A stretch of 64,000 nt of DNA from Bacteroidota bacterium (GTDB lineage Bacteria; Bacteroidota; Bacteroidia; Chitinophagales; Saprospiraceae). The translations under genes and the position numbers were made by a program. Positions 1 to 64,000 of this stretch are shown piece after piece. The notes below the pieces were generated by a model. The model was given only the letters and a program-made list of their open reading frames with translations, made no database searches and was not told where the DNA came from. The number at the start of each line of letters is the position of its first letter. Position 1 is the stretch's first letter. The stretch covers positions 1 to 64,000 of the forward strand of contig WGNL01000039.1 in NCBI GenBank assembly GCA_016124585.1. The letters run 5' to 3'.

Positions 1-140
1 GCTTGGAAGGCTGTCGGGCTTTGTAAGGTCAAAAGCACAGCCATTACCGGGCGAAAAGCTGCTATGGCAAAGCATTAAGTTGTTAAATGCCATGAAGGCT
101 GGCTACCTATTGAACCAGCAGAATTATGGGACATGATTAG

Positions 141-220
141 GTTTGCAACTTGCAAGGCTTCCCATGAATGATTAAGCTCGCATTTCTTCTGCAAATGAAC
201 TACGCTTGCAGGTTGCAAAC
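141..220. repeat. Imperfect 16-bp inverted repeat
   Basis: The arm GTTTGCAACTTGCAAG (141-156) is the reverse complement of 205-220 except for one base. A further TTGCAAG follows at 221-227, so the word TTGCAA occurs several times in a short space. Confidence 0.7.
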
Positions 221-326
221 TTGCAAGAACTAAGATACTTCGAACAGCGATAGCGACCTCTGACTGTCGTAAGTTTAACAGCATGGCAAATGCCCAAACT
301 ACCAGTTTCAAGCGACCTCCATCGCC

Positions 327-417
327 GATGAAACCTGTTTCATCCTTCTTGAAAGTCGTTTCATGGAGGATGAAACAGGTTTCGTGGAGGATGAAACGAC
401 CTTCATCCTCCACGAAA
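327..417. repeat. Nested perfect inverted repeats
   Basis: Three dyads overlap. GATGAAAC (327-334) pairs with 337-344. The 15 bases at 331-345 are exactly complementary to 368-382. TTTCGTGGAGGATGAA (380-395) is exactly complementary to 402-417 with a six-base loop. The word GGATGAAAC and its complement are used over and over, so the sequence can fold in several alternative ways. No T-run follows, so a simple terminator is not obvious. Confidence 0.8.
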
Positions 418-600
418 GCCACATAAAAAACGATTGGCCAGCCTTCATTTTAAACGATGGTCGCACGATCAACGATTGGATGACCTTCGTGGAGGATTGC
501 ACTTGCTCAACAGACGAAGGAGTGACCTTCGTTTTATAAAAAAGCTACCCGTACCGAAGCAGTTGCGGCCACTTCGACAATTCCCAAAGCTTTAAAATGC

Positions 601-3600
601 TCAATCTATATTCCAAATCGGCAACCTTCCCGGCGTCCACGGCGCTTTCTCCACTTCCAATTTCTTGTCCATTGCAGGCAAATCCACTTCCACCAGTTGC
701 TTCAGCTTCGCCAATTCGGCTTTGAAAAGCTTCCCGGCGATGGCCATCTGCTCCCGCTGTGTGTTGGTGGGTGCGGAAGACGAACTCCAAATATCGTAGC
801 TCATGCCGTAGATGCGGTCACTGAGAGACGGGGCATGAGACTTGTCAATCTTCGTGGCAACGCCATCGCCATAAAACGCCTTGTAAAGTTCTTTGATTTT
901 TTGCTCCAACGCCTTCACGTCGGCCAAGAGTTGTGGAGCAGGCTGGCTGATGGAATAAGTGGCTTGGCGCATGTATTTCACCACATTATTGGACTCACCA
1001 AGCAGACCCGTAGCGCCGTTCCAAGCACGTTCCAATTCGGCGGCTTCCTTCACATAGGCATCGAGGGCAGCCTTGTCGGTAGCAGGCAGGGTGCTGCCGC
1101 CAAGGGTGTTCAGCTTGAATTTTTGCGGAGCCACCATCTCTGTCGCCACGCCGTTGATGACCTTTGTCAGGCTCACGGTGTACTCGCCGGGCAGGGCCAT
1201 GTGGCCACCATCGGGCGACTCCCACGGCAGTTTTTCACCACCACCCAGATTGACCGGAGCGGGCGATGGCACACGCCCATCCCACACGATGCGATTCACG
1301 CCTTTTTTCCAGCCCGACTTGATTTGCCGCATGATGTTCCCGCTATTGTTTCTAACGGTGAAAAGCAGGTACGGCGCTTCCTCCTCTTGCTCGGCTTTCA
1401 GTTCGTCGTAGGTCGGATAGCGCACATCCTTGCCATCTTTGATGAGCTTTTTCTCCCGGTCTTGGCGCTGTTGTTTCAGTGTTTTCACCTCATCTTTTAC
1501 GAAGTAGGTAAAAACAGTGCCCATCGGCGGATTGGGTGCGGTGTAAAACGAAGCTCCTTGGAAACCCTTGCCTGTGGCGTAGCCAATCGGCGTGGCAACA
1601 TTGAACACAAGGCCATCTTTTATCGGTAAAATGGTGGCTTCCTTCGAGGGCAAGTCCGTCAAATTGCGGAGTGGCGAATAATCATCCAGTACATAAAATC
1701 CCCGCCCGAAGGTGGCGATGACGAGGTCGTTCTCCCGGCGTTGGATGGCGATGTCACGCACGAGGGTAGCAGCAGGCAGGCCACCACCAAGTTGTTTCCA
1801 GAACTTGCCACCGTCGTTGCTGAAAAAGCAGCCGAACTCCGTTCCGACGAAGAGGAGGTTTTTGTCCACGTGGTCTTCTTCGAAAGCATAAGCACTACCC
1901 CGCTCTGGCAGGTTGTTGCTGATGTTCGTCCAGGTGCGGCCCTTATCAGTGCTCTTAAAAACATAAGGCTTGAAGTCGCCCCGCTTGTGGTTGTTGAAGG
2001 CGGCGTAAACGACGTTTTCGTCGTGTTGCGAAGCATACAAAGCGTTCACGTATGTCATGTCCGGCACGCCGGGGAAGCTGCTGATTTTCGTCCAAGTCTG
2101 GCCGCCGTTCTCGGTGATTTGCACGAGGCCGTCGTCGGTGCCGACGTAGAGCAGGTTAGGATTCTTCGGGCTTTCACTGAAAGCGACGATGGCACCGTAC
2201 TCACTCGTGCTGGCATTTTTCGCAACGGCATCCATGCTCTGCACCCTGCCCATCACAGGCAAGGTATTGCGGTCAATCTGACGGCTCAAATCAGGACTAA
2301 TGGCTGTCCAGGTATCGCCCCGGTCTTCGGTTTTGAATACCCGATTGGCACAGAAATACAGGCGGCTGGCCTTGTGATTGCTCACGGCCAACGGTGCGTC
2401 CCAGTTCCAACGGAGGGCATCTTCGCCTTCGAGCGGCTTGGGTTGGAGCGTGGTTGATTCGCCGCTGATGCGGTCGTAGCGCACGAGCCCACCGTACTGC
2501 GACTGAGCATACACAATGTTTGGATTTTCTGGGTCAATTTGGCTCTCGAAACCATCGCCGAGGCTGGTCATGTACCAATCGTAATTGGCGATGCCGTGGC
2601 CGTTGCGGGTGCGGCTAGGGCCACCCATCGAGAAATTGTCCTGCGTGCCGCCGTGGATTTGGTAAAACGGCATTGAATTGTCCACCGCCACTTTGTAGAA
2701 CTGCGTGACGGGCAGGTTGGCCATGAACTTCCAAGATTTTGCGCCATCAAATGACTCGTACACGCCGCCGTCACAGCCGGCGAGCATGTAGTCGGGGTCT
2801 TTGGGGTCAACCCAAAGTACGTGGTTGTCCACATGCTTGAATTCCTCGCCGAGGTTCTCCCAAGACTTGCCACCATCGTGGCTGACCTTGTTGAAAACAT
2901 CCATCAGGTAAATGGTATTCGGATCGGTCGGATTTGTGAAAATCTCGCCGAAATAATTGCCGCTGAGATTCGGGCTACTTTGCTTTTCCCAGGAAGCTCC
3001 CCTATCGGAAGTTTTGAAAAAACCGCCCTTGCCCTCCGCCGCTTCTACCGTAGCATAAAGGATTTCTGGATCGGAGGAAAATGCAAATTGGATTCTCCCC
3101 AAATCGACACCGGGCAGGCCGTTGGCTGTTTTTGCCCAAGTCTTGCCGCCGTCCACCGACTTGTAAACTGTGCTGCCTGGGCCGCCGCCCACGTAGGTGA
3201 ACACGTGCCGCCTGCGCTGGAATGCCGAAGCGTAGAGCACGTCGGGATTGCGGGGATCTATCACGAGGTCGTTCACGCCCGTGTTTTCATCAATCAACGA
3301 TTTGCCGTCGGCACCGTTGAGCACCATCGTCCAGGTCTTGCCGCCGTCAGTGGTTTTATAGACGCCCCGGTCGCCGCCAGCGCTCCAGAGCGGGCCAATG
3401 GCTGCCACATACACGACATCGGAATTGCGGGGATCAACTAGAATTTTGCCGATGTGCTCGGAGTTTTTCAGGCCCATGTTCGACCAGCTTTTGCCACCGT
3501 CGTTCGATTTATAAACGCCGTCGCCGTAGTTCACCGAGCGCTGGTTGTTGTTCTCACCCGTACCGACCCAAACCGTGTTGACGTTGGAGGGGTCGAGGGT

Positions 3601-3918
3601 TATACAGCCAATGGAGAAGCTGCCCTCCCCATCAAAAATCGGCTCGAAAGTGCTGCCTGCATTAGTGGTTTTCCAAACGCCGCCAGCGGAACTGGCCACG
3701 TAATAATTGCTGCGGTGTTGCGGGTCAACGGCGAAGTCGCTGATGCGGCCAGAGGTGATGGCCGGGCCAACGCTGCGCCAAGTGAGGCCAAGGCCGAGGG
3801 TATCGAGGTAGTGCTTGGGGTCTTCTTTTTTGGGTTCTTCCGCCTTTTTCTTTTGGGCGAAAACCTGGGTGGTGAAAAGGAGTGCTGTGGCTAGGAGCAG
3901 GGAGGTAAATCTGTTCAT
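601..3918 (-). CDS. Secreted Asp-box (BNR/sortilin-like) beta-propeller protein
   Basis: 1105 residues. A Sec signal peptide of about 21 residues ends in QVFAQ. Residues from about 40 to 750 carry roughly eleven Asp-box motifs of the type S-x-D-G-G-x-T-W (for example SNDGGKSW, TTDGGKTW, SVDGGKTW), the hallmark of BNR/VPS10-like seven- to ten-bladed propellers. The rest holds a FlgD-like beta domain (around VWDGRVPSP to PGEYTVSL) and a helical tail. This matches the long 'WD40/YVTN/BNR-like repeat' proteins common in Bacteroidota. Asp boxes are structural, so no hydrolase activity can be claimed; I see no lipobox and no clear type IX sorting tail. It is divergent from the delta-60 protein at 4128 with 209 bases between the starts. 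Confidence 0.9.
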   Translation of the reverse strand: MNRFTSLLLATALLFTTQVFAQKKKAEEPKKEDPKHYLDTLGLGLTWRSVGPAITSGRISDFAVDPQHRSNYYVASSAGGVWKTTNAGSTFEPIFDGEGSFSIGCITLDPSNVNTVWVGTGENNNQRSVNYGDGVYKSNDGGKSWSNMGLKNSEHIGKILVDPRNSDVVYVAAIGPLWSAGGDRGVYKTTDGGKTWTMVLNGADGKSLIDENTGVNDLVIDPRNPDVLYASAFQRRRHVFTYVGGGPGSTVYKSVDGGKTWAKTANGLPGVDLGRIQFAFSSDPEILYATVEAAEGKGGFFKTSDRGASWEKQSSPNLSGNYFGEIFTNPTDPNTIYLMDVFNKVSHDGGKSWENLGEEFKHVDNHVLWVDPKDPDYMLAGCDGGVYESFDGAKSWKFMANLPVTQFYKVAVDNSMPFYQIHGGTQDNFSMGGPSRTRNGHGIANYDWYMTSLGDGFESQIDPENPNIVYAQSQYGGLVRYDRISGESTTLQPKPLEGEDALRWNWDAPLAVSNHKASRLYFCANRVFKTEDRGDTWTAISPDLSRQIDRNTLPVMGRVQSMDAVAKNASTSEYGAIVAFSESPKNPNLLYVGTDDGLVQITENGGQTWTKISSFPGVPDMTYVNALYASQHDENVVYAAFNNHKRGDFKPYVFKSTDKGRTWTNISNNLPERGSAYAFEEDHVDKNLLFVGTEFGCFFSNDGGKFWKQLGGGLPAATLVRDIAIQRRENDLVIATFGRGFYVLDDYSPLRNLTDLPSKEATILPIKDGLVFNVATPIGYATGKGFQGASFYTAPNPPMGTVFTYFVKDEVKTLKQQRQDREKKLIKDGKDVRYPTYDELKAEQEEEAPYLLFTVRNNSGNIMRQIKSGWKKGVNRIVWDGRVPSPAPVNLGGGEKLPWESPDGGHMALPGEYTVSLTKVINGVATEMVAPQKFKLNTLGGSTLPATDKAALDAYVKEAAELERAWNGATGLLGESNNVVKYMRQATYSISQPAPQLLADVKALEQKIKELYKAFYGDGVATKIDKSHAPSLSDRIYGMSYDIWSSSSAPTNTQREQMAIAGKLFKAELAKLKQLVEVDLPAMDKKLEVEKAPWTPGRLPIWNID

Positions 3919-4078
3919 AATTTGTTTGTTTTATTTCTGGGCGGAAGGTAGGAAAATTAGGTAATAACCTTTGTAACCCATGACTAACATCATCACAAAG
4001 CCCATCTTTCTGATTCTTTGAATCCGCCCATACACGACATAATTTCAGGAAAACTGTAAATAAACGCCATGTATTTTT

Positions 4079-4086
4079 TAAGTTTG
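4079..4086 (+). promoter_or_regulatory. Candidate -7 element (TAAGTTTG)
   Basis: Matches the Bacteroidota TAnnTTTG -7 consensus and lies 41 bases before the ATG at 4128. No TTG is found at the usual -33 distance, so this is tentative. Confidence 0.35.
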
Positions 4087-4127
4087 TAGGCAATGCCTTC
4101 TCACATTTTTCATCAAAACCAACTGCA

Positions 4128-5789
4128 ATGAAAACCCAATCTCTATTCGCTTGTGTGGTCCTTTTCGTTTTCTCTTTGAACTTATCTGCACAACAGGGCC
4201 TGCTCGACAAGGAATTCGGCGTGGACGGCATTGTTTTACATTCCTACGACACCACCTTCCAGTATTTTGATGCGGCCCATAAAATACTAGTACAGCCGGA
4301 TGGCAAAATCATCACAGCGGGTTATCACTCTACTTCCAAGATGGCATTTTCCCGTTTTAAAGCGGATGGCAAATTGGACGAAACATTTGGTAACCACGGG
4401 GCCACATTGATTCCATATGCTTGGTCAGCTGGGGACAATGTCAGGGATTTCGCCATGCAGTCAGATGGCAAAATATTGGCCTTGATTGAATCTTACCACT
4501 TTAACCCTGATTTTCCAGATGAATGGGGAAACGCATATATCATGCGGTTTAAACCCAATGGCGAACTGGACGAGACATTTGGCCACACAACGCCTTATGG
4601 GGAACATGGCGCTACCATTATTCCAACAGGATATGATGTCACTAATGTGGGGCAAATGGCTTTGCTACCCGATGGAAAGATAATGGTAACAGGGATGATG
4701 AAAAATGAATTTTACAACTATATGGATGCATTTGTCATGAGATTCGATACAGCGGGCAATATAGATACAGACTTTGCAAATAATGGATTGGCTAAATTAA
4801 AGCTCGAATACTACGGCTATGAAATCATCAACCTATTTTTTCAGCAAGATGGTAAAATCATCATCGCAGGAAATGGTCAAAGTTATATAAACGGCAGCCA
4901 ACACGTCCTCTATTTATTCCGCATCCTACCCGACGGCACTCCAGACCTCACCTATGGCAGCGGTGGAGCATTTACAACCAATTTGCCGACCCAATATGGC
5001 TTGCTGCGACAGTTTACCATGAAGGACGATGGAAGCATTATGGCCTGGTCGAGCAAAGGAATAAACCAAAGTGCCGACCTGGACATCATCAAAATCCAGC
5101 CCAATGGCGGTATAGATACCACCTTTGCTACCGATGGCGTGTTCACACTTGATACGCACGTTAAAATGCCGACCATTACAAAAATATCGGTGGATGAAGA
5201 TGGGGGCTATTATTTGGCCGGTTATAAATTGGATTCGATGAAGTATCAAAATGATTTTGCCCTCGCAAAACTCACCCATGACTTTAATTGGGTGGACACC
5301 TTTGGAACCCACGGCGTGACCATCACCAATATTACCGACAGTACCGATGATGTGGTAAATGATGCCGCCCTGCTTCCCAACCACAAAATCCTGCTCGCCG
5401 GATATGCCTCCCCCACATATTACAGGGCGAAGCTCACGCTCGCACAATTCTACGGCAGGGACACCATCCCGATTGATATGCCACAGGACACCATGTCGCC
5501 GCCCGAGACAGACACACTTCTGCTCGACGAGAACGGCCTGAATATCCGGCCCAATCCCGTACTGGAGAACTTCGCCATATGTTATGAATTGAGCGAAAAA
5601 TCCATCATATCCATTGAACTCTATAATTCGGCTGGGCAATTAATCCATATTTTCACCCATGAGAAAGTGCAGGATGCAGGCGCTTATTGCAGGCAGTTTC
5701 ATTGGCCTGACGACATCGAAAAAGGCGTTTATTTCATCAAATTATATGGACGCCATTTTGCCTATACGGGGAAGGTATTGAAGCTATGA
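4128..5789 (+). CDS. Delta-60 repeat beta-propeller protein with T9SS sorting domain
   Basis: 553 residues. Signal peptide of about 22 residues (ends NLSAQ). About seven repeats follow the delta-60 pattern 'Q-x-D-G-K-I-x-x-A-G ... R-x-x-x-D-G-x-x-D-x-x-F-G-x-x-G' (DUF5122), for example QPDGKIITAG and ADGKLDETFG near the N-terminus. The last 80 residues (from NIRPNPVLENF to the end KVLKL) have the layout of a type A type IX secretion sorting domain: N-P-x-x-x start, 'VELYNSAGQLI'-like strand, 'GVYFIKL' and a basic end. The protein is therefore expected to cross the outer membrane through T9SS and be secreted or surface-anchored. Its ligand is unknown. The gene stands alone on this strand. Confidence 0.9.
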   Translation: MKTQSLFACVVLFVFSLNLSAQQGLLDKEFGVDGIVLHSYDTTFQYFDAAHKILVQPDGKIITAGYHSTSKMAFSRFKADGKLDETFGNHGATLIPYAWSAGDNVRDFAMQSDGKILALIESYHFNPDFPDEWGNAYIMRFKPNGELDETFGHTTPYGEHGATIIPTGYDVTNVGQMALLPDGKIMVTGMMKNEFYNYMDAFVMRFDTAGNIDTDFANNGLAKLKLEYYGYEIINLFFQQDGKIIIAGNGQSYINGSQHVLYLFRILPDGTPDLTYGSGGAFTTNLPTQYGLLRQFTMKDDGSIMAWSSKGINQSADLDIIKIQPNGGIDTTFATDGVFTLDTHVKMPTITKISVDEDGGYYLAGYKLDSMKYQNDFALAKLTHDFNWVDTFGTHGVTITNITDSTDDVVNDAALLPNHKILLAGYASPTYYRAKLTLAQFYGRDTIPIDMPQDTMSPPETDTLLLDENGLNIRPNPVLENFAICYELSEKSIISIELYNSAGQLIHIFTHEKVQDAGAYCRQFHWPDDIEKGVYFIKLYGRHFAYTGKVLKL

Positions 5790-6205
5790 CTTTGTGATTA
5801 ATGAAGGTCTTATCAGCCCTAAAATCAGCTCGCCCGATTCATGTTGGGGTGGTCCAAGTTTGGCCGTTTCTTATTTGCTCAGTTCAAAATCGTATAGACT
5901 GGCCGTATGGCGGCGGCATCGGTAATTATGTGCGTATGTTTAAGAAATTCATGCATGTTTCAAATATACTACAACACATGTAGCGCTTGTCCTTTACGGC
6001 GGCCTCGTAAATCTCACAGCCAGAGCGTAGCGTTTACGACGGCATTTTATGCGTTCCCAGCGATGTTTATTGTATGGCTCTACCGACAGGTGGTGGAGCG
6101 GTTTTCTTTAAGTTGTTTGTTTGTGGGGGTTATTTTTTAAGTTAATCTGTGTAGTTAGTAGATGTAGTGTACAATTATATTTAACAGTTGATTACTATTT
6201 TCATT
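5790..6205. other. Gene-free spacer entering an AT-rich islet
   Basis: No coding region is supported. Base composition shifts from mixed to strongly AT-rich after about 6130. A small dyad (TTTACG 5993-5998 with CGTAAA 6006-6011) is followed by a similar GTTTACGACGG, which may be the remains of a repeat. No clear terminator is visible for either flanking gene. Confidence 0.5.
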
Positions 6206-7129
6206 TCAATTAAAATAATCAAAAGGGTAAACTTTTTTTTCTTCTTTTTTTAGCCTATTTGGCACTTTGAATTTCGGCTTTTCATTTGGAGTCAGTTCCA
6301 TTAGAGAAGCTGTTGTTCCAACAACCGTAAATAGCAGAGTACCTAAAGAAACGATTGCCAAAACTATAATACATATACTATAAAAACAAAAGTGTTCTTT
6401 TGAAAAAAAATCTCTAAATGAGAATAAATACAACCCATTTGGGTTAGATTTAAATGCGAAAATAATACCCGCCAAAAATGTTGTTATTAAACCTGATATT
6501 GTCGCAACCCAAACCCCCGTCCAATTATATTTCTCCTCCTTCTCTTGTTCATAATATGAATACGGTAAATGGCTAATTCTTAAGTTAGGTGGCAAATCAT
6601 CGGCTGTAATTGAAAAATTGAATAATTCTTTTTTCTGACTTTCATCTTCATTTTTCTGAGGCATTGGAATAGAATCTTGAATTACTATTTTGACTATAAA
6701 ATATTCTCCACTGTTTAATAACGGCAAATTAAATTGAATAATATTTTTTTCTTCATTTTCTATTATCGTGCATTGGATTTCTCGCCCTTCTGGTTCTACA
6801 TGTATTAAATTAGCGCTGAAAATTTTATTTTCTTTAGGAAGGGTTAATTTTAAAGGTTCGATAATATCTCTTATTGGTATATCTCCATCATTAGCTATTA
6901 AGAACTGAGCCTGAGTGATATTTTCTACTTTATGGTTTTTGTATCTGACGATTAGATTTTCCTTTAAATCAGGTTCTAATTCAGAAAATAACTTGCTTGT
7001 AAATTGCAAATATGGGGTCAGGAGTTTTTCCTTAACTCCTTTTTTAAAAAAGTGACGAGAAGCAAGGTAACTTGCTAAAGCTCCAATAATTATTCCTCCT
7101 ATTGCTAATACCAACGAAACTGCCTCCAT
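6206..7129 (-). CDS. Unknown membrane protein: TM, beta-rich domain, two TMs
   Basis: 307 residues, not recognised by name. A membrane segment at about 5-25 (VSLVLAIGGIIIGALASYL) is followed by a basic KKGVKEK, then a soluble domain (about 40-200) containing 'FLIANDGDIPIRDII', a pattern shared by many uncharacterised membrane proteins in which a beta-sandwich follows an N-terminal anchor. Two further hydrophobic segments lie near 205-225 and 250-275. The codons and spacer are far richer in A+T than neighbouring genes (6361-6420 has only 11 G or C bases), suggesting a foreign origin. Start chosen at the ATG before the first TM. The function is open; the shape (anchor, sensor-like domain, TM pair) occurs both in housekeeping and in defence-type membrane proteins, and nothing here decides between them. 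Confidence 0.75.
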   Translation of the reverse strand: MEAVSLVLAIGGIIIGALASYLASRHFFKKGVKEKLLTPYLQFTSKLFSELEPDLKENLIVRYKNHKVENITQAQFLIANDGDIPIRDIIEPLKLTLPKENKIFSANLIHVEPEGREIQCTIIENEEKNIIQFNLPLLNSGEYFIVKIVIQDSIPMPQKNEDESQKKELFNFSITADDLPPNLRISHLPYSYYEQEKEEKYNWTGVWVATISGLITTFLAGIIFAFKSNPNGLYLFSFRDFFSKEHFCFYSICIIVLAIVSLGTLLFTVVGTTASLMELTPNEKPKFKVPNRLKKEEKKVYPFDYFN

Positions 7130-7222
7130 TAGTTATAAAATTTAATAGTTATTTAAGCCTACTCCTTGTTTCCTAAAAGCGGAATTTCAGCGTAGCAACT
7201 TTTGCGGGGTTTCAAGCATCCA

Positions 7223-7807
7223 TTATTCCTCCACCATCCTATTAATCTTCGGTTGAACAATCCATATCCCAATCGGATAAAACCAAATCATAAAGAACTC
7301 ACCAGCGAAATCACCGAAGACGACCTCCCGTTGCAGTTCGGCTGTTTTTATCGTTTTCGCCACGAAATAAAGTGAATAGAAAATGCAGAACATGGAAAAC
7401 AGGTGCAAGGGAATTATCATCCCGAAGATGGCCGGGTTTGGTTCGCTCGCATAGGTTCCCATACTGTTCATCGCCCACCCAATGAAAAAGAAAAAGAAGG
7501 TGATGTAGATGATGGGAATCATGATAAGCAGCTTGAACCGGCCCAGCTTGAGTTTTAGGTGCTCCGGTATCTTCCGGTCCAGCCCCAATGCGACGGCCCA
7601 AAACCAACCGAAGAAAATTGCCATGATCACTGACATGAGAAAGGGGAAGAATTTGAAAAAATTGAGCATCATTTCAGGGTCGGCCCCATTTCCGGCTGAT
7701 AGGTTCACCACCGTGCTTCCTATGAAAATGATTTGGCAAACCATCGGAATCCCGAAGGTCAAAAGGAACAACTGCCAGTGTTTTGCTTTCAAGAATATTT
7801 CTATCAT
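7223..7807 (-). CDS. Unknown polytopic membrane protein
   Basis: 194 residues with four, perhaps five, hydrophobic segments (about 12-34, 48-70, 90-112, 125-148 and a weaker one at 165-185) and charged loops such as LDRKIPEHLKLKLGRF. No family recognised. It is transcribed in the same direction as, and 93 bases upstream of, the AT-rich membrane protein at 6206, but its own composition is normal for the window, so the two need not have arrived together. Likely an inner-membrane protein. Confidence 0.75.
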   Translation of the reverse strand: MIEIFLKAKHWQLFLLTFGIPMVCQIIFIGSTVVNLSAGNGADPEMMLNFFKFFPFLMSVIMAIFFGWFWAVALGLDRKIPEHLKLKLGRFKLLIMIPIIYITFFFFFIGWAMNSMGTYASEPNPAIFGMIIPLHLFSMFCIFYSLYFVAKTIKTAELQREVVFGDFAGEFFMIWFYPIGIWIVQPKINRMVEE

Positions 7808-8170
7808 GGTTCTCTTGTTTGTTGCCTGTCCTTCTCAAGCCTGCCGCCCTGCGTTTTGCTCGCCTAAGCAGCGGAAGTTCCGGCAAGCGGTTGCCGTTTT
7901 TTCGGGCAGCAGTTTCGGACAGCCTTTGCCCGAAGGACAAACGCCAACGTCTTAGCCTTCACCAAGCGCATCCCAAATCCATCCTTGTACTAATGTGTGC
8001 GAAAAACAAACGGTAGGAGAAAAAAGTCCTTGCCATTTGGTTGGGTAATTCATCATCATGGTCGCTTGGAGCCGGGAGGCTTTGGGTTCCTGTAAGATTG
8101 CAAAAAAGGCGGGAGAAAAACTAGTGTTTTGAGGGAACGGTAGCTACCATTTACGGAACGGTCGGTTTTT
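7808..8170. other. Gene-free spacer with dyads
   Basis: No gene supported. Read on the minus strand it is the leader of the membrane protein at 7223. It holds CGGCAA/TTGCCG (7879-7894) and an 8-bp dyad TTCGGGCA/TGCCCGAA (about 7896-7936). The part nearest mqo (8100-8170) is downstream of that gene; no T-rich hairpin is obvious. Confidence 0.5.
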
Positions 8171-9652
8171 TCAGTCCGCCAGCTTCAGCACCTCCCCTGT
8201 GCGCTCCCGTTCCCGACGGCACAGGCCGGAATCCTTTGCCAGCGATTGGCCGTAGGTCGGTATCATTTCCCTGATTTTTTGTTGCCAATCGGCGGAGGTG
8301 ATTTCGTCTGGAAAGCATCTCGCCAGCAAATCCAGCATGATGGAAACGGAAGTACTCGCCCCCGGCGAAGCACCCAGCAGCGCCGCCAGCGAGCCATCGG
8401 GGTCGCTCACGATTTCGGTGCCGAATTTCAGCACGCCGCCCTCTTCCTCGTCCTTCTCGATGACCTGCACCCGCTGCCCAGCGATGGCCAGTTCCCAGTC
8501 CTCGAAACGGGCGTCGGGGTAGTATTGCTGCAGCAGTTCGAAACGGTCTTCCGGCGACTGGAAGACCTGTTGGATGAGGTATTTCGTGAGCGGGATATTG
8601 TGGATGCCCGCCGAGAGCATCGGCCAGACATTGTGCGGCTCCAGGGAGAGAAAAAGGTCGAGATAAGATCCGTTCTTCAGGAACTTGGTGCTGAAGCCCG
8701 CATACGGCCCGAAAAGCAGCGCCTTCTGGCCATCCATGATGCGGGTGTCGAGGTGCGGCACGCTCATGGGCGGCGAGCCGACGGACGCCTTGCCGTACAC
8801 TTTGGCTTCGTGCTGCGCAATGACCGAGGGGTTGTTGCAGCGCAGCCACTGCCCGCTGATGGGAAAACCACCGATGCCCCGTGCTACTTTCAAATCGCTT
8901 TTTTCCAGCAACGGAATAGCCGCCCCACCCGCTCCGATAAACACGAATTCAGCATAGAATTCTTGGTCTTTCTTGTTGGAAAGGCGCTCCACGTCCACCT
9001 TCCAGCGGCCATCGGGCAGTTTGGTCAGTTCTTTTACTTCGTGGCCAAGGTTGACGGTGACATCGTCACAGCTTTGCAGGTAGGCTATCATGCCCCTCGT
9101 GATGGCGCCAAAGTTCACGTCCGTCCCGATTTCCATGCGGGTAGCGGCGATTTGTTGCTGCGGGTCACGGCCTTTCATCATCAGCGGCACCCACTCGGCC
9201 ACTTGCGCCGGGTCGGTGCTGAACAGCATGTCCTCGAAAAGGGCGTGCTGCTTCATGGCGGTGTGGCGCTTGCGCAAAAAGTCAACGTTCTCCTCGCCCC
9301 AAACGAAGCTCATGTGCGGGATGTCGTTGATGAAGGCCTCGGCGGGCGGCAGTTCACCCCGCTCCTTGAGGTACGTCCAAAGCTGCTTCGATACTTCAAA
9401 CGATTCGCTGATTTGCAGCGCTTTTTTGATGTCGATAGCTCCGTCCGGGCGTTCGGGGGTGTAGTTTAGTTCGCAGTAGGCGGCATGGCCTGTTCCGGCA
9501 TTGTTCCAGGCTTCGGAGCTTTCCGCCCCGACCTTGTCCAGCCGCTCGAAGATGGTGATGCAAGCCTCGGGCATGAGTTTTTTGAGCAGTACGCCGAGGG
9601 TGGCGCTCATGATGCCAGCGCCGATGAGGATGATGTCTTGTTTATTTGTCAT
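8171..9652 (-). CDS. mqo: Malate:quinone oxidoreductase
   Basis: 493 residues, the normal length for the FAD-dependent, membrane-associated Mqo family. It oxidises L-malate to oxaloacetate and passes electrons to quinone (menaquinone in most Bacteroidota), replacing or complementing soluble malate dehydrogenase in the TCA cycle. The FAD-binding motif IGAGIMSATLG is at residues 11-21, followed by the family signature around 'ERLDKVGAESSEAWNNAGTG' and 'NYTPERPDG'. The start is the first ATG of the frame, directly after a repeat-rich leader. A single-gene unit on the minus strand. Confidence 0.96.
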   Translation of the reverse strand: MTNKQDIILIGAGIMSATLGVLLKKLMPEACITIFERLDKVGAESSEAWNNAGTGHAAYCELNYTPERPDGAIDIKKALQISESFEVSKQLWTYLKERGELPPAEAFINDIPHMSFVWGEENVDFLRKRHTAMKQHALFEDMLFSTDPAQVAEWVPLMMKGRDPQQQIAATRMEIGTDVNFGAITRGMIAYLQSCDDVTVNLGHEVKELTKLPDGRWKVDVERLSNKKDQEFYAEFVFIGAGGAAIPLLEKSDLKVARGIGGFPISGQWLRCNNPSVIAQHEAKVYGKASVGSPPMSVPHLDTRIMDGQKALLFGPYAGFSTKFLKNGSYLDLFLSLEPHNVWPMLSAGIHNIPLTKYLIQQVFQSPEDRFELLQQYYPDARFEDWELAIAGQRVQVIEKDEEEGGVLKFGTEIVSDPDGSLAALLGASPGASTSVSIMLDLLARCFPDEITSADWQQKIREMIPTYGQSLAKDSGLCRRERERTGEVLKLAD

Positions 9653-9700
9653 TGGTCATTTTTGTCATTGGTCATTGATGGTCATTAGACATTGGCAAAT
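9653..9700. repeat. Short-word repeat (GGTCATT/GTCATT) at mqo start
   Basis: The words TCATTGG and GGTCATT are repeated five to six times with small changes directly before the mqo start codon (read from the minus strand as CCAATGACAAA-like words). It belongs to the window-wide class of 7- to 8-base oscillating repeats, here without a clear second arm. Confidence 0.7.
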
Positions 9701-9741
9701 ATGGGTGATGTTGGCAAAACGTAGCGCTTTCCGATATGTTC

Positions 9742-10419
9742 TTATTTATATTTTCGGAAAATACCTGTATCGAAAGCCGTCCAAAGACAGCATTTCTGGC
9801 CGCAGGTTTTTAGGGCATTATTTGCCCAAGTATTGCAAGTTTGGAAAAGATTATAATGACCTTTTGCTTCGTAAAAAGCATCCGACTTACCATAGTTAGC
9901 GTTGGTTTTTATGCTTAAAAAATGACCATCTATACCTTTCTGAAAACGCTTATCAATATACGCTATTAAACGTGCATATTGCCCTTTGCTTATCATTATT
10001 TTCTTGCATGACTCCCCTTCTTTCATCTGCTGGTAATAAGTGGCATGCATGGCCGAACCACCCAGCCCAAACATTGCATTAAATGCCACCGATGCTTTTA
10101 AGTCCGACCATTCAGGCGTTTCCAAATAAAAACCTTTATCGCCCCAGCCCATTGCCAGATACTGGTAAGTGGTGTCGGTCAATTGAGTATTCGAGAAAAG
10201 CACGTTTTTGCTCCAATCCATCTGCTCGTTGCGGGTAGGCATCACGATGTCAGTGTGGACGCCGTTGGTCAGGATATAAATGGGAATTTCTTCTACGGTG
10301 CCTGCTTCACGTTGGATGGTGATGCTTGATAGGCAATAGGCTGCAAGTAAATACAGCAAGATAAAGCCAATGATGGAGAGCAATATTTTGGCGATGATTT
10401 TTAAGGTCTTTTTTAGCAT
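9742..10419 (-). CDS. DUF2459 (TIGR02117) family protein
   Basis: 225 residues. A membrane segment at about 10-30 (IIAKILLSIIGFILLYLLAAY) anchors a globular domain with the family's characteristic 'ILTNGVHTDIVMP', 'GWGDKGFYLETPEW' and 'NTWANNALKTCG' blocks; the conserved His and Cys-x-x-Trp hint at a papain/NlpC-like fold, but activity is not established. In some bacteria relatives sit near polyhydroxyalkanoate genes; there are none here. Probably faces the periplasm. It stands downstream of a small group of secreted proteins on the same strand. Confidence 0.88.
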   Translation of the reverse strand: MLKKTLKIIAKILLSIIGFILLYLLAAYCLSSITIQREAGTVEEIPIYILTNGVHTDIVMPTRNEQMDWSKNVLFSNTQLTDTTYQYLAMGWGDKGFYLETPEWSDLKASVAFNAMFGLGGSAMHATYYQQMKEGESCKKIMISKGQYARLIAYIDKRFQKGIDGHFLSIKTNANYGKSDAFYEAKGHYNLFQTCNTWANNALKTCGQKCCLWTAFDTGIFRKYK

Positions 10420-10512
10420 TGAATCAAATTAAGGTATGGATGCAACTCAGTCTTGCAAATTACCTTAAAGATGAAGCCTTTTTCGAAATGGTTGTGAATG
10501 AATTATACAATT

Positions 10513-11115
10513 TCACTCCCGCACCTTCCCCGACAGCACGCTCACCTTTCCATTGAATGGATTCCCCGATGAGCGGCGGAAGGTGACCACCTGTCCCACA
10601 TGCCAGAGCGCATCGGAGATGGGACCGTTGAGCATATTCCAGAAGGGGAATTCCGTCTTGTTGTCGCCATTCTGAAAGGTGATGCCCATGTTCTCCAGAC
10701 TACTGCCCGGTTGCTGTAGCAATTGACTGGCGGCTTGTAGATTTTCTAAGACTTGGCGGCGCTTTTCCTCGAAACTGAGCGGCGAGGTCTCCTCCCCTGA
10801 GCGGACGTTTGGCTGGTTTTTTACTCCGTTCAAAATAACATTGGAAAGGCCAAGGATATGGTCAATCGTCTCCTCACTGCTACGGGCTTCCGGTGTGGGC
10901 CGGAAGGCAAGGTCTTCGGGTCGCAGGCCCTCAGTCGCCCAATAAAACCGGAAGCCGACGCCATCAATCATGCGGGCAACGACAGTCTCCGGCGTGTAGG
11001 ATTCTGGATAAGTGGTCAGTTCCCGATAGGGTAACTGCTGGGTATCCATGTTTTGTGAAAAAAGGGTAACCTGAAATAGTGTGGCCAGGGTGAAAAGGAG
11101 GAGTTTTTGCAGCAT
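10513..11115 (-). CDS. Secreted DinB-superfamily protein
   Basis: 200 residues. A signal peptide (about 1-20, ends TLFSQ) precedes a four-helix DinB-like domain: 'GFRFYWATEGLRPEDLAFRP', 'SSEETIDHILGLSNVIL' and 'ALWHVGQVVTFRRSSGNP' are typical, with two of the usual metal-binding His positions visible (DHI and HVGQ). DinB-like proteins often bind divalent metal and some are thiol-dependent enzymes; the substrate here is unknown. Export to the periplasm is inferred from the signal peptide. Confidence 0.85.
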   Translation of the reverse strand: MLQKLLLFTLATLFQVTLFSQNMDTQQLPYRELTTYPESYTPETVVARMIDGVGFRFYWATEGLRPEDLAFRPTPEARSSEETIDHILGLSNVILNGVKNQPNVRSGEETSPLSFEEKRRQVLENLQAASQLLQQPGSSLENMGITFQNGDNKTEFPFWNMLNGPISDALWHVGQVVTFRRSSGNPFNGKVSVLSGKVRE

Positions 11116-11160
11116 AGCGCTTTGTTTTTTGCAAAAATAAGAAAGCTATTTTCAAGAGAC

Positions 11161-11673
11161 TTAATATAGTGGTATCTTAGTTTCCTTGGCCCCCAAAGAT
11201 TCTAAGAATTCCTTCACCTCCAAGGCATCGTCGCCGCCCCTTATGGCGTGGTGAAGTAACGTAAATCCATGCGGCCCTTTGGCATTTAAAGTACTGGGGA
11301 AGGCTTCGAGCATTGGTTTCACAATTTCTATTTTCCCAAATAAACAAGCCGTGAAGATATTTGCCTGAGCGCCTTTATCCAGCAGGTACTGGGCTAGTTC
11401 TTTATAGCCTACATGGCTGGCAGCCCCGAGGTAGGTTTCAAAATCGCCGTATTTCCAGTCGTGGGCAGCGTTGAGTAGATTAGGCGTTTCTTCCAGCAAG
11501 GTTTTCACTTTGTCTAGGTCTCGGTGTCCGGCTCCTACAAAAGTGGCAACCAGTTCCCTATCCAATTGTGGTTCAGGTTCTATCAGTTTTGAACTAACGT
11601 TTGCGAAGGTGGGCTTGCCCCAAAGCACAGTACCAGCGAGGCTAAAAGCTTGAATAAAATTCTTTCGATTCAT
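11161..11673 (-). CDS. Exported ankyrin-repeat protein
   Basis: 170 residues. A short exported N-terminus (MNRKNFIQAFSLAGTVLW) is followed by about three to four ankyrin repeats: 'GHRDLDKVKTLLEETPNLLNA', 'GYKELAQYLLDKGAQANIF', 'GKIEIVKPMLEAFPSTLNA' and 'GFTLLHHAIRGGDDALEV'. Such small ankyrin proteins bind other proteins; the partner is not evident. It lies 45 bases upstream of the DinB-like gene on the same strand, so the two may be co-transcribed. Confidence 0.82.
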   Translation of the reverse strand: MNRKNFIQAFSLAGTVLWGKPTFANVSSKLIEPEPQLDRELVATFVGAGHRDLDKVKTLLEETPNLLNAAHDWKYGDFETYLGAASHVGYKELAQYLLDKGAQANIFTACLFGKIEIVKPMLEAFPSTLNAKGPHGFTLLHHAIRGGDDALEVKEFLESLGAKETKIPLY

Positions 11674-11762
11674 TGCTTATTGGTTGAATACAGGTTGTTA
11701 ATTCAACGCTGTAATCCCCAAAGACAATGAAAAGGTTGCAAAGACGCTTAGATTATATTAAT

Positions 11763-12890
11763 TTACTCATACGGTAGTGCGCAAGCTCTAAAAGCATCTT
11801 CAATAAAGTGGATAGCTTTTGATATATCCCAAGACCTGTAACTTGCCGTTACCACGCCGTTTATTAAGTCAACATACATGATGGGCAGGCCATTGCTGAC
11901 AAAATCGAACAAGTCCATATCCACAAAATCGCCATTTTCCATATTGCGCAAACCAAGACGATTTATGGTAAACTCATTTCGGATATTCCCGCCATGACAA
12001 AACATATAGTCAACATATAATCGATAAGTATGTCTGGGGTTGAAAAACATATAGTTCGCAATAATTTCTGGCTTTAAAGTAATAGCGATGGTTCCCAAAA
12101 CACCTTGACAGCCATTGTTCACTATCGGAGTAGCGTCGTGATACAGAAAACTCTTTTCGCTTTGTATGGAATCTTGTATTGTCTCAACACCGTCACCCAT
12201 TAAATATAATTTAGAAAAATCATTGGAAGCCACTGTAATTAAACGGTCTCTAAAAGATTGATCCAACCAAAACAATTCATTGTCTGTATCGAATTGAGAA
12301 TCTTTGCCAACAATAACATTGATTGAATCTTTATTGTACCATGATTTAACCTGCGCCTTGCGTAGTTTCCGGGTGTGCAATTCCATTAATTGAAGGTTGA
12401 AGGCATCAATAATGTCTTTGAAGGCATTGCCTGAAGTTCGGTTGTCCATGGAAAAATGAAGCGAGTAACCGTCTTGTCCATTTTCCAATTCACCATAGGC
12501 TTGCAACATATCACCAGTAGTCCTGTCTTGTCGCCAAAGGCTAGCCGTGCATTTTGACTCAAAGAACATCAGCTCCAACTTCCCTGTGGCTTGGGTATCC
12601 GGCACGACCAGCGTCAAGAGTGTGCTTTTTCCAATATTGTCGTGCCAAATTACCAAGTCCGAATTGCCGCTCATCAACAACTCATCGTTTGTATCTGCTG
12701 TATCAAGAAACATTAGGGCAATTCCGGACAAAAAAGCGTCAGGGTTTTGTTTTCCGCTGTTCGAAACCTTTTTTGCCAGAGAATTAAAATAAATGGGAAG
12801 TGTCAATTGTGGCTTAAATGGCGACTGAGCCACAGCAAAATAATGCAGTAGTAAAAAGGGGGTCAATAGGGTAAATGTCCTTTTGATCAT
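11763..12890 (-). CDS. Secreted protein of unknown function
   Basis: 375 residues with a signal peptide of about 21 residues (ends FAVAQ). No family recognised. The mature part is mixed alpha/beta and rich in Asn, Asp and aromatic residues; there is no lipobox and no clear T9SS tail. Start chosen at the ATG in front of the signal peptide. Upstream lie two exact copies of a 16-base A-rich sequence. Confidence 0.78.
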   Translation of the reverse strand: MIKRTFTLLTPFLLLHYFAVAQSPFKPQLTLPIYFNSLAKKVSNSGKQNPDAFLSGIALMFLDTADTNDELLMSGNSDLVIWHDNIGKSTLLTLVVPDTQATGKLELMFFESKCTASLWRQDRTTGDMLQAYGELENGQDGYSLHFSMDNRTSGNAFKDIIDAFNLQLMELHTRKLRKAQVKSWYNKDSINVIVGKDSQFDTDNELFWLDQSFRDRLITVASNDFSKLYLMGDGVETIQDSIQSEKSFLYHDATPIVNNGCQGVLGTIAITLKPEIIANYMFFNPRHTYRLYVDYMFCHGGNIRNEFTINRLGLRNMENGDFVDMDLFDFVSNGLPIMYVDLINGVVTASYRSWDISKAIHFIEDAFRACALPYE

Positions 12891-12952
12891 CTTATTTGAA
12901 TGCTATGTTTTTAGTAAATCGGCAGCCAAAGCTACAAACCCTATCCTTTTTT

Positions 12953-13066
12953 AGGCAAAAAAACAATGGGAAATACGAAAAATTAATCTTGAACGATAAT
13001 TTTAAGCTAAGTATACCTTTCAAAATTAACCAATGTTTATAGGCATTTAAAGGCAAAAAAACAATG
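12953..13066. repeat. Two exact 16-bp direct repeats
   Basis: The sequence AGGCAAAAAAACAATG occurs at 12953-12968 and again at 13051-13066, 98 bases apart, in the AT-rich spacer between the secreted protein at 11763 and the GreA-like gene at 13078. Could be duplicated regulatory sites or simple chance in A-rich sequence. Confidence 0.6.
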
Positions 13067-13077
13067 TATTAAATCTG

Positions 13078-13527
13078 TTAAAACACCGCTAATATAGAAA
13101 TGCTTTCTCCTCGAAAAACAAATTGCTCGCCAGCTTTTCGGTGGGCTAAAGCAAGGCCAATGGGTGATGCCAATGATACCAGATAATATAATTTCCCATC
13201 CAACTCTAATTTTCCGGCACTGATGGCGATGAAGTAGTTCCCCTGTCCAGTCAGCACCAAATTTCCCTCGCCAATACGGGAGGGCAAGTTCTCCAACTGA
13301 ATACGACCCAAGACCTGTTGCAATTGTTGTACTTCAGCCAATTGCGCTGACAGTTTTTCTTGCTCCAGTTGCATCATGGCCCGACCTGTTTCATGTTTAT
13401 CACCAGCAGTGCTTTTAGTTTCTTCGTCGAGGGCTTGACGGATGGCAGCTTGTGCTTGGGTGATGGTTTCCAGTCGTTGATTCACATATTGCTGGCAATG
13501 TGCGAGCAGTTGGTGTTTTACTTGCAT
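13078..13527 (-). CDS. GreA/GreB C-terminal-like protein
   Basis: 149 residues. An N-terminal coiled-coil-like half (about 1-80, rich in Gln, Glu and Leu) leads to a small beta domain ending 'SLASPIGLALAHRKAGEQFVFRGESISILAVF', which has the pattern of the FKBP-like C-terminal domain of GreA/GreB. Similar 150-residue proteins are widespread in Bacteroidota and are sometimes labelled '3-oxoacyl-ACP synthase', for which nothing here argues. A role at RNA polymerase is inferred only from the domain. It lies just upstream of the 11763 gene and 34 bases downstream of the aldehyde dehydrogenase gene, on the same strand. Confidence 0.78.
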   Translation of the reverse strand: MQVKHQLLAHCQQYVNQRLETITQAQAAIRQALDEETKSTAGDKHETGRAMMQLEQEKLSAQLAEVQQLQQVLGRIQLENLPSRIGEGNLVLTGQGNYFIAISAGKLELDGKLYYLVSLASPIGLALAHRKAGEQFVFRGESISILAVF

Positions 13528-13561
13528 AAAATGGTTTATTGCGCAAAAATAATCTTACCTG

Positions 13562-14980
13562 TTAAAACCATTTGATAGTCCAATCTATCAACTTCATTTT
13601 AATGTCATTATAAGGTGGTGAAAGCCTGTCCAATGGGCTGGGCAGCACTTGTTTGCAAACAGCACGTTCGTTCGAAAATTCAATAAAACCAAACTTCCCA
13701 TGCGACTTGCCAATGCCACTATAGTTGCTACCACCAAAGGGCAGATTGGGGTTGAAAAAATGCAAGGTATTGTGGTTGATGCAAGTACCGCCAGCCCGTG
13801 TAGCCTGCGAGATTTGCTCAATATTTTTTTTGTTTTTGCTATAAATATAAAGCGCTAATGGTTTTTCTTTTGAACGAATGAAATCAATGGCTTCCTGCAA
13901 ATCCTTGTAAGCGATTATGGGCAAAATCGGCCCAAATATCTCCTTCTGCATAAGTGGAGATTCCGAATTAAGATTGGTCACCAATGTAGGTTCTATAAAA
14001 TTATTATCGGCGTCGGATTTACCGCCATATAATACCGTAGCTCCTTCTTTTATAGAGACATCCAAATAAGATTTAACTCGTTGAAAATGTCGAGCATTAA
14101 TCATTCGCATATAGCTGTCAGACTCAGCGGCATTTCCTTCATAATATTGATCTATTTTCGATTTAAAAATGGTAATGAATGCATCCAATTTACTTTCATG
14201 TACCAGTGCATAATCCGGTGACAAGCATATCTGACCACAATTCGAAAATTTGGCCCAAGCAATACGGGCAGCAGCCAAGTCGAGGTCTGCGGTATCATCC
14301 ACAATGGTCGGAGACTTTCCACCCAACTCAAGTGTGACGGAGGCCAGGTTTTTAGCAGCGGCAGCCATTACGACCTTCCCAATACTGGGCGCTCCTGTAA
14401 AAAAGATATGGTTGAACGGCAATTCCAGCAATATCGTCGCAGTCTCCACCGGGCCTTCCACCACGGCTACCTCATTTTCATCGAAAACCTCGACTACCAA
14501 TTTGCGAAGTACGGCTGCACTGTGCGGCGTCATTTCTGAAGGTTTCAAAATGGCTGTATTCCCAGCCGCTACTGCCGAAATCAGTGGCCCCAAAGCCAAC
14601 TGGATAGGATAATTCCAGGGGGAAATAATGAGGCATACCCCCTTGGGTTCATATTGAATCCAAGACTTAGCACCGATTAGCGCCATTGGAGTGGGCACCC
14701 GGTACGGCGACATCCAGCTCCGAAGCTGTCTTTTTGCATGTTTTATTTCACTGGTTAATGGAAAAATCTCTGCTAGGTCCACCTCCGCCGCTGGTCTTCG
14801 ATAGTCCTTCCAAAGCGCTTCCTTTATCTCTGGCCGGAACCTCATAATAGCATCGTGCAGTTTTTGCAGTTTGCGAATGCGTTCTTTGGCAGAACTTTCA
14901 GCCACTTTGTACTGATGTGCATTCTGCACTTTGAAAAGCTGGTGGATTCGTTGGGCATCAACCGTGGGGGTATCAATCAT
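13562..14980 (-). CDS. Aldehyde dehydrogenase (class 3-like)
   Basis: 472 residues, the length of the shorter class 3/fatty-aldehyde type lacking the long N-terminal extension. It oxidises aldehydes to acids with NAD(P). Key blocks are visible: 'SPWNYPIQLALGPLISA', the cofactor loop 'FFTGAPSIGKVV', the general-base motif 'LELGGKSP', the catalytic Cys in 'NCGQICLSPDY' and 'EIFGPILPI'. The C-terminus (MKLIDWTIKWF) is hydrophobic, as in membrane-associated long-chain aldehyde dehydrogenases. Together with the alkane hydroxylase at 41419 it could act in alkane oxidation, but the two genes are 27 kb apart. Confidence 0.94.
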   Translation of the reverse strand: MIDTPTVDAQRIHQLFKVQNAHQYKVAESSAKERIRKLQKLHDAIMRFRPEIKEALWKDYRRPAAEVDLAEIFPLTSEIKHAKRQLRSWMSPYRVPTPMALIGAKSWIQYEPKGVCLIISPWNYPIQLALGPLISAVAAGNTAILKPSEMTPHSAAVLRKLVVEVFDENEVAVVEGPVETATILLELPFNHIFFTGAPSIGKVVMAAAAKNLASVTLELGGKSPTIVDDTADLDLAAARIAWAKFSNCGQICLSPDYALVHESKLDAFITIFKSKIDQYYEGNAAESDSYMRMINARHFQRVKSYLDVSIKEGATVLYGGKSDADNNFIEPTLVTNLNSESPLMQKEIFGPILPIIAYKDLQEAIDFIRSKEKPLALYIYSKNKKNIEQISQATRAGGTCINHNTLHFFNPNLPFGGSNYSGIGKSHGKFGFIEFSNERAVCKQVLPSPLDRLSPPYNDIKMKLIDWTIKWF

Positions 14981-15192
14981 AGCCTATGAATTAAGTAAGA
15001 ATATGGCGCTAAAATTATGGAAACTTGAAGGCATTTCCATTAAGCTGTCAATCATTTGAAATAAAGTAAGAATTTATTCCAAATGAAACAGCGTTTTGCT
15101 GAAAACCATTTAACCCCAATGAAAATATTTAATGGATTTAAGCTAATAAAAAAGCTTGCCAAAGGAGTACCTACATCTCGTTCCGCTTGATT

Positions 15193-16431
15193 TTACTCAT
15201 ACCGCAGCGCCTCAATCGGATCCAGCCCCGCCGCCTTCGAGGCCGGATAAATCCCGGAGCCAAGCCCCACCAGCGTACAGACGATGATGGCCATGATAAT
15301 CCAGTTCCAAGGCATGACAAAGTGGCCACCCATGGCCGCCGTCACACCAAAGCCGGCACCGATTCCCAGCAGGATGCCTACCACGCCGCCCATTTGGCAG
15401 ATGATAATAGCTTCGGTGAGGAACTGCCAAAGGATGTTTTTGCGGGTAGCTCCCAGCGACTTGCTGATACCAATTTCACGGGTTCGTTCGGTCACGGAGA
15501 CGAGCATGATATTCATCAAACCGATGGCAGCACCGAGCAAGGTCATTAGGCCGATGGCCACGGCGGCAGCACGAAGGTTGGTCGTGTTGTCCTTGATAAT
15601 TGAAACGAGACTATCACTCTTGAAGATTTCAAAATCGTTGTCCTGTCGGGCCAAGAGTCGGCGAACGCTACGGAAAATCCCGATAGCATATGATTCCGCC
15701 TGATCCATCTGCGTGGCGTCATTTAGGCTCACCATCACATTGTAGTTCTGCCCCTCAGTGGCGTAGTATCGCTTGCCATCGAGCAGGGGAATGAGTACTA
15801 CCCTATCTTCGCTTTGGTTCATGGCCGAGCCTTTGGACTTCATCACACCTACCACCCTAAACTGGAGGTTGCCGATGGCAATGGTCGTGTTCAGCGCTTT
15901 TTCAGGTTTATCCTTGAAAAGTGATTTGACAATATCAGAGCCGATGATAGCTTTGTTGCCCCCGTTCAAGATTTCTTGATTCGTAAATGCACGGCCAAAC
16001 TGTATTTCGTGGCCTTTGGCTTCGATGTAATTTTCATCAATAGCCACTACCGATACTATCGGGCTGGTTTTATCCTCTCCGTATTTGATGGCCGCACTGC
16101 CCGTACAATCCACTGACACAGAAACCCTGGCCGGGTAATCGAAGCGCTCTTTGAACTCCAATGCTTCCTTTAGCGAGATGGGTTCACCACGCTTTTGCCT
16201 CCTGCCCCCATCCGAGCCGCTAAGTTCCTTGCCTTTTGGGTGAATGGTAAACGAGTTGGCACCCAGTCCTGAGAAGTTGTCGTTCAGGGAATAGACCATG
16301 TTATCGATGGCTGTCAGGATACCCACCAGAGCCATGATGCCGATAGCAATGATCATCAATGTGAGAATGGCCCGCAGCAGGTTGTTGCGCACGGACCGAA
16401 GGGCTATCTTGATTATTTCGCTGTTTTGCAT
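15193..16431 (-). CDS. MacB-type ABC transporter permease
   Basis: 412 residues with the MacB/FtsX plan: one TM near the N-terminus (about 20-42), a large periplasmic domain (about 45-280), then three TMs (about 290-315, 340-365, 375-400). The motif '[20 protein letters not shown]' is diagnostic for the FtsX domain. Such proteins work with an ATPase in lipoprotein or peptide handling or in mechanotransmission. No ATPase gene is adjacent, so the partner is encoded elsewhere. Confidence 0.92.
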
Positions 16432-16580
16432 GTTGATTTTCGATTGCGAGGGCTAAAAATACACCGCCCTTTTTTCCTTGCCTTATTTTGTTAGATAAAA
16501 TGCAGATTTTGGCGGACAGTGAGGCGCAGAGGGAGGACGTGCAAGCTTTCCATCCATTCAATTTCGTTCCTGAAAAAGGC

Positions 16581-16588
16581 TATATTTG
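16581..16588 (+). promoter_or_regulatory. Candidate -7 element before upp (TATATTTG)
   Basis: Exact TAnnTTTG match 41 bases before the upp ATG at 16630. A TTG at the -33 distance is not present. It fits the downstream start, since a start further upstream would lie before this promoter. Confidence 0.45.
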
Positions 16589-16629
16589 CCCGACCTTTGG
16601 CCAAAATATCCCGCACAATTTTTCATCAA

Positions 16630-17280
16630 ATGATTTATAATCTAAGCGAAAACAACTCTATCGCAAACCGATTCATTGCGGAGCTGCGAGACATAAGTGT
16701 ACAAAATGACCGAATGCGGTTTCGGCGCAATTTGGAGCGTTTGGGCGAGGTTATGGCCTACGAAATCAGCCAGAAGCTAAAATATCATCCCAAAGAAGTG
16801 GAAACGCCCCTGGGTATAGCCAAGGTCAACCTGCACAGCGAACGCATCGTGCTGGCGACCATCCTGCGGGCTGGCATGCCGATGCACCAGGGCCTGCTCA
16901 ATTGGTTTGACGATGCCGAAAACGCATTCGTATCCGCCTACCGTCGCCACCACAAAGATGGAACTTTTGAGATTGCGCTAGAGTACGTTTCTTGCCCAGA
17001 CCTTAATGACTGCGTCCTCATACTGTCCGACCCGATGCTGGCCACAGGGGCCTCGATAGAGATAGCTGTAGAGGCACTCCAACGCTTTGGCCAGCCTGCG
17101 CAGATACATGTGGCAACGGCTATCGCATCCCGCCAAGGATTGGAACATTTGCGCCGGACTATGCCCGCAGCAAAAGTTTGGGCAGGTGCCATTGATGATG
17201 AACTAACAGCAAAATCATACATTGTGCCCGGGTTGGGTGATGCTGGGGATTTGGCTTATGGCCCAAAAGTGCAAGCATGA
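16630..17280 (+). CDS. upp: Uracil phosphoribosyltransferase
   Basis: 216 residues. Salvages uracil with PRPP to UMP. The PRPP loop is in 'LILSDPMLATGASI' and the uracil-binding loop in 'VPGLGDAGDLAYG' close to the C-terminus, both characteristic of Upp. An upstream in-frame ATG (16519) would add 37 residues that resemble no Upp N-terminus, so the ATG at 16630 (MIYNLSENN) is chosen. Cytoplasmic. A hairpin with a T-run follows at once. Confidence 0.95.
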   Translation: MIYNLSENNSIANRFIAELRDISVQNDRMRFRRNLERLGEVMAYEISQKLKYHPKEVETPLGIAKVNLHSERIVLATILRAGMPMHQGLLNWFDDAENAFVSAYRRHHKDGTFEIALEYVSCPDLNDCVLILSDPMLATGASIEIAVEALQRFGQPAQIHVATAIASRQGLEHLRRTMPAAKVWAGAIDDELTAKSYIVPGLGDAGDLAYGPKVQA

Positions 17281-17282
17281 GG

Positions 17283-17313
17283 AAATAGCTACTAAAAGCT
17301 GGCTATTTTTTTT
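17283..17313 (+). terminator. Rho-independent terminator of upp
   Basis: AAATAGC (17283-17289) pairs with GCTATTT (17302-17308), followed by more T residues to 17313. Placed three bases after the upp stop. Confidence 0.7.
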
Positions 17314-17412
17314 AAAATTTATCGTTTCGATAACATTTTACCGACTTCAAACTTCAACAGAAAGCAACCCGTTGTCGTTCTATCAACACCTATTACACAA
17401 AAAATTTAGTCT

Positions 17413-18045
17413 ATGAAAAAAATACTGTTTTTTAGTTTGTTGGCACTGGTTTTTACCGCCGCATCTACAAACGACGCCTATGCCCAGAAAAAGGGTAAGA
17501 AAAAATCCTCCAAAACTGATGAGTACTTTGATGATAGCGGATTTGCCAACAAGCTCTGGTACGGTGGCAACTTCACACTCGGCTATGCTGGCAATACCAA
17601 TCAGAGCCAGTTCACGTTTGGCCTGGCACCGATGGTAGGTTATAAATTGGTAAACGACCTCATTTCGGTAGGCCCAAGGGTAGGATTTGAATACAACGCT
17701 ATCAAGTTGAAAGGCAACGGTACTGTTTACAAAGCATCCCCACTGTCTTATTCAGTAGGCGCATTTGCAAGGATTAAGCCTTTCGACAACTTTTTTGCCC
17801 ATTTCGAGTACGAGCACCAAAGCGCTGAATCTACCGACCCCGATGGCGATGGCTATATCGAGGTAAACAGCAAAGGTGAAATAATTACTGACAGACTTCC
17901 TTACGACAATGTTTACATCGGGGCGGGCTACAACAGCGGCGGGCTTTGGGCCTACGAAATCCTATTGCTCTACAATGCTACCTTACCAAGTAATAGCTTC
18001 ACTTCGCCCTTAGTACTTCGCTTCGGCTTGACTTATAAGTTCTGA
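17413..18045 (+). CDS. Outer-membrane beta-barrel-like protein
   Basis: 210 residues. A cleavable signal peptide (about 1-25, ends NDAYAQ) and a short Lys/Ser-rich linker precede alternating hydrophobic strands (for example 'NFTLGYAGNTNQSQFTFGLAPMVGYKLV', 'SYSVGAFARIKPF'); the protein ends in an aromatic residue (LTYKF), as outer-membrane barrels usually do. Specific function unknown. A stand-alone gene, followed by a strong terminator. Confidence 0.82.
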   Translation: MKKILFFSLLALVFTAASTNDAYAQKKGKKKSSKTDEYFDDSGFANKLWYGGNFTLGYAGNTNQSQFTFGLAPMVGYKLVNDLISVGPRVGFEYNAIKLKGNGTVYKASPLSYSVGAFARIKPFDNFFAHFEYEHQSAESTDPDGDGYIEVNSKGEIITDRLPYDNVYIGAGYNSGGLWAYEILLLYNATLPSNSFTSPLVLRFGLTYKF

Positions 18046-18072
18046 TTTTATTCAAAAAGATAAAAATCAAAT

Positions 18073-18105
18073 GGCCGCTTCCCAAACCGGGGAGCGGCTA
18101 TTTTG
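18073..18105 (+). terminator. Rho-independent terminator
   Basis: GCCGCTTCCC pairs (one G-U) with GGGGAGCGGC across a short AAACC loop, followed by TATTTTG. Ends the outer-membrane protein transcript. Confidence 0.8.
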
Positions 18106-18116
18106 TTTCAGGTGCT

Positions 18117-18124
18117 TACCTTTG
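18117..18124 (+). promoter_or_regulatory. Candidate -7 element (TACCTTTG) for the PaaE-like gene
   Basis: Exact TAnnTTTG match just downstream of the preceding terminator. The gap to the start at 18230 (about 105 bases) is filled by a GTTGATA repeat dyad, which would form part of the leader. Confidence 0.5.
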
Positions 18125-18138
18125 CGACCCAAATTCGA

Positions 18139-18226
18139 GGTTGATAATAGTTGATAGAGGTTGATTTGCTTGTATGACGATACCCCCATCAACCGCTATA
18201 AACCCTTATCAACCGTTATCAACAAA
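18139..18226. repeat. GTTGATA-type short-word dyad in a leader
   Basis: The left half repeats GTTGATA (GTTGATAA, GTTGATAG, GGTTGAT); the right half (from about 18187) repeats ATCAACCGCTATA and ATCAACCGTTATCAAC. The reverse complement of the right arm has the same words in the same order, with a few extra bases, so the two arms can pair. The dyad ends four bases before the start codon at 18230. Confidence 0.75.
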
Positions 18227-18229
18227 AAA

Positions 18230-19342
18230 ATGAGCCACACTTTTCATAGCCTTGCGGTAAAACAAGTCACACAGGAAACTGCCAATACTGTCACCCTCAC
18301 ATTCGCCGTGCCGAGCGAGCTTTCTGAGCAGTTCATGTTCATCCAAGGGCAGTACCTCACGCTGCGTTTCATGCTCAATGGCAAAGAAGAGCGTCGCAGC
18401 TACTCCATGTGCAGCAGCCCCCTCGAACCTGGCCTCAGTGTCACAGTGAAAAGGGTGAAGGGCGGCAAGGTCTCCAATTATGTTTTTGATAAAGTGAAAG
18501 TAGGCGATGTGGTGGACGTAATGACTCCCGATGGCCGTTTCCACACTGACCTCCACGACGAAAACAAGAAGAACTACTACCTCATCGGGGCGGGCAGCGG
18601 CATCACTCCTCTCATGTCCATTTTGAAAACGATACTGGAAAAGGAGCCGATGAGCTTTGTCTTCCTGCTCTATGGCAGCCGCAATGAGGATGAAATCATT
18701 TTCAAAAACCAGCTTGACGAACTCTCCCGTCGCTACGAAGGGCAACTAATGGTGGAGCATGTACTCAGTCAACCAAAACTGGAAAAGGCCAAGGGTCTAG
18801 GTGGCCTTTTCTCCAAAGGGAAACCCACTTGGGAAGGCAAGATTGGCCGAATTGATGGCAAAGTCTTTCAAAAGTTTTACGAAGAAAACAAACCCCGCCA
18901 CAAGCAGTCTGAGTACTTTCTCTGCGGGCCTGGTGGCATGATAGATGCGGTGGAGAAATCGTTGCTCAATAGCGGCATTGAAAAGAAAAACATTCACCAC
19001 GAATACTTTACCGCTTCACCTAGCGCCGATGCTTCAGGCGCTTCCTCCACTGGTGAAGTAATCGCTGGCGCAAAACTGACGGCCTACCTCGATGGGCGGA
19101 CCTATGAAACCACCGTGGCCAAAGGCAAGCACTTACTCTTTGCCGTCATTGATGCAGGGGGCGATGCACCCTACTCCTGCACGAGTGGTGCCTGTGCTAC
19201 CTGCATGGCCAAGGTGAAAAAAGGAACCGTGAAAATGGATGCCTGCTATGCCCTCGACGAGAGTGAAATCAAACAGGGCTACATCCTCACCTGCCAGGCT
19301 CATCCGACTTCGGAGGAAGTGGAGATTAGTTTTGAGGTTTAG
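18230..19342 (+). CDS. PaaE-like flavodoxin/ferredoxin reductase (FAD, NAD(P)H, 2Fe-2S)
   Basis: 370 residues. Order of domains: FAD-binding (RSYSMCSSP at about 80), NAD(P)-binding (IGAGSGITPLMSIL at about 125) and a C-terminal plant-type 2Fe-2S domain with Cys ligands in 'SCTSGACATCMAKV' and a later 'LTCQAHP'. This is the plan of PaaE/HmpX-type reductases that feed electrons to an oxygenase. No paa oxygenase genes are nearby, so the partner may be another di-iron enzyme; the AlkB at 41419 is one candidate. The start with the ATG at 18230 (MSHTFHSLAV) is chosen; an upstream ATG would start inside the repeat leader. Confidence 0.9.
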   Translation: MSHTFHSLAVKQVTQETANTVTLTFAVPSELSEQFMFIQGQYLTLRFMLNGKEERRSYSMCSSPLEPGLSVTVKRVKGGKVSNYVFDKVKVGDVVDVMTPDGRFHTDLHDENKKNYYLIGAGSGITPLMSILKTILEKEPMSFVFLLYGSRNEDEIIFKNQLDELSRRYEGQLMVEHVLSQPKLEKAKGLGGLFSKGKPTWEGKIGRIDGKVFQKFYEENKPRHKQSEYFLCGPGGMIDAVEKSLLNSGIEKKNIHHEYFTASPSADASGASSTGEVIAGAKLTAYLDGRTYETTVAKGKHLLFAVIDAGGDAPYSCTSGACATCMAKVKKGTVKMDACYALDESEIKQGYILTCQAHPTSEEVEISFEV

Positions 19343-19361
19343 TTGGCAGTTCGCTTTAAAA

Positions 19362-19527
19362 GTTGGCAGTTAGACAGTGGGCAGTGGGCAGTCAGTTCGA
19401 CAGTCTATCAGCCTGAGCATAGTCAAAATTAGAGAGGTGCTATCTTTAAAAAGATAGCACCTCTCTCAATTAATACCCGTCTCTGCTAAACAACTGCAAA
19501 CTGACTGCCCACTGTCTAACTGCCAAC
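19362..19527. repeat. Large dyad of 7-bp words with one unit difference
   Basis: The left arm (19362-19397) and right arm (19499-19527) are reverse complements over their full length except that the left arm has one additional GTGGGCA-type unit (36 against 29 bases). A further partial copy (AGTTGGCAGTT) precedes the left arm. A perfect terminator hairpin lies between the arms. It fills the space between the convergent PaaE-like and GT2 genes. Confidence 0.9.
19431..19466. terminator. Bidirectional terminator hairpin
   Basis: AGAGAGGTGCTATCTT (19431-19446) pairs perfectly with the complementary arm ending at 19466, over a few-base A/T loop. Serves the convergent genes ending at 19342 and 19535. 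Confidence 0.8.
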
Positions 19528-19534
19528 TCAAAAC

Positions 19535-20464
19535 TCACCCCCGATATTCCCGCCTCACCTTGTACGGCCGCTTCTGCTGCGATTCGTAATAGGTGCGCAT
19601 CTGCATTTCCACGACAAACCCAATCGTGATGAGCTGAATGCCAGCGATGACGAGCATAAGGCCGAGGATTAGCAGCGGTTTGCCCCAAATGTCGTGGCCG
19701 CTAAGTTTTAGGATGCCTAAGTAGATATTTATCAGAACGCCGATGGCGAAAAGCCCCACTCCAAAATTTCCGAAAAGGTGCATCGGGCGCTGGAGGTATT
19801 TTTTCATAAAAAGCATCAGTAGCAGGTCGCTGATGACTTTGAAGGTACGTCCAAGTCCATACTTGGATTTACCAAAGCGGCGAGCATGATGCCGCACGTC
19901 CATCTGCGTGATGCGAGCACCTTCCAGCCGGGCCAGCACGGGAATGAAGCGGTGCAATTCGCCGTAGAGGCCGAGGTCTTTGGCAATATCCTTGCGAAAA
20001 ACCTTGAGGGCGCAACCGTAGTCCTTCAGGTGTACATCCGTAGAATTACGGATAATCCAATTGGCGATGAGGCTAGGGATTTTGCGCAGCACCATGCCGT
20101 CCTTGCGGTTCGCCCGGATACCAGCGACCATGTCCCAGTCGCCTTCCTCGGCCAATTTCAACATAGCAGGCAGGTCGACAGGGTCGTTTTGCAGGTCGCC
20201 GTCCATGGTGGCGATGAAATCGCCATCGGCATGGTCGATGCCCGCCATGAGGGCCATGCTTTGGCCGTAATTTTTTCGGAACTCAATGAAGCGTAGGCGG
20301 TCGTAGCGAATCTTTTTCAATTCAGCCAAAGTGCCATCACGAGAGCCATCGTCCACGTAGATGATTTCGTGGTCAATGCCCTGTAAGGCCGCCACTAGCT
20401 GGTCAAACAGCGGGCGGATGTTTTCTTCTTCGTTGTAAACCGTGATAACGACAGATAATTTCAT
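19535..20464 (-). CDS. Family 2 glycosyltransferase (polyprenyl-phosphate sugar type)
   Basis: 309 residues. GT-A domain with 'VVITVYNEEENI', 'DDGSRDGT' and the metal-binding 'DGDLQNDP', then two C-terminal TMs (about 230-255 and 265-290). This is the DPM1/GtrB/ArnC pattern, which moves a sugar from a nucleotide donor to a polyprenyl phosphate at the inner membrane. It follows the ArnT-like gene on the same strand after 91 bases; a lipid-linked sugar made here and used by that GT-C enzyme is a natural pairing. Confidence 0.92.
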   Translation of the reverse strand: MKLSVVITVYNEEENIRPLFDQLVAALQGIDHEIIYVDDGSRDGTLAELKKIRYDRLRFIEFRKNYGQSMALMAGIDHADGDFIATMDGDLQNDPVDLPAMLKLAEEGDWDMVAGIRANRKDGMVLRKIPSLIANWIIRNSTDVHLKDYGCALKVFRKDIAKDLGLYGELHRFIPVLARLEGARITQMDVRHHARRFGKSKYGLGRTFKVISDLLLMLFMKKYLQRPMHLFGNFGVGLFAIGVLINIYLGILKLSGHDIWGKPLLILGLMLVIAGIQLITIGFVVEMQMRTYYESQQKRPYKVRREYRG

Positions 20465-20477
20465 GGTAATGAGAGAA

Positions 20478-20513
20478 GGATTGAAGGATTGAAGGATTGA
20501 AGGATTGAAGGAT
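20478..20513. repeat. Tandem GGATTGAA, 4.5 copies
   Basis: Four perfect 8-base units and a half unit in direct tandem, 14 bases upstream (minus sense) of the GT2 start. The following spacer to 20555 contains decayed complementary words (CAATC, TTCAAA), i.e. a faded right arm. Confidence 0.85.
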
Positions 20514-20555
20514 GCAACGCTCCTAATTCAAACATCCAGTCGTTCAAATCTCCAA

Positions 20556-22154
20556 TCATTTCAGCTTGACCACCGACTTATCCTCACACTGCCAGAGGGT
20601 TTTAATCTTGGCAATTTGTGAGTACTTGACGGGGTAGCGGTAAACGTCCAAAATATAGCGGGCTTCTTTGTCAAAACCAGCCTTTTCTCTTCGCAATATC
20701 TGATGAGTTTCTCGGGTAAAATAGTAGCCAGTAGTCGGTTCTAGGCCAATGCTTTCCTCGTAGATGAACAATGGGCGGCCTTCAAGCTTTTGAGCGGCAT
20801 CCAGGGTTGTTTGGCGTACGAGGTTTTGGCAGTCTATCTCCAAACGAGTGGGCATGACAAACCAGTTAAAAGCCATGCGGCCCACTAGCATCACTGCCAC
20901 AAACGCCAACAACCGATGTACCTCCCAGCGGCGGTACACCCAGAGCAGCAAGCCTGTTGCGGCAGCAAGAAAGCCGACTTTTAGGTACAAAAACGGCACC
21001 TGCTGAACCGCTGGCCACAGCAAAGGTGCAAAACTTGCTGCCAGCATCCCCCAAATTAACACCTGAAAAACACCCTCCACCCATTGTACGACTGGTGAGC
21101 CTATTTCTTTGTTTTTGAAATGGAGATAAAAAAATACCGTGTATGCCATTGGCACAAGCATCAACAGGTAGCGAGGGTACACCTCAACTGAGGCCCAGTA
21201 AGGCAAAATTGTAGTGATGAAAACAAGTCCGTTCCATGCAATGAAACGGTGTTGAAGCAGCAGTTGGAGCGCATTTTTGCGAAGCAAATAAACCACAAGG
21301 ATGGTCCAAGGCAGGAAATGGTACCACATTTCGAAAGGAAAAGTGACGAGGTGCAGCAGTGTTTTTCCCAAACCGTACTCGACAAAAGTACGCTTGGCAG
21401 ATTCGTGGAACAGGGTACTAAAAACCGTGGACAATCCGTTCTGTTGGGCGTACAAAGCGTAGTAACTGCCCACCACAACCCCAAAAACAGCCATGCCGCC
21501 GATGTGCGCCAACGAGAACAATTTGCGCCATTTTTTCACCCAAAAAAAATAAGTCAGGAGGGCAACGCCAAGAAAAACCACGGCGGGCAGCCCTTTCAGC
21601 AGAAAACCAACGGCTGCCAACAGGTACGCAATCGCAAATTGCTGAACGTACCTACCCCGTTCTCCCTGCGTGAAAATGACCATGAACATGGAATACATGA
21701 CCCATGAGAAACTCATGTCGATGAGCCCCAGCATGGAATCCCAGAAGAGGATACGCCCACAAGTGATCAGGGCGAGAGAATTAAGAATTGAAAATTGAAA
21801 ATTGAAAATCGGGGTGCCTAGCGAACTTGTGTGTTTTTTTACAAAGAACCAAACAGTGGTGGCATAGGCCAAGAGAAAAAATACAGTTGGGAGTCGGGCG
21901 ACGAACTCGTCGGAACGACCCGTTAGGTTGAATACGGCGAGCAAAATCCAGTTATACAGGGGCGGTTTATTGTAGTAAAATTCGCCGAACATGGTAGGGG
22001 TGATGTAGTTGCCCGTGATACGCATTTCCAATGCAACCAATGCCCGGATTGCCTCGTCACCACTGAAAGCAAGCAGGCCAAGGTGTGTGAGCAGTGCAGG
22101 CAACAACAGCAGGCCAATTGCCAGAAGCAGAAGGCGTTGAGGGCTGGCAAACAT
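20556..22154 (-). CDS. ArnT/PMT-like membrane glycosyltransferase (GT39/GT83 type)
   Basis: About 532 residues from the ATG at 22154; an upstream ATG (22238) adds 28 polar residues before the first TM. About 11-12 TMs. The first periplasmic loop has the catalytic acidic motif 'GDEAIRA' and then 'YYNKPPLYNW', typical of ArnT-like enzymes that transfer a sugar from polyprenyl phosphate to lipid A or other acceptors. The substrate is unknown. In frame at about residue 115-125 the protein reads IFNFQFSILNS, encoded by a tandem AAAATTGA repeat (21780-21812), probably an insertion in a loop. Paired with the GT2 gene downstream. Confidence 0.88.
   Translation of the reverse strand: MFASPQRLLLLAIGLLLLPALLTHLGLLAFSGDEAIRALVALEMRITGNYITPTMFGEFYYNKPPLYNWILLAVFNLTGRSDEFVARLPTVFFLLAYATTVWFFVKKHTSSLGTPIFNFQFSILNSLALITCGRILFWDSMLGLIDMSFSWVMYSMFMVIFTQGERGRYVQQFAIAYLLAAVGFLLKGLPAVVFLGVALLTYFFWVKKWRKLFSLAHIGGMAVFGVVVGSYYALYAQQNGLSTVFSTLFHESAKRTFVEYGLGKTLLHLVTFPFEMWYHFLPWTILVVYLLRKNALQLLLQHRFIAWNGLVFITTILPYWASVEVYPRYLLMLVPMAYTVFFYLHFKNKEIGSPVVQWVEGVFQVLIWGMLAASFAPLLWPAVQQVPFLYLKVGFLAAATGLLLWVYRRWEVHRLLAFVAVMLVGRMAFNWFVMPTRLEIDCQNLVRQTTLDAAQKLEGRPLFIYEESIGLEPTTGYYFTRETHQILRREKAGFDKEARYILDVYRYPVKYSQIAKIKTLWQCEDKSVVKLK
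21780..21812. repeat. Tandem AAAATTGA words inside the ArnT-like gene
   Basis: Reads AATTAAGAATTGAAAATTGA and then two further ATTGAAA units on the plus strand. In the gene's frame it encodes NFQFSILNS. Same style as the intergenic short-word repeats. Confidence 0.75.
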
Positions 22155-22307
22155 GCGGCGTAGTTGGTTCAACAGACGAACATTTTGAGGGGCAAAGGTA
22201 TTTAATTTGGGTTTTGGGATACACGATTCTAGGTTCAATCGGGTACACTCCTAAAACCTGCAATCTAAAACACCAAACCAAAATCTCACAACTCTTCCAA
22301 GTTTCGC

Positions 22308-22315
22308 TACATTTG
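22308..22315 (+). promoter_or_regulatory. Candidate -7 element before the PBP gene (TACATTTG)
   Basis: Exact TAnnTTTG match with only 21 bases to the ATG at 22337, giving a very short leader and supporting that start. No TTG at the -33 position. Confidence 0.5.
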
Positions 22316-22336
22316 CCGAGCACACCATTCAACTAC

Positions 22337-24997
22337 ATGAAAGACAAAGGCACAGGGTCTCAATCGAATTTTTTAAGAAAAAAATGGCAGGGCTTCAAAT
22401 CGCTGCTTTATCCAGTTTTTCGGCCAATCATCAAGCCCTATCGGCGCTTGGAGGAAAGGTCTCCACGGCTTGCCAAAGCCATCTTCTGGCTTGGCACCTT
22501 GATGGCTTTGGGCATTGTAAGTTTTGTGGTTTTCATCCTCGCAGTTTTGATGGGCGTATTCGGCCACGTGGCCACCAAGTCTGACCTTCGCAACCTAAAT
22601 CAGAGCGTTGCCTCCGAGGTTTATACCGCCGATAGCGTGCTTTTGGGGAAATATTTCATCGAAAACCGCCTGCCCACCGACCTTGACAGCATTTCTCAAG
22701 ACCTCATCAATGCACTGGTTGCAACGGAAGATGCCCGTTTTTTCGAGCACGGCGGCGTGGATATTAGGGCAACGTTTCGGGTGCTGTTCCGCAGCATTTT
22801 GCAGGGCGATGAATCCAGTGGCGGAGGTAGTACCATCAGCCAACAATTGGCAAAAAACCTTTATCCTCGGAAAAATCTCGGCAAGCTAACCATGCCGGTG
22901 GCGAAGTTCAAGGAGATGATTGTGGCCCGTCGATTGGAAAACGTTTACAACAAAAATCAAATCCTCGCTCTTTACCTCAACACAGTACCATTTGGGGAGA
23001 ATATTTTTGGGATAAAAATCGCCTGTGAGCGCTTTTTCAGCAAGACACCTTACGACATCAAAATAGAAGAAGCCGCCACTCTGGTGGGCATGTTGAAGGC
23101 CAACACCGCCTACAACCCAGTCCGCAACCCCAAATCTGCCAAGGAGCGCCGCAATGTTGTTTTCGGACAAATGGTCAAGGAAAAATATTTGGACCAGGCC
23201 AAGGCTGACTCGCTTTCAAAACTGCCCGTTGTTACCAAATACCACATCGAAGACCACAACGACGGTCAAGCCACTTACTTTCGGGAAACGCTCCGGCTCA
23301 AGTTGGAGGAGCAGTTGCGCCAATACCACCATCCCGACGGCAGGCCCTACAATATCTACACCGACGGCCTGAAAATCTACACAACCATCAACTCAAAACT
23401 GCAAGCCCATGCCGAGGAGTCCGTGCAGTTTCAGATGAAGGCATTGCAAAAATTGTTCATTGACCATTTCAAGGGCTACAAAGGTTCGGTATCGTATGGC
23501 AGCGAGGATTTGCTTCAGCAGCAAAAAAAGCAAACTGAACGATACAAATTACTGAAGGAACGAGGCTTGACCGAGGAGCAGATTGACTCCAATTTCTTGA
23601 CACCCACACCGATGACCATCTTTAGTTGGGCAACGGAAACGCAAGACCTGGACACGCTGATGTCCCCACTCGACTCCTTGAAATACTACCTTTCTATTCT
23701 CAATACAGGCCTATTGGCTGCCGACCCGCACACAGGTCAGGTGCTGGCATGGGTAGGTGGCATCAATTTCAAACATTTCAAATTTGACCATGTGAACGCC
23801 CTGCGCCAAGTGGGCTCCACTTTCAAACCCGTCGTTTACGCAAAGGCTATCGAAGCAGGCCTATCGCCTTGCATACAACTTTCCAATGAGTACCGAACCT
23901 ACAAGGAATATGACAATTGGGCACCTCGGAACGCCGATGGCAAATACGGCGGCACCTACTCCATGATGGGGGGCATGCGAAATTCTGTGAACACCGCCGC
24001 TGTGCAGCTCATCTTGAACGACAGTGTAGGTATTGATTCCGTCGTTGCACTAGCAAAACGCATGGGTATTTCTTCGAAGATTCCGCACGAGCCGGGCATC
24101 GCACTGGGTGCTGTAGATGCTACACTGTTCGAAATGGTGCGACTGTTTTCGGTCTTCGACAATGATGGCATCCTCCCGACCTTGAGTATGGTCTCACATA
24201 TCGAGACGATGGACGGGGAGCCACTCGTCGATTTCAACCTGCCCGACCCGAATAGTTTTCCGCGGGTCTTGCAGCAGGAACATGCCAACATGGTTCGGCA
24301 TCTTCTGCAAGGTGTGGTGGACGGCGGCACGGGCGGTCGTTTGCGCTGGCTGGCCAATTCCGATTTCCGTTTTCTTCATGCTGCTGGCAAAACAGGCACT
24401 ACCGACAACAATTCCGACGGGTGGTTCATGTGCTTCACACCAAGTGTGGTAGTAGGTGCCTGGGTGGGCGCCGAGCAGCCATTGGTACGTTGGAAATCCA
24501 CAAGGATTGGACAAGGCGGCGCTACAGCGCTGCCCATAGTTGGGCGCTTTTTGAAAAATGCCTATAACGATCCGGCTTTTCAGGAATGGACGAAACAATC
24601 ATTCACACCGCTAAAAGGTGCCGCCGCTTCAGCCTTCAATTGCCCTGACCGAATCATCCCGATAGAATGGATTTTGGATTCCATCAACTATTGGCTCAAT
24701 ATTCCCGCCGATTCCATCTCAGAAGACATTCGCCAGATGAACCTGCAACGCCTCCGTGCCAAGCTCCCACCTCGTGATTCCACAGATTCAGATGACGAAC
24801 TGCTGGAAGGTGAAGCACCAAGCGAGGATGGATTTACCCGCAAAGGCGGTAGCTCTTCCGCTCCTAGAAGCGAAGAATCGCTGCGCATTGAAAAAGAAAA
24901 TGAGAAGATGCTCAAAAAGCGGGAGCGAAAGGAGAAACGGAAGGAATTCTTCGATGGGCTTTTGGGCAAGGACAAGAAGAAGGACAAGGGAGGCTAG
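22337..24997 (+). CDS. Penicillin-binding protein 1A (bifunctional)
   Basis: 886 residues. A basic cytoplasmic N-terminus and a TM at about 48-75 anchor the protein. The GT51 glycosyltransferase domain has 'EDARFFEHGGVD' (catalytic Glu131) and 'GGSTISQQLAKNLY'; the transpeptidase domain has the S-x-x-K at Ser494-Lys497 (STFK), a SVN motif and 'KTGTT'. It polymerises and cross-links peptidoglycan at the inner membrane. The C-terminal tail (about 820-886) is long, charged and Lys/Glu-rich, likely disordered. Start at 22337 is set by the promoter and by the lack of family features upstream; the frame itself is open back to 22094. Confidence 0.95.
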   Translation: MKDKGTGSQSNFLRKKWQGFKSLLYPVFRPIIKPYRRLEERSPRLAKAIFWLGTLMALGIVSFVVFILAVLMGVFGHVATKSDLRNLNQSVASEVYTADSVLLGKYFIENRLPTDLDSISQDLINALVATEDARFFEHGGVDIRATFRVLFRSILQGDESSGGGSTISQQLAKNLYPRKNLGKLTMPVAKFKEMIVARRLENVYNKNQILALYLNTVPFGENIFGIKIACERFFSKTPYDIKIEEAATLVGMLKANTAYNPVRNPKSAKERRNVVFGQMVKEKYLDQAKADSLSKLPVVTKYHIEDHNDGQATYFRETLRLKLEEQLRQYHHPDGRPYNIYTDGLKIYTTINSKLQAHAEESVQFQMKALQKLFIDHFKGYKGSVSYGSEDLLQQQKKQTERYKLLKERGLTEEQIDSNFLTPTPMTIFSWATETQDLDTLMSPLDSLKYYLSILNTGLLAADPHTGQVLAWVGGINFKHFKFDHVNALRQVGSTFKPVVYAKAIEAGLSPCIQLSNEYRTYKEYDNWAPRNADGKYGGTYSMMGGMRNSVNTAAVQLILNDSVGIDSVVALAKRMGISSKIPHEPGIALGAVDATLFEMVRLFSVFDNDGILPTLSMVSHIETMDGEPLVDFNLPDPNSFPRVLQQEHANMVRHLLQGVVDGGTGGRLRWLANSDFRFLHAAGKTGTTDNNSDGWFMCFTPSVVVGAWVGAEQPLVRWKSTRIGQGGATALPIVGRFLKNAYNDPAFQEWTKQSFTPLKGAAASAFNCPDRIIPIEWILDSINYWLNIPADSISEDIRQMNLQRLRAKLPPRDSTDSDDELLEGEAPSEDGFTRKGGSSSAPRSEESLRIEKENEKMLKKRERKEKRKEFFDGLLGKDKKKDKGG

Positions 24998-25099
24998 TGT
25001 TCCCCGCTCACCTTGTGTATAAAAATCCGATTTAAACATTTTGTTGAAAACTTCTGGCCGGAGTCAACCTGAATGCCTGTCCGAATTGTTCTATCTTCG

Positions 25100-25197
25100 C
25101 AAAAATCAAGGATTGAAGGGTTGAATGAGAAAAGGATTGAATTAAATCCGGAAAACCATTCAATCCCTCAATCCTTTTTCCATCCAATCCTTGCTAG
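25100..25197. repeat. GGATTGAA-type dyad directly before dnaE
   Basis: The left half carries CAAGGATTGAAGGGTTGAAT and AAAAGGATTGAATT; the right half carries CATTCAATCCCTCAATCC and CCATCCAATCCTTG. The arms share CAAGGATTG and AAAAGGATTGA in inverted order. The right arm ends about five bases before the dnaE start at 25198. Confidence 0.8.
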
Positions 25198-28100
25198 ATG
25201 CCCAACTTCTGCCACCTCCACTGCCATACGCAATACTCCCTCCTTGACGGCGCTTCCGACATCGGAAAGATGATGGACAAGGCTGTGCGGGATGGACAAA
25301 AAGCCGTTGCTCTGACCGACCATGGCAATATGTTCGGGGCATTTGAATTCGTGAACGCTGCCAACAAACGTGGATTGAAACCTATCGTCGGTTGTGAATT
25401 CTACCTCGTTGCCGATAGGCATAAAAAGTCATTTTTGCGGAGCAAAAATGAAGAAGACGTGCGGCATCACCAGTTGCTGCTGGCCAAAAACCGCAAGGGC
25501 TACGAAAACCTTTCAAAACTTTGTTCGCTCGGATTCATTGAGGGGCAATATGGTAAATACCCCCGCATTGACAAGGAGTTGCTGGCGCAATACAGCGAGG
25601 GCCTCATCGCCACGAGCTGTTGTATCGGGGCGGAAATTCCACAGACCATCCTCCACCACGGCGCCGAGCGTGCTGAGGAACTGCTCAAATGGTGGCTCGA
25701 CCTTTTCGGCACCGACGACTACTACATCGAACTGCAACGCCATCGTGGGTTGGAAAATATTGACGGCCTTGGCATCAGCCAAGAGGACGTGAATCAGATT
25801 TTGTTGGGCTTCGCAAAAAAATACAACCTCAAGGTTATTTGCACCAATGACAGCCACTACATCGAGGAGGAAGACTCCATGCCTCACGACATCCTGCTCT
25901 GCGTGAATACCAACTCGCTGCTCGATGATGAAAAGCGCTTCCGCTTCCCGTCCTCCGATTTTTATTTCAAAACGCAGGACGAGATGAATCGCCTCTTCGG
26001 CGACGTGCCCCAAGCGGTAGACTACACGCAGGAGATTTACGATAAAATTGATCCGCTCAACCTCGTCCGGGACGTGCTTTTGCCAGCATTTCCAGTACCT
26101 GCAGGCTTCGATACACAGGATGATTACCTCCGCCACCTCACTTTCGAAGGGGCAAAAAAACGCTACGGCAGCATAAACGCCGACACAGAGGAGCGCTTGA
26201 ATTTTGAGCTGAACGTCATCAAAAACTCCGGCTACCCCGGGTACTTCCTCATCGTGCAGGATTTCACCAGCACCGCCCGACAAATGGGCGTGAGCGTTGG
26301 GCCGGGGCGCGGTTCGGCAGCGGGTTCGGCAGTGGCCTATTGCACAGGCATTACGAACGTTGACCCCATCAAATACGACCTACTTTTTGAGCGCTTCCTG
26401 AACCCAGAGCGGGTGAGCATGCCCGATATTGACATTGATTTTGACGACCGTGGACGTGACAAGGTGATTGATTATGTTGTAAATAAATACGGCCGGATGC
26501 AGGTCGCCCAAATCGTCACCTATGGCACGATGGCTGCCAAATCGAGCCTACGGGACGTGGGCCGTGTGATGAACGTGCCGCTCGGCGAAGTGGACAAGGT
26601 GGCCAAAAGCCTTCCGCAACAATTAGGAACTACCCTAGCCGACGTGTTAGAAACTTCTGAAAGTGATCTTCGCAGTAAGCTCAACTCCTCCGACGATGTG
26701 GATAAAGCCCTGAAATTCAGGGCATTGGCCAGTGGCCACGACGATATTAGCCATATGATTCAGACCGCCCGCAAGCTTGAAGGGTCGGTGCGGAATACAG
26801 GCATCCATGCTTGTGGGGTCATCATCACGCCTGACGATATTACGAAGTATGTGCCTGTGACAGTGGCAAAGGATAGCGATTTGCTCGTCAGCCAGTTCGA
26901 TAACAGTGTGGCAGAGAGTGCAGGGCTTTTGAAAATGGACTTTTTGGGATTGCGCACGCTGACCATCATTGATGATGCAGTGAAAATTATCGAACAGGTG
27001 CATGGGGTGAAAATTGACCCCGACGCCATTCCTCTCGATGATGAGAAGACTTACGAATTGTTCCAACGAGGTGATACGGTCGCCATTTTCCAATATGAAA
27101 GTACGGGAATGCAACGCTACATGAAGGAGTTGAAGCCGACTACTTTCGATGACCTTATCGCCATGAACGCCCTCTATCGGCCTGGCCCGTTGGCCTATAT
27201 CCCGGATTTCATTGCCAGAAAACACGGCAGGCAAGTTATTGAGTACGATTTGCCGGCAATGGAGGAATACCTCAAGGACACTTACGGCATCACGGTTTAT
27301 CAGGAGCAGGTGATGTTGCTATCGCAAAAACTGGCTAGTTTCACAAAAGGCGAGGCGGACGTGCTGCGGAAGGCGATGGGAAAAAAGCAGAAGGCCGTAC
27401 TGGACAAAATGTACCCCAAGTTCCTGGAAGGTGCCGAGAAAAATGGCCACCCGAAGGAAGTCTGCGACAAAATCTGGAAAGACTGGGAAGCCTTTGCCAG
27501 CTATGCTTTCAACAAAAGTCACTCGACCTGTTATGCCCTGTTGGGTTTCCAGACGGCCTACCTGAAAGCCAATTACCCGTCGGAATTCATGGCGGCGGTA
27601 CTTTCCAACAACAAAAGCGACATCAGCGGCATCACGAAACTGCTGCAAGAGTGCAACCGGATGAACGTGCCTGTACTCGGCCCAGACATCAACGAATCGG
27701 TTTCCGATTTCACTTCCAATAAAGCTGGGCAAATCCGTTTCGGCCTGAGCGCCCTGAAAGGTGTGGGCGAAGGCCCTGTGGAGGATATTTTGAAGGAGCG
27801 ACACAAGAACGGTCCATTCCAGTCAATTTATGATTTTGTGAAACGCCTGGATACCAAATCCGCCAACAAAAAAGTGTTGGAAAGTTTGGTGCTGGGCGGT
27901 GCTTTTGATTGCTTCGAAAACCCCGAGACGGGCATGGGGCACCGGGCACAGTTTTTTGCCCCACCTTCAGCTGGAAAATATGACAGTTTTATCGAACAAG
28001 TACTTGCCTTCGGCAATGCTTGGCAAGACCGCCAAGCCAGTGCGGCCATGTCGCTTTTTGGCTCCGACAGCCTCGCCTTCGATATGCAAGAACCGGAGTT

Positions 28101-28755
28101 GCCAAGGTGCAACCCTTGGAGCCTCATCGAAAAACTGGAACGGGAAAAGGAGGTGACGGGCATCTACATCAGCGGCCATCCGCTGGATGACTATAAGATG
28201 GAGATGGAGAATTTCATCTCCTGTACCCTCGAAGACCTAGAGGAGAAAAAAGGCCAGCCCGTCAAGGTAGCTGGCATCATTGTGAAGGCGACGCACAAGG
28301 TTAGTCAAAAGGGAACGGGGTGGGGTTCCTTCATCCTACAAGATTACCATGGCACCCTTGAGCTTAACCTTTTCAGTGACGACTACATGAAATTTAAAGG
28401 CTTTTTTGAACAGGGGAACTGTGTTTTTATCACTGGGAATTACGAAGCCCGCTGGGGTCGGGAAGATGAGTTTAACCTAAAAGTAAAAGAGGTGACGCTG
28501 CTGGAAAATGCTGCCAAAAACCTCGTCAATTCCATTACCGTGAAAATCAACGTGGAGGATTTGACCGAGGCGCTGATTGACCAATTGGAAACACTTTGCA
28601 AGCAGCACAAAGGGCAGCAGCAGTTGAAAATGACGCTGTTGGATTATCAGAATAAGACAAGTCTGAACTTTAATTCGAAAGCGAAAAAAGTGAAAGTGGA
28701 CAATGATTTTGTGAGCGAATTGAAGGGATTGGGGGTGGAGTGTGTGGTGGGGTAA
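25198..28755 (+). CDS. dnaE: DNA polymerase III subunit alpha
   Basis: 1185 residues. Replicative polymerase. The N-terminal PHP domain starts 'HLHCHTQYSLLDGAS'; the C-family palm carries 'PDIDIDF' (residues 409-415) with the catalytic acidic residues and a third Asp near 'KMDFLGLRTL'; a helix-hairpin-helix ('FGLSALKGVGEGPV', about 850) and an OB domain ('VKVAGIIVKATHKV', about 1020) follow. All expected domains are present in the usual DnaE order. It starts at an ATG immediately after a repeat dyad. A terminator follows. Confidence 0.97.
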   Translation: MPNFCHLHCHTQYSLLDGASDIGKMMDKAVRDGQKAVALTDHGNMFGAFEFVNAANKRGLKPIVGCEFYLVADRHKKSFLRSKNEEDVRHHQLLLAKNRKGYENLSKLCSLGFIEGQYGKYPRIDKELLAQYSEGLIATSCCIGAEIPQTILHHGAERAEELLKWWLDLFGTDDYYIELQRHRGLENIDGLGISQEDVNQILLGFAKKYNLKVICTNDSHYIEEEDSMPHDILLCVNTNSLLDDEKRFRFPSSDFYFKTQDEMNRLFGDVPQAVDYTQEIYDKIDPLNLVRDVLLPAFPVPAGFDTQDDYLRHLTFEGAKKRYGSINADTEERLNFELNVIKNSGYPGYFLIVQDFTSTARQMGVSVGPGRGSAAGSAVAYCTGITNVDPIKYDLLFERFLNPERVSMPDIDIDFDDRGRDKVIDYVVNKYGRMQVAQIVTYGTMAAKSSLRDVGRVMNVPLGEVDKVAKSLPQQLGTTLADVLETSESDLRSKLNSSDDVDKALKFRALASGHDDISHMIQTARKLEGSVRNTGIHACGVIITPDDITKYVPVTVAKDSDLLVSQFDNSVAESAGLLKMDFLGLRTLTIIDDAVKIIEQVHGVKIDPDAIPLDDEKTYELFQRGDTVAIFQYESTGMQRYMKELKPTTFDDLIAMNALYRPGPLAYIPDFIARKHGRQVIEYDLPAMEEYLKDTYGITVYQEQVMLLSQKLASFTKGEADVLRKAMGKKQKAVLDKMYPKFLEGAEKNGHPKEVCDKIWKDWEAFASYAFNKSHSTCYALLGFQTAYLKANYPSEFMAAVLSNNKSDISGITKLLQECNRMNVPVLGPDINESVSDFTSNKAGQIRFGLSALKGVGEGPVEDILKERHKNGPFQSIYDFVKRLDTKSANKKVLESLVLGGAFDCFENPETGMGHRAQFFAPPSAGKYDSFIEQVLAFGNAWQDRQASAAMSLFGSDSLAFDMQEPELPRCNPWSLIEKLEREKEVTGIYISGHPLDDYKMEMENFISCTLEDLEEKKGQPVKVAGIIVKATHKVSQKGTGWGSFILQDYHGTLELNLFSDDYMKFKGFFEQGNCVFITGNYEARWGREDEFNLKVKEVTLLENAAKNLVNSITVKINVEDLTEALIDQLETLCKQHKGQQQLKMTLLDYQNKTSLNFNSKAKKVKVDNDFVSELKGLGVECVVG

Positions 28756-28763
28756 ATACATGA

Positions 28764-28797
28764 AAAACGACCTTGGCGTTTCCACCAAGGCCGTTTT
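28764..28797. terminator. Terminator after dnaE
   Basis: AAAACGACCTTGG pairs with CCAAGGCCGTTTT (one internal mismatch), followed by ATTTTC. The symmetrical A/T flanks could also serve the opposite gene ending at 28855. Confidence 0.75.
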
Positions 28798-28854
28798 ATT
28801 TTCAAAGTATCTGTATCGTTCAGGTCAAAGACCAGAAAGTTTTCAAATCTTCAA

Positions 28855-29220
28855 TTAGTAACGGCCACCGCCGCCACCGTAGCCGCCACGGTTTCCACCG
28901 CCGCCGTAGCCGCCGCCGCCGCCACGGTTTCCACCGCCGCCGTAACCGCCACGACCGCCGCCGCTTCCACCACGTTCTTCACGAGGTTCGGCTTTCTTAA
29001 CGACAATTGTACGGCCGTCAAGCGTGCTGTCGTTCAACTCAGAGATGGCTTTGCTGGCCTCCTCGTCGTTTGGCATTTCCACAAAGCCGAAGCCTTTGGA
29101 TTTACCGGTAAATTTGTCAGTGATTACATTGGCAGAAGAAACTTCGCCAAATTCTTCGAAGGCCTCCCGGAGGTCTTCAGACTGAGTATCGAAACTCAGT
29201 TTTGCTGCAAAAATGTTCAT
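28855..29220 (-). CDS. RNA-binding protein, single RRM with Gly-rich tail
   Basis: 121 residues. One RRM (about 1-80) with RNP2 'NIFAAKLSF' and RNP1 'KGFGFVEM', then a tail of GGGGYGGGGNRGG-like repeats. Such small glycine-rich RRM proteins are found in cyanobacteria and Bacteroidota, where some are cold- or stress-responsive; binding of single-stranded RNA is expected. The start is set at 29220 (MNIFAAKLSF); an upstream in-frame ATG at 29307 would put unrelated residues before the RRM. A promoter about 200 bases upstream gives a long untranslated leader. Confidence 0.93.
   Translation of the reverse strand: MNIFAAKLSFDTQSEDLREAFEEFGEVSSANVITDKFTGKSKGFGFVEMPNDEEASKAISELNDSTLDGRTIVVKKAEPREERGGSGGGRGGYGGGGNRGGGGGYGGGGNRGGYGGGGGRY
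28885..28944. repeat. Coding minisatellite in the RRM protein tail
   Basis: A 24-base sequence beginning GCCACGGTTTCCACCGCCGC occurs at 28885-28908 and again exactly at 28921-28944, encoding the glycine-rich repeat. It can expand or shrink in multiples of three without breaking the frame. Confidence 0.8.
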
Positions 29221-29423
29221 TAAAATGAAAATTGAGATGAATAAAACTTGAGAAAACTTAGGTGAAAAGCAGTAATAAAGATGGAAACGAAATCGGACGA
29301 GTGGCAAGAAGAAAACTCAGGGCAGGAAACTGTCTTTAGATGACTTTACTTGCAGAACTACGGATAGAAATGATCTCCAGATTAGTATCAAATGCTTTAC
29401 AAGAAATTACTCAATGAACGGGG
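29221..29423 (-). promoter_or_regulatory. Long 5' leader of the RRM gene
   Basis: About 195 bases lie between the inferred transcription start (about 29417) and the ATG at 29220. No open frame and no strong hairpin were found by eye. A long leader on a gene for an RNA-binding protein invites autoregulation or thermosensing, but this is inference. Confidence 0.4.
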
Positions 29424-29456
29424 CAAAGATATAAATTAATTTTGGCTGAAAATCAA
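29424..29456 (-). promoter_or_regulatory. Candidate promoter of the RRM gene
   Basis: On the minus strand TATCTTTG (29431-29424) fits the -7 consensus exactly; a TTG lies 22 bases upstream (29456-29454), slightly further than the usual 19-21. Confidence 0.5.
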
Positions 29457-29557
29457 AAATATACACATTTATTTTTCAAGCAATAAAAAACAAGCGCTTG
29501 CGACTGACTTTCAGTAGCTGCATCTTGGATAGATAAAAGCCAGTCCGGAATTGGGCT

Positions 29558-30958
29558 TCAGCCCAAATTAAACTCCTGCCCCAGCATCGGAATCTCAATT
29601 TTGTGGAAACCCTCGCTCAACAGCAAGCTTTTCAAACTCTCCTGCCGCTCAATTTCACCGTGCACCAAAAACAGCGTTTTCACTGACTGACGCTGGTTTT
29701 TCACAAAATCCGAAATCTCGCCACGGTCGGCATGTGCCGAGAAGGAATCCATCACTTCCACATCGCAGCGCACTATTTTCTCTTCCCCGAAAAGCTTGAT
29801 GTGCTTGCTGCCGTCCCTTAGGCGGCCTGCTGGTGTATCTGGTGTAGCATAGCCTACGATGAGCACTGTGTTCCGGTGGTTTTCGATATTGTTGAAAAGG
29901 TGATGCTTTATCCTACCTGCATTCGCCATACCTGAGGCACTGATGATGATGCAAGGCTCGTCGGATGTATTCAATTTTTTGGAATCCTCGACCTCTTTGA
30001 TATACTTCAGCCGGGCAAAACCGAACGGATTCGGGTCACGAAGGATGTAACTGCTCAACTCAGCATCGTAGCATTCTGGGTGGGAACCGTAGAGGACAGT
30101 GGCATTTACCGCCAATGGACTATCCACGTACACGGGCATCGGCGGCAATTGTTGGGCATTTTCCAGTTGGTCGAGGATGTACACAATCTCCTGCGTCCGC
30201 CCGACACTGAACGCTGGAATAATAAGTTTGCCTTTTTTCTCCAAGCAAGTATGCCTGATAATAGCTAGGAGTCTGTTGATTTCCTGCGGTGCAGCCTCGT
30301 GAAACTTATCACCATAAGTGCTTTCGCAAAGCAGGTAATCCATCGAATCCATCTGTTGTGGGTCACGGAGGATGGGGCGGTTGGGCCTACCAATATCGCC
30401 TGAGAAGCCAATCTTGGTCGTTTTTCCGCCTTCGGTAATGGTCAGTGCTACGCTCGCACTTCCAAGAATATGACCTGCATCCCGAAACTCTACTTCTACT
30501 CCTGGTCGAGTGGTGAATTTTTTACCATAGCTAAAAGTGACGAATCGCCCCATCGTTTCCTTCACATCTTCTTCATTGTAAAGGGCTTCCCGCTCGTCAT
30601 GCTTGCCCTTGCTCCTTTTTTTATTATAAAATTCCGCATCTTTTTCCTGAATCATGGCACTGTCCAACAGTAAAATGGAACAGAGGCTGCGGGTAGCATG
30701 GGTGCTGTAAATTTGGCCTCGGTAGCCGTCATGCACCAGTTTTGGCAGCCGCCCGCAGTGGTCGATGTGAGCGTGGGAAAGTATCACGCAATCAAGGCTT
30801 CGTGGGTCAAACAGCCAATTTTCATTGAAATCTTTCATGTTGTTGCTGTAGCCTTGATACATGCCGCAGTCCAACAAAATGGTGTAACCGTCATCAAGGG
30901 TGATTAGGTGGGCACTTCCGGTCACTTCACGGGCTGCCCCGCAGAATTTTAGTTTCAT
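29558..30958 (-). CDS. MBL-fold, beta-CASP ribonuclease-like protein
   Basis: 466 residues. The metallo-beta-lactamase motif 'SHAHIDHCGRLP' (about 55) and later His/Asp ligands ('DAGHILGSASV', 'FSAHADRGE') together with the inserted beta-CASP region are those of CPSF73-like/RNase J-related exonucleases; bacterial members are annotated as RNA-specific metallo-beta-lactamases. It probably processes or degrades RNA in the cytoplasm. The start at 30958 (MKLKFCGAAREVTGSAH) is chosen because the 35 residues upstream match nothing in the family. Confidence 0.93.
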   Translation of the reverse strand: MKLKFCGAAREVTGSAHLITLDDGYTILLDCGMYQGYSNNMKDFNENWLFDPRSLDCVILSHAHIDHCGRLPKLVHDGYRGQIYSTHATRSLCSILLLDSAMIQEKDAEFYNKKRSKGKHDEREALYNEEDVKETMGRFVTFSYGKKFTTRPGVEVEFRDAGHILGSASVALTITEGGKTTKIGFSGDIGRPNRPILRDPQQMDSMDYLLCESTYGDKFHEAAPQEINRLLAIIRHTCLEKKGKLIIPAFSVGRTQEIVYILDQLENAQQLPPMPVYVDSPLAVNATVLYGSHPECYDAELSSYILRDPNPFGFARLKYIKEVEDSKKLNTSDEPCIIISASGMANAGRIKHHLFNNIENHRNTVLIVGYATPDTPAGRLRDGSKHIKLFGEEKIVRCDVEVMDSFSAHADRGEISDFVKNQRQSVKTLFLVHGEIERQESLKSLLLSEGFHKIEIPMLGQEFNLG

Positions 30959-31075
30959 CTCAAAGTTGTTTTCAAGCCACTGACAGTAAGTCAAAAACTC
31001 CAAACCAGTGGCAGTCCTGCAAAGCGGAAAGGTACGAAATGGATTTTGATAAAAAACCCACACAGACTTTGCTAT

Positions 31076-32152
31076 TCAAAACTGCTCGAGCACTTCCTCG
31101 ATTTTTTCCTTCGGAAATAGGATGGTTGCAGTGCTGTCCAAATGGTAAAATGCGACGGTGAGCGAGGTGTCGTTTTCCTGTTCACGAAGCAGCTTAGCCA
31201 TCCCAAGCAATGACTCCTGTTCAATTCCTTCCAGCCGCAACTGGTCGCCTGCGTACAAATAATATGCATTCAGATAGGTGCTTTTGAGCACTTTATACCG
31301 GTTTTCAGCCGTTTTTTGAAAACGTGCGGTATCCTGCAAATCGGCGGCGCTGAGGTCGTTCAGCAATTTCACCAGACGGCCATCCCTGAAAAGGATGCCC
31401 CATCGAAAGAGCGGTAATGCAAAATCCAAGGACAAGGGGTAGGACTTCGCATGCTGTAGTAAATATGTTTTCGCTGTTGCAAGGTCAAGAATGGAATTTT
31501 CGGTGGCCCAGTCGTCAAGGTCGCCCATGTTGTAGCACATCAGCATTCCCCGGTCAACGGGGGGCACGCCTGTTTTCTCAGGGTATTTGAATTGGTGAAG
31601 GCGGATGGTGGTAGAGATTTTTAACGGTGAATGGTGAATGGTAAATGGTGAATCGGATTCAACAATTGAGCGGACACTATTTAATAAAGCAAAATACTTG
31701 GCTTGGGTCTGTGCGGTCCAGTCGCAGTCGAATTGAATTTCCTGTGAAGGCTTTGTTTCGAATGATTTTATTTTTTGAAAAATAAGCCAGGCCAACGTGT
31801 CCACTTGCTGCATCGGCAAGTTGAGCAGGCAACGGTTTGTGATGAAAATAGTCGGCACAATTTCAAGGCCATGAAGGTGGCTTGAATCAATTTCAACCGT
31901 GGCCAGTGGTACAGGTTGTTGACTAGCTTCGTCCCAGTCCACGTCGAAGAACTTGACGTAGATTTTTTTCACACCAATTGAATCAAGGTAACGTTGTTCG
32001 GCTTCGGTGGGATTGAATAGGGTTTTCCAATGGTAAAAGGCGGGAGCAATGACGGGTTTTTGCTGCTCTGAAGTGTTACACGAAACAATTGTGAAACAAA
32101 AAAAGAACAACCAAAGCCAGCAAAACGTTACTGAAAAGTTTGTCTTAACCAT
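31076..32152 (-). CDS. Lipoprotein, possible TIM-barrel hydrolase-like
   Basis: 358 residues. A signal sequence with a lipobox (FTIVSC, Cys about 25) indicates a lipoprotein. The mature part begins 'PAFYHWKTLF' and contains 'IQFDCDWT', 'STTIRLHQFKYPEKTGVPPVDRGMLMCYNMGDL', a succession that looks like the strands of a glycosidase-type (beta/alpha)8 barrel, but no catalytic pair can be named. In frame at about 172-184 it reads SPFTIHHSPLKIS, encoded by a GGTGAAT-type repeat. It precedes the beta-CASP gene by 117 bases on the same strand. Confidence 0.78.
   Translation of the reverse strand: MVKTNFSVTFCWLWLFFFCFTIVSCNTSEQQKPVIAPAFYHWKTLFNPTEAEQRYLDSIGVKKIYVKFFDVDWDEASQQPVPLATVEIDSSHLHGLEIVPTIFITNRCLLNLPMQQVDTLAWLIFQKIKSFETKPSQEIQFDCDWTAQTQAKYFALLNSVRSIVESDSPFTIHHSPLKISTTIRLHQFKYPEKTGVPPVDRGMLMCYNMGDLDDWATENSILDLATAKTYLLQHAKSYPLSLDFALPLFRWGILFRDGRLVKLLNDLSAADLQDTARFQKTAENRYKVLKSTYLNAYYLYAGDQLRLEGIEQESLLGMAKLLREQENDTSLTVAFYHLDSTATILFPKEKIEEVLEQF
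31622..31656. repeat. Tandem GGTGAAT words inside the lipoprotein gene
   Basis: On the plus strand the sequence reads CGGTGAATGGTGAATGGTAA and then ATGGTGAATC, i.e. four 7-base units with one variant. In the gene's frame it encodes SPFTIHHSP. Confidence 0.8.
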
Positions 32153-32262
32153 GTTTTAGAAGCACAATAAATACAATGTTCTGAAAATGAGGGTAATACG
32201 GGTTAGGTTAAAAGCTCTTAAAAACCTTGACAAGAAAATGATATTTTTCAACCAAATTAAAT

Positions 32263-32293
32263 TTGGGGAAGAAGAATCGATTTTCTATCTTTG
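32263..32293 (+). promoter_or_regulatory. Promoter of recQ
   Basis: TTG at 32263-32265 (in ATTTGG) and TATCTTTG at 32286-32293, spaced by 20 bases, match the Bacteroidota -33/-7 consensus fully. Transcription would start near 32300, some 204 bases before the recQ ATG. Confidence 0.7.
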
Positions 32294-32503
32294 GCAGCTT
32301 TTTGAAAAAAAGGGTGGGAAAAGGGATATTTAAATTGGCTTTGTTTTTTGCCGAAAGCTTTTTTGAAAAACTTTTTCCCATCCTTGGCTTCAAAACTGAA
32401 ATTTTGACTACTTTTAACCACCAAGAAAATCCCTCCTCACGCACTCCTCGACCATTTTAGTTCTTTTCAAAATCAAGGCAATTAATTTAAACACAGCGAA
32501 ATA
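32294..32503 (+). promoter_or_regulatory. Structured recQ leader
   Basis: AAGGGTGGGAAAAGG (32310-32324) can pair with CTTTTTCCCATCCTT (32371-32385) over 15 positions with two G-U pairs. Direct near-copies AGCTTTTTGAAAAA and AGCTTTTTTGAAAAAC flank the arms. The rest of the leader is T/A-rich and has no gene. Possible attenuator or mRNA-stability element. Confidence 0.5.
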
Positions 32504-34717
32504 ATGTTAGTAGCAGAAAAAACCGTCGTAAGCGACAAGGTAAATGAAGCCCTGCATAAATTTTTCGGCTTCGAAAATTTCAAAGGCAACCAAAAAGATA
32601 TAGTTCAAAGTGTGTTGGATGGCAGAGACACTTTTGTGATAATGCCAACCGGCGGTGGAAAGTCCCTTTGTTACCAACTCCCCGCCCTGATGATGGAAGG
32701 TACGGCACTTATCATTTCCCCGCTGATCGCTTTGATGAAAAATCAGGTGGACAGCATCCGGGGCTACAGCGACGAAGACGAGGTAGCGCACTTCCTCAAC
32801 TCCTCCCTCACTAGGGTGCAAATGAAAGAAGTGAAGCAAGACATTGTGGATGGCAAGACAAAGCTACTCTACGTCGCACCTGAGACTCTCACCAAGGAAG
32901 AAAATATCGAATTTTTTCAGAATGTCAATATCAGTTTCGTGGCGGTGGACGAAGCCCACTGTATTTCGGAATGGGGCCATGATTTCCGGCCAGAATACCG
33001 CCGCATCCGCACGATGATTGATGCCATCAACAAGGAAATCCCCATCATCGCCCTCACCGCCACCGCAACGCCGAAGGTTCAGTCCGATATTTTGAAGAAC
33101 CTCAACATGCGGAATACGAACACTTTCATGTCTTCCTTCAACCGGGAAAACCTATTTTACGAGGTTCGTCCGAAGGGCAAGAAAGAGGCGACGATGAAGC
33201 AGATTGTACAAATTATCAAGACCATGCCGGGCCAATCAGGCATCATCTACGTGCAATCGAGGAAAAGCACTGAGGAAATTGCTCAGGTTCTGAATGTAAA
33301 CGGCATTAAATCAGCACCTTATCATGCGGGCCTCGACGCCAAGACCCGTTCCGGCACGCAGGATGCTTTTTTGATGGAAGATATTGATGTGATTGTCGCT
33401 ACCATCGCTTTCGGGATGGGTATTGACAAGCCAGACGTGCGCTTCGTCATCCACTACAATATTCCGAAAAGCATCGAGAATTACTATCAGGAAACTGGCC
33501 GTGGCGGACGTGATGGCCTGGAAGGCCGCTGTATCACGTTTTTCAGCTACAAGGACATGGCCAAGCTGGAGAAATTCCTTCGGGACAAGCCCGTGGCAGA
33601 GCGGGAAATGAGCGCACAACTGATGCAGGAGGTGGTTTCCTATGTGGAAACGACGGGCTGCCGCAGACGCTTCCTGTTGTTTTATTTTGGGGAAGAATTT
33701 GAGGAGTCAGGCTGTGGTGGCATGTGCGATAACTGCCGCTATCCTAAGGAGAAAGTGGAAGTTCAGCTTGAAATGCAACAGGGCTTGATGGCTATCAAGG
33801 AACTGGAGGAAAACTTTAAGATAAATACCATCCTTGACTTCGTTTTGGGCAACGAAACGAAGGAAATGAAGGATTATAAGTTTAACAAAAAGCCGCTGTT
33901 TGGCATAGGAAAAGAGCGCAACGAACTTTTCTGGAACTCTGTTTTCCGCCATGCCCTCATCAATGAGTTTATCCGCAAGGACATTGAAACTTATGGGGTG
34001 CTCAAGTTGACCGAATTCGGTAAGGAGTTCATCGAAGACCCGTTCGAGGTGCAAATTCCGCTCAACCACGACTACGAAAGCAACGAAGTTGACCTTGACG
34101 ATGAAATGGGCAAAGCCGCTGCCCTTGATGAGACCTTGGTCAAAATGCTGAAAGAGTTGCGCCGGGAAGTTGCGAAGAAAAAAGGCGTACCTCCGTTCGT
34201 TATTTTCCAAGACCCCTCGCTGGAGGATATGGCCACGCAGTACCCCATCACGATGGACGATATGACCAAGATCCAGGGTGTGAGCATCGGCAAGGCACAG
34301 CGCTACGCCAAACCCTTCTTGGATTTGATTGAGAAATACGTGGAGGACAACGATATTGACCGCCCATCAGATACCGTCATCAAGCAGGTGGCCAACAAAT
34401 CCAAGGTGAAAGTGGCCATCATTCAGGCCATTGACCGCAAGATGCCGTTTGCTGACATTGCCCGCCAAAACGACCTGAAAATGGACGAACTCATGGAGGA
34501 AATGGATGCGATTGTCTGCTCTGGTACCAAGCTCAATATTGACTACTATCTTGAGGACACGATGGATGAAACCGTGGTGGAGGAAATCTACGACTACTTC
34601 ATGGAGGCGGAAACCGACGACCCAAAATCAGCTTACAAGGATTTGAAGGACGACGAATGTACTTTCGATGAAATCCTGTTGGTGCGGTTGAAGTTCCTTT
34701 CTGAACAGGCAAACTAA
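32504..34717 (+). CDS. recQ: ATP-dependent DNA helicase RecQ
   Basis: 737 residues. Superfamily 2 3'-5' helicase for recombination and replication-fork repair. Walker A 'PTGGGKS' (48-54), DEAH-type 'VDEAHCISEWGHDFRPEY', helicase C motif 'GMGIDKPDVRFVIHYNIP' and 'QETGRGGRDG', a Cys4 zinc site ('CRRR ... CGGMCDNC'), an RQC winged-helix region and an HRDC domain (about 545-625). About 110 acidic residues follow the HRDC domain, giving a tail longer than E. coli RecQ. First of a probable recQ-aroQ-hldD transcript, although a large dyad separates recQ from aroQ. Confidence 0.96.
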   Translation: MLVAEKTVVSDKVNEALHKFFGFENFKGNQKDIVQSVLDGRDTFVIMPTGGGKSLCYQLPALMMEGTALIISPLIALMKNQVDSIRGYSDEDEVAHFLNSSLTRVQMKEVKQDIVDGKTKLLYVAPETLTKEENIEFFQNVNISFVAVDEAHCISEWGHDFRPEYRRIRTMIDAINKEIPIIALTATATPKVQSDILKNLNMRNTNTFMSSFNRENLFYEVRPKGKKEATMKQIVQIIKTMPGQSGIIYVQSRKSTEEIAQVLNVNGIKSAPYHAGLDAKTRSGTQDAFLMEDIDVIVATIAFGMGIDKPDVRFVIHYNIPKSIENYYQETGRGGRDGLEGRCITFFSYKDMAKLEKFLRDKPVAEREMSAQLMQEVVSYVETTGCRRRFLLFYFGEEFEESGCGGMCDNCRYPKEKVEVQLEMQQGLMAIKELEENFKINTILDFVLGNETKEMKDYKFNKKPLFGIGKERNELFWNSVFRHALINEFIRKDIETYGVLKLTEFGKEFIEDPFEVQIPLNHDYESNEVDLDDEMGKAAALDETLVKMLKELRREVAKKKGVPPFVIFQDPSLEDMATQYPITMDDMTKIQGVSIGKAQRYAKPFLDLIEKYVEDNDIDRPSDTVIKQVANKSKVKVAIIQAIDRKMPFADIARQNDLKMDELMEEMDAIVCSGTKLNIDYYLEDTMDETVVEEIYDYFMEAETDDPKSAYKDLKDDECTFDEILLVRLKFLSEQAN

Positions 34718-34725
34718 AACGAAAA

Positions 34726-34794
34726 GTGACTGGTGATTGGAGACTGGTGGATTAGGCCGAGGCTGCCAATCACCAGTCTCCAATCACCAGTCAC
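34726..34794. repeat. Perfect 24-bp dyad between recQ and aroQ
   Basis: 34726-34749 is the exact reverse complement of 34771-34794. Each arm is itself made of repeated words (GACTGGTG, ATTGG, GACTGGTG). The right arm ends at the base before the aroQ ATG, so pairing in mRNA would bury the aroQ start region. Confidence 0.9.
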
Positions 34795-35211
34795 ATGAAA
34801 ATCCTCATCATCAACGGCCCCAACCTCAACCTACTAGGCACTCGAGAGCCACATATTTATGGGAAGCGCTCTTTTGAGGAGTATTTTGAAAAAATGCAGC
34901 AGGATTTTCCGGGTGTCATCCTGCATTATTTCCAGAGCAACCACGAAGGCGAACTGCTCGACAAACTTCACGAAGCAGGATTTTCTTACCAAGGCATCAT
35001 CTTCAATCCGGGCGCCTATACGCATACATCTATCGCTTTGGCAGATGCCATTGCCGCCATTGAAACACCCGTCATCGAGGTGCATATCTCCAATACTTTT
35101 TCAAGGGAAGATTTCCGGCACAAATCCATGACGGCGCCGAACAGCGTAGGGTGCATTATTGGACTAGGGCTAAAAGGGTATGACTTGGCGGTGGAGTATT
35201 TTATGTCCTAA
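34795..35211 (+). CDS. aroQ: 3-dehydroquinate dehydratase, type II
   Basis: 138 residues, typical for the dodecameric type II enzyme. Dehydrates 3-dehydroquinate to 3-dehydroshikimate in the shikimate pathway. 'INGPNLNLLGTREPHIYG' holds the active-site Asn, Arg and the catalytic Tyr; 'NPGAYTHTS' and 'EVHISN' carry further substrate contacts including the catalytic His. hldD begins 15 bases after its stop. Confidence 0.96.
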   Translation: MKILIINGPNLNLLGTREPHIYGKRSFEEYFEKMQQDFPGVILHYFQSNHEGELLDKLHEAGFSYQGIIFNPGAYTHTSIALADAIAAIETPVIEVHISNTFSREDFRHKSMTAPNSVGCIIGLGLKGYDLAVEYFMS

Positions 35212-35226
35212 AAGATTTTCACAAAA

Positions 35227-36216
35227 ATGATTGTACTCACCGGCGCCGCAGGCTTCATCGGCTCTTGCCTACTCCGCAGGCTAAATGACGAGGGCCTGAC
35301 CGACATCGTCATCGTGGACGATTTTTCCCGCCCCGATAAGAACCACAACCTCGAAGGCAAAAAAATCCATTCGAAAATAGAACGTACCGCATTCCTGCCT
35401 TGGTTCGAAACCCACGCCGACGAGGTCAGTTTCATCTTCCACCTCGGTGCCCGCACTGATACGACCGAACAGAACACATTCATTTTCAATGAATTAAACC
35501 TAAACTACTCCAAAGCCATCTGGCAAATTTGCGCAGCAAAAAACATCCCGCTCGTTTACGCCAGCAGTGCTGCCACCTACGGTGCAGGAGAGCATGGCTA
35601 CGATGACAGTCATGAAATCGCACCTGAGCTAAATCCCCTCAACCCCTACGGCGTTAGTAAAAACGACTTTGACAAATGGGTTCTTGAAACCAATCACCAA
35701 TCACCAATCACTAATCACCAATCCCCCCCTTTCTGGGCTGGCCTTAAGTTCTTCAACGTTTACGGCCCCAACGAATACCACAAAGGCCGCATGGCCAGCG
35801 TCATTTCCCACACCGTGAAGCAAATTCGGGAAACGGGAGGCATGCGGCTATTCCGTTCGCACCGGCCAGATTTCGATGACGGGCAACAATCTCGGGATTT
35901 CATTTATGTCAAAGATGTGGTGGACGTGTGCCTGTTTTTTTACCATAATCAAAAAAACAGTGGTCTGTACAATGTGGGCACTGGCAAGGCGAGGTCGTTC
36001 TGGGATTTGGTGGTCAACACTTTCAATGCAATGGATTTGGAGCCGAACATCAGTTTTGTGGACACACCAGAGGACATCCGAGCCACCTACCAGTATTTCA
36101 CAGAAGCCAAAATGGATAAATTGAGGGCTGCCTGCTACACTAAACCGTTCTACACGCTGGAAGCTGGCGTGGAGGATTACGTTCGCAATTACCTGTTGGA
36201 AGGGAATTTTTGGTAA
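35227..36216 (+). CDS. hldD: ADP-L-glycero-D-manno-heptose 6-epimerase
   Basis: 329 residues. Extended SDR enzyme making the ADP-heptose used in lipopolysaccharide core. The NADP-binding 'TGAAGFIGS' (5-13), 'LGARTDTTE', the catalytic 'YGVSK' and the heptose-specific 'FNVYGPNEYHKGRMASV' are all visible. Between the YGVSK helix and the FFNVYG strand, at about residues 155-168, the protein contains TNHQSPITNHQSPP, encoded by tandem CCAATCA repeats; this has no counterpart in family members I know and looks like an in-frame insertion. Confidence 0.94.
   Translation: MIVLTGAAGFIGSCLLRRLNDEGLTDIVIVDDFSRPDKNHNLEGKKIHSKIERTAFLPWFETHADEVSFIFHLGARTDTTEQNTFIFNELNLNYSKAIWQICAAKNIPLVYASSAATYGAGEHGYDDSHEIAPELNPLNPYGVSKNDFDKWVLETNHQSPITNHQSPPFWAGLKFFNVYGPNEYHKGRMASVISHTVKQIRETGGMRLFRSHRPDFDDGQQSRDFIYVKDVVDVCLFFYHNQKNSGLYNVGTGKARSFWDLVVNTFNAMDLEPNISFVDTPEDIRATYQYFTEAKMDKLRAACYTKPFYTLEAGVEDYVRNYLLEGNFW
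35690..35727. repeat. Tandem CCAATCA words inside hldD
   Basis: Four to five copies of CCAATCA (one reading CTAATCA) in direct tandem, ending in a C-run. The array encodes NHQSPITNHQSP. Same style as the dyads between genes. Confidence 0.9.
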
Positions 36217-36263
36217 AAAATAATTGGAATCCCACCAAAACAAGGCGCTCAAACCAATTAAAA

Positions 36264-36294
36264 TTTGCCAAAATTAAGTTTTGTAATACCTTCG
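36264..36294 (+). promoter_or_regulatory. Promoter of hppA
   Basis: TTTG at 36264-36267 and TACCTTCG at 36287-36294, spaced by 19 bases, match the TTTG-N19-TAnnTTYG promoter. Predicted start about 36301, giving a leader of about 98 bases. Confidence 0.7.
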
Positions 36295-36398
36295 CACCCG
36301 TTTGAAAGGCCCGTTTTTTGAAGCAAAACGCTGGTTTTTGGCCATGAGGGCGGCCTTGCCTTTTCCGTTCAAATCTTTTAAACTAAACCAACAAGATT

Positions 36399-38621
36399 AT
36401 GGGTCAGACTTTAATGATGATCGTCCCGGTGTTTGGTGCACTGGGTCTGCTCTACACCTTTTGGAAAACTTCCTGGGTGACAAAACAAGACGCTGGAACC
36501 GACAAGATGAAAGGCATTGCGAAAGCCATTGAGGAAGGTGCCATGGCATTCCTTCGGGCTGAGTACAAGGTGCTTATCATCTTCGTAATTGCCGTAGCCA
36601 TCCTGCTCGGCATCAGCGGCAACACTGAAAATTCCTCACCGCTGGTTGGTCTTTCCTTCGTAATTGGCGCTTTCTGCTCCGCTTTGGCGGGCTATATCGG
36701 CATGAAAGTGGCCACGAAAGCCAACGTGCGCACCACCAACGCTGCACGCACCAGCCTCGGCAAGGCCCTTGAAGTGGCTTTCGCAGGTGGTTCCGTGATG
36801 GGTATGGGCGTGGTTGGCCTCGGCGTTTTGGGCCTCGGCGTTTTGTTCTTGGTTTACGATAACCTGTTCGGCACCGACACTGCTCAAAACGTAAATAAAG
36901 TGATCACCGTCATCACAGGCTTTTCTTTTGGTGCTTCTTCCATCGCCCTCTTCGCAAGGGTAGGCGGCGGTATTTATACCAAAGCTGCCGACGTAGGCGC
37001 TGACCTCGTGGGCAAAGTAGAGGCTGGCATCCCTGAAGACCACCCGCTGAACCCTGCTACCATCGCCGACAACGTAGGCGATAACGTGGGCGACGTGGCT
37101 GGTATGGGCGCTGACCTTTTCGAGAGCTACGTAGGCTCCATCGTCGGTACGATGGTGCTTGGTGCCGCTTTCATTGGTACTACAGGTTATGAAAACAGCA
37201 ACGAATTCGGTGGCTTGAACGCCGTATTGCTTCCGTTGCTACTTGCTGGCGTGGGCGTATTGACTTCCATCTTGGGTACTTTCTTCGTAAAAGTGAAAGA
37301 AGGCGGCGACCCGCAGAAAGCATTGAACAGGGGCGAATTCCTCTCTTCTGCCATCATGCTCGCAGCCACATTTGTTATTGTAAAATGGATGCTTCCAGCC
37401 ACTTGGAGCTTCGACGGCCACGACTACAACTCCATGGGCGTTTTCTGGGCAGTGCTCTTCGGCCTAGGTGGCGGTTTGGGCATTGGGCTCATCACGGAAC
37501 ATTACACAGGCACTGGTACCAAACCAGTTAACAGCATCGTGCAACAATCCAGTACGGGTGCAGCTACCAACATCATCGCTGGTCTTGGCGTGGGTATGAT
37601 GTCCACCGCTATTCCGATTTTGATTTTGGCTGTTGCTATCATCGGCTCCTACGCTTGCGCAGGTCTCTACGGCATCGCTATCGCTGCGGTAGGTATGTTG
37701 TCAAACACAGGTATCCAGTTGGCAGTTGACGCTTACGGCCCCATCTCCGACAACGCAGGTGGTATCGCTGAAATGAGCCACCAACCCAAAGAGGTTCGTG
37801 GCCGCACCGATAAATTGGACGCCGTGGGCAACACCACTGCCGCTATCGGCAAAGGTTTCGCCATCGGTTCCGCTGCGCTTACAGCTTTGGCTTTGTTTGC
37901 TGCCTTCGTAACAGCTTACAATCTTTCCCACCCAGATGCCAAACTGACTGGCATTGATGTGACCAATCCATTCGTAACGGCTGCCCTCTTCGTAGGTGGC
38001 ATGTTGCCGTTCCTGTTCTCTGCGCTTTCAATGGGCGCTGTGGGTCGTGCAGCAATGGATATGATTCAGGAAGTGCGCCGTCAGTTTGCTGATATTCCAG
38101 CATTGAAAGCCGCCCTCGAGGTGATGAAACGCAACGAAGGCAAGGATGAAAGCGAGTGGAGCGCTGCTGACAAAGCAACTTTCGATGCGGCAGAAGGCAA
38201 AGCTGAGTATGGCAAATGTGTTGAGATTTCTACCAAAGCCGCTATCCGTGAAATGGTTCGTCCGGGTTTGTTGGCAGTGTTAGTACCAGTTGTCGTAGGT
38301 ATGACCCCAGGTCTCATTGGGCTGGGTAGCCAGGTAGGTGCTGAGATGCTCGGTGGCCTCCTCGCAGGTGTGACCGTGACGGGTGTACTTATGGCCATCT
38401 TCCAGTCCAACGCTGGTGGTGCTTGGGACAACGCCAAGAAAATGTTCGAGGAAGGCGTTGATATCAACGGTAAGAAATTCTACAAAGGCTCCGACCCGCA
38501 CAAAGCGGCCGTGGTTGGCGACACTGTGGGTGACCCATTCAAGGACACCTCTGGCCCATCGCTCAACATCCTTTTGAAATTGATGTCAGTGGTTGCACTC
38601 GTGATTGCGCCGCTACTTTAA
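36399..38621 (+). CDS. hppA: Membrane ion-translocating pyrophosphatase
   Basis: 740 residues, about 16 TMs. Couples hydrolysis of pyrophosphate to pumping of H+ and/or Na+ across the inner membrane. The substrate site is recognisable in '[35 protein letters not shown]' read in parts ([20 protein letters not shown]) and in the later '[17 protein letters not shown]'. Residues 477-482 read GNTTAA; in this family Ala at that place marks the K+-dependent type (Lys marks the K+-independent type). Whether Na+ or H+ is pumped cannot be decided by eye. Own promoter and terminator. Confidence 0.96.
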
Positions 38622-38676
38622 TTTGAGAGAAACTACACAAAACAAAAACAGACACTAAGCATACGCTTAAATTTTA

Positions 38677-38720
38677 AAGCCCCAGCAGGTGAATATACCA
38701 CCTTGCTGGGGCTTCTTTAT
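38677..38720. terminator. Terminator after hppA
   Basis: AAGCCCCAGCA (38677-38687) pairs with TGCTGGGGCTT (38704-38714), the stem extended by GGTG/CACC, then CTTTATTT. Lies between convergent hppA and the VWA lipoprotein gene. Confidence 0.8.
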
Positions 38721-38801
38721 TTGATAAAGCAGGGTTTATAATCTTAATAAATACCCAAAAACCTATAGTCTTGCTTCCATTTTTGACTTTAGGCAACATT
38801 T

Positions 38802-39791
38802 CTAGTTGCCAAATCCTTCGCTGTTGAACAGCTCCAAAATCTCGCTGTCCTTCCCATGGTTAATATTCCCCATGATTTCAATGTTCAGTTCATTGAGGAA
38901 TGGGGTTGGATCAGAAATAGGGCTTTGGTAGTAGAGGAAATAGATGCTGCTGGAAAGGCTTTGGATTTCGGCTTGAATATCAATGAACATCTGCTCCAGG
39001 CCAGCTGTGTCATCTGCTTTGAAGTATCGCTCTGGATCGTTGGCCAGCGACATCAAGGCAGCCTCGTCAAGGTCGGGGCTGTTCAGCGCAGCGACATAGG
39101 CACGTCGGGTGCCTAGTGCACTTTTGGCTTGTGCCAGCGTGATATTCTGTGAAGCATTGTGACGTCCATCGGTGAAAATGACCATGCTGCCATCGACGAT
39201 ACCGTCAATGGTATAATTATCTTCCCAAAGATTGGCCACATCAATCACAGCTCCGTAAAGGTTAGTTGAATTAACCAACCCTGATTCAGGTATGGCGTCG
39301 ATGGCAGCAAGTAGTTCTGCCTTGTTTTTGGTAAATGCTTGAACCTGCTTTGTTTGGGCATCGAAGGTGTAAATGGCTATCTGTTGTTCAGGCAGCTTTG
39401 ACTCGACCAGCGAGCGGGCTGCCGTTTTTATTTGCGGAACGAAACCTTCCACGCTTCTGGTAATATCAAGCAGCAGCACGGTTTTTAGCTCAAACGGAAT
39501 GGAACTTATTCCTACCCTAAGGTCGGCTTCGGTGTCAATTTTACCCTTATTTTCTGTTACGACGAAATCTTCTGCTCTCAGGGAAGAGATGCCTTTACCG
39601 TAGTAATCGGTCACCTGAAAAAGGACTTGCACCGTACGCTGCTCTGGTATGACTCCCACTTCAAAGGGCATCATACGATAGTATTTGGAAAGATCGGATG
39701 GCTGGCCGTGGTCGTCTTTTTTGCAACCAATAGCGGTAACGAGCAAAAAAATGAACAGCGGAAATTTTGCGAAGGTGGATTTTGAATTCAT
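38802..39791 (-). CDS. VWA-domain lipoprotein
   Basis: 329 residues. Signal sequence with lipobox ('VTAIGC', Cys 23). A beta domain is followed by a von Willebrand A domain with a MIDAS-like 'LLDITRSVEG' (Asp-x-Thr-x-Ser, a variant of DxSxS) and the later Thr/Asp 'VIFTDGRHN'. Expected to be an outer- or inner-membrane lipoprotein binding a protein partner through a metal ion. No neighbours suggest the partner. Confidence 0.88.
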   Translation of the reverse strand: MNSKSTFAKFPLFIFLLVTAIGCKKDDHGQPSDLSKYYRMMPFEVGVIPEQRTVQVLFQVTDYYGKGISSLRAEDFVVTENKGKIDTEADLRVGISSIPFELKTVLLLDITRSVEGFVPQIKTAARSLVESKLPEQQIAIYTFDAQTKQVQAFTKNKAELLAAIDAIPESGLVNSTNLYGAVIDVANLWEDNYTIDGIVDGSMVIFTDGRHNASQNITLAQAKSALGTRRAYVAALNSPDLDEAALMSLANDPERYFKADDTAGLEQMFIDIQAEIQSLSSSIYFLYYQSPISDPTPFLNELNIEIMGNINHGKDSEILELFNSEGFGN

Positions 39792-40049
39792 GGCCTATTT
39801 TTTATCTAAACGTTGTTCGAGCCCGGTATTGTTTTATGATGAACGTTAAATTCTGGGCAAGTGAAAAAAGGAGGCAGGTAGGGTTAGCATCTTCACAAAC
39901 GCTCAGGTCATTTAAGGATTGCTTAACCCTTCGCTGCAAATGGAGGGTGCGGAAAGACAAGGAAACCCCCTATCACTAGGAACTTGTGATTGGCAGGAAA
40001 ATACGTTTGTTGTTTCAAGGAGGGAACCAAACTATAAACCCTCAATATT

Positions 40050-40889
40050 TTACTTCTCTTCCAAGTACCGTTCCACCTCGGCTTTCATCAGTTCCAAAAG
40101 GTGCTTAGTGATTGGGCCGGGCACCCCATCTCCTATTATCACATCGTCTACCTGAATAACTGACATGAGCAGGCGGGTACTGCTACTGATAAAGGCTTCC
40201 TTGGCTGTTTTGAGTTCTTCCAAAGTCGGCTTCCGCTCTTCGATGGTGTAGTGTTGCTTCGCAACTTCGAGCAGCCGCTTGCGGGTAATTCCGTGCAGAA
40301 TGCCATCGCCCGCCGTGACGATGATGCCGTCTTCGGTTACGATAAAAAAATTGGCACGGGTGGTCTCGTAGATTTCACCGTTGAAGTGGAAAAGCACATC
40401 CTCCGCCCCAGCCGCTTGTTGTTGCGGCAGCAAATAAATGCCCACGATGTAATTGATGGACTTGGCGCTGGGAAAGGTGCGATGGTGTTCATAGCTCATC
40501 AGTTTAACCCCCTGCTCAAACTTGCTGACGGGATACTTAGGAGGCGGCATCTCAAGGATGACGATATTGGATTTTTCAGGAGAATAACCGTCAGTAGCGT
40601 AACCTCCAGTTAGGATGACCTTTATGCCTGCCTCTTGTTCGCCATTGGCTCTAATAAGCTGAAGTACTTGCTGCTTTAGTTCCTCTCTGGTGACGGGCAG
40701 TGCCAAATGGAGCCATTTGGCAGAACGCTCCACCCTATCAAGGTAATCTTCGAAAAAAACGGGCCGCCCCCTTTTTACCACAAAATAATCGAAGAGCCCG
40801 TAGCCACGCTGGATGGCCAAGTCTGTGATGCCGAGAGAAGCTTGCTCCTTGGGCACTAATTCGCCGTTGATGGAGTAGTATTTAATCAT
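40050..40889 (-). CDS. Class IV aminotransferase (D-amino acid/branched-chain/ADC-lyase type)
   Basis: 279 residues. PLP fold-type IV with 'RGYGLFDYFVVKRGRPVFFEDYLDR' at the start, the PLP Lys in 'SAKSINYIVGIYL' and 'GDGILHGITRKRLLEVA'. Could be D-alanine transaminase, branched-chain aminotransferase or aminodeoxychorismate lyase; the sequence alone does not settle it. Its ATG overlaps the gldH stop by four bases (ATGA), so translation is probably coupled to gldH. Confidence 0.9.
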   Translation of the reverse strand: MIKYYSINGELVPKEQASLGITDLAIQRGYGLFDYFVVKRGRPVFFEDYLDRVERSAKWLHLALPVTREELKQQVLQLIRANGEQEAGIKVILTGGYATDGYSPEKSNIVILEMPPPKYPVSKFEQGVKLMSYEHHRTFPSAKSINYIVGIYLLPQQQAAGAEDVLFHFNGEIYETTRANFFIVTEDGIIVTAGDGILHGITRKRLLEVAKQHYTIEERKPTLEELKTAKEAFISSSTRLLMSVIQVDDVIIGDGVPGPITKHLLELMKAEVERYLEEK

Positions 40890-41365
40890 TTTACCAACTG
40901 CTTGATTTTCAAAGAAATAGCCTTGATGCCTAGTAAGGGATTCACCCGCATGAACTGCTCGACGATGATGCTGTGTTTGCCGGGTTGCTTGAATTTGGCT
41001 TTAGCTTGGAGCGGAATTTCGAGGTTGCAGTCATTGCCGCTGCACTTGCCCGTCCAGATGCCTGACTGCGCTGCAAGTTCAAGACTGACGGGCTGTTTCT
41101 TCACTTCCCCATTGGGGAATTTGGTGGTGATTTGGACGTAGCAGTTCTGAAAGCCGAAATCGCCAGCATGCTCCACTTCCAGCAGAATTTGGTAGGTTTT
41201 GGTGGTGTCCGACACTTCAAATTCGAAAGGCAGCGGGTTGTCGTAACTCCACGAGGCATCAGGGATTTTAATGGTTTTATCGAAGATGATGTCTTTGTTG
41301 CAGGCTGTTAAGAACAGGCAGCAGGAAGCTAGGAACAAGGCTTGGTAGGCGGCGGATTTCAGCAT
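40886..41365 (-). CDS. gldH: Gliding-motility lipoprotein GldH
   Basis: 159 residues. Signal with lipobox 'FLTAC' (Cys about 22), then the GldH pattern 'WSYDNPLPFEFEVSDTTKTYQILLEVEHAGDFGFQNCYVQI'. GldH is needed for gliding and acts with the type IX secretion/motility apparatus in Flavobacteria. Start chosen at 41365 because it gives a normal lipoprotein signal and lies about 22 bases after a predicted transcription start; an in-frame ATG at 41422 overlaps the alkB stop (ATGA) and would add 19 residues. Overlaps the following aminotransferase gene by four bases. Confidence 0.92.
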   Translation of the reverse strand: MLKSAAYQALFLASCCLFLTACNKDIIFDKTIKIPDASWSYDNPLPFEFEVSDTTKTYQILLEVEHAGDFGFQNCYVQITTKFPNGEVKKQPVSLELAAQSGIWTGKCSGNDCNLEIPLQAKAKFKQPGKHSIIVEQFMRVNPLLGIKAISLKIKQLVK

Positions 41366-41393
41366 TGGCAATTGAAATTTAGAAGGGGTTGGA

Positions 41394-41401
41394 CAAAGGT
41401 A
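41394..41401 (-). promoter_or_regulatory. Candidate -7 element of gldH (TACCTTTG)
   Basis: Minus-strand TACCTTTG in the 53-base gap between alkB and gldH; predicted start about 41387, leader about 22 bases. No TTG at -33. It supports separate transcription of gldH and the start at 41365. Confidence 0.5.
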
Positions 41402-41418
41402 GCACCTGTAAATAAAAA

Positions 41419-42459
41419 TCATGAATTTATACCCCTAATCCGCTTATCCATCACCCGAAACCACAGTGGCGGCACCAGCGCCAGCAGCATCGAAGCGGGG
41501 TAGCCGTGCGGCAGTTGTGGGCTTTCTTCGAAATGGCGCAGCACTTGGTACTTGCGGGTCGCCTTGTAGTGGTGGTCACTGTGGCGGGTAAGCTCGTAGA
41601 GGAAAATGCGGCCCAATTCGTGATTGGAATTCCAGGAGTGGCGGGGCGACACCGTTTCGTAGTGCCCCGAAGCCAGTTGCTTCCGGCGCAGACCGTAGTG
41701 CTCAATATAATTCACCGTTTCAAGTAAAAGAAACCCAACGACGGCCACTGCCATAGCGAAGCCCACACCCCGCCAGCCAAATTGCCACCAGACCAGCACC
41801 AAGTAGCCGAGGTGCGCCAATTGAAACCAAATCATCTCATTGCGGAGCGAAAAAACCGCCCTGCCCGCCTGTCGCAACCGGGCATTTTCCAATCGCCAAG
41901 CATTCACGTAAGTACCCCAAATCGAGCGCAGCCAAAATAGGTAAAGCACCTCCCCCGGCCTTGCGCTGCTAGGGTCTTGGTCGGTCGCTACCCAGCGGTG
42001 ATGCCCCCGGTTGTGTTCGATGTTGAACTGGGTGTAAAGCGCTGAGGTAAGCATGATTTTAGCCATCAAAGTCTCGTGAAATGTCTGGCGGTGGCCCAGT
42101 TCATGCGCCACGTTAATGCCGAGGCTGCCGACCGTGATACCCACACTGAGGATCATTCCGACGGTTTCAAAGGTAGCCAATTCTCCACTCGTCACCGCCG
42201 TGAGGTACAGCCAGAGCAGGCCAAAAAGCAGTGGCAAATTCAGGTAGAGCAGCCAATCGAAAAGTGGCGAGGCCGCTTTTTCCGCTTCCTCCCGCTCGCT
42301 CATATTGTGGGTGTTTCCTTCGGCAAATTGTTCCACCAAGGGAATGATACCGAATGCCAGCACCACCGTCAAAAATGACCACCAGCCCTGCCACAACACA
42401 GCTATGTAAGCAGAAGCAGGCACCAAGTACGCTATCAGGTATTTCAAGTCTCGAAACAT
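41419..42459 (-). CDS. alkB: Alkane 1-monooxygenase (AlkB)
   Basis: 346 residues. Integral-membrane di-iron hydroxylase that turns alkanes into 1-alkanols. About six TMs; the iron-binding His boxes are all present: HELGHR, EHNRGHH, NYIEHYG and RHSDHH. Electrons would come from a rubredoxin or ferredoxin reductase; none is adjacent, but a PaaE-like reductase is at 18230 and a class 3 aldehyde dehydrogenase at 13562. Related family members hydroxylate other acyl chains, so a role in membrane lipid modification is also possible. Upstream of gldH on the same strand. Confidence 0.94.
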   Translation of the reverse strand: MFRDLKYLIAYLVPASAYIAVLWQGWWSFLTVVLAFGIIPLVEQFAEGNTHNMSEREEAEKAASPLFDWLLYLNLPLLFGLLWLYLTAVTSGELATFETVGMILSVGITVGSLGINVAHELGHRQTFHETLMAKIMLTSALYTQFNIEHNRGHHRWVATDQDPSSARPGEVLYLFWLRSIWGTYVNAWRLENARLRQAGRAVFSLRNEMIWFQLAHLGYLVLVWWQFGWRGVGFAMAVAVVGFLLLETVNYIEHYGLRRKQLASGHYETVSPRHSWNSNHELGRIFLYELTRHSDHHYKATRKYQVLRHFEESPQLPHGYPASMLLALVPPLWFRVMDKRIRGINS

Positions 42460-42487
42460 AGCATTTGGTTAATTCAAAGTTCACCGT

Positions 42488-43708
42488 TCATTCCAGTCCC
42501 TTCGGATAACACAGGTAGTATTTCCTCGTCACATTTGTTTGCAGCCCAAAATCCATCACCTGTGAGATGGGCAGCACCGAACCATCCTTGTACAGGATTT
42601 TGATTTCGTCCTTGGTGGTGTTGTAGGCATGGTTCGTCTGGTCGCCAGACATGACGAGGTAGTCCAAGTAGCCCTCCGGGAAGTGGCCAAAATGCTTTTC
42701 CACCAAATTTTTCACCGAATCCAAATACGCTGGCTCGAAGGGCCGATTTTTCAATTCAATCCTAAAAATCCGACGGTTGACGATGCTCTGGGCGAGGTAG
42801 GCCAACAGCGGGTCGGGGTGTTCCGTGAAACTTTTCAGGGCGTAAGAAATATCGTGGTCGTCCAGCCGGGCGAAGTGGCCGAGCATTTCCACAGGCTTGG
42901 CGTCGAACCCCGCCAGCGAAATGTCTTGATAAAGGAAAAAAGCGAGGCTTTTAGGTACGTCCAACTCCTCGCCGTGCATGGCAAGTTGCTTGGCCCGTTC
43001 GAGCGTTTTCACCAGCATTTGCTCGGCTGCCAGCACGGTTTTGTGGAGATATACCTGCCAGTACATCAGCCGCCGGGCAATGAGGAATTTTTCGATGGAA
43101 TACACCCCTTTTTCCTCTACCACCAACTCGCCGTCATGTACCGCCAGCATTTTGATGATACGGTCAAAACCGATGACACCTTCGGAAACGCCTGTAAAAT
43201 AACTGTCCCGGTTGAGGTAGTCCATGCGATCCATGTCAAGCTGGCCAGAGACGAGCTGGTGCAGGAATTTCTTTGGGTATTCGTCCTTAAAAATGCGGAT
43301 GGCGAGGTTCAATTTTCCCTCAAAAATTTCATTCAAACGCTCCATGAAGCACAGCGAAAGCTCCTCGTGGTGGACGTTGATGAGCGTGTGCTCTAGCGTG
43401 TGCGAGAACGGCCCATGCCCGATGTCGTGCAGCAGGATGGCGATTTTGACGCCCTCGGCTTCCTCGTCCGTAATATCCACATCCTTGCTCTTCAAAACAT
43501 CAATGGACTGGCACATCAAGTGCAATGCCCCCAGCGCATGGTGGAAGCGGGTGTGCAGCGCTCCCGGATACACGTAATGCGTCAGGCTCACCTGCTTGAT
43601 GCGCCGCAGCCGCTGAAAATACGGATGGTCAACGAGATCGAGCAGGATGCCGTGCGGTATGCTCGTGAAGCCGTAAACCGGGTCGTTGAAGATCTTGATT
43701 TTGTTCAT
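42488..43708 (-). CDS. HD-domain phosphohydrolase (dGTPase-like)
   Basis: 406 residues. The start 'FNDPVYGFTSIP' and 'HPYFQRLRRIKQVSLTHYVYPGALHTRFHHALG' followed by 'ILLHDIGHGPFSHTLEH' are those of the YdhJ/SAMHD1-like HD family; the metal ligands H...HD...D are present. Members hydrolyse nucleotides or dNTPs; the substrate is not known here. It lies 28 bases upstream of alkB and could be co-transcribed with it. Confidence 0.92.
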   Translation of the reverse strand: MNKIKIFNDPVYGFTSIPHGILLDLVDHPYFQRLRRIKQVSLTHYVYPGALHTRFHHALGALHLMCQSIDVLKSKDVDITDEEAEGVKIAILLHDIGHGPFSHTLEHTLINVHHEELSLCFMERLNEIFEGKLNLAIRIFKDEYPKKFLHQLVSGQLDMDRMDYLNRDSYFTGVSEGVIGFDRIIKMLAVHDGELVVEEKGVYSIEKFLIARRLMYWQVYLHKTVLAAEQMLVKTLERAKQLAMHGEELDVPKSLAFFLYQDISLAGFDAKPVEMLGHFARLDDHDISYALKSFTEHPDPLLAYLAQSIVNRRIFRIELKNRPFEPAYLDSVKNLVEKHFGHFPEGYLDYLVMSGDQTNHAYNTTKDEIKILYKDGSVLPISQVMDFGLQTNVTRKYYLCYPKGLE

Positions 43709-43925
43709 GCTATTTAAAATATTCTACTCACTCGCTCACGCTCTATCTCTTTGGCAATATTTTGGTAAAAATTATGCAAAGCACAGGGAATTTGCCCTGC
43801 AATGCAATCATTTCCTAAAAATAGCGTCTTTAGCTTTTGCTGGTTAAAACGTCGTTAAAGTCGGCCCCTTATTTCGTTCCGGCACAAACATTTCATCACC
43901 ATTAATTGTAATCTTGTTGGTCAAA
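43709..43925. other. Divergent intergenic region (HD protein / prc)
   Basis: No gene. It holds the upstream sequences of the HD-domain gene (minus) and leads into the prc promoter at 43926. No repeat dyad of the short-word class is present. Confidence 0.5.
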
Positions 43926-43956
43926 TTGGGATTCTGGTGCTAGCCCCTTAACTTTG
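43926..43956 (+). promoter_or_regulatory. Promoter of prc
   Basis: TTG at 43926-43928 and TAACTTTG at 43949-43956 with a 20-base spacer, a full match to the Bacteroidota consensus. Predicted start about 43963. Confidence 0.7.
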
Positions 43957-44041
43957 AAGCCCAAATTTGTCTAATAACTCAACAATGATGCTTGATCACC
44001 CTGAGCAAATATCTTTTTTAAACCGCACAAAAGAAGTGATT

Positions 44042-46141
44042 ATGAAAAACAAAGGTCTCCTGCTAACCCTTGTGGCTGCCGCCGGCTTGTTCTTGGCTTT
44101 TTATTCGCCCATGAACACGGCACAGAAGGAAGCGACGCTAATGCAGTCCATCCTTACCGAGTTGAACTACTACCACTACCAGCCGCTAGAGGTAAATGAT
44201 GCCCTTTCAGAGAAAGTATATGGCCTTTTTCTCGACCGCCTAGATGGAAGCCGCCGTTGGCTGACGCAGTCCGACGTGAAACAGCTGGAAGTCTGGAAGA
44301 CTAAACTTGACAATGAGGCCAACGATGGCACTTTTGCTTTTCTCGACCTTGCTACTGCTTTACAGGAAGCTGGAATACAAAAAACACAGGCTTGGTATCG
44401 GGAAATTCTCGCTAAGCCTTTTGATTTTAAGACAAAAGAAGCCGTGGAGACGGATGGCGAGAAAAAACCATTTGCAAAAAACGACCAAGAATTGAAGGAA
44501 TATTGGCGCAAGCAGATGAAGTGGGAAACCCTCAGCCGCTTGACAGAAAAGTTGGAGAAAAAGGAAAAAGGCGATGCTGATTTTAAAGATAAAACCGACG
44601 CCGAACTTGAAGCTGACTCCCGCAAGGACGTACTGAAGGTGTATGACGACTGGTACGTGCGCCTTGAAAAACGCAAGCGCAATGACTTCCTAAGCATGTA
44701 CCTCAATGCTTTCACCAATATTTTCGATCCGCATACCGAATATTACGAACCAGTTGACAAGCAAAATTTTGACATCGGCATGTCAGGTCGTTTGGAGGGC
44801 ATTGGCGCCCGCTTGCAAACGGACGGCGAGAATACGAAAGTGAGTGAAATTATTGTGGGTGGACCAGCTTGGAAGCAAGGTCTATTGAAGGACAACGACC
44901 GTATCATGAAAGTGAAACAAGAAGGTGAAACCGAATGGACTGACCTCACTGGCATGGTCATCAATGACGTAGTGCAGCTCATCCGTGGGAAACCAGGCTC
45001 GAAAGTGACGCTTTTCATCAAAAAAGCCGAAGGCGGTACCACTGAAGAAGTCACCATTGAGCGTGACGTGGTGATTCTAGAAGAAGGCTTCGCTAAATCC
45101 CTACTTATCCAGTCGCCACAAAATGAGAAAATCGGCTATATCCGTCTGCCGAAATTCTACGCTGATTTCAACAACAAAGATGGCCGCCGTTGTGCTGAGG
45201 ACATTGCTATAGAATTGGATAAGCTCAAACAAGCCAATGTTCAGGGCATCATCCTTGACCTCCGTGGAAACGGTGGCGGCTCGCTCCGTGACGTAGTGAA
45301 AATGGGTGGATTCTTCGTGGAGGAAGGCCCCATCGTACAAGTTAAATCAAGGGCCCGCACGCCAGAAGTACTCACTGACGATGACCCAAGCGTGCAATAC
45401 AATGGCGCCCTCATTGTGATGGTAGATCAGTTCAGTGCCTCGGCCTCCGAGATTTTGGCAGCTGCCCTTCAAGATTACAAGCGTGCCATCATTGTGGGCA
45501 CAGGCACTTCGACCTTCGGAAAAGGAACGGTACAGCGCTTCTTCGACCTTGACGCCGTGGTGCGTGGCAACCCAGAAGTGAAGCCACTCGGCGAAGTGAA
45601 ACTCACCGTTCAGAAATTCTTTAGGGTGAATGGCGGCTCCACACAGCTTAAAGGTGTAGTGCCAGACATCATTCTTCCGAACAATTGGCTTTACGTAAAA
45701 ACAGGCGAACAAGAGGAAGATTTCCCGATGGAATGGACGCAGATTGACCCGGTTCCTTTTGGTCAAAAAGTGTATTCGCTCGCTGCACTTCCTGAAATCA
45801 AGGAACGGGCAGATGCTCGCATCAAAAACAATGAAGTTTTCCAAAAAATCGATCAGCGTGCCAAACGCCTGAAAGAACTCCGGGACGACTCAGAGCATAC
45901 GCTGAATCTGGATGAATATTTGGCGGAAAACAAGAAACTGGATGAAGAGGACAGTATTTACGACAAGCTTTTTGATGCAGAAGTCGTTACGAACGTCCAA
46001 AACCTACCAGTTGATTTGGCAAGCATGAAAGGTGATGAAAGCAAAGTAGCCCGCAATGACGAATGGCTAAAAGGCATTAAAAAGGATGCGTACCTGCTTG
46101 AAACACTTAACATCATGCACGATATGTTGACGATAAAATAA
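44042..46141 (+). CDS. prc: Carboxy-terminal processing protease (S41, tail-specific)
   Basis: About 699 residues from the ATG at 44042 (MKNKGLLLT), which starts a signal/anchor segment (about 4-22). An earlier ATG at 43985 is also in frame and after the promoter, so a 19-residue longer form is possible. Order: N-terminal helical domain, PDZ (about 230-315, 'GRLEGIGARL ... GPAWKQGLLKDNDRIM'), S41 catalytic domain with Ser in 'FSASASEILA' and Lys in 'TFGKGTVQ', and a C-terminal DUF3340-like helical region. Degrades or trims periplasmic proteins and tagged peptides. A strong bidirectional terminator follows. Confidence 0.93.
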   Translation: MKNKGLLLTLVAAAGLFLAFYSPMNTAQKEATLMQSILTELNYYHYQPLEVNDALSEKVYGLFLDRLDGSRRWLTQSDVKQLEVWKTKLDNEANDGTFAFLDLATALQEAGIQKTQAWYREILAKPFDFKTKEAVETDGEKKPFAKNDQELKEYWRKQMKWETLSRLTEKLEKKEKGDADFKDKTDAELEADSRKDVLKVYDDWYVRLEKRKRNDFLSMYLNAFTNIFDPHTEYYEPVDKQNFDIGMSGRLEGIGARLQTDGENTKVSEIIVGGPAWKQGLLKDNDRIMKVKQEGETEWTDLTGMVINDVVQLIRGKPGSKVTLFIKKAEGGTTEEVTIERDVVILEEGFAKSLLIQSPQNEKIGYIRLPKFYADFNNKDGRRCAEDIAIELDKLKQANVQGIILDLRGNGGGSLRDVVKMGGFFVEEGPIVQVKSRARTPEVLTDDDPSVQYNGALIVMVDQFSASASEILAAALQDYKRAIIVGTGTSTFGKGTVQRFFDLDAVVRGNPEVKPLGEVKLTVQKFFRVNGGSTQLKGVVPDIILPNNWLYVKTGEQEEDFPMEWTQIDPVPFGQKVYSLAALPEIKERADARIKNNEVFQKIDQRAKRLKELRDDSEHTLNLDEYLAENKKLDEEDSIYDKLFDAEVVTNVQNLPVDLASMKGDESKVARNDEWLKGIKKDAYLLETLNIMHDMLTIK

Positions 46142-46184
46142 GTTGGCAGCTTATACTGCTTTCTTTCATAATTCTAGACAAAAC

Positions 46185-46222
46185 AAAAAGGGCGAAGCTG
46201 GTTAACCAGCTTCGCCCTTTTT
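46185..46222. terminator. Perfect bidirectional terminator
   Basis: A 19-bp perfect palindrome (AAAAAGGGCGAAGCTGG... and its complement) with A and T runs on both ends. It lies between the convergent prc and lipoprotein genes. The same AGGGCGAAGC stem is reused in the terminator at 51634. Confidence 0.92.
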
Positions 46223-46244
46223 GCTTGATTAAGTTGCTAGACAG

Positions 46245-46775
46245 CTACCTCACCTCAAATTCCATCTCCAGAACCACATCAAACGAGCCTTTCGGAACAT
46301 CACGGAGGCTCTCCAATTTCACTTGCACGTTGATTTGCTTTTGCAACACGTAATCCCGGATGTCGTTCACAGCACTACCCCCTAATTCCAATTCAGCGCC
46401 AATATCAAAAGGAGTTGGGTCACGGTAAAATGCTTCCTGGCCGCAGTTCTCCTCATTGTCACCCAGCAAACATAAGCGCACAGACACGGCTTCAATGAAG
46501 TCGAGGTTACCGTTGCCAAACAAAGCCGTAAGCGTTGCCCGGCCTGGAATGATGTTTTTAATATCAGCGGTATCAATTCCAGAGGCATTAAGCTGGGCGA
46601 TGAAACTCAGGTTGACGCTATTGATAGGGATATAATAGGTGAAAGGTGGCTGCACCGAGGGGTCAATCGAAAACTTCATGTTCCCTACCTTAAGCCGAGT
46701 TCGGGGCGGCTCCGTTTCTTTTTTGCAAGCAACGAAAAACAGTGAAACCAAGATTAGTAGTGCGGATATTTTCAT
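46245..46775 (-). CDS. Lipoprotein of unknown function
   Basis: 176 residues. Lipobox 'LFFVAC' (Cys 17) after a short signal. The mature protein is mostly beta and ends on a strand (VVLEMEFEVR). No family recognised. Start set at 46775, where the signal begins; an upstream ATG would add 11 residues. Likely an outer-membrane lipoprotein. Confidence 0.8.
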   Translation of the reverse strand: MKISALLILVSLFFVACKKETEPPRTRLKVGNMKFSIDPSVQPPFTYYIPINSVNLSFIAQLNASGIDTADIKNIIPGRATLTALFGNGNLDFIEAVSVRLCLLGDNEENCGQEAFYRDPTPFDIGAELELGGSAVNDIRDYVLQKQINVQVKLESLRDVPKGSFDVVLEMEFEVR

Positions 46776-46991
46776 CAACAAAGGTTTGTTTCCTAAAACG
46801 TAGAACATACTCTAAAAAATTTTATTCACGCACAAGTTTGACTAATTTCAACAAATATGATTCTTTTGCTGGGAAGAAAAATCTTTGTTGAAACAGTGCC
46901 GTAAAAAACGACTTAGTGCCTGATTTTAAACAAATGAATTTATTGGGCGAATCCTAAACAACCATCCATCAAACTCAAACAACAATTACCA

Positions 46992-48935
46992 ATGGGCGAA
47001 GCAAAAGTATCTGTAGCGAAAGACCATAAGGAGCTTCAAACCTTCATGCGCAACCTCCTGAACGACCTCCAATCACTGGAGTACATGATTGAAAATGATT
47101 GGTTCGAGAAGGGCATCACCCGGATTGGGGCAGAGCAGGAAATGTGCATTGTGAACAGCAAAACCTACAAGCCGGCCAAAATTAACATGAAAGTCATTGA
47201 AGCGATGAAAGATTGTGCCTGGCTTGACACCGAGTTGGCGCAATTCAATCTTGAAACCAACATGACACCTGTTGAGTTCACGGGCCGTTGCTTCCGGCAA
47301 ATGGAGGATGAAAATCTCGTCAATATTGCTGCCATCCGGAAGACGCTGAAAAATTTTGGGTCAAATATTGCGCTTGCTGGTATTTTGCCAACGCTTCGCA
47401 AAACCGATCTTGACCTCGAAAACTTGACCGAAAAACCCCGGTACATGGGCTTAATGCGGGCACTACAAAGCCATCTCATTGGAAACTCCTTCGAACTGAA
47501 CCTGAATGGCATTGACGAGTTGCATGTGAAACACGATTCACCGTTGCTCGAAGCCTGCAACACCAGTTTTCAAGTGCATTTGCAAGTAGAGCCGAAAGAT
47601 TTTGTCTGCCTCTACAATATTGCCCAAATGCTCACCGGCCCGCTCATCGCCATATCCGCTAACTCGCCCATAGTATTCGGAAAACGGCTCTGGCACGAGA
47701 CCCGAATTGCCCTGTTCCAGCAATCGCTCGATACCCGTACTTCGCACGACCACCTGCGGGAACGAAGCCCCCGAGTCAATTTCGGAAATGGTTGGCTTCA
47801 TGGATCCATACTCGAAATCTACAAGGAAGATATCGCCCGCTTCCGGGTGCTCATGACTGCTGACGAGGTGGAGGATTCCATTGAGCAAATTTTGAAGAAA
47901 AAAACGCCAAAACTCAAGGCACTTCAGGTTCACAACTCGACTGTTTACCGGTGGAACCGTCCTTGCTACGGCATCAGTGAAAACGGTCAGCCACACCTTC
48001 GAATTGAGGCAAGGGTATTACCTGCGGGACCAACAATCGTTGATGAAGTGGCCAACTCGGCCTTTTGGCTCGGCGCCATGATTGGGATGCAAAAACGGTG
48101 CTCGGACGTAACTACCCGACTTTCTTGGGAAGACGTGAGGGACAATTTCATGAAAGCAGCTCAATACGGCATTGACACCAAATTCAACTGGTTCGACGAC
48201 AAAAAATACACCGCTACAGATTTGATTATCAACGAGTTGTTGCCTGTGGCAAAAGAAGGATTGGAGGAGAAGGGTGTTGACAGCACCGACATTGACCGCT
48301 ATCTCGGCATCATTCATGAGCGGGCCAAAGCACACATGACCGGAGCCCGTTGGCAGCTACGAGCATTCACCAAATTGAAAGAATCTATCACCACTGACGA
48401 AGCCACTGCTGTAATGACAGCTTGCATCGTCAAAAACCAAGAAAAAGAAATGCCCGTACATACCTGGCCTTTGCCCGACCCCAGCGAATTGGAAGAATAC
48501 GTGCCAAGCCGCCTACGGGTAGAAGAGTTCATGACTACAGATCTTATTACCGTCCAAAAAGATATCCTTATCGACTTTGTGGCGGAAATGATGAACTGGC
48601 GCAAAATCCGCTACATGCCCGTTGAAGATGCAAAAGGCAGGCTGGTTGGATTGGTTACTTCCCGGCACCTGCTCCGTCACTATTCCCAAAACAACAAGCT
48701 CAGCGGCAAGACGCCCACTTCGATGGTGGAGGACATTATGTTGACAAAACCATTGACCGTGACACCAAAAACCACCATCATGGCTGCTTTAGAAATCATG
48801 CGGGAAAACAAGGTGGGTTGCCTTCCGGTCATTCATGAAAAAGACAACGAACTCGTGGGAATCATTACAGAGATGGACTTTTTGAGGGTGTCTTCTAGGT
48901 TGATGGAGCGGCTTGAGCTAACAAATTCAAAGTGA
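46992..48935 (+). CDS. Glutamate-cysteine ligase-like (GCS2) protein fused to two CBS domains
   Basis: 647 residues. Residues about 20-470 resemble the GCS2/YbdK-type carboxylate-amine ligase family: 'RIGAEQEMCIV', 'DTELAQFNLETNMTPVEFTG', 'SFQVHLQVEPKDFV' and 'RIEARVLPAGPTIVDEVANSAFW' are the usual nucleotide- and metal-binding blocks. Residues about 500-640 are a pair of CBS domains ('VEEFMTTDLITVQKDILIDFVAEMMNWRKIRYMPV' read in parts; 'VEDIMLTKPLTVTPKTTI'), which commonly sense adenine nucleotides. The substrate is not glutamate plus cysteine by necessity. A papain-like protease gene follows 78 bases downstream on the same strand. Confidence 0.88.
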   Translation: MGEAKVSVAKDHKELQTFMRNLLNDLQSLEYMIENDWFEKGITRIGAEQEMCIVNSKTYKPAKINMKVIEAMKDCAWLDTELAQFNLETNMTPVEFTGRCFRQMEDENLVNIAAIRKTLKNFGSNIALAGILPTLRKTDLDLENLTEKPRYMGLMRALQSHLIGNSFELNLNGIDELHVKHDSPLLEACNTSFQVHLQVEPKDFVCLYNIAQMLTGPLIAISANSPIVFGKRLWHETRIALFQQSLDTRTSHDHLRERSPRVNFGNGWLHGSILEIYKEDIARFRVLMTADEVEDSIEQILKKKTPKLKALQVHNSTVYRWNRPCYGISENGQPHLRIEARVLPAGPTIVDEVANSAFWLGAMIGMQKRCSDVTTRLSWEDVRDNFMKAAQYGIDTKFNWFDDKKYTATDLIINELLPVAKEGLEEKGVDSTDIDRYLGIIHERAKAHMTGARWQLRAFTKLKESITTDEATAVMTACIVKNQEKEMPVHTWPLPDPSELEEYVPSRLRVEEFMTTDLITVQKDILIDFVAEMMNWRKIRYMPVEDAKGRLVGLVTSRHLLRHYSQNNKLSGKTPTSMVEDIMLTKPLTVTPKTTIMAALEIMRENKVGCLPVIHEKDNELVGIITEMDFLRVSSRLMERLELTNSK

Positions 48936-49013
48936 TTTCGAAGCGGGTAGGCATTTGGAAAACCGAATTTTGCCTAATTTTCCCCATCATTTTCACCTAA
49001 AAAAACAGAAGCT

Positions 49014-50591
49014 ATGCCAATCAGGATGGAAGAAGACCCCGAATTGCCGGGGCGACAAAGGAACTCAAACAATCAGGGCCAACGGGGCAATTCAGGCGGA
49101 GGCGGACTTGGTGGTTTGTTGCAATTTGCACCGCTGCTTCTTGGATTTTTATTCAAAAAACCAAAGCTGCTGCTACTGGTGTTGGCAGTAGCCGCCATCT
49201 GGTATTTTATGAGTGGCGGCTGCGGTGACCTTTCTGGAAGTGGCGACCTTTCAGGAGATACTGAAGACCAAGAACAATTCACCTTCGGGGCAGTTTTAAG
49301 CGAGGAAGAATACGACAAAGCCGATGTTTTCGAGCCGTTGTCCACCAGTTATGGCGGAGCGGAGAACCAGCTTCCACGCTCTGTTTCCCTATTGCAATAT
49401 GCGCCCAAACGAATGCACCAAGGCAACCAAGGCTCTTGCGTAGGTTGGGCGAGCAGTTATGCTGCAAGAACTATCCTTCAAGCCAGGGCCACAGGTGTTG
49501 ATCCAAACAGTGTGGCATTCAGCCCCTCTTATCTTTACAATCAGATTGCCCTAGATGGTTGTAATGGCGCCTACATGAACAACGCCATGGAAACCTTGCT
49601 CAAGCACGGCGACCTCCCCTTCAGCAAATTCGCCTACGATGACAGAGACTGTAGTCGCCAACCCACTCAATCAATGGCTACTGAGGCAGCACAGTTCCGC
49701 ACCAAGGGATACAACCGGCTTTCAAACAGTGGCAACGACTACGGAATTGACATGGATGGGGTGAAACAGCACTTGGCACAGGGTGCTCCCGTAGTTATCG
49801 GTATGATGGTCGGTGGCACCTTCATGCAGAACATGGTGGGCAAAAATGTTTGGCAACCTACCCAGCGTGATTACAGCGGGTACGGCTTCAGTGGCCATGC
49901 CATGTGTGTGATTGGTTACGACGACGACCGGCAAATGGTGCAAATCATGAACTCTTGGGGCCCCGAATGGGGCAACAACGGCACTGCTTGGATACCTTAC
50001 GATGCCTTCGAGCATTTTACCAAAGAATGTTACGGCCTCTACCCGATGGGAGATGCCATCAAATACGACCCAAACAAGCTTTCGGTAAAATTCGGCTTGG
50101 TAGATAACGCTTCGCAAACCCTTATTCCTTTGGCGGCAGCGGGTGACCACAACTTCCGAACTCGTGTACCCATGAAATTGGGCACCAAATTCAAGGTGGC
50201 CATCACCAATTCAATCGAATGCTACGTATACGTATTCGGGCAGGAGGTAGATGGGTCGAGCTACGTGCTCTTTCCCTATACCGAAAAGCACTCGCCTTAT
50301 TGTGGCATTACAGGTACCCGCCTTTTTCCAAAGGATCACTCAATGACTCCTGATGACAAGGGAAAGCGTGATTACATCGCTGTGGTAGTGTCCAAGGCCC
50401 CACTCGACTGGAATGCCCTGAATAGCCGCATAAATACCAGCCGCCAAAGCACTTATCTAGGCAAGGTTCGAGAAGCAGTTGGACCGCAGGAAGTGCCAAA
50501 CGTGAAGTTCAATGCCCCAGATGCCGTAGAATTTAGCTGCGAATTGAACGGCAAAAACATCGTTGCATCAGTGGTTGAAATTGATAAATGA
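49014..50591 (+). CDS. Membrane-anchored papain-like protease (C1) with DUF4384
   Basis: 525 residues. N-terminus (1-50): charged, Gly-rich, then a TM at about 51-66; this short head resembles that of YpfJ-type zinc metallopeptidases. C1 catalytic domain: Cys142 in QGSCVGWA, His295 in SGHAMCVIGY and Asn313 in NSWG. The C-terminal part (about 340-470) fits DUF4384, a domain met in proteins exposed to or sensing the envelope. The active site should be periplasmic. The gene follows the GCS2-CBS gene and is ended by a large hairpin. Confidence 0.9.
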   Translation: MPIRMEEDPELPGRQRNSNNQGQRGNSGGGGLGGLLQFAPLLLGFLFKKPKLLLLVLAVAAIWYFMSGGCGDLSGSGDLSGDTEDQEQFTFGAVLSEEEYDKADVFEPLSTSYGGAENQLPRSVSLLQYAPKRMHQGNQGSCVGWASSYAARTILQARATGVDPNSVAFSPSYLYNQIALDGCNGAYMNNAMETLLKHGDLPFSKFAYDDRDCSRQPTQSMATEAAQFRTKGYNRLSNSGNDYGIDMDGVKQHLAQGAPVVIGMMVGGTFMQNMVGKNVWQPTQRDYSGYGFSGHAMCVIGYDDDRQMVQIMNSWGPEWGNNGTAWIPYDAFEHFTKECYGLYPMGDAIKYDPNKLSVKFGLVDNASQTLIPLAAAGDHNFRTRVPMKLGTKFKVAITNSIECYVYVFGQEVDGSSYVLFPYTEKHSPYCGITGTRLFPKDHSMTPDDKGKRDYIAVVVSKAPLDWNALNSRINTSRQSTYLGKVREAVGPQEVPNVKFNAPDAVEFSCELNGKNIVASVVEIDK

Positions 50592-50600
50592 TTTTTTGGA

Positions 50601-50649
50601 GCTGAGTGAAATGGGCTGTTCTTGAAAATTTGTGCCCATTTCGCTCAGC
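50601..50649 (+). terminator. Hairpin after the C1 protease gene
   Basis: GCTGAGTGAAATGGGC (50601-50616) pairs with GCCCATTTCGCTCAGC (50634-50649), 16 bp with one G-U. Only four T follow after CCAG, so termination may be partial. Confidence 0.7.
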
Positions 50650-50977
50650 CCAGTTTTAAATCGAGTGCTGGTAAAATCTCCCGCCTTCTCCCAGTTTTCC
50701 TCCCTTCTTTTTACTTTTACAAAAATTAGCTGCACAGGCCTGTGGATACCCCACCTAATTGCAGCAGAAAACAATATATTTCAAGCATCGAATTTTTATT
50801 TTCAGTAGAAAAGCAGAAATTCGCTGGCTTTTTGGAAAATGGCTATGATAAATCTTTGGTAAAACCTAAATCAAACCATTTTCTACCAAGTGAATAATTT
50901 GAGTTAAATGGTGCAATTTTGTTCTAAAGGCATTTCTCCATTTTTCATCCATCATTCACACAACACCTTTGGCTTCG
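50650..50977. other. Gene-free spacer before the bifunctional nuclease gene
   Basis: No gene and no clear promoter; AT-rich near the start at 50978. No short-word dyad. Confidence 0.5.
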
Positions 50978-51595
50978 ATGAAAAAAATTGAACTTGACAT
51001 AGTTGCCCTTTCACACAGCGTCACCCAGTCGCATAATTATGCAGTGGTATTGGGTGAACAACAGGGCACCCGGCGGCTTCCCATCGTCATTGGCGGCTTT
51101 GAGGCCCAAGCCATTGCCGTGGCCATGGAACGAATGGCCCCCAATCGCCCACTTACCCATGACCTCTTCAAAAATGCTTTTGAGACCTTCAGCATTGACC
51201 TAAAAGAAGTTATCATAAACAATCTGTTGGATGGGATTTTTTATGCCCGGCTGGTTTGCGAGCGTAACGGAGAAGTTTATGAAATTGACTCACGCACCTC
51301 CGACGCTTTGGCAATGGCCGTTCGTTTCAACTGCCCAATTTTTACTTATGAATTTATCTTGGACGCTGCGGGCGTCGTGCTAGAAGAGCCAGAAGGCACT
51401 ACTAAAAAAGCCTCCACAAGTCGAGGAAGTGGCAGTACTGCAACCACTAAACAACGTGCAGCAAAGGGTGCTTCCCTAAGCACCTATTCTGTCGAAGAAT
51501 TGACTCGCTTGCTTGAAGATGTGCTTGGCAAAGAGGACTACGAACAGGCTGCCAAGATCCGGGACGAAATAAATCGACGTAAAGAGGAAGGGTGA
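50978..51595 (+). CDS. Bifunctional nuclease family protein (DUF151) with UVR motif
   Basis: 205 residues. The N-terminal DUF151/BFN domain (about 1-125) has 'VVLGEQQGTRRLPIVIGGFEAQAIA' read in parts, and 'SRTSDALAMAVRFNCPIF', typical of bifunctional nucleases. After a Ser/Thr/Lys linker (about 130-160) the C-terminus 'LEDVLGKEDYEQAAKIRDEINRR' matches the UvrB/UvrC interaction motif. A role in DNA or RNA cleavage is likely but the biological role is unknown. The start is the ATG at 50978; a TTG three codons earlier is less likely. Confidence 0.9.
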   Translation: MKKIELDIVALSHSVTQSHNYAVVLGEQQGTRRLPIVIGGFEAQAIAVAMERMAPNRPLTHDLFKNAFETFSIDLKEVIINNLLDGIFYARLVCERNGEVYEIDSRTSDALAMAVRFNCPIFTYEFILDAAGVVLEEPEGTTKKASTSRGSGSTATTKQRAAKGASLSTYSVEELTRLLEDVLGKEDYEQAAKIRDEINRRKEEG

Positions 51596-51633
51596 GGTGA
51601 CTTAAGGTTGCTGATTCACACAATTTACAATTG

Positions 51634-51663
51634 AGGGCGAAGCTGCTTACTGCTTCGCCCTTT
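51634..51663 (+). terminator. Terminator after the bifunctional nuclease gene
   Basis: AGGGCGAAGC (51634-51643) pairs with GCTTCGCCCT (51652-51661), followed by TT. Same stem as at 46185. Confidence 0.8.
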
Positions 51664-51705
51664 GTTGTTTGAGAACCTTGTAGCTACCTTTACCCCATCA
51701 ATCGT

Positions 51706-51732
51706 AATTCGTAAATCCCGAATTCGTAAATC
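51706..51732. repeat. Tandem AATTCGTAAATC before pccB
   Basis: AATTCGTAAATC occurs at 51706-51717 and 51721-51732, the second copy ending six bases before the ATG at 51739. A two-copy example of the short-word class. Confidence 0.75.
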
Positions 51733-51738
51733 AACAAC

Positions 51739-53280
51739 ATGAATAAAAAACTCGAACTTCTCGACCAAAAAATATCCGAGGCGAAGCTTGGTGGCGGTGA
51801 AAAACGCATTGAATCTCAACATAAAAAAGGTAAAATCACTGCCCGTGAGCGGCTACACTTCTTACTAGACGAAGGCTCTTTCGAAGAAATTGGAATGTTC
51901 GTCACCCACCGTTGTGATGATTTTGGCATGCAAGAGCAAATATTTTTAGGTGATGGTGTGGTTACAGGTTATGGAACAATCCATGGGAGGTTAGTGTATG
52001 TTTTTGCACAGGACTTCACAGTATTTGGCGGCTCACTTTCTGAAACACACGCCGAGAAGATCTGTAAAATAATGGATTTGGCTATGAAAAACGGTGCCCC
52101 TGTAATCGGCCTGAATGACTCCGGCGGTGCCCGGATTCAGGAGGGCGTAAACTCCTTGGGCGGCTACGCTGATATTTTTTACCGAAATGTGCGCAGCAGT
52201 GGCGTCATTCCTCAAATATCGGCCATCATGGGGCCATGCGCAGGAGGCGCAGTATATTCGCCTGCCATGACCGATTTTACGATAATGGTGGAACACACAA
52301 GCTACATGTTTGTCACTGGCCCTAACGTTGTGAAAACAGTAACGAACGAGGAAGTGACTTCCGAGGAATTGGGTGGGGCGCATACACATGCTACCAAATC
52401 TGGTGTAACACACCTCACTGCTGTGAACGGTTTGGACTGCATTGAAAAAATTAAAAGACTGCTGTCCTATATTCCTCAAAATTGCGAAGAAAAAACGCCA
52501 CGCCAGCCCTACGAACTGGGCGACGAACTTCGACCCAAACTTGCCGAAATCATCCCCGAAAATGCCAACCAACCTTACGATATGCGGGAGGTCGTCAGTG
52601 GCATCGTCGATGTGGACAGTTTCTTTGAAATACACGAAGAATGGGCCGAGAACATTGTTGTCGGCTTCGCTAGGCTGGCGGGACGCAGCATCGGCATCGT
52701 GGGCAACCAGCCTATCAGCATGGCCGGTGTGCTTGATGTGAATTCCAGCCGAAAGGGCGCACGTTTCGTTCGTTTCTGCGATTGCTTCAACATCCCGCTG
52801 CTGGTGCTGGAAGACGTACCCGGCTTTCTCCCTGGCACCGACCAGGAGTGGAATGGCATCATCACCAATGGCGCAAAACTGCTTTATGCCTTCAGTGAGG
52901 CCACCGTTCCACGGGTAACTGTCATCACTCGCAAGGCTTACGGTGGTGCTTACGATGTGATGAACTCGAAGCATATCGGTGCCGACATGAACTTCGCTTG
53001 GCCTACTGCTGAGATTGCAGTGATGGGGGCAAAGGGCGCTTCGGAAATCATTTTCAAGAAGGAAATCGAGTCAGCTACCGACCCTGCCGCCATGCTTACC
53101 GAGAAGGAGCGGGAATACCAAGAGACCTTCGCCAATCCCTATCGGGCGGCGCAGCGGGGCTTCATTGACGAAGTGATTGATCCGAAAGATACGAGAAGGA
53201 AGTTGATTAAGGCTTTTGCGATGTTGGAGAATAAAGTGGATAATTTACCGAAGAAAAAGCATGGCAATATTCCGTTGTAA
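51739..53280 (+). CDS. pccB: Acyl-CoA carboxylase, carboxyltransferase (beta) subunit
   Basis: 513 residues, the standard size. Moves carboxyl from carboxybiotin to propionyl-CoA or another acyl-CoA. '[15 protein letters not shown]', '[10 protein letters not shown]', '[17 protein letters not shown]', '[12 protein letters not shown]' and '[16 protein letters not shown]' are diagnostic for PccB/AccD-type carboxyltransferases. The biotin-carrying alpha subunit is not in this window. The propionyl specificity is the usual annotation; other short-chain acyl-CoAs are possible. Confidence 0.93.
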
Positions 53281-53291
53281 TTTTATAAATC

Positions 53292-53330
53292 AAAAACGGG
53301 CCTCGTCAGTGTTGACGAGACCCGTTTTTA
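53292..53330. terminator. Bidirectional terminator between pccB and rpoN
   Basis: AAAAACGGGCCTCGTCA pairs with TGACGAGACCCGTTTTT, one mismatch, with A and T runs on both sides. Serves the convergent genes. Confidence 0.85.
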
Positions 53331-53348
53331 TTTATGTAACCTGCTGTT

Positions 53349-54911
53349 CTAAAGCTCTTTCCGCAATCTCGCCACCGAGATATTCAATTGTTCCCGGTAT
53401 TTCGCCACGGTACGGCGGGCGATGTTATAGCCCTTTTTCATCAACATGCTTTTCAGCTTTTCATCCGAAAGCGGCTTGCGCTTATTTTCGGCGCTGATGA
53501 TGTCAGTGAGGATTTTCTTCACTTCCAAGGTCGAAACCTCCTCGCCATCCTGATTTTGGAGGCTTTCGGAGAAGAAATCCTTGAGCCGCTTGGTACCAAA
53601 CTCCGTCTGTACGAATTTGCTGTTCGCCACCCGTGAAACGGTGGAAATGTCCAAGCCCGTAATGTCAGCAATGTCCTTCAAAATCATTGGGCGAAGGCAT
53701 TTTTGGTCGCCACTGGAGAAGTACTCGTACTGATAGTTCATGATAGCGTACATCGTGTTGAACATCGTCTGCTGCCGCTGGCGGATGGCATCAATGAACC
53801 ATTTGGCGCTATCGATTTTCTGCTTGATGAACATGATAGCCTCTTTCTCCTTGTTCGTGGCCCGCCTGCCGTTCACGGTATGCTTGTAGGAGCGCAACAT
53901 GTCACGATAGTGATTGTTGATGTGGAGGTCAGGTGCGTTACGGGAGTTGAGTGAAAGCTCCAACTCGCCATCATTGTTTATGATGATGAAATCCGGTACG
54001 ATGTAGTGCGTGCTGCGGCTGTTGGTAACGTGACCACTGGCAGGCTTCGGATTCAGTTTCAGGATTTCATCTATAGCTTCCTTCAGTTCATCCTCCGTGA
54101 GGTTGAGCTGGCGTTGGAGGCGTTGGTAATGCTTTTTTGTGAACTCATCGAAGTAGTTCGCAATGATTTTTCGGGAAATCTGGAGGATGAGACGCTCATC
54201 AAAGCTGGTATCAGCCCTCGTCAGTTTGTGCTCAATTTGTAGAGTTAGGCTTTCCTGCAAGTTGCGGGCACCTACACCTGGTGGATCAAACCGTTGAATT
54301 TTGGCTAGCCAAAATTCGATTTCTTCAGGACGGGCGTTTACGTTTTGTGAAAACACCAAATCATCCAAAATGGCATCGTTTTCCCGGCGAAGGTAACCAT
54401 CATCGTCAATGCTGCCGACAATCTGCCGGGCAATGATCCGCTCTCTTTCCTCTTTGAAATCGAGCATGCCGATTTGCTGTTCTAGGTATTCGTGGAAGGT
54501 ATCCTCTACGGCCACGGGCAAGGTTTTGTTCTCCTCTTCTTGCCCACCACTTTCTGCTTGGTATTTGTAGCTGGCCTCGTCATCTTCCATGTAGTCGTTC
54601 AGATAGTCGTCAAGCAAGACCTCTTCTTCAGGCATCACTTCTTCCATCTCCAAATCGTCTATCTCGTTTTCCGTTTCATTCTCACTTTCTCTTTCGCCTT
54701 GATCGTCCTCTGACTTAGTATCCTCAGTCCGGCCCATTTCATTGAACTCATCGTCAAGGGTATCACCTTCTTCTAGGGCTGGGTTGGCTTCCAATTCCTC
54801 TTGAATCCGTTGGTCAAGTATTGCAGTAGGTATCTGCAAAAGCTTCATCAGCTGGATCTGCTGTGGCGAAAGTTTCTGTTGTAACTTTTGAGTAAGTTGT
54901 TGTTTCAGCAT
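53349..54911 (-). CDS. rpoN: RNA polymerase sigma-54 factor
   Basis: 520 residues. Region I is the Gln/Leu-rich N-terminus that contacts enhancer-binding activators ('LSPQQIQLMKLLQIP'); it is followed by an unusually long acidic linker (about 45-120), then the core-binding region and the helix-turn-helix. The RpoN box ARRTVAKYRE lies at 498-507 and recognises the -24 element. It stands alone on the minus strand. Confidence 0.96.
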   Translation of the reverse strand: MLKQQLTQKLQQKLSPQQIQLMKLLQIPTAILDQRIQEELEANPALEEGDTLDDEFNEMGRTEDTKSEDDQGERESENETENEIDDLEMEEVMPEEEVLLDDYLNDYMEDDEASYKYQAESGGQEEENKTLPVAVEDTFHEYLEQQIGMLDFKEERERIIARQIVGSIDDDGYLRRENDAILDDLVFSQNVNARPEEIEFWLAKIQRFDPPGVGARNLQESLTLQIEHKLTRADTSFDERLILQISRKIIANYFDEFTKKHYQRLQRQLNLTEDELKEAIDEILKLNPKPASGHVTNSRSTHYIVPDFIIINNDGELELSLNSRNAPDLHINNHYRDMLRSYKHTVNGRRATNKEKEAIMFIKQKIDSAKWFIDAIRQRQQTMFNTMYAIMNYQYEYFSSGDQKCLRPMILKDIADITGLDISTVSRVANSKFVQTEFGTKRLKDFFSESLQNQDGEEVSTLEVKKILTDIISAENKRKPLSDEKLKSMLMKKGYNIARRTVAKYREQLNISVARLRKEL

Positions 54912-55288
54912 CGTTTCTAATTGATTTGTGTTCTCCGTTTAGTCTGTCCACAGTGAATGCTGAGAGGAAAATTTTTCCAAAATAATAAAAATTTTTCCAA
55001 AGAAGCCAGTGTTTGTAAAAATTTGACCGAACTATTTTTTCGCTATCGAATTGGTAAAAAATTTAATAATATCAGTAAAACAAGGTGTTTTGTAGCGTTC
55101 TCAGGTTGGCAGCGGACTTAATAGCGAAAAATATGCCACAAAAAGTTAATTTAATTCCGATTTTTTCCAAAAACTTGGCACGGTGTGTTTTTTAATCAGC
55201 AATTGAAAGGAAAGCTATTGGCAAAAAAAAGCTGTTAAAGCCTCAAACTTTCTAATTTTGCTTGGGTTAAAACCCATTTTTTCAAAAA
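54912..55288. other. Divergent regulatory region rpoN / yjbQ
   Basis: Strongly AT-rich, no gene. AAAATTTTTCCAAA occurs twice with a 20-base period (54968-54981, 54988-55001), with further TTTTTCCAAA-like words nearby (55165-55172). TAATTTTG at 55253-55260 is a possible -7 for yjbQ, without a -33 TTG. Confidence 0.5.
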
Positions 55289-55678
55289 ATGATCAAACAG
55301 ACAGAGTTTTCATTGACTGCCTTTCCCCGTGGTTTCCACCTAATTACAAATGAGGTGCTTCGTCAAATTGGAACCTTGCCACCTGAAGGAATGCTTCATT
55401 TGTTCATTAAACATACAAGCGCCGGGCTAGCCATCAATGAAAACGCAGACCCATCAGTCAGAGCTGATTTTGAAGGTTTCTTCAATCGCATCGTTCCTGA
55501 GAACTTGCCGTTCCTTACCCACACTTTTGAGGGGCCGGACGACATGCCCGCTCACGTGAAGGCTGTTTTGGCCGGTACCTCAGTCACTGTACCAATTTCT
55601 GGCGGCAGTTTGAATCTTGGCACTTGGCAAGGCATTTACCTTTGTGAGTTCCGAAATTACGGGGTAGGCGCAAATTAG
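55289..55678 (+). CDS. yjbQ: YjbQ/UPF0047 family protein
   Basis: 129 residues. The family has thiamine-phosphate synthase-like activity in some members. 'LFIKHTSAGLAINENADPSVRADFE' and 'HVKAVLAGTSVTVPISGGSLNLGTWQGIYLCEFR' are the diagnostic blocks, with conserved His residues. Its role in this organism is open. First of a plus-strand row with a LysE-type protein, UPF0145 and smpB, but with 122 bases to the next gene. Confidence 0.93.
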   Translation: MIKQTEFSLTAFPRGFHLITNEVLRQIGTLPPEGMLHLFIKHTSAGLAINENADPSVRADFEGFFNRIVPENLPFLTHTFEGPDDMPAHVKAVLAGTSVTVPISGGSLNLGTWQGIYLCEFRNYGVGAN

Positions 55679-55800
55679 TTGCGACTGTCTATTTTTGAGG
55701 TCGTCTATTTTTTGACCCAAAAACCAATAAACAACTGATGTTCAGTAGGTTTAAAATTTTTTTTAAAATAATTTGATTTGGGCTTACCGGCCTCACTACC

Positions 55801-56442
55801 ATGGAACTATTCTGGAATGGCATCAAACTTGGGCTTGTACTCAGTGTACTCACTGGGCCAATCGTGTTTGCCTTGTTACAGACCAGTATTGAGCAGGGTT
55901 TCAGAGCTGGCGTGATGGTAGCCGCAGGCATTTGGGTCAGCGACCTGATATTTGTAGCAGTGACCTATTTTGGTGTATCCTATGTAGCGGAATTGGCCAA
56001 GTGGGATGGCCTAGAGTTTTGGCTAGGCATAGCTGGCGGAATTATCCTGCTGGTGGTGGGGGGTAGCATGTTGCTGGTTAAGCCGCCGCCAGCCGAGTAT
56101 TTTGAACAAGAGAGAGCAGTCAGGTTTTCCTCCCGGTTTTCACTTTGGACCAAAGGCTTTCTTATCAACACCGTCAACCCGTTCACTTTTTTCTTCTGGC
56201 TCGGCGTTTCTGCTACGCTTTTTACGAAGGAAGCGTTGCAACCAGATCAGGCACAACTTTTTTACGGGGGATTGTTCGGCACCATCATTTGCACCGATAG
56301 CATTAAGGTGGGATTGGCAAAGTCACTGCGGCGCTGGTTGAAACCAAAAAACATTTTACTGATTCGTAAAATTGCTGGGGTAACGCTTCTTGTCTTCGGC
56401 ATTGCACTGTTGGTACGGGCGTTGAACCAGTTGTTATCATAA
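55801..56442 (+). CDS. LysE family translocator
   Basis: 213 residues, about six TMs. The N-terminal 'FWNGIKLGLVLSVLTGPIVFALLQTSIEQGFRAGVMVAAGIWVSDL' region, read in parts, and 'KGFLINTVNPFTFFFWLGV' are the signatures of the LysE/RhtB amino-acid exporter family. Substrate unknown. The UPF0145 gene begins 10 bases downstream. Confidence 0.9.
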   Translation: MELFWNGIKLGLVLSVLTGPIVFALLQTSIEQGFRAGVMVAAGIWVSDLIFVAVTYFGVSYVAELAKWDGLEFWLGIAGGIILLVVGGSMLLVKPPPAEYFEQERAVRFSSRFSLWTKGFLINTVNPFTFFFWLGVSATLFTKEALQPDQAQLFYGGLFGTIICTDSIKVGLAKSLRRWLKPKNILLIRKIAGVTLLVFGIALLVRALNQLLS

Positions 56443-56452
56443 ATTTCTAAAA

Positions 56453-56788
56453 ATGAACCAAAGCGAAATTTTGATTTCAAACACTGACTTCATTTCCGGT
56501 AGGGAAATAACGGAAACCATCGATATCGTGCGGGGCAGCACAGTACGGGCCCGGCATATCGGGCGTGACATTGTTGCTGGCTTTCGCAATATCGTGGGTG
56601 GTGAAATTTCAGAGTACACGAAGCTGCTCGCTGATTCCAGGGAGCAGGCTATTGGCCGAATGTTGGCAGATGCCGAACGAATTGGCGCCGATGCTGTTAT
56701 CAACGTGCGTTTCATGACCTCCATGGTCATGCAGAATGCGGCTGAAATTCTGGCTTATGGTACCGCCGTGAAACTGAAGAAGTTATGA
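56453..56788 (+). CDS. UPF0145 (YbjQ) family protein
   Basis: 111 residues, normal for the family. 'VRGSTVRARHIGRDIVAGFRNIVGGEISEYTKLL' in parts and 'GADAVINVRFMT' are the family's conserved blocks; members form oligomers and may bind metal. Function unknown. Very close to the LysE-type gene upstream; smpB follows after 47 bases. Confidence 0.92.
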   Translation: MNQSEILISNTDFISGREITETIDIVRGSTVRARHIGRDIVAGFRNIVGGEISEYTKLLADSREQAIGRMLADAERIGADAVINVRFMTSMVMQNAAEILAYGTAVKLKKL

Positions 56789-56835
56789 ATTTCAATCGCC
56801 TTTAAACTTCAAAAAACTTTTCAAAACTTATTCAA

Positions 56836-57303
56836 TTGGCAAATACCAAAGAAATAGTCAACCGCCGTGCGACACACGAATTCCACTTCCTCAGCACTTT
56901 GGAGGCTGGTATCGTTTTGGGCGGTGCAGAATTAAAGTCCATACGAGCTGGCCACGCTGGCCTCACCGATGCCTACTGCCTGTTTATCAATGGAGAACTT
57001 TGGATCAAGAGCTTGTACATTAAGGAATACGAGAACGCCAATGCCTACAGCGTGCGGCCCAGCCGCCGAGACCGCAAGTTGTTGCTCCACAAATCTGAAT
57101 TGCGCAAGCTGGAAAAGCGAGTGAAGGAAAAGGGCATGAGTATCGTGCCTTATAAAATTTACTTCTCTGACCGAAATTTTGTAAAAATCGAAATCGCCTT
57201 GGCACAGGGCAAGAAGTCGTTCGACAAGCGGGAATCCATCAAGGAAAAAGATTCGAAACGGGATATTGACAGGATGATGAAATCGAAGGGGCGGCTGAGT
57301 TAG
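56836..57303 (+). CDS. smpB: SsrA-binding protein SmpB (TTG start)
   Basis: 155 residues. Binds tmRNA for ribosome rescue. 'NRRATHEFHFLSTLEAGIVLGGAELKSIRAG' in parts, 'KLLLHKSELRKLEKRVKEKG' and the basic tail 'KRDIDRMMKSKGRLS' are typical. The family N-terminus begins a few residues before 'NRRATHEF', and the only start in the right place is TTG at 56836; the next ATG in frame would remove most of the protein. Its stop overlaps the 3' end of scpA. Confidence 0.93.
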   Translation: MANTKEIVNRRATHEFHFLSTLEAGIVLGGAELKSIRAGHAGLTDAYCLFINGELWIKSLYIKEYENANAYSVRPSRRDRKLLLHKSELRKLEKRVKEKGMSIVPYKIYFSDRNFVKIEIALAQGKKSFDKRESIKEKDSKRDIDRMMKSKGRLS

Positions 57304-58130
57304 TTCGGTGAGTGGTGACTGGTGTGTGGTGATTGGTCGGCCTCGTCAGGCATATCATTTTCAACAGTAACATTTGCTCCCTCCTCCGGCAAACTTAGCC
57401 AAAAATTGTTCATCCCCTCCCCTTGCGTGATGGCAACAAGTTGCATATTCAGCAATTCCAACAGCCCAAGGAAAGTCACGATTGCTTGGATGCGGTTTTC
57501 CAGCTTCGCAAATAGGGATTTGAAGTCGGTTTTTCTTCCTTTTCTCAGTTTGGAAAAAATATAGTCCTGCTGCCCAGCAATGGTGTAGTCAAACTTGACA
57601 ATGGTGTGTACGACATGTTTTTTGTCCTCCATCTCCATTCGGTTCACCAACTTTTCAAAAGTCTTCAACAATTTGAACAAGGTGAGGCTTTCCAATTCGA
57701 CATCCACTAATGCCTTAGTGGCAATATGCTGCAATTCCCGGCTTACATTGCCCCGGTGTTCCCGTAGCGCACGGGTTTCCTCCATTTGGCGTATCTCGTC
57801 CAACACGCTTTTGTAGCGCTTATACTCCAGCAGGCGATTCACCAATTCCTCCCGTGGATCAATCTCGTTGCCCTCCTCATCCACAGGCTTGCGGGGGATG
57901 AGCATTTTCGCTTTGATGCGGCAAAGCGTAGCTGCCACTAGGATGAACTCACTAGCCAAGTCCACGTTTAGCGCCTCCATTTGACGGATATAACCGAGAA
58001 AATCTTCTGTGATACTGTGAATGGGAATATTGTTGATATCCAACTCGTCCCGCTCAATAAAGAAAAGCAGAAGGTCGAAAGGCCCCTCGAACTGGGGAAG
58101 GTGGATATTGTAAGTCGCTGTATTGGTCAT
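57300..58130 (-). CDS. scpA: Segregation and condensation protein ScpA
   Basis: 276 residues. The kleisin of the SMC-ScpAB condensin. 'YNIHLPQFEGPFDLLLFFIERDELDINNIPI' in parts and 'ALNVDLASEFILVAATLCRIKAKMLIP' are diagnostic. The last residues (QSPHTSHHSPN) are encoded by GGTGATTGG/GTGAGTGGTGAC-like short words (57304-57345), so the tail seems to have been recruited from a repeat. It starts one base after the glyA stop, so the two genes are co-transcribed and probably coupled. Confidence 0.94.
   Translation of the reverse strand: MTNTATYNIHLPQFEGPFDLLLFFIERDELDINNIPIHSITEDFLGYIRQMEALNVDLASEFILVAATLCRIKAKMLIPRKPVDEEGNEIDPREELVNRLLEYKRYKSVLDEIRQMEETRALREHRGNVSRELQHIATKALVDVELESLTLFKLLKTFEKLVNRMEMEDKKHVVHTIVKFDYTIAGQQDYIFSKLRKGRKTDFKSLFAKLENRIQAIVTFLGLLELLNMQLVAITQGEGMNNFWLSLPEEGANVTVENDMPDEADQSPHTSHHSPN
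57304..57345. repeat. Short-word repeat in the scpA 3' end
   Basis: GGTGAGTGGTGACTGGTGTG followed by TGGTGATTGGTCGG: units of about seven bases around GGTGA/TTGG. Encodes the Ser/His/Pro tail of ScpA on the minus strand and lies just after the smpB stop on the plus strand. Confidence 0.7.
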
Positions 58131-58131
58131 T

Positions 58132-59421
58132 TTATACGGTCATAGTTGCACTTTCATACAATGGAAATCCTGCCATGTACCGATTTACCTCCTTTCTCGT
58201 CTCTTGTATCAACTCTTCGTTTTCCACGTCCATCACCAGCGCATCAATCCACTCCACGCAGCGCCGGAAGTCGGCCTCCACAAAGCCACGGGTAGTCATG
58301 GCCGCCGTTCCGATGCGGATACCAGAGGTGACCATTGGCGAGGCCGTATCGAAAGGAACCATGTTTTTATTCACCGTGATGTCTGCCCTAACAAGAGCTT
58401 CCTCGGCCTGCTTGCCCGTCACACCTTTTGACCGAAGGTCAATCAGCATCAAATGATTGTCAGTACCGCCGGATATGATTTTGTAACCTTTTTCAACGAA
58501 AGCGGTGGCCATTGCCTGCGCATTTTTCATAACCTGTGCACCATAAATCCTAAACTCTGGTTGCAGTGCCTCACCAAAAGCAATCGCCTTGGCAGCTATG
58601 ACGTGCTCCAGCGGCCCGCCCTGCATGCCAGGGAAAACGCCACTGTTGAGAATGGTGCCCATTTTTATCATAGTGCCATTCTTCTGGGTGCGGCCCCAAG
58701 GATTATCGAAGTTTTTGCCAAGCATGATGATGCCGCCACGAGGGCCACGCAAGGTCTTGTGGGTGGTGGAAGTAACGATGTGGCAATATTCCATCGGGTC
58801 GTTGAGAAGGCCAGCAGCGATGAGTCCAGCTGGATGTGCAATATCGGCAAGGAGCAATGCCCCCACCTTATCAGCGATTTCCCGGAAGCGCTTGTAGTCC
58901 CAGTCACGGCTGTAAGCAGATGCACCACAAACGATGAGTTTTGGCTGCTCAGCAATGGCCAGTGCCTCCACTTTGTCCATGTCTATCGTGCCAGTGGATT
59001 CCTCTACACCATAAAAAACAGGTTGGTAAACTTTGCCACTGAAATTTACAGGGGATCCATGTGAAAGGTGGCCACCATGTGCCAAATTGAGTCCCAAAAC
59101 CTTATCGCCAGGGTTGAGGCAGGCAAGGAAAACGGCTGCATTCGCCTGTGCGCCAGCATGAGGTTGCACATTGGCATACTCTGCTCCGAAAAGTTCTTTA
59201 AGACGATCGATAGCCAAGTTTTCGACTTGGTCCACTACCTCACAGCCACCGTAATAGCGTCTGCCAGGGTAACCTTCGGCATATTTATTGGTCAAACAAC
59301 TGCCCATCGCCCGGATAACTTCGGCGCTGGTGAAGTTTTCAGAGGCAATCAACTCGATGCCATGGCGTTGACGTTCAAGTTCTTGGTCTATTAGGTTGAA
59401 AACGGCGGTATCTTTTGTCAT
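58132..59421 (-). CDS. glyA: Serine hydroxymethyltransferase
   Basis: 429 residues. PLP enzyme interconverting serine and glycine with tetrahydrofolate. '[18 protein letters not shown]' in parts, '[15 protein letters not shown]', and the PLP-Lys motif '[15 protein letters not shown]' are all present; the length is typical. The product supplies one-carbon units. The scpA gene follows one base after the stop. Confidence 0.97.
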
Positions 59422-59716
59422 ATAACTTGGTTTACAGATGACGGCTTACGGAAAATGAACGGCAATCAATTCAGGATTGAACCCTGTACCCTCTTTGACC
59501 GTAAAAAGGTTTTGAAAAAAGGCTTACCTTCGTGGAAAGCGGGGCGAAGTTACAACAAAAGCTATTGTTTTGACCTTTATTAGGCAGCACAAATGGAAGC
59601 GTAGCGGCACAATTCGAACAAAAGTTTAACAATAACTGTTGTGGCCAACCGTTCGTATACTCGTCTCCATCTTAGCAGGTAAAATCCCCACTTTATTAGT
59701 TGTTAAACAAATTTGA

Positions 59717-61375
59717 ATGTTGCTTAAAAGAGCCAATATATTTCAAACACTTTTCCTGACCGTTTTGGCCACATGTGCATTTGGCCGTGCCGACAAATAC
59801 CGGGTTATTTGGCAAGGCAATGCCTCTACCTCGGCTACCATTGCCTGGAACCAAGTCTCTGGCACTGATCCTGTGCTGCTGTTGGATGTTAATGATTTTG
59901 GTCAAAAAGCGGAAGAATACGGACTCAGCAAACGCCCTGACCGCATCCAATTGGCAGAGGACATGAACAACTATTTCGTGCGTTTGGAGAATCTGCTGCC
60001 CAACATGACTTATTATTTTCTGATTAAGGACAGTGAAGGAGTTGGACGGCGCTATTTTTTTACCACAGCCCCCAATAGCCCCGACCGACGACTCTCTATC
60101 GTAGCGGGTGGCGATTCCCGCAACCACCGGGAAGCTCGCCAAGATGCCAATATCATGGTGGCTAAACTCCGGCCGCACTGCGTTATGTTCGGCGGAGATT
60201 TTACGGAAAACGATTTCCCGCAAGAATGGAAAGATTGGCTGGATGACTGGCAGTTGAGCATTGCAGAGGATGGCCGCATTACCCCTATCATAGTCACACG
60301 TGGAAACCACGAGGCTAGCAACAAAAGCTTGATAGACCTTTTCGATATGCAAGTAGCGGGTGGTTTTTACGCTACTAGCCTTGGCGGCGACTTATTGCGC
60401 ATTTACACCTTAAATACATTGATACCAGTGGGTGGCGATCAACGTGATTGGTTGGAAAGTGACCTTCGAAATAACGGCTCAAAAGTGCATTGGCGGATTG
60501 GGCAGTACCACTACCCCATGCGACCACACACTGCTCGGAAGCCTGAAAAAAACGACCAAGTGGCATTTTGGGCACCGCTTTTCCTCAAGTACGATATGAA
60601 CCTTGTAGTCGAATGTGATGCTCACGTTGTTAAAAGCACTTGGCCCATCCGAGCAGACAATGGGCCAGGCAGCGACGAAGGTTTCGTACGTGATGATGAA
60701 AACGGAACGGTATACGTGGGAGAAGGCTGTTGGGGTGCCCCACTGAGGAACAATGATGATGATAAAACTTGGACAAGAGCCAGCGGGAGCTTCAACCAGT
60801 TCAACTGGATTTTTGTGGATAGGGAAAAAATCGAGGTGCGTGTCATTCAGACGGATGGTGCTGGCCGTGTTGGAAATATTGACCCGAAAAACATTTTTAA
60901 AGCACCTATTGGCATCCATATTTGGGCTCCACCGACTGGTGATGTCATTACCATCTTCGCTAAAGGAATGGGCATACCGCCAGCAATGGACCAAGACATG
61001 CTGGTATCCCGAGGTGGAGTTCAAGGAGAACCTAGCGGAAGCGCTAAATCTTTTGCCCCACCTGCAACAAAATCCCCTACCACTCAGAATGAAACTGCCG
61101 AAGATGAAACTGGCAACTGGGAAACCTGTCCGCTAGTTGTGGCAGATGCCGCTGGCGAAGCACAGTTAAAATACGAAGTTGAGGAACCATGCAATGTGGT
61201 CATTCGGGTCATCAACGGCAGGCTGCAAGAAGTGACACGGATTGAGTTAGTGAATCAATCCCCAAGGGAATATCTCAAAGCATTGAAAATGAGCCACTTG
61301 CCACCTGGCAAGTATTTGGCCATCGTGAAAGGCGACAGAAAAGTATTGAGGCGGTATCGGCTTATGAAAAAGTAG
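59717..61375 (+). CDS. Secreted metallophosphatase with Ig-like head and T9SS-like tail
   Basis: 552 residues. Signal peptide about 1-23 (ends CAFGRA). An FN3-like domain (about 25-105) precedes a calcineurin-like metallophosphoesterase domain: 'GGDSRNHREA', 'MFGGDFTENDF', 'TRGNHEASN' and 'GQYHYPM' are the metal ligands in the order of purple-acid-type phosphatases; the last ligand block reads 'ECDAHVV' in place of the usual G-H-x-H. The end ('LPPGKYLAIVKGDRKVLRRYRLMKK') has the shape of a type A T9SS sorting domain, though divergent. Substrate unknown. First of the 59.7-64 kb plus-strand group. Confidence 0.87.
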   Translation: MLLKRANIFQTLFLTVLATCAFGRADKYRVIWQGNASTSATIAWNQVSGTDPVLLLDVNDFGQKAEEYGLSKRPDRIQLAEDMNNYFVRLENLLPNMTYYFLIKDSEGVGRRYFFTTAPNSPDRRLSIVAGGDSRNHREARQDANIMVAKLRPHCVMFGGDFTENDFPQEWKDWLDDWQLSIAEDGRITPIIVTRGNHEASNKSLIDLFDMQVAGGFYATSLGGDLLRIYTLNTLIPVGGDQRDWLESDLRNNGSKVHWRIGQYHYPMRPHTARKPEKNDQVAFWAPLFLKYDMNLVVECDAHVVKSTWPIRADNGPGSDEGFVRDDENGTVYVGEGCWGAPLRNNDDDKTWTRASGSFNQFNWIFVDREKIEVRVIQTDGAGRVGNIDPKNIFKAPIGIHIWAPPTGDVITIFAKGMGIPPAMDQDMLVSRGGVQGEPSGSAKSFAPPATKSPTTQNETAEDETGNWETCPLVVADAAGEAQLKYEVEEPCNVVIRVINGRLQEVTRIELVNQSPREYLKALKMSHLPPGKYLAIVKGDRKVLRRYRLMKK

Positions 61376-61562
61376 ATTGTGATTGGCTTCGTTTAAAAAT
61401 GTAGCATTCGCATCCACACTTTTTATTTGAATTTTCATTTCTATATTTAGCTTCGCAATACTCTGACTTTCAATTGATTAAAAAAAGTCAAGCCGTTCAT
61501 TTTGAACTCCAACCAGTTTTTTTCTACCTTGCCCCAGTTTAAAACAAAACAAACTGGGCAGC

Positions 61563-62342
61563 ATGAAATATCAGCTTTTCACCTTATTAATTACCGCCTT
61601 GGTATTGGCCTCATGCCAGTCCAGCCAATCTTCCGAGCCCCCCGCAACAGACACAAGCATTCCAGCAGTAACCCCTGCCAACGGCCTTTCAGAAGCTGAA
61701 AGCCTTGCTGGTTGGCGGTTGCTTTTCGATGGTTCCACACTCAACGGTTGGCGTGGTTATAATCGCCCTGACCTGCCAAAACTTGGCTGGTCAGTGGAAA
61801 ATGGAGAAATCATCATCGCAAAAACACCAAACCCAAAGCCCAACGATTTTGGTGGCGACATCATCACTACTGAGAAGTACGGCAACTTTGAACTTTCCGT
61901 TGATTTCATGCTTACAGACTCAGCCAACAGTGGCATCTTCTTCCGAGTGCTGGAGGAAAAAGATAGCGCCATTTACCATAATGCACCAGAGTATCAATTG
62001 ATTGATGACGCTACTTGGGCTAAAATGCTACCTGATTTCAACATGGACACTCACCGCACTGGTGACAACTATGACATGCAAGCTGGATCCGGCTGCTCAA
62101 TGAACCCGATCGGTCAATGGAACACTGCCAAACTCTTGCACAACAACGGTAAAGTTGAGCATTGGCTTAATGGTAACAAGTGCTTGGAATATGAAATCGG
62201 CTCACCGGAATGGAAAGCGCAATTGGCAAAATCCAAGTTCAAGAGCTGGCCTCAATATGGTCTCACTAACCCCGGCTATATCGGTTTGCAAGACCACGAC
62301 CACGAGGTCCGGTTCAGAAATATTAAGATTCGCAATCTTTAA
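61563..62342 (+). CDS. DUF1080 lipoprotein (3-keto-disaccharide hydrolase family)
   Basis: 259 residues. Lipobox 'VLASC' (Cys about 18) and a Ser/Pro/Thr linker, then a concanavalin-like PF06439 domain: 'GWRLLFDGSTLNGWRG', 'GDIITTEKYGNFELSVDFML', 'NSGIFFRVLEE' and 'GLQDHDHEVRFRNIKIR'. Family members hydrolyse 3-keto-glycosides made by Gfo/Idh oxidoreductases in Bacteroides and other groups. A Gfo/Idh gene follows 91 bases downstream, which supports a related role. Lies outside the cytoplasm by its lipid anchor. Confidence 0.92.
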   Translation: MKYQLFTLLITALVLASCQSSQSSEPPATDTSIPAVTPANGLSEAESLAGWRLLFDGSTLNGWRGYNRPDLPKLGWSVENGEIIIAKTPNPKPNDFGGDIITTEKYGNFELSVDFMLTDSANSGIFFRVLEEKDSAIYHNAPEYQLIDDATWAKMLPDFNMDTHRTGDNYDMQAGSGCSMNPIGQWNTAKLLHNNGKVEHWLNGNKCLEYEIGSPEWKAQLAKSKFKSWPQYGLTNPGYIGLQDHDHEVRFRNIKIRNL

Positions 62343-62348
62343 TGATGA

Positions 62349-62409
62349 ATGGTGAAATGATGAACGATAAATTTTAGCTTGCCTATCATTTATTTCATCA
62401 TTTCACCAT
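62349..62409. repeat. Dyad of GATGAA/GGTGAAA words between DUF1080 and Gfo/Idh genes
   Basis: ATGGTGAAATGATGAA (62349-62364) is the exact complement of 62394-62409. The flanking words (ATGATGAAT, ACGATAAA and TTTATCGTTTATCATT) partly repeat the same pattern, extending the pairing with gaps. Confidence 0.85.
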
Positions 62410-62433
62410 TTATCGTTTATCATTAATAAAATT

Positions 62434-63585
62434 ATGAAACGTAAAATAAGAATGGGCATGGTCGGCGGTGGTCGAGGTGCCTTCATTGGTGGGGTACACC
62501 GCATGGCTGCTGCGCTGGACGGCGAAATCGAATTGGTTTGTGGGGCTTTTAGCTCCAATGCCGAAAAATCAAGGCTCTCAGGCGAAGACCTTTGCGTGGA
62601 TCCGGCACGGACTTACGGCAGTTTTGAGGAAATGATTTTGGAAGAAAAAAAGCTGCCGGAAAGTAAGCGGATGGACTTCGTGAGCATCGTCACGCCGAAC
62701 CACATGCACTATGCCCCAGCGAAAATGGCATTGGAAAACGGCTTCCATGTAGTTTGTGATAAGCCACTTTGTTTCAACATGGAGGAGGCGCTTCACCTGC
62801 AAAAACTGGTAGAAGAAACGGGTCTCATCTTCGCATTGACGCATAACTACACCGGCTACCCAATGGTAAAACAAGCCCGTGCAATGGTGAAAAACGGCGA
62901 CATTGGGCAAGTCCGGAAAATCGTGGTGGAATACCCGCAGGGTTGGCTCACCAACAAAGTTGAGGATACTGGTAGCAAGCAAGCGGGCTGGCGCACTGAC
63001 CCGAAACAGTCAGGCATTGCTGGTGCCATGGGCGACATCGGCACCCACGCTGAGAACCTGGCCGAGTATATTTCCAGTTTGCAAATCACGGAGCTTTGCG
63101 CTGACATCAGCACTTTCGTCGAAGGCCGCCTACTCGACGACGATGGCAACGTGCTGCTCCATTTCGACAACGGAGCAAAAGGCGTACTCCATGCCAGCCA
63201 AATCTGTGCAGGGGAAGAAAACAACCTGAACATCCGCATTTACGGCACAAAAGCAGGTTTGCAATGGTTTCAAATGGAGCCTAATTCCCTCATTGTCAAA
63301 TGGTTGGATAAGCCGATGGAAATCCTACGGACAGGCGGCAGTACCCTTTATCCAGCCGCAGCGGCGCATACTCGCATTCCCGGTGGCCACCCGGAAGGCT
63401 ACCTCGAAGCCTTTGCCAGCATTTACCGAAACTTCGCCTACTGCGTGCGGGCCCGTTTGGACGGAACGGAAGTTGATCCGATTTACCAGGATTTTCCAAC
63501 CGTAGCTGATGGCGTCCGGGGCATGAAATTCATTGAAAAAGTGATTGCCAGTGGTAAGAGTGAGGCGAAATGGGTGAAGGTCTAA
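62434..63585 (+). CDS. Gfo/Idh/MocA family oxidoreductase
   Basis: 383 residues. Rossmann nucleotide site 'GMVGGGRGAFIGGVHR' (8-23), then 'SIVTPNHMHYAPAKMALENG', 'VVCDKPLCFNMEEA' (the family's C/E-K-P motif) and 'GAMGDIGTHAENLAEYI'. NAD(P)-dependent oxidation or reduction of a sugar or cyclitol is expected. With the DUF1080 gene it may form a 3-keto-sugar pathway. A large dyad precedes the RidA gene downstream. Confidence 0.93.
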   Translation: MKRKIRMGMVGGGRGAFIGGVHRMAAALDGEIELVCGAFSSNAEKSRLSGEDLCVDPARTYGSFEEMILEEKKLPESKRMDFVSIVTPNHMHYAPAKMALENGFHVVCDKPLCFNMEEALHLQKLVEETGLIFALTHNYTGYPMVKQARAMVKNGDIGQVRKIVVEYPQGWLTNKVEDTGSKQAGWRTDPKQSGIAGAMGDIGTHAENLAEYISSLQITELCADISTFVEGRLLDDDGNVLLHFDNGAKGVLHASQICAGEENNLNIRIYGTKAGLQWFQMEPNSLIVKWLDKPMEILRTGGSTLYPAAAAHTRIPGGHPEGYLEAFASIYRNFAYCVRARLDGTEVDPIYQDFPTVADGVRGMKFIEKVIASGKSEAKWVKV

Positions 63586-63591
63586 ATTGCT

Positions 63592-63648
63592 AGATTGTTG
63601 AATTGTTTCATTGTTATCTCGTACAACAATCAAACAATTCAACAATCT
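63592..63648. repeat. Perfect 17-bp dyad of ATTGTT words before the RidA gene
   Basis: AGATTGTTGAATTGTTT (63592-63608) is the exact complement of 63632-63648; inside, ATTGTT and AACAAT continue the pairing. Another decayed copy (CAACAATCAATCA) reaches the ATG at 63662. Confidence 0.9.
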
Positions 63649-63661
63649 CAACAATCAATCA

Positions 63662-64000
63662 ATGTCCAATTCAGAAAAAATAAGCACAACCAACGCCCCA
63701 AAACCCGTTGGCCTTTACCCACATGCCCGTCGGGTGGGCAACCTTCTTTTCCTTTCTGGCATTGGGCCAAGGGATGCAGAGACAGATGGGATTCCTGGGC
63801 TTACCCGCAGTGCAGCGGGTAATTTCACCGAATTCGATTTCGAGGCGCAATGCCACTCCGTTTTCAAAAACGTGCGGGCCGTGCTAGAAGCTAGTGGTGC
63901 TACTTGGGATTCGCTGGTGGATGTGACCGTTTTTCTCACCAACATGCAACGGGATTTTCACACCTACAACCGCATTTATGCTGAGTATTTTAAAGACAAC
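63662..64000 (+). CDS. RidA family protein, cut by the window edge
   Basis: 113 residues are seen before the window ends; the frame stays open. 'HARRVGNLLFLSGIGPRD', 'NVRAVLEASGATWDSLVDVTVFLTNM' and 'YNRIYAEYFK' are typical RidA blocks. The N-terminal 'PVGLYPHARRVGNLLFLSG' with the long loop before 'FDFEAQCHSVFKNVRAVL' is closer to the 2-aminomuconate deaminase branch than to RidA proper, so a role in degradation of an amino-aromatic (kynurenine) is possible. Neighbouring genes would be needed to decide. Confidence 0.85.
   Translation, partial: MSNSEKISTTNAPKPVGLYPHARRVGNLLFLSGIGPRDAETDGIPGLTRSAAGNFTEFDFEAQCHSVFKNVRAVLEASGATWDSLVDVTVFLTNMQRDFHTYNRIYAEYFKDN

Follow-up and report, generated by a model that had tools for sequence, protein, structure and literature searches.

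The tandem-word dyads and arrays dispersed through the window, the 64-kb stretch of Saprospiraceae DNA analysed here, are probably either solo derivatives resembling MITEs or isolated ends of small mobile IVS-like hairpin elements that encode a putatively word-recognising protein. Sequence comparison establishes the anatomy of these elements, the coupling of word to protein, the dispersal of the words, their turnover at fixed sites and purifying selection on the ORF. To our knowledge, no source has been put forward for the seven-letter tandem arrays of bacterial genomes, nor do we know of a function for the S23/IVP proteins. The tie between word and protein clade makes both the origin of the arrays and the function of these proteins testable, and yields predictions of the word bound by each protein and of the sites at which elements ought to be polymorphic. 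A word-reading family with diversified specificity would, if real, be of interest for mobile DNA and for RNA recognition.

Results

The arrays are real. Intergenic sequence of the window holds 211 direct and 233 inverted 7-mer pairs at most 150 bp apart, compared with means of 64 (sd 11, maximum 88) and 62 (sd 10, maximum 85) in 100 dinucleotide shuffles. The called coding sequence of the window is also enriched (1018 direct pairs versus 582, 630 inverted versus 528), in a comparison whose dinucleotide shuffling leaves codon structure uncontrolled. A scan of 860 kb of the genome finds 17 intergenic tandem runs of period 7 (shuffled 0.2) and 6 of period 8 (shuffled 0.0), with at most one at each of periods 5, 6 and 9-16, and 127 perfect inverted intergenic arms of at least 12, against 1.6 after shuffling. 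Period-7 runs are some ten times denser between genes than within them (1.61 versus 0.15 per 10 kb, the latter from 11 coding runs). An initial annotation had described a single design carried by many different words. That description is borne out, with an excess over dinucleotide shuffles and an intergenic enrichment, the two points on which the annotation had offered to be judged.

All ten loci named there carry repeated words. The inverted arms generally ascribed to them are clear at six (18139, 19362, 25100, 34726, 62349 and 63592) and weak at 51706; the loci at 9653 and 20478 have direct repeats only, and 57304 is one-sided. Among the clear cases, all dyads without an assigned strand, the GTTGATA dyad at 18137..18223 precedes the gene at 18230 and has 8 direct and 12 inverted pairs, unreached in 200 shuffles; by eye its word is that of locus L256 in genome G001, whose arm score of 17 lies below the cut. 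The GTTGGCAGT dyad at 19345..19528 lies between convergent genes and encloses a terminator-like hairpin (19431-19466). Its words are by eye those of the own-genome element L208, but it was left unassigned in the solo-to-element test because the inner hairpin is the top inverted repeat there; this hairpin recurs within the same word type at two loci of the sister genome G011. Upstream of dnaE (25198), the GGATTGAA dyad at 25108..25192 has seven 8-mers in common with element L290 (RNA fold z -4.4), and the GTGATTGG dyad at 34726..34794, with perfect 24-bp arms, directly adjoins the start codon (ATG, 34795) of the gene for type II dehydroquinase and has nine in common with L246 (z -10.9). The AATGATGAATGG dyad at 62341..62431, before the gene at 62434, has 19 8-mers in common with the own element L209 (z -8.6), while the ATTGTTGA dyad at 63586..63663 shares nine with L279 (z -8.0) and is matched at dozens of scattered sites across four sister genomes.

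The remaining loci are less symmetrical. The TTACGAATT-type array at 51698..51738 (no strand assigned), before a carboxyltransferase gene (51739), gives a weak inverted signal (p 0.015, 200 shuffles), and similar words are seen by eye in L293 of G008. A one-sided GTCATT/GGTCATT array at 9645..9695 (minus strand) runs up to and into the start of the gene for malate:quinone oxidoreductase (8171-9652, minus), and by eye its word is the arm word of the PF05635 element L275 of G008. The one-sided GGATTGAA array at 20475..20513 (plus, 4.9 copies) has by eye the words of elements L260, L261, L290 and L292. In the pair count, direct 7-mer pairs are present in the spacers of 9653 and 20478, and inverted ones are absent from both. 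At convergent gene ends, the GGTGAGT/GGTGACT array at 57307..57337 (plus), absent from the pair-count table, is one-sided by eye, with an L246-type word also identified by eye. Three further arrays lie inside reading frames: AATTGAA, 3.4 copies at 21786..21809 (plus), inside a minus-strand ORF (20556-22238) that gene calling did not keep, with words by eye of the own elements L210 and L212; and GGTGAAT at 31626..31653 and GGTGATT at 35689..35723 (both minus), each intragenic where the protein varies among relatives.

Full elements, with a median length of 573 bp, consist of a 5' word arm, a single ORF encoding a protein of the four-helix-bundle family PF05635/TIGR02436, and a 3' arm of reverse-complement words. 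The 5' arm is built of tandem 7-8-nt words that are G-rich and C-poor on the coding strand, G exceeding C in 51 of 54 such arms. In seven genomes, inverted word arms around PF05635 ORFs reach a score of at least 19 at 54 of 61 loci (55 of 61 with other boundaries), versus 3 among 240 control genes that are 240-600 bp long and were scored with the same 350-nt flanks; in a second control of 60 genes with 300-nt flanks the maximum was 18. These 61 loci were kept from 68 PF05635 matches, after three below the cut-off, one second piece of L212 and three without loci were dropped, and the coupling and period counts use the 54 with a score of at least 19 and an ORF of at least 60 aa. The GCAG threshold of 4 was picked once the flanks had been inspected. 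Among the 52 of 79 matches listed for eight held-out genomes, 5 had no flank for an arm score and 35 of the other 47 had arms. A broader set of 29 loci (L214-L242, each from a different genome, six of which belong to the seven) has arm scores from 10 to 51, several loci from other families falling below 19. Plasmid records with a PF05635-type gene, mostly cyanobacterial, have inverted arms scoring at least 20 in 15 of 24 cases, the arms of the other nine being missing, one-sided, same-direction or weak, whereas 22 other CDS of one plasmid score at most 15. The genome of the window has PF05635 above the cut-off at six loci (L207-L212), none of which has an Rfam match at gathering score, and TIGR02436 matches were found in all ten proteins scanned. 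The PF05635 ORFs are under purifying selection, with dN/dS of 0.02-0.15 in the 10 pairs, out of 15, whose dS is unsaturated.

Intergenic hairpins of similar size would also be expected if MITEs or REP/REPIN elements were moved in trans by a Y1 (RAYT/IS200-like) transposase or a reverse transcriptase, which we regard as very improbable here. A MITE has fixed terminal inverted repeats that match those of an autonomous transposon in its genome; the ends found here are varied tandem words, and the matching full elements encode PF05635 and not a transposase. REP sequences are fixed, and REPIN/RAYT systems consist of fixed palindromes with a Y1 transposase, whereas the present elements have varied words and another protein. 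They do resemble REPINs in being small intergenic inverted-repeat elements in many copies (PMC3116915). PF05635 also resembles Avd, the retroelement accessory protein of diversity-generating retroelements (PMC10053308), L208 matches DivGenRetAVD at 39 bits, under the cut-off of 80, and some relatives carry reverse transcriptases or Y1 transposases. However, Avd works with a reverse transcriptase (PMC10053308), and PF00078 has no match at E <= 0.001 in the genome of the window (G000; 45 contigs, estimated 100% complete), on which ground a reverse transcriptase in trans was set aside there, nor in G003, G005, G008, G011, G012 or G013. A Y1 enzyme was rejected because G000 has just three weak PF01797 matches (best E 1e-4), two of them with stops in frame; no RAYT was found in the genome, and neither was a known nuclease or integrase accounting for movement.

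The arm words follow the protein. Non-syntenic pairs of like proteins (bit ratio at least 0.6, n=33) share arm 6-mers at 0.366 in the same sense and 0.026 in antisense, compared with 0.040 for unlike pairs (n=1147). Among the matches listed for the held-out genomes, the nearest known protein placed the correct word among the best five of 54 at 17 of 25 loci when it was at least 60% identical (2.3 expected), at 3 of 11 when 45-60% identical and at 1 of 16 below 45%. When loci sharing outer flanks with a training locus were removed from these listed matches, the figures were 11 of 19 (1.8 expected), 3 of 10 and 1 of 15. The coupling thus fades below about 60% identity, and these comparisons indicate that proteins of one close clade tend to carry a 7-8-nt word of their own. 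Words are not, however, private to one locus, a correction to the initial annotation; single words recur at many dispersed loci, genome-wide and across the genus in sister species. The annotation's statement that this is no repeat family spread by transposition finds no support, there being many dispersed families, each with its own word tending to one protein clade.

These data also bear on a purely mutational origin, by which slippage would make the 7-8-mers and hairpin template switching would invert copies, with no mobility and an incidental protein. One-sided arrays fit such a process, as does the presence of the same insert in both arms of a locus. It does not lead one to expect one word common to many loci, or that word and protein should remain coupled when loci are non-syntenic or genomes are held out, and we give it very little credence. 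There are signs in G011 that the arms of one dyad change together: two dyads, located on different contigs, each have an 18-nt insert at matching word positions in their two arms. The insert is also present in one arm only at three more loci; given its near-palindromic sequence and its presence at five loci in all, independent insertion into both arms could also have produced the pattern. The local-repeat and inverted-copy mechanism that the initial annotation had called for may or may not contribute. Mean local scores for arm likeness were 32.9 within elements and 24.5 between species (11 syntenic pairs), a comparison we do not rely on because arm lengths differ.

Wide-loop intergenic dyads could be traced to particular elements, 35 of 113 sharing at least seven 8-mers with one element, versus 2.8 for shuffled arms. 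That the dyads are terminators was rejected, as a match to element arms was found for just 1 of 48 hairpins whose loops are shorter than 11 nt. Of the 161 intergenic regions with inverted repeats, no more than 36 were assignable to an element. A first, cruder test, summing over the whole arm library, gave no excess (8.95 shared 8-mers per region versus 9.37 shuffled); the per-element score separated dyads from shuffled arms where the library-wide sum did not.

At fixed sites, words are exchanged. The word type at the aroQ site differs between species (GTGATT, GTAGGC, AAAGTA, GTAGAAA and another type), the 62343 site has two types across species, and some syntenic sites are without an array in one species. 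The arms at 51596 surround terminators, and related terminators stand there without those arms, so that simple insertion of a unit does not explain this locus. For the dyad types GGATTGAA, ATTGTTG and GTGATTGG, none of the six loci of their own genome encodes a close cognate, which implies that copies outlive or lack their protein. Counts of GGTGATTGGTGATTGG arrays are highest in three bearers of the cognate protein (132, 36 and 34), yet the bearer G010 has none and G007, with no close cognate, has 20; array abundance seems to track the presence of the cognate protein imperfectly.

This turnover argues against the protein being a regulator comparable to TRAP, with dispersed dyads as RNA operators before starts and the arms of its own gene serving autoregulation. 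Start codons are often abutted by arms, the RNA hairpins are strong, the arms show strand polarity and the ORFs are under purifying selection, all of which such a regulator would explain. Swapping or loss of the word at syntenic sites, several solo types whose genome encodes no close cognate, and dyads between convergent genes or arrays inside genes are harder to reconcile with it, and we consider it unlikely.

Discussion

How might mobile hairpin elements of this kind work? By homology, the four-helix-bundle protein would form a pentameric ring. We infer that the ring binds its cognate word strand-specifically, on hairpin RNA or single-stranded DNA, each subunit taking one 7-8-nt word, and that this binding may mark the element for movement and for copying from arm to arm. 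Stems would be tolerated between genes because RNase III-type cutting does little harm there, as we propose by analogy with 23S rRNA intervening sequences, which RNase III cuts out with no ligation afterwards.

The 23S rRNA IVS of Coxiella and Leptospira have an S23p ORF in the loop of a hairpin of terminal inverted repeats, with a 28-bp stem in Coxiella; they have been called selfish, and mobility has been proposed (PMC4990558). The present elements likewise have an S23/23S_rRNA_IVP-family ORF within stem-closing inverted repeats, and four solo forms fold with the z scores given above. In contrast to IVS, they lie between protein genes and not in an rRNA gene, some of the window's arrays even inside protein genes, their arms consist of clade-linked tandem 7-8-nt words, and they have many solo copies.

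Heptamer arrays are known elsewhere, TAACTGA in Beggiatoaceae, cyanobacteria and Bacteroidetes (PMC4679880) and GGGNATC in Xanthomonas and Nostoc, with 70 and 75 cases of paired inverted arrays in two Xanthomonas strains (PMC4692102). The arrays described here are similarly of 7-nt period, mainly intergenic and often near starts, period 8 being present too. Unlike them, those of the two studies are, in the text consulted, not connected with a four-helix-bundle gene: the main text of PMC4679880 mentions no four-helix or S23 gene, and the accessible part of PMC4692102 does not mention S23. TAACTGA arrays were rejected as the same class because no such ORF lies near them at 104 viral loci, the one locus with a four-helix-bundle ORF having no array near it; three GGGAATC array loci in viral contigs also had no four-helix-bundle ORF. 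Short tandemly repeated arrays of this sort are also known as the STRR arrays of Mazel. The elements may explain part of the seven-letter repeats of other bacteria.

More broadly, it is conceivable, at somewhat less than an even chance in our estimation, that these elements form a mobile class spanning at least four bacterial phyla with no known nuclease or polymerase domain. Its sole protein would be a four-helix-bundle ring reading its own clade-specific 7-8-nt word, one per subunit, off the C-poor arm strand. Such a class would be the source of many cyanobacterial and Bacteroidota heptamer and octamer arrays, and perhaps of those of Xanthomonas; the intervening sequences of rRNA would be its stranded relatives.

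A further parallel is the P6b stem-loop of the Nostoc tRNA-Leu intron, built on the heptamer motif TDNGATT or NNTGAGT, in which one heptamer class has repeatedly given way to the other at a single position (PMC4476775). The stem of heptamer words and the exchange of class at a fixed place are common to both; P6b differs in lying inside a group I intron, and the available text of that study mentions no protein gene in its loop. Xanthomonas campestris pv. campestris has an S23 gene, XCC0516 (PDB 2GSC).

Repeated-word arrays in the Saprospiraceae genome

The genome whose contig C4 begins with the 64-kb window (6.63 Mb in 45 contigs, estimated completeness 100%) has a DnaE whose nearest match among the named records returned, where records very near this genome may be missing, is from an uncultured Saprospiraceae (68%). 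The initial annotation proposed a dispersed class of 7-8-base word dyads sharing one design but many different words. The repeated-word arrays are real, as pairs of intergenic 7-mers no more than 150 bp apart in the window exceeded every one of 100 shuffles (direct, 211 vs. a shuffle mean of 64; inverted, 233 vs. 62). Across 860 kb of the genome, exact intergenic tandem runs numbered 17 at period 7 (0.2 in shuffled sequence) and 6 at period 8 (0.0), with at most one run at each of the periods 5, 6 and 9-16, and perfect intergenic inverted arms of length 12 or more numbered 127 vs. 1.6. The period peaks are 7 and 8 in one relative (G006) and 6 and 7 in another (G016). At the ten named loci, the inverted arms were clear in six and weak in one, and three loci were one-sided. 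Paired loci of the window are predicted to fold into strong RNA hairpins (z of -10.9 at 34718, -8.6 at 62343, -8.0 at 63586 and -4.4 at 25100), and the one-sided array at 20465 gave no strong hairpin (z -1.7).

Inverted arms around a small four-helix-bundle gene

The seven PF05635 matches of the genome fall at six loci, all of which lie between inverted word arms, with scores of 20-44 vs. a control maximum of 18 among 60 genes. In seven genomes of the genus, 54 of 61 PF05635 loci have an arm score of at least 19, a cut reached by 3 of 240 flank-length-matched control genes (240-600 bp; 1/168 in the own genome, 1/45 in G006 and 1/27 in G016). The best arm period is 7 in 35 of these 54 elements and 8 in 13, and in 51 of them G outnumbers C in the 5' arm as read along the gene (means of 33% G and 8.8% C). 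Elements have a median length of 573 bp and ORFs a median of 125.5 aa. TIGR02436 was matched by all ten element proteins scanned, and the proteins are similar to PDB entries 2GSC and 2RLD; dN/dS was 0.02-0.15 in 10 of 15 pairs, the other five having saturated dS. Rfam gave no match at gathering score across the six own loci.

A paper on the Coxiella IVS (PMC4990558) describes the crystal structure of Xanthomonas S23p as a homopentamer of four-helix bundles. XCC0516, a Xanthomonas campestris protein with a PDB entry, belongs to the S23 family. Rehm et al. (PMC4692102) report paired convergent GGGAATC-type arrays, 70 and 75 in two Xanthomonas genomes. Searches confined to open-licence PubMed Central listed no paper tying PF05635 genes to heptamer arrays. 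Judged from sequence, the elements are probably an IVS-like mobile hairpin, of which the dyads would be solo forms. A protein ring that reads the word would move or mark the element. Searches of the own genome returned no reverse transcriptase and three matches, all weak, to Y1 transposases. In a relative (G001:C51:41217-42528; L266, L328), a reverse transcriptase adjoins a PF05635 match under the cut-off; this pair is possibly a diversity-generating retroelement with Avd, distinct from the hairpin elements.

Probable solo copies and dispersed words

The same 860 kb contain 161 intergenic regions with inverted arms of at least 10, and the loop is at least 11 nt in 113. Of these wide-loop regions, 35 have seven or more 8-mers in common with a single full element vs. 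2.8 for shuffled arms, whereas 1 of 48 narrow-loop, terminator-like hairpins does (0.2 shuffled); a cruder first version of this test failed. G exceeds C in the 5' arm of 34 of all 36 assigned regions. Four window dyads were assigned to elements (25130, 34726, 62348 and 63592), and the remaining window words were paired with element arms by eye.

Three window dyads have dispersed matches across four sister genomes, that of ATTGTTG with dozens on both strands. The word GGTGATTGGTGATTGG occurs in 9 of 14 genus members, the own genome among them, and has 132 matches in G016, which belongs to a second genus of the family; the reversed-pattern control gave no match in these ten genomes. Elsewhere, the control matched once in G010 and 32 times (16+16) in G035; in G035, from another family of the same order, it is therefore probably a separate word family.

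Coupling between word and protein

Among non-syntenic pairs, same-sense sharing of arm 6-mers was 0.366 for similar proteins (n=33) vs. 0.040 for unlike proteins (n=1147), with antisense sharing of 0.026 in the similar pairs; sharing reached at least 0.2 in 25 of 33 vs. 18 of 1147 pairs. Grouping by protein, with 11 syntenic pairs included, gave 0.175 within vs. 0.049 between groups, unmatched in 10,000 permutations. For 52 held-out elements from eight other genomes, the word was predicted from the nearest training protein and ranked among 54. It was in the top five for 17 of 25 at identities of at least 60% (expected 2.3), 3 of 11 at 45-60% (1.0) and 1 of 16 below 45% (1.5), against a uniform expectation that is rough, the training set containing near-duplicate elements. 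When loci with outer flanks similar to those of a training locus were left out, the counts were 11/19 (expected 1.8), 3/10 and 1/15. The word therefore appears to drift with protein divergence.

Exchange of words at fixed sites

At window position 62343, an AATGATG dyad in G000 (the own genome), G001 and G008 is replaced at the same place by a TAAGATATAAGATT dyad in G005; at 57304, GGTGACT-type arrays in G000 and G008 correspond to a ACACGGAGGG dyad in G005 and to none in G001. At 56789, the intergenic gap of G008 is 3 nt, and G005 and G011 have differing one-sided arrays. The spacer before the ATG of aroQ (dehydroquinase) contains a dyad, made of GTGATT words in G000, G005 and G008, of GTAGGC words in G007 and of a different word in G010; in G001, G006 and G009 it contains a small ORF between word arms. 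In G003 and G004 this spacer is without a word array and has a terminator-like hairpin instead, and in G014, from another genus, it is only 5 nt. Such replacement of one word type by another at a shared site weakens the best-placed rival explanation, that the dyads form a regulon of RNA operators. Between aroQ and the neighbouring gene, 15 nt in G000 correspond in G005 (C33) to a 718-nt insert, whose own ORF is a candidate Uma2-type endonuclease gene.

Returning to the mobile-hairpin reading, both arms may change jointly: an identical 18-nt insert occupies the same word position at five GTTGGCAG loci of G011, and those on C486 and C155 carry it in both arms. Two near-palindromic inserts occur in GTTGGCAG arms at several G011 loci and may themselves be elements lodged within other elements. 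The GTTGGCAG-type dyads at window 19431 and at two G011 loci enclose a recurrent terminator-like hairpin, and therefore the loop content may travel too. At window 51596, arms surround terminators that are also present there without those arms, an arrangement unaccounted for by simple unit insertion.

Two in-gene arrays of the window (31626-31653 and 35689-35723) coincide with parts of the protein that vary among relatives, and word exchange may thus extend into proteins. The short-period coding repeat at 28864-28974 (36-bp unit), in a small minus-strand ORF, is probably an ordinary in-frame repeat. Contig C5 of the own genome has two long repeat clusters whose units exceed 7-8 nt, at 264035-264201 (GGTCGCACCC...) and 185008-185366 (GACATCGTAATCGGTCA...), the latter adjoining a GTTGATA dyad.

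Plasmids and other phyla

Plasmid records with a PF05635-type protein are mostly cyanobacterial. Inverted tandem-word arms scoring at least 20 were found in 15 of 24 (11/16 and 4/8 in two sets), including Gemmatirosa and Azospirillum; in the other nine, arms were weak, one-sided, same-direction or absent. On one Nostoc plasmid, 22 other CDS scored no more than 15. GCAG-type words include GTTGGCAGT in Saprospiraceae and GAGCAGG in Nostoc plasmids, and by a threshold set after the fact, arms with at least four GCAG belong to 9 of the 12 elements that the L208 protein retrieved from plasmids vs. 2 of 12 retrieved with other queries. On such sequence comparisons, one protein clade may have kept a GCAG core across phyla. 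Some plasmid copies lie between functionally linked neighbours, such as ribonucleotide reductase genes with the copy on the opposite strand. Further cases of such linked neighbours are in CRISPR gene clusters of cyanobacterial plasmids (L348, L549 and L552), where four-helix-bundle genes lie twice between cas6 and cas4 and once between cas10 and cmr3.
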